23,648 nt of DNA from Candidatus Desantisbacteria bacterium CG1_02_49_89 (GTDB lineage Bacteria; Desantisbacteria; UBA1551), in NCBI GenBank assembly GCA_001871075.1, contig MNUP01000091.1:1-23648 (forward strand), read 5' to 3'. The notes below the pieces were generated by a model. The model was not told where the DNA came from. It saw nothing but the letters and a program-made list of their open reading frames with translations, and ran no database searches. A program made the position numbers and the translations under genes. This document shows, piece after piece, positions 1 through 23,648 of the stretch. Positions within the stretch are counted from its first letter, which is position 1. Each line of letters begins with the position of its first letter.

Positions 1-73
1 GTCCCGCTATCCTGCAAGCGGACGTTCTTGTAGTGCTGCCCTTGTCTTTGAAAAGGAAAATTCTTATTCTCAT
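1..73 (-). CDS. Possible 5' end of an unidentified gene running off the left edge
   Basis: An ATG at 73 opens a 24-codon frame to the window edge (it begins MRIRIFLFKDKG). An AAGGA Shine-Dalgarno-like sequence lies six bases upstream. About 60 bases further up is a good sigma-70-type promoter (138-165). I recognise no family in so short a stretch. The last 23 bases can fold back on themselves, so a leader RNA or terminator is an alternative reading. Existence as a gene is an inference from promoter plus ribosome site. Confidence 0.3.
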   Translation of the reverse strand, partial: MRIRIFLFKDKGSTTRTSACRIAG

Positions 74-137
74 CTACGTTCCTTGAGCGTGCTGCTTTTT
101 GCTCAATTATGTATTAAGATGAATATTACTAAATATA

Positions 138-165
138 AGTATAATGCTTTTTTCTGTTTTGTCAA
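138..165 (-). promoter_or_regulatory. Predicted sigma-70 promoter toward the left edge
   Basis: On the minus strand TTGACA (160-165) is followed after 16 bases by TATACT (138-143). It lies just downstream of the response-regulator stop codon and points at the possible gene starting at 73, so that gene is probably transcribed independently of the regulator. Confidence 0.55.
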
Positions 166-190
166 GAAAATAATGATATTATGTCCTTTT

Positions 191-730
191 TTACTTTCGC
201 TTACTTTTCTTTACTTTTTCCTGTAACCACTGCTCAAGCTTCTGATGGCTGAACCTCCACTGTTTTCCCACCCTGGATGCTGGTATTTTGCCCTTGTTCG
301 CAAGCCTGTAGATTGTCATACCGGTTACTTTTAGGAACTGGGCTGCCTCCTTTAGGGTCAAAATTTGAGTTATATCCTTAACAGGCTTCTCAAGGAAGTC
401 TGAAGCGCCAAGCTTGAAAGCAGCCCTTATCCGGTCATCTATCTCATAGCCACTCATCATTATGGCGGTTGTCTTTGGGCTGATCCTTTTCAGTTCCTTC
501 AGGACCTCTACGCCGTCCATGCCTGAAGGCAGGACCACGTCTATGAATGCAAGGTCATACTCTGTCTTTTCAGCCAGAGAAAGGGCATCTCTGCCTGTCA
601 GGGCTACGCTTACCTCGCAGGTATCCCTAAATATACGCTTGAAGAACTCAAGCATAGCCAGCTCGTCGTCTACGACAAGGATCTTGAATTTGGATTCCGA
701 GTGCGCTTCTTTTTTGTCTTCTTCCTGCAT
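191..730 (-). CDS. Response regulator with C-terminal excisionase-type HTH
   Basis: The protein is 179 aa. Residues about 16-122 form a CheY-like receiver domain: acidic pair D21-D22, phospho-acceptor D64, switch Ser93, conserved K115 followed by P116. Residues about 124-172 form a MerR/excisionase-type helix-turn-helix (LTLKEAAQFLKVTGMTIYRL, then a K-x-G-K-I-P-A-S-R-V-G wing). The layout predicts a phosphorylation-controlled DNA-binding protein. Excisionase-type HTHs are uncommon as response-regulator output domains. No histidine kinase is nearby, so it is an orphan here. GGAG lies only two bases before the ATG, so the exact start is slightly uncertain. Confidence 0.9.
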   Translation of the reverse strand: MQEEDKKEAHSESKFKILVVDDELAMLEFFKRIFRDTCEVSVALTGRDALSLAEKTEYDLAFIDVVLPSGMDGVEVLKELKRISPKTTAIMMSGYEIDDRIRAAFKLGASDFLEKPVKDITQILTLKEAAQFLKVTGMTIYRLANKGKIPASRVGKQWRFSHQKLEQWLQEKVKKSKRK

Positions 731-775
731 GTCTCCGACTTTCTACCCAAAGTGTGATTTTTCAAACTCAACAAA

Positions 776-815
776 CAGAATGACGCAGAATGACAAGGAA
801 TGACACAGAATGACA
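776..815. repeat. 10-bp tandem array, 4 units (CAGAATGACA type)
   Basis: Four consecutive 10-bp units read CAGAATGACG, CAGAATGACA, AGGAATGACA, CAGAATGACA. The array lies upstream of the response regulator. It belongs to the window-wide set of 7-10 bp tandem arrays. Confidence 0.9.
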
Positions 816-886
816 AATTATTACAATGCGTGGACATCAGTTGGATATACTAAAACCAAGTATTTACCTTATATTTCAACTCTTTT

Positions 887-905
887 CCTATTTTACCAAA
901 ATAGG
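887..905 (+). terminator. AT-rich hairpin, possible plus-strand terminator
   Basis: CCTATTTT and AAAATAGG pair perfectly around a 3-base loop. TTTTC follows on the plus strand, which is weakly terminator-like. No plus-strand gene ends here. The hairpin begins exactly where the tRNA-Ser-like sequence loses its tRNA character. Confidence 0.35.
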
Positions 906-945
906 TTTTCAAGTCATGCGCCATCAACCGCTCGGCCACCTCTCC
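906..945 (-). pseudogene. Truncated tRNA-Ser (5' half only)
   Basis: Read from 945 leftward, the minus strand begins GGAGAGGTGGCCGAGCGGTT and continues through a D-arm into an anticodon region with a CTTGAAA loop, as in tRNA-Ser(UGA). From the anticodon loop onward the sequence no longer pairs with the 5' anticodon stem. No variable arm, T-arm (GGTTCGAATCC-type) or 3' acceptor strand (CCTCTCC) follows. It is therefore a 5' tRNA half broken at the anticodon loop and not a working tRNA. Confidence 0.6.
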
Positions 946-1036
946 CGCCTCGACGGCGGGTCGCCGAAGCGGCGACCATACCATCGTAGTTTTATATATC
1001 GCTTTACTTAGCCGCCTGCCGAAGAGGCACGGCGGC
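944..1036. repeat. Three closely spaced GC-rich hairpins
   Basis: CCCGCC/GGCGGG (944-960), GGTCGCCG/CGGCGACC with an AAG loop (959-977) and GCCGCC/GGCGGC with an internal GCC/GGC pairing (1011-1036). None is followed by a T-run, so they look like small dispersed palindromes and not terminators. Similar hairpins occur at 18452-18500. Confidence 0.75.
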
Positions 1037-1111
1037 TATTATCTTTTGCCTGAATGACGCGGTTCCTGGGTGCTCTGCATAAATGAATGTCGGTCGTTCC
1101 ACTCTTCCACC

Positions 1112-1157
1112 CGTCGAAGACTTAAGTGATGTCTTCGACCCACTCGGCCACCTCTCC
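1112..1157 (-). pseudogene. Second tRNA-Ser-like 5' fragment followed by a 9-bp hairpin
   Basis: From 1157 leftward the minus strand reads GGAGAGGTGGCCGAGTGG, the acceptor and D-arm start of a tRNA-Ser. It then enters a perfect 9-bp hairpin (GTCGAAGAC/GTCTTCGAC) where the anticodon arm should be. T-arm and 3' acceptor are absent. It starts 212 bp from the other fragment, in the same orientation. Confidence 0.5.
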
Positions 1158-1278
1158 GAACTGCGAATTTGGTTTATTTTTCAACGTCTATATGCGAACT
1201 ACACTTTATTTTACACGATCAGATGATGACCACACTTCTGTCAATTAGAAAATACAGTAAAATTGATAAAGTCCAACG

Positions 1279-1698
1279 TCACAAATTTTTATTGGCAGAT
1301 ATGCGAAGTAGCTTGTTTACGACGTCGTTTATGATCTTGTCTGTCTTTTTATTGTTTGAAACCGTCCCTTCTATTGAAGTGCTCACTATTTCACCCGGCA
1401 GTCTTCCCGAACCTGCCTGACCTGTTACTTTGGAAACGCTATTCCTGCTGCCAGGATTTTGCGGCATAGACTTATCGCCTGAAACCACCGCGGGATCCTG
1501 TTTACGACCAGTATCTATCTTGCCCTTGATCAAATCATTGATCTCGCGTTTGTCAAAAAGAACACGACCGCCAAATTTATAGCAAGGCAACTCGCTTCGG
1601 GATACCTTGTTGCGGATAGTACCAGGGGAAAGATTCGTGAATTCTGCTAATTGTTTTGTTGTTAACCAAACAATTTCTGCTTCTTTTGCTTTTTCCAT
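1279..1698 (-). CDS. Excisionase-family helix-turn-helix protein
   Basis: The protein is 139 aa. Residues about 11-57 match the HTH_17/excisionase fold (WLTTKQLAEFTNLSPGTIRN, then a basic wing with YKFGGRVLFDKREI). The remaining 80 residues are low in complexity, rich in Ser, Gly and Lys, and match nothing I know. AGGAGG lies 12 bases before the ATG, slightly far. The SD sequence directly follows a remnant of the hypF 3' end (1722-1781), so this gene probably once lay immediately downstream of a hypF copy. The function is likely DNA binding; the target is unknown. Confidence 0.75.
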   Translation of the reverse strand: MEKAKEAEIVWLTTKQLAEFTNLSPGTIRNKVSRSELPCYKFGGRVLFDKREINDLIKGKIDTGRKQDPAVVSGDKSMPQNPGSRNSVSKVTGQAGSGRLPGEIVSTSIEGTVSNNKKTDKIINDVVNKLLRISANKNL

Positions 1699-1721
1699 TC
1701 TTTAATTTAACCTCCTTCTGG

Positions 1722-1781
1722 TTAATTCGGATGCTTACACGCCAAGCCAAAGGCTGCCTGGCCAAACGCTATTACCGCGTC
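1722..1781 (-). pseudogene. Remnant copy of the hypF 3' end
   Basis: Read on the minus strand, this stretch ends in codons for FGQAAFGLACKHPN and a stop. The intact hypF ends LGQAAFGLAYKNPN and a stop. The two nucleotide stretches (from about 1721 and 3055) agree at roughly four of five positions over 60 bases, and many differences are synonymous. The rest of hypF is missing. The copy abuts the stop of the ATPase gene, so the ATPase segment lies between two hypF 3' ends. Confidence 0.75.
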
Positions 1782-1782
1782 G

Positions 1783-2955
1783 TCAGGCTGTTGCCACCAA
1801 TTTATTCAGGTCGCTTACACTGCGAATGACAAATCTCTTTTTCGCTTCCAGACTGCTAAAAAACGCAAGTTGCTTTCCCGAAAGCTCGGTTTCATATTTA
1901 ACCTCAATTAATTTTTTATCTTCCGTGAAAAAATCTATTTCCAGCTCGTTCTCATAAATATAGCGTGGGTTCAGGTCCTTAATTTTTAAAAATACGTAAT
2001 TCTCAAACAGACTCCCCTTGTCCCTGAATCCCGTAAAAAATACCCTGATGCCCAGGTCAGCGGCATAAATTTTTCTGGGCGAAAGCATCGCTTCGTTGGT
2101 TTTTCCTTTCCTTTGAACGGAATAAATTAAATAAGAATCTATAAACATCTGCAGGAACCTTTTTGACGTGTCTGGAGAAATATTAAGAATGCGGGCTATC
2201 TTATTAATACTTGCTTTCTTTCCCGCCCTTTCCATTAAAAGAATGAAATAATCCTTCAGAACCTGGATATTCCTTATGTTGTGAACTGCGGCTATATCCT
2301 TGTATATTATATCGTCAACAAGGTCCTTTATATAATCTGTCTGCCCGTGCAGGACATATTCAGGCAGGCCGCCGGTGCCCAGATATTCCTCAAAATATCT
2401 TTCAACGAGATGACTGTCCGCCTTATTGATTTTAACACGCTTGAAATTCAGATATTCCTCAAAGTCCAGAGGCAGCACCTCAATTATATAGTTCCTTCCG
2501 GTTAGAAATGATTTCCTGCTTTTAAGAATGGAGGCGCTTGATGAAGACGCATAAATTTTTAAATTCTGGCTGTCATGAAGATTTTTAAGCTGGATTTCAA
2601 AATCATTCTGGTAGGCAATTTCATCAAGAAAAATAAAAACTTTCTCTTGGAAACCTAATTTATTGATTTTCCGATATTCTTCAATAATTTCCAGAATGGA
2701 TTTTTTCAGAATCAGATAATCATCAAGGCTTACGTAAAAAATATGTTTCGGGTCAATGCCTTTACTGTCAAGCAGTTTTTTAATAAAAAGTTTCATCAGG
2801 GTTGTCTTACCGATCCTGCGTAAACCTGTCAGAAAAATAACCGCTTTTGAAGAAAAATGTTTTTCCATCTTCCCCAGAAAAAATGGCCTTTCAATACCTT
2901 CCGGCTGATATTTTGCTTCCCACCAGGGATTATAACGATATAGCAGCTTTTCCAT
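1783..2955 (-). CDS. AAA_14/DUF4143-family ATPase
   Basis: The protein is 390 aa, typical of this family. The N-terminal half is an AAA-type ATPase with Walker A GLRRIGKTT (44-52) and Walker B ending in L110-D111-E112. A sensor-like stretch rich in serine follows (SSSSASILKSRKSFLTGR). The C-terminal half resembles DUF4143, with a winged-helix-like part and a nuclease-like motif near the end (ENELEIDFFTEDKKLIEVKY). Proteins of this family are common in accessory regions, and their role is poorly defined. The gene has its own promoter with an embedded inverted repeat, and AGAGG lies seven bases before the ATG. It sits between hypF and a hypF 3' remnant, which suggests insertion or recombination. 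Confidence 0.9.
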   Translation of the reverse strand: MEKLLYRYNPWWEAKYQPEGIERPFFLGKMEKHFSSKAVIFLTGLRRIGKTTLMKLFIKKLLDSKGIDPKHIFYVSLDDYLILKKSILEIIEEYRKINKLGFQEKVFIFLDEIAYQNDFEIQLKNLHDSQNLKIYASSSSASILKSRKSFLTGRNYIIEVLPLDFEEYLNFKRVKINKADSHLVERYFEEYLGTGGLPEYVLHGQTDYIKDLVDDIIYKDIAAVHNIRNIQVLKDYFILLMERAGKKASINKIARILNISPDTSKRFLQMFIDSYLIYSVQRKGKTNEAMLSPRKIYAADLGIRVFFTGFRDKGSLFENYVFLKIKDLNPRYIYENELEIDFFTEDKKLIEVKYETELSGKQLAFFSSLEAKKRFVIRSVSDLNKLVATA

Positions 2956-2975
2956 AAAATTTACCTCTGGTATAT

Positions 2976-3018
2976 ATTATACGATAAAATCGTATAAAAG
3001 TCAAGAAAAATATACGAT
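2976..3018 (-). promoter_or_regulatory. Promoter with embedded inverted-repeat operator for the ATPase gene
   Basis: On the minus strand TTGACT (2999-3004), a 17-base spacer and TATAAT (2976-2981) make a near-consensus promoter. The perfect inverted repeat ATACGATaaaATCGTAT (2979-2995) lies inside the spacer and overlaps the -10 box. A third ATACGAT occurs at 3012-3018. This arrangement is typical of a repressor site that blocks polymerase. Which protein binds is not shown by the sequence. Confidence 0.75.
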
Positions 3019-3055
3019 TCCAGCTTTATTATCGTTTATGCAGCCTAAAACCTGG

Positions 3056-5401
3056 TCAATTCGGATTCTTATACGCCAGGCCGAAGGCTGCCTGGCCCAG
3101 CGATATTCCCCCGTCATTACACGGGACCTGGCTGTGCGTGAAAACCGCGAATGATCTCTTCACAAGCTTGCCGGAAATCATTTCCAGCAGAAGCTTGTTC
3201 TGAAAAACACCCCCGCTGAGCACAACCCTTTTCAGTCCCGTTGACCTGCTTATCCGCCCGCAGGTTTCCACCACCATATCCGCAACTGTTGCATGGAATT
3301 TATACGCGATTTTCTCGGGGGGAACTTTCGCGGCCAGATCTTTTACTATTCCCCTGATTACCTGCCCCGTCTCTATCACCCTTACCCCATCTTGATTCTC
3401 TATCTTATATTTATAACGTTGACACGTTGACACGTTGACACGTTGACACGTTTTTTCCGCCTCTGCCTGCAGCTCCACCGCCGCCTGAGCCTCATACGTG
3501 GAAATGTCGCATATTCCAAGCAAAGACGACACCGCGTCAAAGAACCTGCCCATGCTTGAGGTTAAGGGGCAGTTTATCTTTTGCTCAAGCATCCTGCTTA
3601 TAAATTTTATTTTATTTTTTCCGACCCTTCTAACTAATGGAACGCGCAGCCCGGTTAAACCGCTGCCGTATGCATCCGCCAGAAAACTCAACGCCATCCG
3701 CCACGGTTCTTCCGCGACTTTGTCACCACCAGGCATCGGGATATATTTAAGGCGGCCTGCCCTTTCAAATCCCTTATAACCCGCGATCAGGAACTCACCG
3801 CCCCATATATTTCCGTCAATGCCGTAACCTGTCCCGTCCAGGATAACGCCGATAACCCTGCCTTCCAGCTTATTATCCGCCATGCAGCTGAGCGCGTGCG
3901 CGAAATGATGTTGGACCCCAAGCAGTTTCGCGCCTTTTTTCCCTGATTCAAGCGCGTATCCGGTGGCAAGATAATCCGGGTGGAGATCGTATGCCAGGGT
4001 GTCCGGATTTATGCCGAACATCTCCCTGTATTTCCTGATCTCATCCCTGTAGAAATCAAAGGTCTCCCTGTTCTTCAGGTCACCGATATGCTGGCTTACG
4101 AATGCAAGCCTTCCTTCCGCGAGGCAGAAGGTATTTTTCAATTCAGCCCCGCACCCCAGGACCTGCCGGCGGTTTCCCGGGCTTACGCCCGTTTCAACGG
4201 GCAGCGGGACAAACCCTCTTGCTCTGCGCAGGATCGCCGGCTTTCCGGCTATAACCTGCACTATGGAATCGTCGCAGCGGTTCTTTATGTCCCTGTCGTG
4301 GAGCAGAAAATAATCCGCTGTCCCGGAAAGTTTTTTAATTGCCTGCGCGTTATCTGCTACCAGGGGTTCGTCAGCGATATTCGCGCTGGTCGCGACAACA
4401 GCGGGAATGCGCAGCTCTTTCAGTAGAAGATGAAGAACGGGAGCGTACGGCAGCATCACCCCGAGATAGTTAGTGCGGGGCGCTATAGAATCTGCGACAA
4501 TACCGGCGATCTGCCCCACGCGTTTCTTCAGGAGCGTTACGGGCCTCTGGGGACCGGCCAGCGCCTTTTCAGATTTTTTATCAATTTCACAATATTTCCC
4601 CGCTGTTTCGGCGTCCCTCATCATAACTGCGAAGGGTTTAAAGGGACGGTGTTTCAGCCTGCGCAGCTTCCGGACTATCCTGTTGTTTCCCGCGTCGCAC
4701 ATTATCAGGAACCCGCCCACCCCTTTCACCGCGACGATCTTTCCTCTTTCAATCAGCCTCGCCGCCTTCTTTATCGGATCAGTTATTCCGTCATTTTGCA
4801 CTTTGCAATTTGCATTTTGCAATTTGCAATCTTTATTCGCTTTAACAAGCCACACCCGCGGACCGCACGACCCGCAGGCGTTAGGCTGCGCGTGGTAGCG
4901 CCGGGTTGCCGGATCATTATATTCCGACGAACAATCGGCGCACATTCTGAACTTGCTCATTGTCGTATGCCTGCGGTCATAGGGAAGGTCCGTTATTATA
5001 GTGAACCTGGGGCCGCAGTCCGTGCAGTTTATGAACGGGTACCCGGATCTCCGATCCGACTGGGAAAACAGCTCTCTGACGCAATTCCCGCAGGTGGCGA
5101 TATCCGGAGAAACAAGAACTCTGTTTATTCCCTTCGTGATACTTTTCTTTATCTCGAATCTGCCGGGACCCGCGGGCCTCAGCATCCTGACGGTTTTTGC
5201 TGAAATACCGGCAAGCGGCGGCGGATTTTTAAGAACGATCTTGAGAAATTTTTTCAGCCGGCCTGCCGGGCCCTCAGCCTCTATAACGACTCCGCTCATG
5301 GAATTTTGCACAAAGCCCTTAAGGCCAAGTAAGACCGCTTCTCTGTAAACAAAAGGGCGGAACCCCACTCCCTGCACTACCCCGCCGAGTTCTATCCTCA
5401 T
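3056..5401 (-). CDS. hypF: Carbamoyltransferase HypF (NiFe-hydrogenase maturation)
   Basis: HypF makes the carbamoyl group that becomes the CN ligands of the NiFe active site. All expected domains are present in order (numbering from the ATG at 5401, 781 aa): acylphosphatase domain with VQGVGFRPFVYR (Arg15); two zinc fingers C104/C107/C126/C129 and C154/C157/C176/C179; a YrdC-like domain (about 210-390); and a Kae1-like domain with HHFAHA and SGGVFQN. Two in-frame tandem-repeat insertions are unusual: CKLQNANCKVQN near residue 192 and NVSTCQRVNVSTCQR near residue 655. TTG codons at 5434 and 5416 are possible earlier starts; the latter has GGAAG upstream, and both would overlap or abut hypA. 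I prefer the ATG because MRIELGGVVQGVGF is where the family begins. Confidence 0.95.
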   Translation of the reverse strand: MRIELGGVVQGVGFRPFVYREAVLLGLKGFVQNSMSGVVIEAEGPAGRLKKFLKIVLKNPPPLAGISAKTVRMLRPAGPGRFEIKKSITKGINRVLVSPDIATCGNCVRELFSQSDRRSGYPFINCTDCGPRFTIITDLPYDRRHTTMSKFRMCADCSSEYNDPATRRYHAQPNACGSCGPRVWLVKANKDCKLQNANCKVQNDGITDPIKKAARLIERGKIVAVKGVGGFLIMCDAGNNRIVRKLRRLKHRPFKPFAVMMRDAETAGKYCEIDKKSEKALAGPQRPVTLLKKRVGQIAGIVADSIAPRTNYLGVMLPYAPVLHLLLKELRIPAVVATSANIADEPLVADNAQAIKKLSGTADYFLLHDRDIKNRCDDSIVQVIAGKPAILRRARGFVPLPVETGVSPGNRRQVLGCGAELKNTFCLAEGRLAFVSQHIGDLKNRETFDFYRDEIRKYREMFGINPDTLAYDLHPDYLATGYALESGKKGAKLLGVQHHFAHALSCMADNKLEGRVIGVILDGTGYGIDGNIWGGEFLIAGYKGFERAGRLKYIPMPGGDKVAEEPWRMALSFLADAYGSGLTGLRVPLVRRVGKNKIKFISRMLEQKINCPLTSSMGRFFDAVSSLLGICDISTYEAQAAVELQAEAEKTCQRVNVSTCQRYKYKIENQDGVRVIETGQVIRGIVKDLAAKVPPEKIAYKFHATVADMVVETCGRISRSTGLKRVVLSGGVFQNKLLLEMISGKLVKRSFAVFTHSQVPCNDGGISLGQAAFGLAYKNPN
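3418..3452. repeat. 8-bp array (GTTGACAC)x4 inside hypF
   Basis: Four perfect GTTGACAC units plus a partial GTT. The coding strand reads (GTGTCAAC)n, which has no stop in any frame and encodes the 8-residue period NVSTCQRV. The opposite strand would give TGA in every frame. Confidence 0.95.
4794..4828. repeat. 7-bp array (NTTTGCA)x5 inside hypF
   Basis: Five consecutive 7-bp units of the form (T/C/A)TTTGCA make 35 bp. Translation on the coding strand gives the odd stretch CKLQNANCKVQN just after the zinc fingers. The same heptamer family lies between genes at 5803 and 19428, and inside pyrK at 18964. Confidence 0.95.
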
Positions 5402-5417
5402 CCTTTTCGCGCTCAAT

Positions 5418-5666
5418 TTATTCTTCCAGTTCAACCGACTCTATGGAAATACCCACGCCCTCAAATTCTTCCAGTTCGATCTCGGCGCCTGCCGCCGCAG
5501 TACCTTTCGCAAGCCGTGAAAATGCAAACTGCAGCGAATCCCCGATGATCATCTCCCCGATCCCCGCTTTTACCTTTATTTTAATGACTTTTTTGCTCTT
5601 CTTGGAGGATGTTGCCAGTTCAAGGGCTTTCTTCAGTATTCCCTTCGCGATCCCTATCTCATGCAT
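5418..5666 (-). CDS. hypA: HypA-like nickel-insertion protein lacking the zinc domain
   Basis: HypA delivers nickel to the NiFe-hydrogenase precursor. The start MHEIGIAKGIL carries the Met1-His2-Glu3 nickel site, and the body KIKVKAGIGEMIIGDSLQFA matches the HypA alpha/beta core. The family is normally about 113 aa; this one is 82. After AEIELEEFE it jumps directly to GVGISIESVELEE, which matches the family C-terminal strand (G-x-x-L-x-I-x-S-I-E-V-E). The intervening CxxC...CxxC zinc ribbon is absent, and the protein contains no cysteine at all. GGGAG lies five bases before the ATG. The gene is directly followed by hypF. Confidence 0.85.
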   Translation of the reverse strand: MHEIGIAKGILKKALELATSSKKSKKVIKIKVKAGIGEMIIGDSLQFAFSRLAKGTAAAGAEIELEEFEGVGISIESVELEE

Positions 5667-5846
5667 TTTTACTCCCTGAATAGTCCGCAGCAGTTTACAA
5701 AGTTTATAAAGTTTACAGAGTTTACAAAGTAAAATATTTCTCTGTGTCTCCGTGCCTCTGTGGTTTATCTTTTACTTTTGTTCCGAAGGAATCCCTTTGG
5801 GACAATTTACAATTTGCAATTTGACTTTTGCAATAATTTTCTATTA
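5667..5846. repeat. Gap made of three stacked tandem arrays and a hairpin
   Basis: A 9-bp array AGTTTACAA x4 (5692-5727), an 8-bp array of TCTCTGTG type x3 (5739-5762) and a 7-bp array of CAATTTG type x4 (5803-5830) lie one after another. An interrupted hairpin with GTTCCGAAGG pairing to CCTTTGGGAC (5780-5803) sits directly before the last array. The 18 bases CAATTTGACTTTTGCAAT in the third array recur inside pyrK. Confidence 0.9.
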
Positions 5847-6602
5847 TCAGGCTCCACGGAGAATACAGGCTTTCACGAACGGCGAAGCCAGCTTTTTCAT
5901 ATTTTCAAGTTCATCCGGTTTGTAAGGAGCTATTTTCCTGAATTCCGGCTTCATTGCCTGTTTGTTTACAAAATTCTGCAGGCAATATTTCCTTGCCCCC
6001 TTTATTGACCTGGCAATGGAAACCACATCATCAGCGGTGTGAAGCGAAGGCACAATGGTTGTCCTGAATTCGTATTCAATGCCGCTCTCCATTATTGTCT
6101 TTATGCTTTCTTTTATCCTTCTAATGTCTATTTTTACTCCCGCCGCCTCTTCGTATTTTGTCTTCTTCCTTTTTTTCTCTGACACGTTGACACGTTGACA
6201 CGTTGACACGTCATCTATTGGTGCCTTCACGTCCATTGCTATGTAATCAACCATCTTATTTTTTAGCAGGTCTTTTACAGTATCGGGCAGAGCGCCGTTG
6301 GTGTCAAGCTTTACTTTCATCCCAAGTTCCCTGATCTCTTTCAGCAATTCCCCTATATCCGCGTAGATGCAGGGTTCGCCTCCGGTCAGGCATATGCCGT
6401 CGATCCATCTCCTGAATTTTTGGAGGTGTTCCTTTATCTTTGCAAGCGGGATCGTTTCATGCTTTTCCGGATGCAGGACAAGGCCCTGGTTCTGGCAGAA
6501 AGGGCAACGGAAATTACACCTGGAAACAAAGAGCGTGGACACTATCCTGCCGTCCCAGTCAAGCATTGACGATTCGATCATTCCCTTAATTTCTATTTTC
6601 AT
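5847..6602 (-). CDS. Anaerobic ribonucleotide reductase activating protein-like radical SAM enzyme
   Basis: The protein is 251 aa with the radical SAM motif C29-x3-C33-x2-C36 (SRCNFRCPFC), GGEP at about residue 74 and the family stretch YIAMDVKAP. This matches the NrdG2 type of glycyl-radical activase, which uses S-adenosylmethionine to install a radical on an anaerobic reductase. No nrdD is present in the window, so the partner is unknown and another glycyl-radical or maturation role is possible. An insertion of about 18 residues (DVSTCQRVNVSEKKRKKT), encoded by the 8-bp repeat, splits the conserved segment DVKAPID...KYEEAAGVK. The frame stays open through it. Confidence 0.85.
   Translation of the reverse strand: MKIEIKGMIESSMLDWDGRIVSTLFVSRCNFRCPFCQNQGLVLHPEKHETIPLAKIKEHLQKFRRWIDGICLTGGEPCIYADIGELLKEIRELGMKVKLDTNGALPDTVKDLLKNKMVDYIAMDVKAPIDDVSTCQRVNVSEKKRKKTKYEEAAGVKIDIRRIKESIKTIMESGIEYEFRTTIVPSLHTADDVVSIARSIKGARKYCLQNFVNKQAMKPEFRKIAPYKPDELENMKKLASPFVKACILRGA
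6181..6210. repeat. 8-bp array (GTTGACAC)x3.6 inside the nrdG-like gene
   Basis: Perfect GTTGACAC units in the same orientation to the gene as in hypF and pyrK, translated as STCQRVNV. Related copies are at 3418, 19192, 21904 and 22605. Confidence 0.95.
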
Positions 6603-6626
6603 CTTTCATACCTAAAAAACTTTAAC

Positions 6627-6694
6627 CACGAATTTCCACGAATTCTCACGGATTCTAAACTTTGACTCTCTGACTCTGTGACTCTTTGACTCTA
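6627..6694. repeat. Two adjacent arrays: 10-bp x3 and 8-bp x4
   Basis: CACGAATTTC, CACGAATTCT, CACGGATTCT (6627-6656) is followed by TGACTCTC, TGACTCTG, TGACTCTT, TGACTCTA (6663-6694). Together they fill most of the gap between the nrdG-like gene and the ferredoxin:thioredoxin reductase-like gene. The CACGAATT family recurs at 11232, 14466-14630 and 20819. Confidence 0.9.
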
Positions 6695-6708
6695 TCTAAG
6701 GAACCGGC

Positions 6709-6981
6709 TTAACCGGCCCTCGTGAACAACATACAATGACATTGCCCGTCCTTTTCGATCTCGTCCCTGTGGTATATGCAGGGGCATATGATGGTTTTAT
6801 CCTTTTCCGTGTCACCGGTGCGTATCCTGCAAGGGCAGTAGATCTCCCCGTGCTTCTCCTTGTTCCTGAGCAGGCCCTGGAGGATCCTTTCCGCGATTTT
6901 TTCGTCCGGGTTGAGCCTGAACCCGTTTTCCGCCGCGTATTTCTCCATCTTCTTTTTCAGCTCTTCCTTCTCGTTTTCCAT
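6709..6981 (-). CDS. Ferredoxin:thioredoxin reductase catalytic-subunit-like protein
   Basis: This 90-aa protein has the FTR beta signature of six cysteines in three pairs: C49-P-C51, C66-P-C68 and C81-H-C83. In the known family these hold a [4Fe-4S] cluster next to a redox-active disulfide that passes electrons from ferredoxin to thioredoxin. The N-terminal 40 residues are helical and charged. A variable FTR alpha subunit is not seen, as is usual outside cyanobacteria and plants. It is the first gene after a near-consensus promoter and probably leads the transcript that continues into the nrdG-like gene, hypA and hypF. A redox role for an oxygen-sensitive enzyme set is an inference. Confidence 0.9.
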   Translation of the reverse strand: MENEKEELKKKMEKYAAENGFRLNPDEKIAERILQGLLRNKEKHGEIYCPCRIRTGDTEKDKTIICPCIYHRDEIEKDGQCHCMLFTRAG

Positions 6982-6999
6982 CTCTGCCTCTCTTTATGC

Positions 7000-7027
7000 T
7001 GACAACTCTCAACTGACAACCGACAAC
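7000..7027. repeat. 7-bp array (TGACAAC)x4 in the FTR leader
   Basis: TGACAAC, TCTCAAC, TGACAAC, CGACAAC lie between the promoter at 7038-7066 and the FTR start codon, so the array is transcribed in the 5' leader. Confidence 0.85.
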
Positions 7028-7037
7028 TTTCTTAAAC

Positions 7038-7066
7038 ATTGTATCACAAAACCGCTGGTTTGTCAA
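7038..7066 (-). promoter_or_regulatory. Near-consensus promoter for the FTR-nrdG-hypA-hypF group
   Basis: TTGACA (7061-7066), a 17-base spacer and TACAAT (7038-7043) on the minus strand. The leader to the FTR start is about 50 bases and includes a heptamer array. It faces away from the plus-strand promoter at 7125-7153. Confidence 0.8.
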
Positions 7067-7124
7067 AGAAAATAAGGCACAAACCCTGTCTCGCTTTTAT
7101 ATCAATATAAATATAGCAGAAATA

Positions 7125-7153
7125 TTGACAAAATTGGTAAAATATGATAGACT
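7125..7153 (+). promoter_or_regulatory. Promoter for the plus-strand radical SAM gene
   Basis: TTGACA (7125-7130), 17 bases, then TAGACT (7148-7153) preceded by TGA at 7145-7147, which makes an extended -10 box. AAAGGA lies about a dozen bases before the ATG at 7190. Confidence 0.65.
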
Positions 7154-7189
7154 ATTTTATATATTAGCACTGAAAGGAAAAGCAGAAAA

Positions 7190-8590
7190 ATGCCGATTAG
7201 CGATATACTGAAAAAATGGGCTGTCAGCAGGCTGGCAAAGCAGCTTCCTTATGCTTCCAAGGATAACCTTGTAAAACTGGCCGGGATGGTCGAGAAAATG
7301 GCCATCCTGCCTGAAGACAAGGAAAGAGCAAGGGTGGTAGGTGAAAAATTCAAGGCTGAGCACCCCAGCCTTATATACGCGAAAGAAATACTGGGAAGGC
7401 TTAACCCTAAATGCAGGGACAAATTCTCCGTGAACCTGGTGGTCAACCACCTTGCGATCGGTAACGGGATCAGGAAAAAATTCGCGGAAAAGAACGGTTT
7501 CCTCCCGCCCTCAACGATACTCATAAGCCCTTCCATGAAATGCAACCTTAGATGCCAGGGATGTTACGCCGCGGACTACGAAAAAGAAACGGACATGGAA
7601 CCCTCCGTCCTCGACAAGATCGTGAAAGAAGGAAAGGAAATGGGCACCTTTTTCTACACCATACTCGGCGGAGAGCCCTTCATTTATCCCCACCTGCTTG
7701 ATTTCATCGCGCGCCATCCAGATTGTTACTTCCAGATATTCACGAACGGCACCCTTCTTGACAGCGAAAAAATAAACAGGCTCGTAAAGATCGGCAACGC
7801 GGCCCTGATGTTCAGCCTTGAAGGATTTGAAAAAGAAACAAATGAAAGGCGCGCGCCCGGAGTATACGGCAAGGTAATGGATGCGATGGAACACGCGAGG
7901 GAAGCGGGCCTGCTTTTCGGATATTCCTGTTACGTGACTAAAAATAACGTAGAGCAGATCGTCAGCGACGAATTCATTGACCTGATGATACAGAAAGGCG
8001 CGCTTATCGGTTGGTATTTCCTTTGCATGCCCGTAGGCAAAAAGCCCTCGGTGGAATTTATGCCTACCCCCCAGCAGAGGCTTTACCTTAAAATGCGCAG
8101 GGACCACATAAGGAACGCTAAGCCGATCTTTATAGTTGATTTCTGGAACGACGCTCCCTATGTAAGGGGGTGCATTGCAGGCAGGCAGTTCATACACGTA
8201 AACTCGCGCGGGGACATAGAACCCTGCATATTTATACACTTCGCCACGCACAACATAAAGAACTCATCGATCAGCGAGGCGCTCAAATCCCCGTTTTTCA
8301 GGGCGCTCAAAGACCGCCAGCCTTACGACGATAACCTGTATCTGCCCTGCACCATCATTGATAACCCGGAGGTCTTAAGGGAAACAGTCGAAAGAACAAA
8401 TCCCTATCCCACGCACCAGGGCGCGTCCACCCTCATCAACGACCCCGAGATACGCGGTCACCTGGACAGCTACGCCAGAGAGGTCCGGAGCTTATACAAT
8501 AAAGTGTGGGAAGAAGATATCAAGAGAGGCGACTGGAAGCTCGCGAGGAAGCACACCGCGGAAAAAAGGATGGGCATAAGAAAGGAATAA
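7190..8590 (+). CDS. Radical SAM protein with SPASM-like C-terminus, substrate unknown
   Basis: The protein is 466 aa. An N-terminal helical region of about 105 residues precedes a radical SAM core with C118-x3-C122-x2-C125 (KCNLRCQGCYA) and a GGEPF motif. The C-terminal third contains RGCIAGRQFIHVNSRGDIEPC, like an auxiliary-cluster (SPASM-type) region, and a further cysteine in LPCTIID. Such proteins often modify peptides or act in cofactor maturation. No small precursor-peptide gene is visible beside it, so the substrate is not known. It is the only clear plus-strand gene of the window and ends 5 bp from the convergent def stop codon. It has its own promoter and carries no tandem repeat. 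Confidence 0.9.
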   Translation: MPISDILKKWAVSRLAKQLPYASKDNLVKLAGMVEKMAILPEDKERARVVGEKFKAEHPSLIYAKEILGRLNPKCRDKFSVNLVVNHLAIGNGIRKKFAEKNGFLPPSTILISPSMKCNLRCQGCYAADYEKETDMEPSVLDKIVKEGKEMGTFFYTILGGEPFIYPHLLDFIARHPDCYFQIFTNGTLLDSEKINRLVKIGNAALMFSLEGFEKETNERRAPGVYGKVMDAMEHAREAGLLFGYSCYVTKNNVEQIVSDEFIDLMIQKGALIGWYFLCMPVGKKPSVEFMPTPQQRLYLKMRRDHIRNAKPIFIVDFWNDAPYVRGCIAGRQFIHVNSRGDIEPCIFIHFATHNIKNSSISEALKSPFFRALKDRQPYDDNLYLPCTIIDNPEVLRETVERTNPYPTHQGASTLINDPEIRGHLDSYAREVRSLYNKVWEEDIKRGDWKLARKHTAEKRMGIRKE

Positions 8591-8595
8591 CCGCC

Positions 8596-9099
8596 CTACT
8601 TTGAGCTTTCCGTTTGTTTTTTTAGGTCCCTCAGCGCCTTTCGCATTTTTATCTTGTCAATAATACCCATGCGATCGCAAAAAAGCACGCCGTTGAGGTG
8701 ATCAATTTCATGCTGAATAATACGGGCCGCCAATTCGGCGGCTTTTATTTTTAACTTGTCCCCTTTTTCGTTAAGGGCCCCGAACTGCACTTCTCTCGAC
8801 CTTCTGATATCCGCGAATATCCCGGGAAAGCTCAGACAGCCTTCCTTCATGACTATTCTGCCCTTTCTTTTGTAGATGCACGGGTTAACTAACTTGAGCA
8901 CCTCGCTGCCCGCGAGCATTACCACGAGCCGCTTTCCGATACCCACCTGCGGAGCCGCAAGGCCAAGGCCTTTTGACGCGATCATCGCGTGGACCATATT
9001 TTCAAGGACCCTTCGGTCCTCATCGGTTATTTTCTTCAGCGGCTTGCACCGCTTCCTGAGCACGGCGCTGCCATAAGTTCTTATGCTGAAACCCGGCAT
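8596..9099 (-). CDS. def: Peptide deformylase
   Basis: Removes the N-formyl group from nascent proteins. The protein is 167 aa with all three family motifs: GLGLAAPQ (44-51), EGCLS (86-90, metal ligand Cys88) and HEIDH (130-134, metal ligands His130 and His134, catalytic Glu131). The start codon immediately follows the panD stop, so the two are cotranscribed and probably translationally coupled. The 3' end faces the radical SAM gene with a 5-bp gap. No intrinsic terminator is visible there. Confidence 0.97.
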   Translation of the reverse strand: MPGFSIRTYGSAVLRKRCKPLKKITDEDRRVLENMVHAMIASKGLGLAAPQVGIGKRLVVMLAGSEVLKLVNPCIYKRKGRIVMKEGCLSFPGIFADIRRSREVQFGALNEKGDKLKIKAAELAARIIQHEIDHLNGVLFCDRMGIIDKIKMRKALRDLKKQTESSK

Positions 9100-9465
9100 C
9101 TATTCCCCGCCCTTCTTTTTTATGATCCTGTTCCCGTGATCCACGAAAACGATCCTGGGCTTCCATTCCTTTGCCGCTTCTTCTTCAACGCCTGAAAACG
9201 AAAGCACCAGGATCTCGTCGTCCACCTCGCCCAGGTGCGCGGCAGGCCCGTTCAGGCACATCTCGCCCGAACCTTTCCTGCCTTTGATCGCGTATGTAAT
9301 AAACCTTTCGCCGTTCCGCATGTTGAGGACCCAGACCTGTTCGCCTGGCAGGATGTCCGCGGCGGCCAGAAGGTCTTCGTCTATCGCGAGGCTTCCCTCG
9401 TAATCAACCCTTGTCGCGGTAACCCTCGCCCTGTGTATTTTTGATTTTAACATTATCCTCTGCAT
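9100..9465 (-). CDS. panD: Aspartate 1-decarboxylase
   Basis: Makes beta-alanine from aspartate for pantothenate and CoA synthesis. The 121-aa protein has the family start MLKSKIHRARVTATRVDYEG and the self-cleavage site Gly24-Ser25; Ser25 would become the pyruvoyl group. The C-terminal end is slightly longer and more charged than usual. GGAGG lies five bases before the ATG. The aspartate-consuming pyr pathway lies in the same long gene cluster, but no other pantothenate gene is near. Confidence 0.96.
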   Translation of the reverse strand: MQRIMLKSKIHRARVTATRVDYEGSLAIDEDLLAAADILPGEQVWVLNMRNGERFITYAIKGRKGSGEMCLNGPAAHLGEVDDEILVLSFSGVEEEAAKEWKPRIVFVDHGNRIIKKKGGE

Positions 9466-9483
9466 AATTACCTCCGCTAAATA

Positions 9484-9565
9484 CGATTACGGTGATTTTT
9501 AGATAATGATTACGGTGATTATTAAAAGGTATTAATCACTGTAATCTATTTTGAAATCACTGAAA
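9484..9565. repeat. GATTACGGTGATT repeats between panD and the ASKHA gene
   Basis: GATTACGGTGATT occurs twice, followed by an inverted relative (AATCACTGTAAT) and ATCACTGAAATC. The same word occurs at 16537-16573 before pyrE. The copies can pair with one another, but no T-run terminator follows. Confidence 0.8.
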
Positions 9566-11212
9566 TCATTTTCTAAAGAACATCGAGGAAGCGAATTCGT
9601 TCTGGAAATCAGCGCTGCTGGAAAGCTCCACGTATTCGCACCATCTTGCTATCTCGCCGGCTTTCCGCCGCTGTTCTTCAGAGAGGAGCGCGATCTTGGC
9701 CCCTGATGAAGCCGCGTTTCCTATGAACTTTATTTTTTCCAGGGGGATGTCCGGAAGCAGCCCTATCTCCCTCGCGTTCTCCCTCCTGATATAATTGCCG
9801 AATGCCCCAGCAAGCAGCACCTCGTCTATGTCTTTGTCCGTGATGCCCAGTTCCTTTTCCAGTATCTTTATGCCGGACGATATCGCGCCTTTCGCGAGCT
9901 GCAGCTCCCTTAGATCCCTCTGGATTATGTCCACGGATCTGTTGGTTTCGGGATTGCCCGCGAGCGTAAAAACCCTGCCTCCGTTTTTTTCGGTTACCCT
10001 TTCCGCTATCGCGGACTTTGTGCCGGCGGGTATCTCTGAACGGGCAAGCATCCTTCCTGTTTCGTCAAGTATTCCCGCTCTCAGCATTTCCGCGGCCGCG
10101 TCAAGCAGGCCTGAACCGCATATCCCCGCTGGCGCGAGGTTATCGATCACGTTCACGTTCACGTCGTCGTTGAAAACAACCTTCTCGATCGCCCCGCCTG
10201 TGCCCCTCATCCCGCAGCTTATCCTTGCGCCTTCAAAAGCCGGGCCTGCTGCCGTGGAGGCGCACACGAGCCTGTCTTCGTTGCCCAGAACTATCTCGCC
10301 GTTTGTGCCTATGTCCACCGCGAGCCTTATTGATTTTCCCCTGTACAGACGGGCGGCAAGTATCACCGCGACCGTGTCCCCGCCGACAAACCCCGCGATG
10401 CTGGGAAAAACAAAAACTTTTCCTCCGGGATTTATTGTAAGTCCGGCCTTCTCAGCGTCTATTTCCACGCTCTCTTTAACAAACGGCGTAAAAGGGACAA
10501 AACCCAGGCTCCTGGGCGACACGTTCAGGAATATATGCTGCATCGTGGAATTACCCGCAACCGTCACCCTGTAAATATTTACCCTGTTTATGCCCGCGGA
10601 CCGCGCCAGTTCCCCTATGATGCTGTTGAATTCTTCAATGATGCGCCCGTGAAGGTCTTCCAGCCCGTTCTCGCTCTGAATTGAATGGTGGATGCGGGAT
10701 ATCACATCGTCGCCGTATACGACCTGCGGGTTCATACGCGCGCATACCGCTATATCCTGCCCGGTGTTGAGGTCCATCAGCGTCCCCACAACGGTAGTCG
10801 TACCCAGGTCGAAAGCCACGCCGTAGTCCGCGGCAGAAGCACTGCCTTTTTTTCGGGCCCCTTGGCTTACTTCCCTGCCCGCGGAAAGCACGTCGGAGGT
10901 AAGTATCCTCTGGGCGGAAAACCTCGAGGAGGATGGCACTTCTATCACCATACCGGAACTGACCCTTGTCTGGCAGGCAAGCCGGACGCCGCGGCGCAGG
11001 TCTTCCTTACTGACAAGTTTCTCTTCTGTGGGATTCGGGCTTGTCTTTCCCCTGTGAACTATGACCCTGCATTTGCCGCAGGTACCCTCGCTTCCGCAGG
11101 GCGATTCTATTATTATCCCCGCTTCGCAGGCGGCTTCATACAGGGACGTGCCAGGGAGGACGTAAACACCTCTGCCTTCCGGCTGAAAAGTCACTTTTAT
11201 GCGCTTTTCCAT
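9566..11212 (-). CDS. 2Fe-2S ferredoxin/ASKHA-domain corrinoid-activator-like protein
   Basis: The protein is 548 aa. The N-terminal ferredoxin domain has C39-x5-C45-x2-C48 and C80, a plant-type [2Fe-2S] pattern. After a linker, the C-terminal part is an ASKHA-type ATPase domain (DUF4445) with AFDLGTTTVVG, LAVDIGTNGEIVLG and LAGAFGNYI. This is the layout of RACo/RamA-like reductive activators, which use ATP to reduce the cobalt of corrinoid proteins. No corrinoid methyltransferase is in the window, so the partner is elsewhere or unknown. Its neighbour upstream is the Gfo/Idh oxidoreductase. An 87-bp gap filled with repeats separates them. Confidence 0.9.
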   Translation of the reverse strand: MEKRIKVTFQPEGRGVYVLPGTSLYEAACEAGIIIESPCGSEGTCGKCRVIVHRGKTSPNPTEEKLVSKEDLRRGVRLACQTRVSSGMVIEVPSSSRFSAQRILTSDVLSAGREVSQGARKKGSASAADYGVAFDLGTTTVVGTLMDLNTGQDIAVCARMNPQVVYGDDVISRIHHSIQSENGLEDLHGRIIEEFNSIIGELARSAGINRVNIYRVTVAGNSTMQHIFLNVSPRSLGFVPFTPFVKESVEIDAEKAGLTINPGGKVFVFPSIAGFVGGDTVAVILAARLYRGKSIRLAVDIGTNGEIVLGNEDRLVCASTAAGPAFEGARISCGMRGTGGAIEKVVFNDDVNVNVIDNLAPAGICGSGLLDAAAEMLRAGILDETGRMLARSEIPAGTKSAIAERVTEKNGGRVFTLAGNPETNRSVDIIQRDLRELQLAKGAISSGIKILEKELGITDKDIDEVLLAGAFGNYIRRENAREIGLLPDIPLEKIKFIGNAASSGAKIALLSEEQRRKAGEIARWCEYVELSSSADFQNEFASSMFFRK

Positions 11213-11231
11213 TTTCTCGTAACCTCGTAAC

Positions 11232-11298
11232 CACGGATTAACACGGATTTACACGGATTCAACTTTTAACTTTTAACTTTTAACGTTCAACTTTCAAC
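11232..11298. repeat. Adjacent 10-bp x3 and 7-bp x5 arrays
   Basis: CACGGATTAA, CACGGATTTA, CACGGATTCA (11232-11261), then TTTTAAC x3, GTTCAAC, TTTCAAC (11264-11298). They fill the gap before the ASKHA gene completely and abut the stop region of the oxidoreductase gene. Confidence 0.9.
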
Positions 11299-11299
11299 T

Positions 11300-12295
11300 T
11301 TATTTTAAGGAAACCGGCTTGCCGGTCTTCGCGGACTGCAGGATCGCGAGCGCTATCCTCAGGGCTTCCCTGCCGTCTTCTCCCGTGACAGCGGGAGTTT
11401 TCCCGCCTGCGGCGCAACAGTCTATAAAGTGGTCTGTCTGCTTCAGGAAACCGTCCATCAAACTGCTGCTCTTGACCCTGCCTGTCTTGCCTTTTTCTTT
11501 TTCGCTTGAAATAATGAATTCTGTGTGATCCCCTTCAGGGGCTCCGAAGATCAGCGCCCCTCCCGGCCCCATTGTGTCATGAAGCCCCGAGGTGCCGCAT
11601 CCGTCGGGCAGGCCCCATGACCAGGAAAGCATCTGCACGTCGCCTGATCTAAAAGTTATCACGGCCACGCCCGAATCAAGGGCGGTCCTGTCTTTCCTGA
11701 ATTTTGTTATATTGGCGCATACCTCTTTTGCCTCGCCGAAAGTAAAGCGCGCGAAATCGTAGGAATGCACCGCACCGTCCACGAACGGGCCCCCGCCGAT
11801 CTTTTCATCCATGAACCAGGGGGCAGGTGGAGCCGAGCCTCCCGCAACATGGCGCCAGTATACCGGCCTTCCTATCGCGCCGGACTGTATTAGTTCCCTG
11901 TATTTCAGCCATTCGTCATCAAACCTTCTTACAAAACCGACCTGCAAGATCACCTTTGCTTTTTTGCTTTCCGCGATCATCTTATCGGCGTTCTCTATGC
12001 TCATACATATGGGTTTTTCGCAGAAAACGTGCTTCCCCGCTCTTGCCGCGTCAACAACGATATCCGTGTGGAAAAACGTGGGCGTGCAGCACAGTATGGC
12101 GTCCACCCCGGACTTAAGCAGCTCCCTGTGATCCTTGAAAGAATATTTCGCGCCCATCCTTGCCTTCGCGTCCGCTGCTTTCTTCTCGTCAACATCCGCG
12201 ACCGCTATAACTTCCGCTTTGTCCTTGAGCTTCGCGAGCATGTCCATGTGCAGGCCCGCTATCCCTCCGCATCCGACGATCCCGATCTTTACCAT
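11300..12295 (-). CDS. Gfo/Idh/MocA-family oxidoreductase
   Basis: The protein is 331 aa. The N-terminal Rossmann domain starts with GIVGCGGIAG (5-14), and the catalytic motif E93-K94-P95 is present. The C-terminal domain contains GGGPFVDGAVHSYD, whose Asp173 and His177 match the catalytic pair of inositol dehydrogenase-type members. It most likely oxidises or reduces a sugar or cyclitol with NAD(P). With the esterase and the isomerase-like protein upstream it forms a three-gene sugar set inserted between alr and the ASKHA gene. The substrate cannot be read from the sequence. GGAGG lies four bases before the ATG. Confidence 0.93.
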   Translation of the reverse strand: MVKIGIVGCGGIAGLHMDMLAKLKDKAEVIAVADVDEKKAADAKARMGAKYSFKDHRELLKSGVDAILCCTPTFFHTDIVVDAARAGKHVFCEKPICMSIENADKMIAESKKAKVILQVGFVRRFDDEWLKYRELIQSGAIGRPVYWRHVAGGSAPPAPWFMDEKIGGGPFVDGAVHSYDFARFTFGEAKEVCANITKFRKDRTALDSGVAVITFRSGDVQMLSWSWGLPDGCGTSGLHDTMGPGGALIFGAPEGDHTEFIISSEKEKGKTGRVKSSSLMDGFLKQTDHFIDCCAAGGKTPAVTGEDGREALRIALAILQSAKTGKPVSLK

Positions 12296-12315
12296 ATAGC
12301 CTCCATGTATGAGTT

Positions 12316-12434
12316 AAGGAGTCGGCTCGCTTTGAAGATCAGCGATCCCTGGAGTCAAGGGGTCAGCCAGCCTTCGGCTGTCTTTGGAGTCAAAATACAG
12401 TAATTTGACTCCTAGACTCCTCAACTCCCAGTCC
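12316..12434. repeat. Composite repeat, copy A, downstream of the esterase gene
   Basis: About 119 bases that align with 13445-13563 on the other side of the esterase gene. The shared core AGCCAGCCTTCGGCTGTCTT is identical and holds a small hairpin (CAGCC/GGCTG). The flanks are GAGTC/ACTCC-type short repeats. Confidence 0.85.
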
Positions 12435-12449
12435 GATGTAACATCGGAC
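12431..12449. repeat. Perfect 8-bp hairpin inside an ACTCC array
   Basis: GTCCGATGtaaCATCGGAC splits an array of ACTCC-type units, with CAACTCCCA before it and CAACTCCCAG after it. It looks like a small palindrome inserted into the repeat. Confidence 0.8.
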
Positions 12450-12466
12450 AACTCCCAGACTTTATT

Positions 12467-13426
12467 TTATAGTCCGAACTGCTTTGCCAGGCACTTGATC
12501 TTCTCCGCCTGGAACGATGCGATCACTTCGTGCTTGTTATACGGGTAAACGCGGATCTCTTTCCGGGCGCTGACCCTGTTATACGCGGCGAACACTGTTG
12601 AAGGCGGGCAGATGTCGTCCCACAGCCCGACTGACCAAACCGAACGCCCTTTTATCCCCTGCGCGAGGTTCATCCCGTCAAAGTGACTGAGCGTATCGTA
12701 TACCTTTTCAAGGTCCTCCGGGTACATTCTCAGGTAATCCGCTATCTCCAGGTAAGGATAACAGGGCGATAATTCCACGCCCCGCTGGAAATTGCACAGG
12801 TACGGTATGTCCGGCATTGCCAGAGAAACCCTGGGGTCAAGCCCTGCCGCGGCGATCGTTATACCTCCGCCCTGGCTGATCCCGGTGACTGCAACGCGTT
12901 TTTTATCCACCTCGGGGCGGCTGAACACGAAATCCAGTATCCTTACCGCGTCCGTGTAAACTCCCCTGTAGTAGTATTCGTTTTTATCCAGTATGCCCTG
13001 CGTCATCCATCCCCTGACAGACGGGTTGCTGTAACCCATCATGTTGCCTGTGGACCCGCCCTGCCCTCTTGTATCCATTACCGCGACCGCGCAGCCCATC
13101 AGCAGCCAGGACGAGTAATCCCATACCCTGCCCCTTCCGCCTGTATACCCGTGATATACCACTACCGCGGGCAGGTTCTTTTTTCCCGCGGATCCCGGGA
13201 CAAGGTACCACCCCTTTATCCTGTCTCCCCTGAAGCCCGAAAACGCAAGGTCAAAAGCCTCGATCTTCGCCCCGTAAAAATCACGGAACGGCTTAAGCTG
13301 CGGGCTGAGCGGGTGCTTCCTCGCATCAGCTATCGTTTTATTCCAGAAAGACCTGAGATCCTTCTTCGCTGTTAGCCGCGGCTTGTAAGCGCGCAGCTTT
13401 TCCAAAGGCATGTCAATGGACGCCAT
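12467..13426 (-). CDS. Acetyl-xylan esterase/cephalosporin-C deacetylase-like alpha/beta hydrolase
   Basis: The protein is 319 aa, the usual length for carbohydrate esterase family 7. Key features are YHGYTGGRGR (oxyanion region), the RGQGGSTG motif, nucleophile Ser184 in GISQGG, Asp271 in WDDICPP and His299 in YNKHE. The order and spacing agree with the known family triad. It should remove acetyl groups from xylan-derived or other acetylated sugars. No signal peptide is visible, so it acts in the cytoplasm, presumably on imported oligosaccharides. GGAGG precedes the ATG. The gene is flanked on both sides by copies of one 120-bp repeat. Confidence 0.94.
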   Translation of the reverse strand: MASIDMPLEKLRAYKPRLTAKKDLRSFWNKTIADARKHPLSPQLKPFRDFYGAKIEAFDLAFSGFRGDRIKGWYLVPGSAGKKNLPAVVVYHGYTGGRGRVWDYSSWLLMGCAVAVMDTRGQGGSTGNMMGYSNPSVRGWMTQGILDKNEYYYRGVYTDAVRILDFVFSRPEVDKKRVAVTGISQGGGITIAAAGLDPRVSLAMPDIPYLCNFQRGVELSPCYPYLEIADYLRMYPEDLEKVYDTLSHFDGMNLAQGIKGRSVWSVGLWDDICPPSTVFAAYNRVSARKEIRVYPYNKHEVIASFQAEKIKCLAKQFGL

Positions 13427-13444
13427 TCTTCCTCCGTAATAAGT

Positions 13445-13563
13445 TTAAGAGTTGGCTCGCGTTGAAAATTTGCGAACCTGGGAGTTGTGGAGTTAGCCAG
13501 CCTTCGGCTGTCTTGGGAGTAAAATAGAAAGAATTTGCTCCTAAACCCCTTAACTCCCAGTCC
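13445..13563. repeat. Composite repeat, copy B, upstream of the esterase gene
   Basis: Direct-repeat partner of 12316-12434, in the same orientation and clearly diverged outside the shared 20-base core. It is followed by a CCCGCC/GGCGGG inverted repeat (13599-13624). Confidence 0.85.
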
Positions 13564-13635
13564 TGAACCCGAACAAAGTGAGTGGTCCAGCGGCAACTCC
13601 CGCCCGCCGGTATTCACGGCGGGAACCCCAAAACT

Positions 13636-14445
13636 CTATCTGCCCAGGATCTTGTCGATCGAAAGGGAAATGTGGTACAGGATGGTATCCGAATGGAACC
13701 TGTAAGGGCCGAATTCAGCTGTCAGGTAGTCATTGTATCCGATCTCATTTAACGCCTGAACGACTCCGGGCCAGTTTACGTTCCCCTCAAGTAAATTCAC
13801 AAATCCCGTGATGTTCCCGGTGCTTGTATTGAAATCCTTTAAATGGATCTTCTTTATTTTTTTGCCCAGTATCCTTATCCACTGCTCGGGAAACCCGTTC
13901 ACGAGCACGTTGCCCGTATCGAAGTATGCCTGGATATAGGGCTTGTTGATCTCTTCTATAAACCCCTTCATCTCCAGAGGGCTCAACAGGAATTTATTCC
14001 AGACATTTTCCGCGCCGATAAAAACCTTGCATGCCTCTGCCGCGGGAGCAAGTTCCAGCATTGCCTGCTTTGCCCTTTCATAAACCACATCATACGGAGT
14101 ATCTTCTGAAACTACTCCAGGGACGACCAGGACCGTATCAGCCCCAAGCCAGGAAGTCACTTCCAGAGCCTTTTTTACGTAGTCTATTGCCTTTTTCCTC
14201 TCGTCCGGGTTGTTGCTTGTAAGCGGGGGCCATCCCGCGCAGACGCTGCAGACCTTTATCCCCGACTCTTTTGCCAGAGAGGTTATTTTTTCCGCGTCAC
14301 CCTTCGCGGTCTTGAGATTTACGTCCGCGCCTTCACCCGCGAAATTGATCTCCACCCCGTCAAAACCCGCCTTCTTCGCCAGAGCGAAACAATCCTTTAT
14401 GCCCATACCACCCGGAAAAATACATTTGTTTACAGCTTTCTTCAT
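13636..14445 (-). CDS. Sugar phosphate isomerase/epimerase-like TIM-barrel protein
   Basis: The protein is 269 aa from the ATG at 14445, chosen because AGGAGG lies six bases upstream; the ATG at 14469 adds eight basic residues and lacks such a site. It belongs to the AP-endonuclease-2-like TIM-barrel superfamily. Likely metal ligands are the Glu of VEINF, the Glu of IGAENVWN, the Asp and His of YFDTGN and IHLKDF, and the Glu of TAEFGP. The family includes xylose-isomerase-like epimerases, so an aldose or keto-sugar is the probable substrate. The neighbouring esterase and oxidoreductase suggest a shared sugar pathway. Confidence 0.9.
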   Translation of the reverse strand: MKKAVNKCIFPGGMGIKDCFALAKKAGFDGVEINFAGEGADVNLKTAKGDAEKITSLAKESGIKVCSVCAGWPPLTSNNPDERKKAIDYVKKALEVTSWLGADTVLVVPGVVSEDTPYDVVYERAKQAMLELAPAAEACKVFIGAENVWNKFLLSPLEMKGFIEEINKPYIQAYFDTGNVLVNGFPEQWIRILGKKIKKIHLKDFNTSTGNITGFVNLLEGNVNWPGVVQALNEIGYNDYLTAEFGPYRFHSDTILYHISLSIDKILGR

Positions 14446-14476
14446 CCTATTCCTCCTTCTTTTAACCACGAATTAA

Positions 14477-14545
14477 CCCCTGCGGGTTTCTACGAAACCA
14501 TAACGCTGGGGCCTGCGAACCAGAGCCATGTTGATGGTTCTCCGG
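14477..14545. other. Fold-back element, copy 1
   Basis: Plus-strand reading: outer stem CCCCTGCG/CGCTGGGG (one T-T mismatch), inner stem GGTTTC/GAAACC with loop TAC, and a 4-base 3' bulge ATAA. A 5-base linker leads to a second hairpin GAACCA/TGGTTC with a 12-base loop. Copy 2 has the same layout with different stem bases. Confidence 0.75.
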
Positions 14546-14554
14546 CACGAATTT

Positions 14555-14622
14555 CCCCCTGCAGCTGCTACGCAGCTCAATGCAGGGACCTTCGGGTCAG
14601 AACCGAGTCGATGACCCTATGG
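14555..14622. other. Fold-back element, copy 2
   Basis: Outer stem CCCTGC/GCAGGG, inner stem AGCTGC/GCAGCT with loop TAC, and a 4-base bulge CAAT. A 6-base linker leads to a second hairpin GGGTCA/TGACCC with a 12-base loop. Loop sequences agree with copy 1 at most positions (GA-CC--GT-GA), whereas the stems differ in a compensating way. Confidence 0.75.
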
Positions 14623-14633
14623 CACGGATTTTT

Positions 14634-14681
14634 GTAACTCAAGGCTTCAGCCTTGATATCAAAACTAAAGTTTTGAGTTAC
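14634..14681. repeat. Three-way hairpin with 9-bp outer stem
   Basis: GTAACTCAA (14634-14642) pairs perfectly with TTGAGTTAC (14673-14681). The interior holds AAGGC/GCCTT and AAACT/AGTTT small hairpins. No T-run follows in either direction. Confidence 0.75.
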
Positions 14682-14716
14682 TCTAACCTGTGTTAACCTG
14701 TGTTAACCTGTGGTTA

Positions 14717-15823
14717 TTATTTTATATAGATCCTCGGGACAAGCATGCCCACCGTGGTGACCACCTCATATCCTATGGTATTATACCAGCCTGCGAGTTC
14801 CTCAGCCCTGATCTCCTCCCTGCCCTGCCTGCCGAACAGCACCACCTCATCCCCGACCTTTATCTTCGATATTCCCGTGACGTCAACAAGGCTCTGGTCC
14901 ATGCATATCCTTCCCGCGACCGGAACCCTTTTCCCTCTTATAATAACGCTGGAACGGTTGGAAAGATTCCTGGCGTAACCCTGGGCGTAACCGACAGGGA
15001 TCACGGCTATCAGGGATCTCCGCTTCGTCCTGAAAGTCCTGCCGTAGCTTATGCTTGCGCCTTTGCCCACCTCTTTAAGCGACACGATCCTGGCTTTCAG
15101 CGACATTGCCGGCTTAAGGAACGCGCATTTTCTTTTTGTTCCCCACGGCGAGATCCCGTAAAGCATGATGCCGGGCCGTACTGCCGTCAGCCGCATTCCG
15201 GGGTATGCAAGAGTAGCAATGCTGTTAGAGATATGGATCAAGGGAATCCTAATACCTTGGCCTGCCAGCTTATCCAGGATATCCTTAAATTTCTTATACT
15301 GTTCCTTTGTGTATTTCCTGTCATCCCCGGCGCTTGAAAGGTGGGAAAATATCCCCTCGATCCTTATATTGGGAAGCTCCGCGATTTTCCGGGCGAAACA
15401 AACCGCTTCCTCAGGCATAACGCCAAGCCTGCCCATGCCGGTGTCAACCTTTATGTGGACCTTCGCGGTCCTGCCGGCCTTTCTTGCCGCAAGCGAAAGA
15501 TTTTTTGCGGATTTGAGATCGAAAATAGTCTGGGAAAAACGATTTGCCAGCACTTCCCTGAAACGCTCGTGCGGCGTGTAGTTCAGGATCAGCACCGCGG
15601 CTTTTATCCCGCCTCTGCGCAGCTCTTCCGCTTCGTCTATGTTAGCAACAGCTAACATATCCGCGCCGTTTTTAAGCATAGCCTTGCCGGATGGAACCGC
15701 TCCGTGGCCATACGCGTCCGCCTTGACCACCGCGATTATTTTAACGTTCCTGCCAACGGTCCTGCGCACATACCGCGCGTTGGACCCTATGCTCCCAAGA
15801 TCCACCTCAACCCATCTTAGCAT
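14717..15823 (-). CDS. alr: Alanine racemase
   Basis: Interconverts L- and D-alanine for peptidoglycan. The protein is 368 aa with the PLP lysine Lys34 in AVVKADAYGHG and the catalytic-tyrosine region SYGRTFRTKRR, followed by VIPVGYAQGYAR. IPVAGRICMDQSLVDVT and NTIGYEVVTTV near the end are also typical. It is complete and without repeat insertions. It sits directly after the pyr genes on the same strand, separated from pyrE by an inverted pair of heptamer arrays. A functional link to pyrimidine synthesis is not obvious; shared transcription is possible. Confidence 0.96.
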   Translation of the reverse strand: MLRWVEVDLGSIGSNARYVRRTVGRNVKIIAVVKADAYGHGAVPSGKAMLKNGADMLAVANIDEAEELRRGGIKAAVLILNYTPHERFREVLANRFSQTIFDLKSAKNLSLAARKAGRTAKVHIKVDTGMGRLGVMPEEAVCFARKIAELPNIRIEGIFSHLSSAGDDRKYTKEQYKKFKDILDKLAGQGIRIPLIHISNSIATLAYPGMRLTAVRPGIMLYGISPWGTKRKCAFLKPAMSLKARIVSLKEVGKGASISYGRTFRTKRRSLIAVIPVGYAQGYARNLSNRSSVIIRGKRVPVAGRICMDQSLVDVTGISKIKVGDEVVLFGRQGREEIRAEELAGWYNTIGYEVVTTVGMLVPRIYIK

Positions 15824-15833
15824 AACAAACCTT

Positions 15834-15937
15834 AATTATGAATTATAAATTATGAGTTATGAGTCAAAAACAAGGATTTTTATTTAAATTTAATTCCATG
15901 CTGTTGATTCATAATTCATAACTCATAATTCATAATT
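15834..15937. repeat. Inverted pair of 7-bp arrays between pyrE and alr
   Basis: AATTATG, AATTATA, AATTATG, AGTTATG (15834-15861) face CATAATT, CATAACT, CATAATT, CATAATT (15910-15937). The arms can pair over about 28-32 bp with few mismatches and a loop of about 48 bases. The same family is at 20761-20788. Confidence 0.9.
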
Positions 15938-15940
15938 GTC

Positions 15941-16522
15941 TTATTTGAGCTTGCGGCTGCCCGGCTTCACCACGGGGATCCCCTGCTTGCAGAGCGGGCA
16001 GTTCTGGGAATCAAATGTCTTTATTTTTAATTTTACAACCGAGTGCACCGGCGCGTTGAAATTCAGGCTCTTTATGCTCCTATTAACGATCGAGCCTACG
16101 CCCGCCAGCTTTGCCCCGCTTTTCCTGACGATCTTGATTATTTCCTTTACCGAGCCGCCGGTTGTGAGCACGTCCTCAACAACAAGGACCCTTTCTCCAT
16201 TTCTCAGTTCAAAACCGCGCCTTAACGTCAGCCTGCCTTCGTCTCTCTCTGCGAAGAGCGACCTTGCCTTCAGCACCCTTGCGACCTCCTGGCCTATCAC
16301 TATGCCGCCTATTGCCGGTGAAACAACCGCGTCTATTTTCTTATTGCCGAATTTCTTCGCTATCTCACTCGCGAGGAACGCGGCGTAGTTGGGATACTGC
16401 AGGACAAGCGCGCACTGAACGTACCTGTTGCTGTGGAGCCCTGAGGTCAGCAGGAAGTGGCCGCTGAGAAGCGCGCGGCTTTTCCCCAGGATATCCATAA
16501 CCTTCTTGCCATCGCTGCTCAT
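15941..16522 (-). CDS. pyrE: Orotate phosphoribosyltransferase
   Basis: Joins orotate to PRPP to give OMP. The protein is 193 aa with the PRPP-binding motif VLVVEDVLTTGGS (112-124) and the early stretch SGHFLLTSGLHSNRYVQ. The C-terminal tail with C175-P-L-C178 and PVVKPGSR is characteristic of the subfamily found in Thermus, Geobacter and Clostridia relatives. AAAGG is placed well before the ATG. pyrF lies upstream and alr downstream. Confidence 0.97.
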   Translation of the reverse strand: MSSDGKKVMDILGKSRALLSGHFLLTSGLHSNRYVQCALVLQYPNYAAFLASEIAKKFGNKKIDAVVSPAIGGIVIGQEVARVLKARSLFAERDEGRLTLRRGFELRNGERVLVVEDVLTTGGSVKEIIKIVRKSGAKLAGVGSIVNRSIKSLNFNAPVHSVVKLKIKTFDSQNCPLCKQGIPVVKPGSRKLK

Positions 16523-16536
16523 TTTATGAACCTTTC

Positions 16537-16633
16537 GATTACAGTGATTTTATAAAAATGATTACGGTGATTATCTTCAGTATCAAGAATCAAGTTTAAA
16601 ACTAATGACAAAAGACTAATGACAAATGACTGC
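16537..16633. repeat. GATTACGGTGATT words and an AATGACAAA array
   Basis: GATTACAGTGATT and GATTACGGTGATT (16537-16573) are followed by two near-identical 14-bp units ACTAATGACAAAAG and ACTAATGACAAATG (about 16603-16630). They occupy the pyrF/pyrE gap. Confidence 0.8.
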
Positions 16634-16634
16634 A

Positions 16635-17318
16635 CTATCCTATTTCTTTAAGGATTGAGACTGCGGCTGAGACAGGATCTGCGGCTTCAAGGATAGGCCT
16701 TCCGACGACTATGAAATCCGCGCCTTTTCCGACCGCGTCGCGCGGGGTTACCACCCTTTTCTGGTCTCCGGTTTCCGCTGCTGCCGGCCTGACTCCCGGA
16801 ACAACTATCAGGAAATTCCTGCCGCACGCCTTGCGCACGGTCTTTATTTCCCGCCCGGATGCGACAACGCCGTCCAGCCCGCAGGATTTTGCCAGGCGCG
16901 CGAGGGCTACAACCTGCCTTTCCACGCCGCGGTTTATACCCAGCTCTTTCTTCAGGATGTTTCCATCAATGCTTGTAAGGACTGTGACCGCGACAACGCG
17001 CATCCCGCCCTTGTTTTTCGCCGCCTCCCGCATCATCTCGGTGCCGCCGCCTGCGTGCACGGTAAGCATATCAACTCCCAGAGAGAGCGCGGATCTCACG
17101 GCCATGCCGACCGTGTTGGGTATGTCGTGGTATTTCAGGTCAAGGAAAACTTTTTTATTGAATTTCTTGACCATCTCGACGATCCCCGGGCCTTCCTTAG
17201 TGAAAAGTATGCTGCCTATCTTGAACATGCCTGCGCAGTCTTTCAGCATCGCGACAAATTTTTTCGCTGCGCCGTAGTCCTTGACATCCAGCGCGACTAT
17301 TAACGGATTGTTTTTCAT
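16635..17318 (-). CDS. pyrF: Orotidine 5'-phosphate decarboxylase
   Basis: Converts OMP to UMP, the last step of the pathway. The protein is 227 aa with the catalytic signature D60-x-K62-x-x-D65-I (FLDLKYHDIPNT), the start IVALDVKD, and the phosphate-binding end VTPRDAVGKGADFIVVGRPI. This is group I OMPDC. GGAG lies about eight bases before the ATG. No repeat insertion is seen in the coding part. Confidence 0.97.
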   Translation of the reverse strand: MKNNPLIVALDVKDYGAAKKFVAMLKDCAGMFKIGSILFTKEGPGIVEMVKKFNKKVFLDLKYHDIPNTVGMAVRSALSLGVDMLTVHAGGGTEMMREAAKNKGGMRVVAVTVLTSIDGNILKKELGINRGVERQVVALARLAKSCGLDGVVASGREIKTVRKACGRNFLIVVPGVRPAAAETGDQKRVVTPRDAVGKGADFIVVGRPILEAADPVSAAVSILKEIG

Positions 17319-17340
17319 TTAGATAACTCCGTCATCCTCT

Positions 17341-17382
17341 TTCTTCCTCTCCCTTAACGGGAGAGGAAGGTGGTGAGGGTGA
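17341..17382. repeat. CTCTCCC/GGGAGAG palindromic element between pyrD and pyrF
   Basis: CCTCTCCCttaaCGGGAGAGG followed by AAGGTGGTGAGGGTGAA. It is the same element that interrupts the pyrD coding region at 17903-17945 and recurs at 23499-23554. Confidence 0.9.
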
Positions 17383-17384
17383 AT

Positions 17385-18371
17385 TCATTTTGCCTTCAAT
17401 GATCCCACAAGCAAACCTATTTTTTTGATCCTGTTTTCAACCATATATTTCCTGATGCCGTCTATTATTTCCGGTATCGCGCGGGGATTAACAAAATTCG
17501 CCGTGCCAACAGCTACTGCTTTCGCCCCGCACACCATGAATTCAAGGGCGTCGCGCGCGTCCATGATCCCGCCCATGCCTATTATTGGTATCCTGACGGT
17601 ATTATATACTTCCCGGACCATCCTCAGCGCTATCGGTTTTATTGCCGGGCCTGAAAGCCCCCCGGTTGTGTTGCTTAGGCAGGGTGTTCTTTTTTCAAGG
17701 TTTATCGCCATACCAAGCGGCGTGTTTATCAGGGAAACCGCGTCAGCCCCTGCCCTTTCAACCGCCCTCGCTATTATTTTTATGTCGGTCACGTTCGGGG
17801 AAAGCTTTACTATAAGGGGAAGTCTGGTAATTCTGCGCACCCTTCGGACCACGCCAGCCGCTGCTTTTTCATCCTGGGCGAACATTCTTAACCTTTCCTT
17901 TTCTTTCCTCTCCCTTGACGGGAGAGGACTAAGGTGAGGGTGAAGGTTTGGGCAGGAAATATTCAGTTCTATTCCCGAAACACCCCTGACACCCTTCAGC
18001 TCCCTTGTTATATCTGTGTATTCCTGCTCTGTTTCCCCGCCGATACTCACTATTATGGGTATTCCCGGCTTCCTGAGAACAGGCATCTTATCTCTTATGA
18101 ACGCTTCTGTTCCCGGGTTCTGCAGGCCGATGCAGTTGAGCATCCCGCTGTATGTTTCTTTTATCCTCGGAGGCGGATTTCCCTTCCTGGGCTTCAGGGT
18201 GATCGTCTTTGTCACTATGGCGCCCATCTCTTTAAGATCAAAGAATTCCGCGTATTCCTCGCCGAACGCGAACGTGCCGGACCCACACATTACCGGATTT
18301 TTCATCTTTATCCCAGCTATATTTACTGATAAATCAGTGGTGAGTGGTGAGTGGTGAGTGGTGAGTTTCAC
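17385..18371 (-). CDS. pyrD: Dihydroorotate dehydrogenase, class 1B catalytic subunit
   Basis: Oxidises dihydroorotate to orotate with FMN; class 1B pairs with PyrK. The 328-aa protein shows SVNIAGIKMKNPVMCGSGTF, catalytic Cys in ELNISCPN, and the FMN-site end GMGGIMDARDALEFMVCGA. The GTG start at 18371 has AGGAG seven bases upstream. It is immediately followed by a GTGGTGA heptamer array translated as TTHHSPLTT, ahead of the normal family start SVNI. A second insert, LHPHLSPLPSRERKEKE, comes from a CTCTCCC palindromic element placed right after the catalytic ISCPN. Both inserts keep the frame. Conserved residues look intact, so it is probably active. Confidence 0.95.
   Translation of the reverse strand: MKLTTHHSPLTTDLSVNIAGIKMKNPVMCGSGTFAFGEEYAEFFDLKEMGAIVTKTITLKPRKGNPPPRIKETYSGMLNCIGLQNPGTEAFIRDKMPVLRKPGIPIIVSIGGETEQEYTDITRELKGVRGVSGIELNISCPNLHPHLSPLPSRERKEKERLRMFAQDEKAAAGVVRRVRRITRLPLIVKLSPNVTDIKIIARAVERAGADAVSLINTPLGMAINLEKRTPCLSNTTGGLSGPAIKPIALRMVREVYNTVRIPIIGMGGIMDARDALEFMVCGAKAVAVGTANFVNPRAIPEIIDGIRKYMVENRIKKIGLLVGSLKAK
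17903..17945. repeat. Palindromic element inserted in frame in pyrD
   Basis: CCTCTCCCttgaCGGGAGAGG plus ACTAAGGTGAGGGTGAA, nearly identical to 17341-17382. In pyrD it is translated as HPHLSPLPSRERK. Confidence 0.9.
18337..18364. repeat. 7-bp array (GTGGTGA)x4 at the pyrD start codon
   Basis: Four perfect GTGGTGA units begin a few codons after the GTG start. Loss or gain of one heptamer would shift the frame of PyrD. Next to it ACTGAT/ATCAGT forms a short palindrome (18325-18338). Confidence 0.95.
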
Positions 18372-18385
18372 TTCTTATCTCCTGG

Positions 18386-18517
18386 CTTTGACCTTTGAAC
18401 TTTGTGCTATTATTTCCAAATGATCTTTCCCTTTACACGTTACACCTTATCCGCCCCGATCAATATCGGGGCGAGACCTCGCCCTGCCTTTACGCAGGGC
18501 GGGCACCTTACACGTTA
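18386..18517. repeat. Heptamer arrays split by two GC hairpins, pyrK/pyrD gap
   Basis: CTTTGAC, CTTTGAA, CTTTGTG (18386-18406) is followed by TTACACG, TTACACC (18433-18446). Two hairpins then follow, CGCCCCGAT/ATCGGGGCG (18452-18473) and GCCCTGC/GCAGGGC (18481-18500), and then TTACACG again (18508). The word TTACACGTTA therefore brackets the hairpins. Confidence 0.85.
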
Positions 18518-18527
18518 TTTAGACTCA

Positions 18528-19415
18528 TCAGACGATCTCTCCCGCGTTGAAGACCGGGCCGTCCTTGCACACAAGCTTGTAACCTTGTTTTGTATTAACG
18601 GGGCAGCCGTAACAGGCGCCAATCCCGCATGCCATATCCTCTTCAAGCGATACCTGGCACGGTATTTTATGCTTCGCTGCGATCCTAGATACTTCCCTGA
18701 GCATTGCTTTTGGCCCGCACGCGTACACCGTCGAGCGTTTGTTTTTTCGTATAACGTATGACGTACGACGTACGACGTTTTCTAAAAGCCCAGTAACCAG
18801 ACCCTTATAGCCTTTAGAGCCATCGTCGGTACTGACCTTTACCGTACAACCTAGGTTCTTGAATTCGTTCTCGCACAGCAGTTCTTTCTTTGTCTTCGCC
18901 CCTATTAAAACTATGATCCTGGATCCTGGATGCTGGATGCTGGATGAAGGATTTAAATTTAACTTTTGCAATTTACAATTTGACTTTTGCAATTCTTCTG
19001 CTAACAGCAGAAGAGGCGCTACCCCCATCCCTCCTGCGACCAGTATAGCCGAATTTATTTTTCTGGGTATACTGAACCCGTTTCCAAGAGGTCCGATAAC
19101 ATTTATGATCTCACCCGGTTTCTTCCGCGCAAGCGCTTCTGTTCCCTTCCCTACTGTCTTATAAAATATTTCTATCCATCCTTGCTTTTGCGCTGACACG
19201 TTGATACGTTGATACGCTGATACGTTTGCATTATTGATTTTATGGATGCTGAACGGCCTGCGCAGCAGGATCCCCGCAGGTCCCGAACACCTTATATGAA
19301 CAAATTGCCCCGGTCTTGCCTTTATGGCAATAAGCGGGGCAATGATCTTTAACCTGTAAAAATCCGGCCCTACCTTTTTATTTTCAATTATCCTGCACTT
19401 TTCAGTCTTCACCAT
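18528..19415 (-). CDS. pyrK: Dihydroorotate dehydrogenase electron-transfer subunit
   Basis: Carries electrons from PyrD to NAD through FAD and a [2Fe-2S] cluster. The 295-aa protein (family about 260) has RRPFSIH (FAD), GPLGNGF, the nucleotide-binding LVAGGMGVAPLLLL, YACGP, and cluster ligands C263, C268, C271 and C283. Four stretches foreign to the family are encoded by tandem repeats: NVSAYQRINVSA (near residue 68), NCKLQKLNLN (near 146), SSSIQHPGSR (near 160) and VVRRTSYVIRKN (near 215). All lie between conserved blocks. GGAG is very close to the ATG, so the GTG at 19412 is an alternative start. Confidence 0.93.
   Translation of the reverse strand: MVKTEKCRIIENKKVGPDFYRLKIIAPLIAIKARPGQFVHIRCSGPAGILLRRPFSIHKINNANVSAYQRINVSAQKQGWIEIFYKTVGKGTEALARKKPGEIINVIGPLGNGFSIPRKINSAILVAGGMGVAPLLLLAEELQKSNCKLQKLNLNPSSSIQHPGSRIIVLIGAKTKKELLCENEFKNLGCTVKVSTDDGSKGYKGLVTGLLENVVRRTSYVIRKNKRSTVYACGPKAMLREVSRIAAKHKIPCQVSLEEDMACGIGACYGCPVNTKQGYKLVCKDGPVFNAGEIV
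18754..18774. repeat. 7-bp array (ACGTACG)x3 inside pyrK
   Basis: ACGTATG, ACGTACG, ACGTACG, then ACGTTTT. Encodes RRTSYVI between TGLLEN and the conserved YACGP. Confidence 0.9.
18915..18991. repeat. Two adjacent 7-bp arrays inside pyrK
   Basis: GATCCTG x2, GATGCTG x2, GATGAAG (18915-18949) and TTTTGCA, ATTTACA, ATTTGAC, TTTTGCA (18964-18991). Together they encode a stretch of about 24 residues between LLLLAEEL and IVLIGA, where relatives have only a few. Confidence 0.93.
19192..19223. repeat. 8-bp array (GTTGATAC type)x4 inside pyrK
   Basis: GCTGACAC, GTTGATAC, GTTGATAC, GCTGATAC. These are variants of the GTTGACAC family. The left flank TCCTTG...TTTTGCG matches the flanks of the intergenic copies at 21904 and 22605. 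Confidence 0.93.
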
Positions 19416-19427
19416 GCTCCGTCTTTA

Positions 19428-19476
19428 CAATTTGCAATTTAAAATTTACAATTTACAATTTGAAATTTGTAATTTA
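19428..19476. repeat. 7-bp array (CAATTTG type)x7 across the pyrC stop codon
   Basis: Seven heptamers fill the pyrC/pyrK gap, and the last one supplies the pyrC stop codon. Confidence 0.93.
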
Positions 19477-20748
19477 TAAGGAATACAACACTCTTCCCCC
19501 CACTATCGTCGTCACCACCCTTCCTCTCACTGTCCTGCCGATAAAAGGCGAGTTCTTGCACGGACCCGCGAAATCCGCCGGTGCTATCGTCCATTCAGCG
19601 CCCGTGTCAAATATGACAACATCGGCATCCTGATCCGGCGCTATGACTCCCTTTTTCAAACCAAGGATCCTCGCTGGATTTACCGTCATCTTGGCAACCG
19701 CGCTCTTCAGTGTGATCACCCCTTCTCCGACTATTTCTGTCAGGATAAGCGCCAGGCAAGTTTCAAGGCCTACCATTCCGAACGGGGCTGAGCGGTAATC
19801 ATCGTCCTTTTCTTCCTGGCTGTGCGGCGCGTGGTCCGTCGCGATGGCGTCTATCGTTCCGTCGCGTAATCCCTTCCTCAGCGCGGATATGTCATCCCTG
19901 GTCCGCAGCGGCGGGTTCACCTTTGTGCTGGTATCGAATCCCCTTACCAGGTCATCGGTAAGTATGAGATGGTGGGGTGTAACCTCGGCGCTGACATTTA
20001 CCTTCTTTCTTTTCGCCTGTTTCAAGATCTCGACTGTTCCCCTTGTGCTTGAGTGCGATATGTGCAGGGCGCCGCCGGTCATGGCGGCAAGAGAGATATC
20101 CCGGTACACTATCACTTCCTCGGCCTCTGCCGGCATTCCCGTTATTCCCAGCACAGTCGAATTATAACCTTCGTTCATCACGCCGTTCCTTGAAAGCTGC
20201 TTGTCCTGGCAGTGGGACATTATTGGCAGGCTGAACATTTTCGCGTATTCAAAAGCCCTGCGCATTACAAGCGCGTTCATAACGCTGTCCCCGTCATCAG
20301 AAAGCGCCACTACGCCCGCGTCCTTCAGCTCGCTTATCTCCGCGAGCTCCTCGCCCTTCCTTCCTTTGGTTATGGCACCCACCGGGAAAATCCTTACCGT
20401 CCCGCCCCTGTTCTCCTTAGCTTTTTCAAGGATGTATTTCACGGTCCCGGGGCTGTCGATGGGAGGATTCGTATTAGGCATGCAGCATATGCTGGTAAAA
20501 CCGCCTTTTAACGCGGCAAGGGAGGTCTGCGCTATCGTTTCCTCGTCTTCCCTGCCAGGCTCCCTGAGATGGCAGTGCATGTCGATAAGGCCCGGGGCCA
20601 CGGTTTTACCTTTTGCGTCTATGACGCGGGCGTTCTTTTCCCTGATGTTCTTGCCTACGGCGGCGATCTTATCATCCTTGATAAGGATGTCCAGTTTTCC
20701 TTCTTTTCCGCCCGGGTTTACGACCCTTCCGTTCTTTATAAGTATCAT
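19474..20748 (-). CDS. pyrC: Dihydroorotase
   Basis: Cyclises carbamoyl-aspartate to dihydroorotate. The 424-aa protein is of the long bacterial class with zinc motif DMHCHLREPG (56-65), CMPNTNPPID, SHCQD, LHISHSS, and the ATDHAPHSQEEK loop near residue 310. The length and motifs agree with the B. subtilis/Thermus-type enzyme. AAGGA is placed well before the ATG. The stop codon lies in a heptamer array. It follows pyrB by 151 bases of repeats. Confidence 0.97.
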   Translation of the reverse strand: MILIKNGRVVNPGGKEGKLDILIKDDKIAAVGKNIREKNARVIDAKGKTVAPGLIDMHCHLREPGREDEETIAQTSLAALKGGFTSICCMPNTNPPIDSPGTVKYILEKAKENRGGTVRIFPVGAITKGRKGEELAEISELKDAGVVALSDDGDSVMNALVMRRAFEYAKMFSLPIMSHCQDKQLSRNGVMNEGYNSTVLGITGMPAEAEEVIVYRDISLAAMTGGALHISHSSTRGTVEILKQAKRKKVNVSAEVTPHHLILTDDLVRGFDTSTKVNPPLRTRDDISALRKGLRDGTIDAIATDHAPHSQEEKDDDYRSAPFGMVGLETCLALILTEIVGEGVITLKSAVAKMTVNPARILGLKKGVIAPDQDADVVIFDTGAEWTIAPADFAGPCKNSPFIGRTVRGRVVTTIVGGRVLYSL

Positions 20749-20760
20749 TCTTTTTCCTTA

Positions 20761-20899
20761 AATTATAAATTATGAGTTATGAATTATGAGTTAAAAGCAA
20801 AGGATGTTATTTAAAGTCAATTCGTGAAAATTCGTGTTAATTCGTGGTTAAAAATTATGCTTTAGCGGTAATCTTAAACTTTCAGCTTTCAGCTTTGAG
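20761..20899. repeat. Three arrays filling the pyrB/pyrC gap
   Basis: AATTATA, AATTATG, AGTTATG, AATTATG (20761-20788), then AATTCGTGAA, AATTCGTGTT, AATTCGTGGT (20819-20848), then CTTTCAG, CTTTCAG, CTTTGAG (20879-20899). The last ends exactly at the pyrB stop codon. The second is the CACGAATT family in inverse orientation. Confidence 0.92.
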
Positions 20900-21841
20900 C
20901 TAAATTTGCTTCTGTGCCAGAAGCAGGTATAGCACCGCCATCCTGACCGCTATGCCGTTGGTGACCTGTTCCAGTATCACCGAACAGGCACCGTCTGCCA
21001 CGCTGCTCGAGATCTCTATCCCGCGATTTATCGGGCCCGGGTGCATAACAAGGCAGTCGCTCTTTGCAAGCTTCAGCCTTTCCGGCGTGATGCAGAAATC
21101 CTTCACGTATTCATGTATGCTGGGGAAGAAATTGCTGGTCTGCCTTTCCAGCTGTATCCTGAGGCCCATAATAACGTCCGCGTCTATGAACGCCTCCTCA
21201 GGCCGGTAAAAAACCTGCACTTTAAGGTCCTGAGCCCTGGGCGGGATGAGCGTTGGCGGGCCCACAACCTTTACCACCGCGCCCATCTTGGTAAGCCCCC
21301 AGATGTTGGAGCGCGCCACCCTGCTGTGCAGGATGTCGCCTATTATCACCACGTTAAGGCCTTCTATTTTTTTCTTTTTTTCCCGGATAGTGAACATGTC
21401 AAGCAGCGCCTGGGTTGGATGCTCGTGCGAGCCGTCCCCGGCGTTCACTAACGACGCCTTCAGGACCCTGCTCAGCAGGAAAGCCGCCCCTTCCACCGGG
21501 TGCCTCACGACAACAGCGTCAACCTCCATTGCCTGGATGTTGCGCGCGGTGTCCGTGAGGCTTTCTCCCTTCACAACGCTGGAAGCTGAAGAGGCAATGT
21601 TGATCACGTCTGCGCTCAGCCTTTTTGACGCGAGTTCAAATGAAATGCGGGTTCGGGTGCTGGGTTCGTAGAAAAGATTTACAACGGTTTTACCCCTAAG
21701 GGCAGGCACTTTCTTGATGGGGCGGATGGAAACTTCCTTGAATCCTCTTGCGGTATCAAGTATGAGTTCGATCTCTTCCCTGCTCAGTTCTTCTATTCCA
21801 AGAAGGTCTTTTCTTTTAAACACAATCTTCTTGCTGTTCAT
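20900..21841 (-). CDS. pyrB: Aspartate carbamoyltransferase catalytic subunit
   Basis: Makes carbamoyl-aspartate, the first committed step. The 313-aa protein has the carbamoyl-phosphate site STRTR (61-65), KGES near residue 91, and HPTQ (141-144), with the aspartate-loop residues near MGLRIQLER. No regulatory pyrI chain is beside it, which fits the PyrR-type gene order. GAGGAAGAGG precedes the ATG. It is the second pyr gene after pyrR. Confidence 0.97.
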
Positions 21842-21903
21842 TCCTCTTCCTCATTCCTGCTGCATGCATTAACTATTCGTTTAAATTTATTCCTTGTTTT
21901 TGC

Positions 21904-21935
21904 GTTGATACGTTGATACGCTGACACGTTGACAC
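21904..21935. repeat. 8-bp array (GTTGATAC/GTTGACAC)x4 between pyrR and pyrB
   Basis: GTTGATAC x2, GCTGACAC, GTTGACAC, flanked by TTCCTTG...TTTGCG and GCTTTA, as at 22605. Confidence 0.95.
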
Positions 21936-21943
21936 GCTTTATA

Positions 21944-22495
21944 TTATGGACTGTTAACAACAACTTCATCCCTTCCATCCGACTCTTTCATCCTTACTTC
22001 CACTATTTGGCGGTGTGTTGTTGAAATGGACACTCCGGAATAATCCGCCTGTATCGGCAGTTCCCTCAGGCCCCTGTCAACCAGCACCGCGAGCTGTATG
22101 TTCCTCGGCCTTCCGAAATCCACAAGCTCATCCATCGCGGCGCGGATGGTCCTGCCGGTGTAAAGCACGTCGTCAACAAGGACTATTTTCCTGTCCGTAA
22201 GGTCAAAACCTATCTCCGTGCTCCTTACGATCGGCTGGGCTGAGATCGTTGTGAGGTCGTCGCGGTACAGGGTTATGTCAAGGATACCCAGCGGGACCTC
22301 AGCCTTATATTTGCTTTTTAACAATACGGCGATGCGGTCCGCGATATGGGCGCCCCTCATCCGGATGCCTACTATCGCAAGGTCTTTCAGCCCGTTCTTC
22401 GCGCTGTTCCTCTGCGCTATCTCATCGCAGATCCGTGCGATCGTCTTGCTTACCCCGTTTTTATCCAGTATTACCTGTGTCTTATTTGTCTTCAT
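21944..22495 (-). CDS. pyrR: Bifunctional PyrR: pyr regulator/uracil phosphoribosyltransferase
   Basis: In the known family PyrR binds pyr leader RNA when UMP is high and also has UPRTase activity. The 183-aa protein has the PRPP motif VLVDDVLYTGRTI (104-116) and the early block VGIRMRGAHIADR. I searched the upstream gaps by eye for the usual PyrR-binding loop (AGTCCAGAGAGGCT-like) and found none, so how it regulates here is open. AGGAAAAAA precedes the ATG. pyrB follows after 102 bases. Confidence 0.96.
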   Translation of the reverse strand: MKTNKTQVILDKNGVSKTIARICDEIAQRNSAKNGLKDLAIVGIRMRGAHIADRIAVLLKSKYKAEVPLGILDITLYRDDLTTISAQPIVRSTEIGFDLTDRKIVLVDDVLYTGRTIRAAMDELVDFGRPRNIQLAVLVDRGLRELPIQADYSGVSISTTHRQIVEVRMKESDGRDEVVVNSP

Positions 22496-22604
22496 TTTTT
22501 CCTGGCTAACTTATCCTGCTGTACCCACCCTTGTCCGCCAATTCTTAAGGTGGAAATCTTTAAGGAGTGTGATTTGATATTACGATAAAATTCCTTGTTG
22601 TTGC

Positions 22605-22636
22605 GTTGACACGCTGATACGTTGACACGTTGACAC
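22605..22636. repeat. 8-bp array (GTTGACAC type)x4 upstream of pyrR
   Basis: GTTGACAC, GCTGATAC, GTTGACAC, GTTGACAC with flanks TTCCTTGTTGTTGCG and GCTTTA. It lies in the 172-base gap between the ACT gene and pyrR, where leader control would be expected. Confidence 0.95.
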
Positions 22637-22667
22637 GCTTTAAAAAGGAAACTGACTTAACTGTCTT

Positions 22668-23066
22668 TTAAACGAACAGCTTCGCTATCTTCACATTATC
22701 ATTTGAGCTTATTATAAGAAGCGATTTCCCGCTTATGGAAGAAGTTGTTCCATATATATGGGTCAGGTTCGCTTTCTCGCTTGAAAGTTTCCTGCACACC
22801 TCTGATATGGCGCCGGTCTTGTCTTCAAGCTCCAGGAACACGATCTCCTGCTCTTTCATGGTGAACTTCAGGGGTTTTAACGTATCCATGGTTTTTTTGT
22901 TGTCTGACGTCACTATCCTGAATTTGGCTTTCCCGCCCTCACCGTATCCGCAGATCGCCTGTATGTTGATACCCGCGCCTGCAAGCACCGTGCTTATTTT
23001 CGCGAGCATTCCCACTTCATCAGGCGTCTCTACATAAACCTCCTTTCCTAATCTCGCGTTTACCAT
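22668..23066 (-). CDS. ACT-domain protein (two tandem ACT domains)
   Basis: The protein is 132 aa from the ATG at 23066, which has AGGGGG five bases upstream. A longer frame to 23162 overlaps the predicted promoter and is rejected. Two ACT folds are visible: YVETPDEVGMLAKISTVLAGAGINIQAI (about 9-36) and FLELEDKTGAISEVCRKLSSEKANLTHIYG (about 77-106). ACT domains bind amino acids or other small ligands and regulate. No catalytic domain is attached. It is the first gene of the co-directional cluster, directly before pyrR, but a role in pyrimidine control is only a guess. Confidence 0.85.
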   Translation of the reverse strand: MVNARLGKEVYVETPDEVGMLAKISTVLAGAGINIQAICGYGEGGKAKFRIVTSDNKKTMDTLKPLKFTMKEQEIVFLELEDKTGAISEVCRKLSSEKANLTHIYGTTSSISGKSLLIISSNDNVKIAKLFV

Positions 23067-23133
23067 ATCTTCCCCCTGCCCTTTATGGCTATGCAGCGTT
23101 CCGCCTTCAGATAATACAAAAGATTTCTTTTTA

Positions 23134-23162
23134 TATATAGCATAAAGTCTATTCTTATCCAA
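23134..23162 (-). promoter_or_regulatory. Candidate promoter for the ACT-pyr cluster
   Basis: TTGGAT (23157-23162), 17 bases, TATATA (23134-23139) on the minus strand. It gives a leader of about 60 bases to the ACT start, and lies just after a terminator that would stop transcription from the right. Confidence 0.5.
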
Positions 23163-23209
23163 TTAATCATGCTGCAATCTGCATATAATCTGAATAATCA
23201 TCTTTATCC

Positions 23210-23234
23210 AAAAAAACCCCACTTTTTAGTGGGG
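23210..23234 (-). terminator. Intrinsic terminator, minus strand
   Basis: CCCCACT/AGTGGGG forms a perfect 7-bp stem with a 4-base loop. On the minus strand it is followed by seven T residues. It would end transcripts entering from the right and insulate the ACT-pyr cluster. Confidence 0.9.
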
Positions 23235-23331
23235 ATTTCAAAGCTTTTTCCTGTCCAACAACCCAACATATATTCTATCATAATTTCAGAAAAATGTCAA
23301 GTTAAAAAGTATTTAGTGTTCCGCAACATTC

Positions 23332-23367
23332 AAAAGTATACTTTTGGGAACCTTAAAAGTATACTTT
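23332..23367. promoter_or_regulatory. Two AAAAGTATACTTTT palindromes, possible operator
   Basis: A perfect 14-bp palindrome (23332-23345) and a 13-base copy (23355-23367) lie with centres 23 bp apart, about two helical turns. That suggests paired binding of a dimeric regulator. No gene start is clearly controlled by it within the window. Confidence 0.5.
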
Positions 23368-23368
23368 C

Positions 23369-23497
23369 TCATAAATGATATTCCCCGATTTTCTGCTCAT
23401 CTTTTAACACAATAATCTTTTTGTTGGGGATAAGACACACGGTTACTTCTTGCTCCGGAAATCGACCTACCTTCCAGATTCTGCCTTCGAGAGTACC
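23369..23497 (-). pseudogene. Orphan C-terminal coding fragment
   Basis: A minus-strand frame of 42 codons ends with TGA at 23369. It starts GTLEGRIWKVGRFPEQEVTV and ends KDEQKIGEYHL. Composition and pattern look like a genuine protein end, with alternating hydrophobic strands reminiscent of the C-terminal barrel of DDE-type transposases. Upstream the frame runs through the palindromic element and stops at about 23570. No start codon or ribosome site is seen, so it looks like the tail of a broken gene. Confidence 0.4.
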
Positions 23498-23498
23498 C

Positions 23499-23554
23499 AC
23501 CCCCCTCACCCTACCCCTCTCCCTCGAGGGGAGAGGATAAAGGAGAGGGTGATT
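23499..23554. repeat. CTCTCCC/GGGAGAG palindromic element, third copy
   Basis: CCCCTCTCCCtcgaGGGGAGAGG with CTCACCCTA on one side and GGAGAGGGTGA on the other. Same family as 17341 and 17903. Confidence 0.9.
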
Positions 23555-23555
23555 A

Positions 23556-23648
23556 TTACCTGATTTTTAAACCAGCCAGCCTAAATAATTTTCCCCCAGA
23601 TATATTCACTTTTAATTGTTCCCTATGTCCGCTTTTGATTATTTCCGC
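23556..23648 (-). CDS. 3' end of an unidentified gene entering from the right edge
   Basis: A minus-strand frame is open from the edge for 30 codons (AEIIKSGHREQLKVNISGGK...FRLAGLKIR) and stops with TAA at 23556, exactly beside the palindromic element. I recognise no family. It may be the upstream part of the same broken gene as 23369-23497, since the two pieces are separated only by the element and a change of frame. Confidence 0.4.
   Translation of the reverse strand, partial: AEIIKSGHREQLKVNISGGKLFRLAGLKIR

Follow-up and report, generated by a model that had tools for sequence, protein, structure and literature searches.

Octamer arrays as probable ends of a dispersed palindromic element in a Candidatus Desantisbacteria genome

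The tandem octamer arrays of Candidatus Desantisbacteria bacterium CG1_02_49_89 (assembly GCA_001871075.1) form the outer ends of a palindromic element with the structure array'–CAAGGAATTTATT–AATAAATTCCTTG–array and are not free microsatellites. They most probably represent the ends of a non-autonomous, selfish element with imperfect arms, of which often only one arm is left (probability of about 0.68). The arrays are multicopy, capped in length, joined to a common head, paired face to face with arrays of the same type and placed at gene edges; within genes, they lie in the stop-free orientation. The window, meaning the whole stretch of DNA analysed, comprises 23,648 nucleotides of contig MNUP01000091.1, and the analysis was extended from it to the genome and to other genomes.

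Repeat unit and copy number

The unit has the consensus YTGAYACG (Y = C/T), and its census combines genome-wide pattern counts with about 0.55 Mb of sampled sequence. By pattern count, the 2.48-Mb genome holds 57 perfect arrays with four units and none with five. Allowing up to one mismatch per unit, about 105 arrays are found, with four units in 80/105 and five units in two. Two-unit matches number 255 genome-wide, against 0 for a reversed control pattern, and a Markov-resampled copy of the sampled sequence yielded about one tandem array in total, so the arrays are not a product of chance. An assembly artefact is argued against by the roughly 100 copies, whose flanks are mostly different.

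Unit identity varies with position in the array: units 1 and 4 are mostly GACAC, while unit 2 is more often GATAC. An earlier note on this DNA had described the arrays as built from microsatellite units, a description that the four-unit cap and the position-dependent unit identity do not support. The open-ended, variable unit number of microsatellites and VNTRs is not seen among the perfect arrays. The proposal that a defined element had spread, beyond expansion in place, was supported; a common head and tail recur among the arrays.

Architecture of the element

Each arm consists of the core AATAAATTCCTTG, the linker YNKTTGCK and four YTGAYACG units (32 bp). In complete elements, which measure about 80–140 bp, two such arms point outward from an AT-rich centre, with no ORF of the element's own, and the facing pairs span about 75–140 bp. 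The head is followed by an array at 53/304 sites, compared with 63/1116 for six control hexamers. Array pairs within 90 bp of each other are facing in 20/20 cases and of the same type in 19/20. The same head also precedes other tandem arrays of about 31 bp, with the units ATTCATA and CCAGGAT; at least two heptamer-array subfamilies exist behind the head of the YTGAYACG arrays. REP-like hairpins were also observed nested within arrays.

Paired copies are a minority and single-arm copies the majority. The head is absent from a sizeable minority of arrays with four units, including most in-gene copies; these are richer in pure TTGACACG units, and array-only spread or local expansion is possible for them. 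Slippage in place, as in ordinary microsatellites, would account for the near purity of these headless in-gene copies, in a genome that is rich in other 7–10 bp tandem arrays. It is nevertheless highly improbable as an explanation of the family, given the hard cap at four units, the dispersed common head, the position-specific unit variants, the facing same-type pairs and the near absence of this unit, as an array, from other genomes.

In three examples, facing pairs fold as hairpins, with z between −5.2 and −9.5. Half elements, in contrast, fold no better than shuffled sequences (z +1.1 and −0.6). The palindrome is imperfect, since its two arms disagree at C/T positions (19 sites match and 43 do not, p = 0.002). 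The complete elements fold strongly and sit in same-direction gaps, as would be expected of an intercistronic element acting at the RNA level, whose transcribed hairpin would stabilise or process polycistronic mRNA, as REP/BIME can. This explanation is very unlikely, however, because most copies are non-folding single arms and because, among the arm mismatches, A–C is about as frequent as G–U (21 and 22). Such equality indicates that RNA pairing is not being conserved, and conserved pairing between the arms was rejected. An Rfam scan of the window returned nothing above the gathering thresholds and thus gave no sign there of a known RNA family, pyr leaders included.

Arrays in the window

All five arrays described previously in the window were recovered, in one orientation, with the unit count corrected from 'about four' to exactly four each. 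Two are headless copies on the plus strand: one (3419..3450) lies in frame in hypF, a minus-strand gene, and encodes the peptide TCQRVNVSTCQR, and the other (6179..6210) lies in frame in a gene for an NrdG-like radical SAM protein, encoding DVSTCQRVNVSE. The remaining three, also on the plus strand, are half elements. In pyrK, the head TCCTTGCTTTTGCG and a four-unit array (19193–19224) form an in-frame half element at 19179..19224. In the pyrR–pyrB gap, the half element at 21883..21936 comprises the head AAATTTATTCCTTGTTTTTGCG and an array (21905–21936) that ends 7 nt from the pyrR stop. In the gap between the ACT gene and pyrR, a head and array (22606–22637) occupy 22585..22637, and the array end is 30 nt from the ACT gene stop. 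The flanking words TCCTTG..TTTGCG, reported as common to three copies, are those of the pyrK, pyrR–pyrB and ACT–pyrR arrays.

The heptamer subfamilies are represented as well. In the pyrE–alr gap, the ATTCATA subfamily has a complete palindromic copy (15834..15937, no strand assigned), with two facing 31-bp heptamer arrays around the common core, and a half element of the same subfamily, a 31-bp array followed by the head, lies on the minus strand in the pyrB–pyrC gap (20759..20818). Furthermore, a 32-bp heptamer array of the CCAGGAT type, carrying the common head core and lying on the minus strand at 18915..18962, forms a second in-frame insertion in pyrK (..NPSSSIQHPGS..).

Placement at gene edges and within proteins

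About 90 copies are intergenic, and their array end abuts a stop codon or closely precedes a start codon. The array end is the one nearer to the gene in 80/86 gaps, the median distance being 6.5 nt downstream of a stop and 16 nt upstream of a start. Same-direction gaps are not enriched for arrays (75/76 versus a background of 165/171, p = 0.44), a non-significant result that follows from nearly all sampled gaps being same-direction. The two 'pyr leader' copies of the earlier note turned out to have nothing particular to them: both are intercistronic, after-stop copies like many elsewhere in the genome, and the copies show no pyr-specific or other function-specific gene set.

In-frame placement in protein genes was confirmed and extended: at least 11 copies are in-frame parts of conserved genes, and about a dozen genes have a copy translated into an extra segment. 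The host proteins include HypF, NrdG-like, PyrK, AhcY, PurL, GlyS, V-ATPase A, an aconitase-family protein and radical SAM proteins. Without exception, the copies within ORFs of conserved genes run in the stop-free direction. The coding strand reads NVSTCQRV, as given in the earlier note, or NVSAYQRI, in both cases without stops, and the opposite strand gives TGA in every frame (8 mod 3 = 2), also as noted.

The expectation of clean insertions in alignments held for PyrK, with mixed results for HypF, NrdG-like and AhcY. PyrK has a clean insertion of about 17 residues, absent from the aligned homologues, including that of the sister genome G001. The arrays of HypF and NrdG-like fall within loops of variable length that hold a different repeat in the sister genome, and AhcY gains only four residues in the alignment. 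The aligned homologues all lack the array peptide, and neither outcome named as a refutation in the earlier note was seen.

Comparison with the sister genome and distribution

Several gaps of the pyr operon are expanded relative to the syntenic sister genome: pyrR–pyrB measures 102 bp here versus −4 (a 4-bp overlap) in G001, pyrF–pyrE 112 bp versus −4, and pyrC–pyrK 58 bp versus 2. All three gaps are repeat-filled here, the octamer being present only in pyrR–pyrB. This sequence comparison shows insertion. No YTGAYACG array was found in G001, and a collection of 84,980 genomes, from which the source genome is apparently missing, has the array at 26 scattered loci. A viral source was considered and set aside, as viral contigs gave no match. 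The element is thus lineage-specific. The collection covers the phylum with two genomes, and the second belongs to another family.

Resemblance to known systems

The closest architecture in the available text of the published descriptions is that of the paired 'four tandem octanucleotide' sites of Geobacter metallireducens, putative regulator sites (PMC2700814). There, class 1 has four tandem octanucleotides per site, in opposite-strand pairs at variable distance (48 aligned sequences), and insertion sequences keep a constant spacing to class 1 sites. Class 3 has five tandem heptamers in an opposite-strand layout, and a family of 49 has four heptamers, within and between genes. Classes 1–3 have been proposed to organise or regulate operons. 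The likeness to class 1, compared by description, holds here for the paired minority. However, the Geobacter units (GTTGCTYN as class 1 consensus, MTYCTGA and GGACCGG) differ from YTGAYACG, and the portion of that text available states no common head joining arrays, gene-edge rule or in-frame protein insertions, all of which occur here.

By analogy, the arrays could be paired binding sites of a nucleoid-associated or global regulator (IHF/HU-like), four phased octamers forming one site kept for operon organisation or regulation. A fixed protein footprint would give a constant array length across different units; the gene-edge placement is precise, the C/T tolerance at fixed positions resembles a binding consensus, and the Geobacter architecture has been read in this way. 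This alternative is nonetheless unlikely: the many unit sequences would require many proteins, the copies inside coding sequences of housekeeping enzymes, with no function-specific set, point to spread, and the corresponding operon junctions of the sister genome are free of the element.

The comparison with Rickettsia palindromic elements (RPEs) made in the earlier note is apt, and closer than was known at the time because the complete element is a palindrome. Both are dispersed palindromes with several families per genome and no transposase of their own (Ogata et al. 2000, 2002; via PMC10969869), and both are tolerated as in-frame insertions in unrelated protein genes (PMC10969869). The facing pairs of 75–140 bp are comparable to the dispersed palindromes of about 100–150 bp that define RPEs, with the reservation that most copies here are half elements. 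RPEs of about 150 bp encode a conserved peptide, as far as that source goes, whereas coding copies here are partial (array or half element); moreover, the arms here end in tandem octamers and most copies are intergenic. The inverted arrays around an AT-rich core also recall the terminal inverted repeats without coding capacity of MITEs.

Short tandem repeats dispersed in gaps are also known as the TAACTGA direct repeats of Beggiatoaceae and the cyanobacterial STRRs; most of these sit a short way ahead of start codons, and some occur reversed within ORFs (PMC4679880). The TAACTGA unit is, in contrast, a heptamer in two to six units in that genome and up to 43 elsewhere, and has neither palindromic pairing nor a common head (170 sets include a single indirect repeat; PMC4679880). 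REP/BIME elements, mobilised by RAYT, share small dispersed elements, head-to-head dimers, mosaic gaps and intragenic copies (PMC3733652). They differ in that no GTAG or CGTC tag is found in head or tail here, a single half does not fold, and the element is absent beside most Y1 transposases examined.

Proposed mobilisation and persistence

The palindromic element would insert as selfish DNA, probably transposed by an enzyme acting in trans. Copies would survive where harm is small, between the stop and start codons of neighbouring genes, and also in protein loops in the sole orientation without stops. The instability of long palindromes may account both for the half elements and for the disparities between arms; one-arm copies could also arise from REP-like hairpins inserted at the centre, or the half element might move independently.

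The genome has 10 Y1_Tnp matches, and of eight loci examined, seven are without arrays nearby and one is about 1 kb from arrays; RAYT was rejected as mobiliser on this count. Inverted identical copies at the C52 loci were rejected as transposon ends: the two adjacent genes examined are sulfatase-like, and no inverted repeat of ≥25 bp occurs within either 3-kb locus. Inspection by eye revealed no target-site duplication.

A fixed span of about 32 bp

Heptamer arrays built from 46 further units cluster at 30–32 bp in the sampled 0.55 Mb. The ATTCATA and CCAGGAT arrays do likewise, and the octamers lie at about 32–34 bp. Since this length peak is common to unrelated units, a process writing fixed-span arrays may exist. 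It is conceivable, though unlikely, that array length rather than unit sequence is the conserved quantity, and that the genome writes or maintains arrays with a fixed span near 32 bp, the choice of unit mattering little, and places some of these behind a common palindromic head.

The element looks like selfish DNA of a sort noted, and never explained, in other bacteria. If this is correct, the dispersed 'four tandem octamers' or 'about 4.4 heptamers' that genome papers mention may mark the termini of selfish palindromes whose ends are exchangeable. Such elements would reshape operons (from a 4-bp overlap to a 100-bp spacer) and give core enzymes additional peptides. The fixed span in unrelated repeats is a puzzle testable in any genome with such arrays, including the cultivable Geobacter.

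Finally, hypF carries a TTTGCAA heptamer array (4795..4830, no strand assigned), in frame and read as CKLQNANCKVQN, at a position where solved structures of HypF have a gap. It is an insertion of the same class as the octamer copies, but a different element.

Arrays of a fixed unit number

The five octamer arrays of the window (in hypF, the nrdG-like gene, pyrK, and the pyrR-pyrB and ACT-pyrR gaps) each consist of exactly four YTGAYACG units, and re-reading the window confirmed the positions and common orientation claimed in the earlier note. A genome-wide pattern search returned 255 matches to two perfect units, 135 to three and 57 to four, with none to five perfect units or to a reversed control pattern. 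A resampled copy of the sequence held about one tandem array. Among 105 collected arrays, with up to one mismatch tolerated per unit, 80 contain four units, two contain five, six contain three and 17 contain two, several of the latter being longer arrays interrupted by a GC-rich hairpin. The octamer array was detected at 26 scattered loci in a search of 84,980 genomes, and was not found in the viral contigs searched.

The units are not equivalent: GACAC occupies unit 1 in 71/80 and unit 4 in 66/80 arrays, while GATAC occupies unit 2 in 44/80. This difference in composition speaks for descent of the arrays as a block and against free slippage.

The complete element is a palindrome

Of the 73 four-unit copies that lie outside called genes, 40 have a common head, AATAAATTCCTTG YNK TTGCK, in front of the array (strict regular expression, all arrays read in one orientation). 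In the 20 array pairs separated by no more than 90 bp (12 octamer-octamer, seven ATTCATA-ATTCATA and one mixed), the arrays always point outward from a shared centre. Such facing pairs, for example C43:3988-4097 in this genome, fold into a single long hairpin (z -9.5), whereas single halves fold no better than shuffled sequence. It follows that the complete element is palindromic, with the head forming half of its centre (CAAGGATTTATT..AATAAATTCCTTG).

Between arms, C/T positions are matched in 19 cases and mismatched in 43, more difference than chance (p = 0.002), as counter-selection of perfect long palindromes predicts. A-C mismatches are as common as G-U, which gives no indication that RNA pairing between the arms is conserved. 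The array-bearing palindrome is probably a non-autonomous element spreading as selfish DNA, whose surviving copies would be those next to gene boundaries or within loops of proteins. On contig C52, two inverted octamer elements about 3.2 kb apart (~2538 and ~5748; L056 and L057), the array and flanks of one being identical to those of the other, adjoin two sulfatase-like genes and are possibly a local inverted duplication.

Exchangeable arrays of similar span

The ATTCATA and CCAGGAT heptamer arrays have the head of the octamer arrays in front of them, and an array follows 53/304 head-like sites vs 63/1116 sites of six control hexamers. The window holds a complete ATTCATA palindrome (pyrE-alr gap), an ATTCATA half element (pyrB-pyrC gap) and a CCAGGAT half element (within the pyrK frame). 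Heptamer arrays of 46 further units peak in length at 30-32 bp, with 7/69 longer (~0.55 Mb of the genome). The density of heptamer arrays is 130 per Mb in contigs of this genome without octamer arrays and 11 per Mb in the syntenic sister genome G001, with only a handful in 19 other genomes (~0.37 Mb). An unrelated genome, G019, shows several 7-8 bp tandem arrays of 25-47 bp within 20 kb (L245, G019:C11:1-20000) and may carry a similar class.

The closest published architecture to the octamer element is found in Geobacter metallireducens (PMC2700814), where class 1 sites comprise four tandem octanucleotides paired on opposite strands, class 3 comprises five heptamers, and a further family has four heptamers both within and between genes; classes 1-3 were interpreted as possible IHF/HU sites, a putative function. 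In-frame palindromes have a precedent in the RPEs (PMC10969869), and heptamers in gaps in Beggiatoaceae (PMC4679880). Three features appear to be new relative to the compared literature: a palindromic head shared by arrays that can be exchanged, a span held at ~32 bp across different units, and direct evidence of insertion against a syntenic sister.

Insertion relative to the sister genome

The collection holds two genomes of the phylum; G001, of the same order and a different family, is syntenic over most of the window. In G001, pyrR and pyrB share a 4-bp overlap, pyrF and pyrE also overlap and pyrC-pyrK is a 2-bp gap, whereas in this genome the corresponding gaps measure 102 bp with a half element, 112 bp of other repeats and 58 bp of other repeats.

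The clean insertion proposed earlier for PyrK is borne out by alignment, an insert of ~17 residues being missing from G001 and the other aligned homologues. In HypF and the NrdG-like protein, G001 has a different repeat-coded insert where this genome has the array, so these are permissive sites struck by different repeats. The in-frame repeats of G001 at the HypF and NrdG-like sites are a hairpin of the GTAG type, and a CTCAAAG heptamer array with a hairpin (L215, G001:C89, 13998-14034, plus the insert in HypF near its 3' end). AhcY is only four residues longer than its homologues and G001 AhcY is longer by three as well, so its alignment does not support a clean 11-residue insertion.

Copies in genes and at gene edges

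Beyond the three genes of the window, in-frame arrays occur in AhcY, PurL, GlyS, a TIGR03960 radical SAM protein, an aconitase/LeuC-family protein, V-type ATPase subunit A, an MFS protein and a rhamnosidase-like protein, and close to the end of the frame in lipoyl synthase. Coding copies mostly lack the head and all have the stop-free orientation, because the other contains stops. PyrK (window 18528-19415) has two separate repeat-coded insertions from several repeat families, yet remains a single open frame.

With genes called by a simple scorer written for the analysis rather than taken from an annotation set, the array end is gene-proximal in 80/86 scorable gaps, at a median of 6.5 nt downstream of the stop (58 gaps) or 16 nt upstream of the start (28 gaps). 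Same-direction gaps are not enriched (75/76 array gaps vs 165/171 sampled gaps, p = 0.44), since nearly all sampled gaps are also same-direction. Array-bearing gaps are mosaics with further repeat modules, whose hairpins frequently meet the head at TTTTATYG.

The GC-rich REP-like hairpin (CCGCCCAGCAAGCGTTGGCGGGCAGGC) is nested in octamer arrays (stretches L076, L007, L015, L026, L092, L102, L079, L103 and L023), after GTRTC in 12/17 hairpin copies, mostly without target duplication and with the array usually continuing at AA. In-gene copies are 27 nt and thus preserve the reading frame. The hairpin has entered the arrays in the style of Y1 transposases; the genome has ten Y1 (IS200/RAYT-type) transposase matches, one of them incomplete near a contig end. 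Its gaps also hold several GTAG/GTAA-type hairpin families.

Follow-up and report, generated by a model that had tools for sequence, protein, structure and literature searches.

Short units of non-coding DNA, each made of two unlike hairpins in a fixed order, are dispersed in the genome of Candidatus Desantisbacteria bacterium CG1_02_49_89, and the unit is very probably a mobile element. We lean slightly towards the view that the family consists of non-autonomous mobile DNA elements of two hairpins each, moved as a folded single strand by a Y1 (HUH) transposase acting in trans. Two copies, W1 and W2, lie in one intergenic gap of the 23,648-nucleotide stretch of DNA that was analysed (the window; Table 1). 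Short bacterial repeats mostly consist of single or inverted hairpins; this element is a fixed unlike pair with clean empty sites, self-nesting and more than 100 natural variants. It offers a structure-function set of which bases are fixed and which are merely paired for a hairpin-reading enzyme, and it tests whether elements can shrink to their two ends alone.

The two fold-back structures described by the sequence-only reading are present with the layout given there, and the stem differences between them were quoted correctly and are compensatory. Each copy outfolds all or nearly all of its dinucleotide shuffles, on the minus strand (z -3.2 for W2 and -4.1 for W1) and on the plus strand (-3.0 and -4.0). 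The natural reading strand is, however, the minus strand, opposite to the one chosen at first, and the supposed linker of 5-6 bases is really the base of hairpin A, i.e., the outer CC/GG pair with a symmetric GNA/GNA internal loop. The word tandem was misleading as well. W1 and W2 fill the two junctions of one three-unit array and are only 65% identical, with closer relatives elsewhere in the genome (W1 to contig C4, 96%; W2 to C77, 90%). These identities rule out a local tandem duplication, and the two copies are, judging by their sequences, separate insertions of different subfamilies into one short array. The gap is bordered by an alanine racemase gene (14717-15823; Pfam Ala_racemase_N and C) and a gene for a xylose-isomerase-like TIM barrel (13636-14469, AP_endonuc_2 match).

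Table 1 Copies W1 and W2, their target array and a neighbouring repeat in the window (scores from covariance model R1)
Feature	Position	Strand	Evidence
Target array unit 1, CACGAATTAA	14467..14476	.	sequence; empty site in contig C100
Copy W2, complete two-hairpin unit, subfamily other than that of W1	14477..14545	-	model R1, 69.2 bits
W2 hairpin B: A.A mismatch in outer stem, 4-base bulge TTAT, inner stem GGTTTC/GAAACC	14477..14511	-	
W2 hairpin A: internal loop GGA/GCA, stem GAACCA/TGGTTC, loop TCAACATGGCTC	14512..14545	-	
Target array unit 2, CACGAATTT, separating W1 from W2	14546..14554	.	
Copy W1, complete two-hairpin unit	14555..14622	-	model R1, 89.8 bits
W1 hairpin B: outer stem CCCTGC/GCAGGG, 4-base 5' bulge ATTG, inner stem AGCTGC/GCAGCT, GTA triloop	14555..14588	-	
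W1 hairpin A: CC/GG base, 6-bp stem GGGTCA/TGACCC, 12-base loop TCGACTCGGTTC	14589..14622	-	
Target array unit 3, CACGGATTTTT	14623..14633	.	
REPIN-like inverted pair GTAACTCA..TTGA / TCAA..TGAGTTAC, same gap as W1 and W2	14634..14681	.	

The source genome measures 2.48 Mb, and its assembly is 93.5% complete in 150 contigs. A BLAST search with the gap sequence hit 46 places in this genome, part of which belong to a neighbouring repeat. The covariance model R1 was built from 31 aligned copies (alignment A1). A lack of further copies, or a loss of the stems in them, had been named beforehand as grounds for giving up the structure; at E values up to 0.001, R1 found at least 101 copies (150 of 1056 first-look candidates were scored), and the stems are kept. 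An exact pattern matched 55 times, its reversed control not once. Among relatives and other organisms, the exact pattern had no match in 385 genomes, one of the same order included, and the full R1 model had none in 58. The hairpin-A model returned a lone 22-bit match from 40 genomes (in G020), which was judged to be chance. A pattern scan of 84,980 species gave no match, the genome's own record possibly being left out and a single pattern catching part of the family, and a scan of viral contigs also gave none. The family would thus be a lineage-specific expansion, as far as the searched collections show. A known RNA family was rejected: the whole 23.6 kb window had no Rfam match at the gathering score, and the gap yielded chance-level matches at a relaxed threshold, none above 23 bits.

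On the minus strand, the consensus reads CCGNAG - hairpin A - CGNAGG - hairpin B - CAGGGG and spans about 68 bases (usually 66-76 bp). Hairpin A has the layout CC-GNA-6-bp stem-12-base loop-stem-GNA-GG. Hairpin B, unlike it in sequence, follows directly in the same orientation as YCCC.GY-4-base bulge-inner stem-loop-inner stem-..RCAGGG. Among 100 parsed copies, the left trinucleotide of the internal loop is GNA in 97 and the right one in 98; W1, with ATA/GAA, is a rare exception. Followed by G, the trinucleotide forms a G-N-A-G foot on the 5' side of both hairpins, with GTA as its form in 51 of 100 feet on the left and in 32 of 100 on the right. Paired sheared G.A contacts with an unpaired middle residue are a known motif of DNA and RNA duplexes. 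A loop in which G and A are fixed and the middle base is free, on both sides, may be the trace of such paired contacts. In the common type of hairpin A (85 copies), the two loop-closing pairs are always C-G and A-T (a CA/TG step), and the 12-base loop follows the pattern T-Y-N-R-C-Y-Y-N-G-Y-T-C.

The two hairpins are not found apart. Each of the 87 strong hairpin-A matches falls on a full R1 unit or on the nested host of one; the only match outside a full unit is the interrupted host copy at C83:14652. No hairpin A stands alone or lacks a hairpin B directly after it among the strong matches in the genome, and no copy with a gene between the hairpins, i.e., an autonomous long version, was found there. 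In about 15 copies, an unrelated hairpin, CCCGCCACGAATATTGGCGGG, replaces hairpin A inside the same CCGNAG..CGNAGG frame, and the same module in reverse orientation is the tip of hairpin B in other copies. The frame of the unit is conserved and the hairpin tips are exchangeable; template switching may lie behind these swaps.

Selection on the structure, which had been proposed from two copies, is strongly supported by covariation in more than 100. In A1, 95.1% of the cells were paired versus 83.9% after shuffling, with 70 two-sided changes versus 20. In the model-fitted alignment A2 (103 distinct copies), 96.6% of the paired cells were standard (78.5% shuffled), two-sided change occurred in 19 of 20 pairs, and two-sided cells numbered 361 versus 87; the signal was lost when partner columns were slid by one to three. 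Since A2 was fitted to the structure, fairer tests of covariation are A1 and a separate alignment of hairpin A (A3), which was 98.4% paired with 38 two-sided cells versus 10. Covariation extends to the outer CC/GG pairs (UA 10 and 4). Departures from pairing in hairpin A were about equally G-T (7) and A-C (5), so the pairs point to RNA of neither strand.

To study insertion sites, each copy was removed in silico, its 60-base flanks were joined, and the resulting sequence was searched for in 307 kb of sequence around the copies, together with the Y1 and recombinase loci. A match across the joined junction was obtained for 70 of the 101 copies, some being neighbouring copies or arrays. Fifteen of these alignments were read individually. 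Clear filled/empty pairs include C71:44812 versus C7, C50:29788 versus C78, C69:8895 versus C69, C58:3772 versus C106, C124:4494 versus C100, and W2 versus C100, where the junction of AAATTCGTG and TTAATTCGTGGTTAAAAG, split in the window, is uninterrupted. In the clear pairs, exactly one unit was gained at a cost of at most one or two host bases, and no target duplication was seen at the filled sites read. A MITE moved by a DDE transposase was rejected on this ground and because the aligned copies show, by eye, no long terminal inverted repeat. The targets are mostly junctions of 9-10 bp arrays (AATCCGTGTT, ACTCAGTGA, TTTCGTGC, and others); loops and arms of hairpins of other repeats (TCCGA-unit-TCGGA) and copies of the own family also serve. 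The flank is CnGTG or CnGT in 45 of 101 copies, and CGA, CCAG, GATTT and CTT also occur; no single fixed target tetra- or pentanucleotide is present among the flanks of the 101 copies.

At least ten copies sit inside other copies. Six, which resemble one another closely in sequence, occupy the same point in the loop of another hairpin A (after CCCAG or equivalent). At least four others, again mutually similar, follow CCCTGYG in another stem B, and these stem-B nests displaced one host arm (about 11 bases in C124:5931). Three- and four-fold nesting with branched predicted folds was seen at two loci (L039 3120-3330; L101 about 1570-1900). Of the two interpretations first offered, the one that invokes protein recognition of a DNA hairpin is the better fit, as the copies are dispersed, lie in both orientations to genes, have clean empty sites and nest in each other. 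The small RNA-like motif gained no positive support, given the absence of an Rfam match and of a fixed position relative to genes.

An IS200- or REP-type protein had been suggested as the partner of the hairpins. The genome does encode candidates, with ten Y1_Tnp matches, but none is linked to the element: R1 found nothing credible at the ten loci (best 14.5 bits, E 0.17). One gene (L009) is of IS200 type, encodes 150 aa and has its own CCCCGCGGCTTGCCGCGGGG hairpins, unrelated to the ends of the element. Two 163-aa RAYT genes on contig C23 (L015, L016) are flanked by clustered GTAACTCA hairpins and served as a positive control for linkage. Single copies of this hairpin number about 120 genome-wide and cluster at these genes; hairpins and genes together form a clear REP/RAYT system beside the element. 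A 188-aa Y1 gene (L017) with repeated CAACTTGTTGAGG / CCCCAACAAGTTGGGG hairpins on its flanks is probably another REP/RAYT pair. Five RAYT-like genes (222-337 aa) and a Y1 fragment at a contig end lack GTAACTCA, CCCCGCGGCTTGCCGCGGGG and CAACTTGTTGAGG hairpins. Close inverted flanks of the GGGGACGG.. / ..CCGTCCCC type, different in each case, border the RAYT-like genes L010, L011, L012 and L014 and may be read as short terminal inverted repeats.

Movement by a Y1 enzyme of this genome is the most likely mechanism, with about an even chance of being right. The unit would move as folded single-stranded DNA. A Y1 (HUH) transposase provided in trans would hold both hairpins and cut at the outer ends of the unit, and would then join the excised strand to target DNA that is exposed as a single strand or able to form hairpins. 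In this model, the element would have kept nothing but its ends, with hairpin A as the left one and hairpin B as the right one. In REP and IS200/IS605 systems, the guide tetranucleotide sits 5' of the hairpin (PMC8266576, PMC6006769), and for TnpA-REP the AG of GTAG has the strongest role in some systems (PMC8266576). This placement, with cleavage depending chiefly on the last two bases in some systems, suits the G-N-A-G feet on A and B. The feet, the ten Y1 genes, the clean empty sites, the nesting and the covariation speak for the model as a whole. A suggestive addition is a strand bias relative to GC skew: in 90 independent places, the reading strand is the C-rich strand in 57 versus 33 (p 0.015). 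This bias hints at a replication-strand preference, and it is modest and too weak to name the active strand. By its direction, the strand with G-N-A-G would more often be the C-rich one, the reverse of what the simplest lagging-template model predicts for it. Against a Y1 enzyme stand the lack of any Y1 gene flanked by the element, a flank that is not one fixed tetranucleotide, unlike in IS608 or ISDra2, and the loss of about 11 host bases at stem-B nests, which simple cut-and-rejoin does not predict. Moreover, there is another explanation for G-N-A-G, as the two halves of the symmetric internal loop, under which it would not have to act as a guide.

The same anatomy could be handled by something other than Y1: another HUH nuclease, a reverse transcriptase acting on the RNA of the unit, or another nuclease. 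The gene of such an enzyme would have gone unrecognised or lie in the 6% that the assembly lacks. We regard this as unlikely. The absence of a linked Y1 gene, the loose target, the host bases lost at nested sites and the incomplete, fragmented assembly would all suit it. The candidates at hand argue against it, as do the two hairpin ends, whose foot motifs are typical of Y1 systems. The sole reverse transcriptase match is a truncated gene at a contig edge (L131 1300-1923, minus strand); its motifs SQFFGNVYLNELD and RYMDDF resemble, as read, those of a diversity-generating retroelement. A retroelement was rejected, this gene being cut off and not linked to the element. A search with PF00589 returned two full-length genes, XerC/XerD-like by sequence and neighbourhood, and one fragment. 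Integron attC sites were rejected too: many copies have GTTRRRY in the bulge region, but the recombinases are only XerC/XerD-like by sequence reading. The XerD-like gene (L132 1171-2142) carries an in-frame insert (about YLSVQCPVSSVQPKKNPKPETRNPPAFAGKQEGG), suggestive of a repeat that entered the coding sequence, ahead of its catalytic half.

We also regard as unlikely the idea of a distinct class, an obligate two-hairpin single-strand mobile element. It would be read via the symmetric GNA/GNA loop of the paired sheared G.A type and would prefer hairpin loops, including its own, which would lead to recursive branched structures; its enzyme would lie outside the known REP/IS systems.

A regulatory or processing RNA transcribed from the unit (an mRNA leader, a stability or attenuation element), kept by selection on its RNA fold and spread by chance duplication, is in our view very unlikely. 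The strong covariation and the conserved 12-base loop would suit RNA too. By sequence reading, W1 and W2 lie in sense orientation just upstream of a good ribosome-binding site, AAGGAGG (14458-14452), with an ATG at 14445. The copies overall follow no such orientation rule. Gene context was assessed with a home-made gene finder on the 307 kb of stretches around copies; 92 of the 101 copies lie outside predicted genes, at a median distance of 51 bp to the nearest one, and the gene-pair context of gaps with the element resembles that of gaps without it. In the 90 places, orientation to nearby genes was antisense in 56 and sense in 34 (p 0.026). The missing Rfam match and the balance of G-T and A-C departures in hairpin A also argue against RNA, and the filled/empty junctions and self-nesting are not needed by a host regulatory RNA. 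The proposal that no enzyme acts, and that palindromes and arrays multiply via replication slippage, template switching and recombination at hairpins, would fit intergenic DNA rich in 7-10 bp arrays, the wholesale swapping of the CCCGCCACGAATATTGGCGGG module in both orientations and positions, and the replacement of one host arm in stem-B nests, but is just as improbable, because the two-hairpin unit, constant in make-up, was gained cleanly and singly at targets unrelated to each other, on many contigs and in unlinked places; slippage leaves this dispersal unexplained.

The element is close to several known systems. It shares with REP/BIME sequences and their RAYT (TnpA-REP, REPtrons, GTAG-tagged REPs; PMC3733652, PMC8266576, PMC2817692) short intergenic hairpins in about 100 copies, a 5' G-N-A-G foot compatible with GTAG, a bulged stem, a lineage-specific distribution and Y1 genes in the genome. 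In contrast to REPs, its two hairpins are unlike, follow each other in direct order and are never found singly; the stem has GNA on either side as a symmetric loop, the 12-base loop is conserved, copies nest in each other, and no RAYT gene is flanked by the element. As in REPINs, which are inverted REP doublets (PMC3116915), the replicating unit is a hairpin doublet; however, REPIN halves are inverted copies of one REP, whereas the halves here are unrelated and in the same orientation. Like the element, the ends of IS200/IS605 elements (IS608, ISDra2, and end-only derivatives) consist of a left hairpin followed in direct order by a right one, both have a foot tetranucleotide on the 5' side, and insertion leaves no target duplication. 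The element differs in having neither a transposase gene nor intervening DNA, in its loose target where those have a fixed tetra- or pentanucleotide, and in ends that are shared with no intact tnpA element found, those of L009 being unrelated. Class 3 Y1 systems comprise high-copy, atypical multi-hairpin structures with the foot CnGA, described mainly in Planctomycetes, Acidobacteria and Proteobacteria (PMC6006769). The element is similar in its high-copy atypical secondary structures, but none of the ten Y1 genes could be assigned to class 3 from a reading of its HuH and Y motifs.

The element is therefore like a REP or an end-only IS200/IS605 derivative, yet it falls outside both for want of linkage to a Y1 gene. 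Hairpin repeats, bulges, feet and insertion without duplication are known kinds of feature when taken separately. The combination of an obligate direct pair of unlike hairpins, a GNA/GNA frame, tip exchange and recursive self-nesting was not found in the literature searched, which held nothing relevant on nested two-hairpin repeats or on a GNA motif in mobile DNA. If the mover is one of the ten Y1 proteins, the element would extend the rule, established for REP and RAYT, that enzyme and repeat are found together. If it is not among them, an unknown enzyme is at work.

Many intergenic gaps contain a tandem array of their own, with units of 7-10 bp (ACGTTGAC, AGTTTACAA, TAACCTGTGT, TTTACAA, and others). 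In the window, such arrays are located at 190-218, 775-816, 3416-3452, 5692-5730, 6180-6211, 6663-6693, 14684-14712, 19424-19476, 21903-21938 and 22604-22637, among others. The same types of array unit recur in other gaps of the genome, and arrays are the main targets of the element. At three loci (L024, L041, L051), other palindromic repeats adjoin or share arrays, e.g., TCCCAAAGGGATCCCCTTGGGA inside TTTCGTG arrays, and another one, AGTAGGGGCTTTAGCCCC..GGGTCTACT, lies near or in the same arrays. Given these neighbours, the arrays look like hot spots common to several repeat families.
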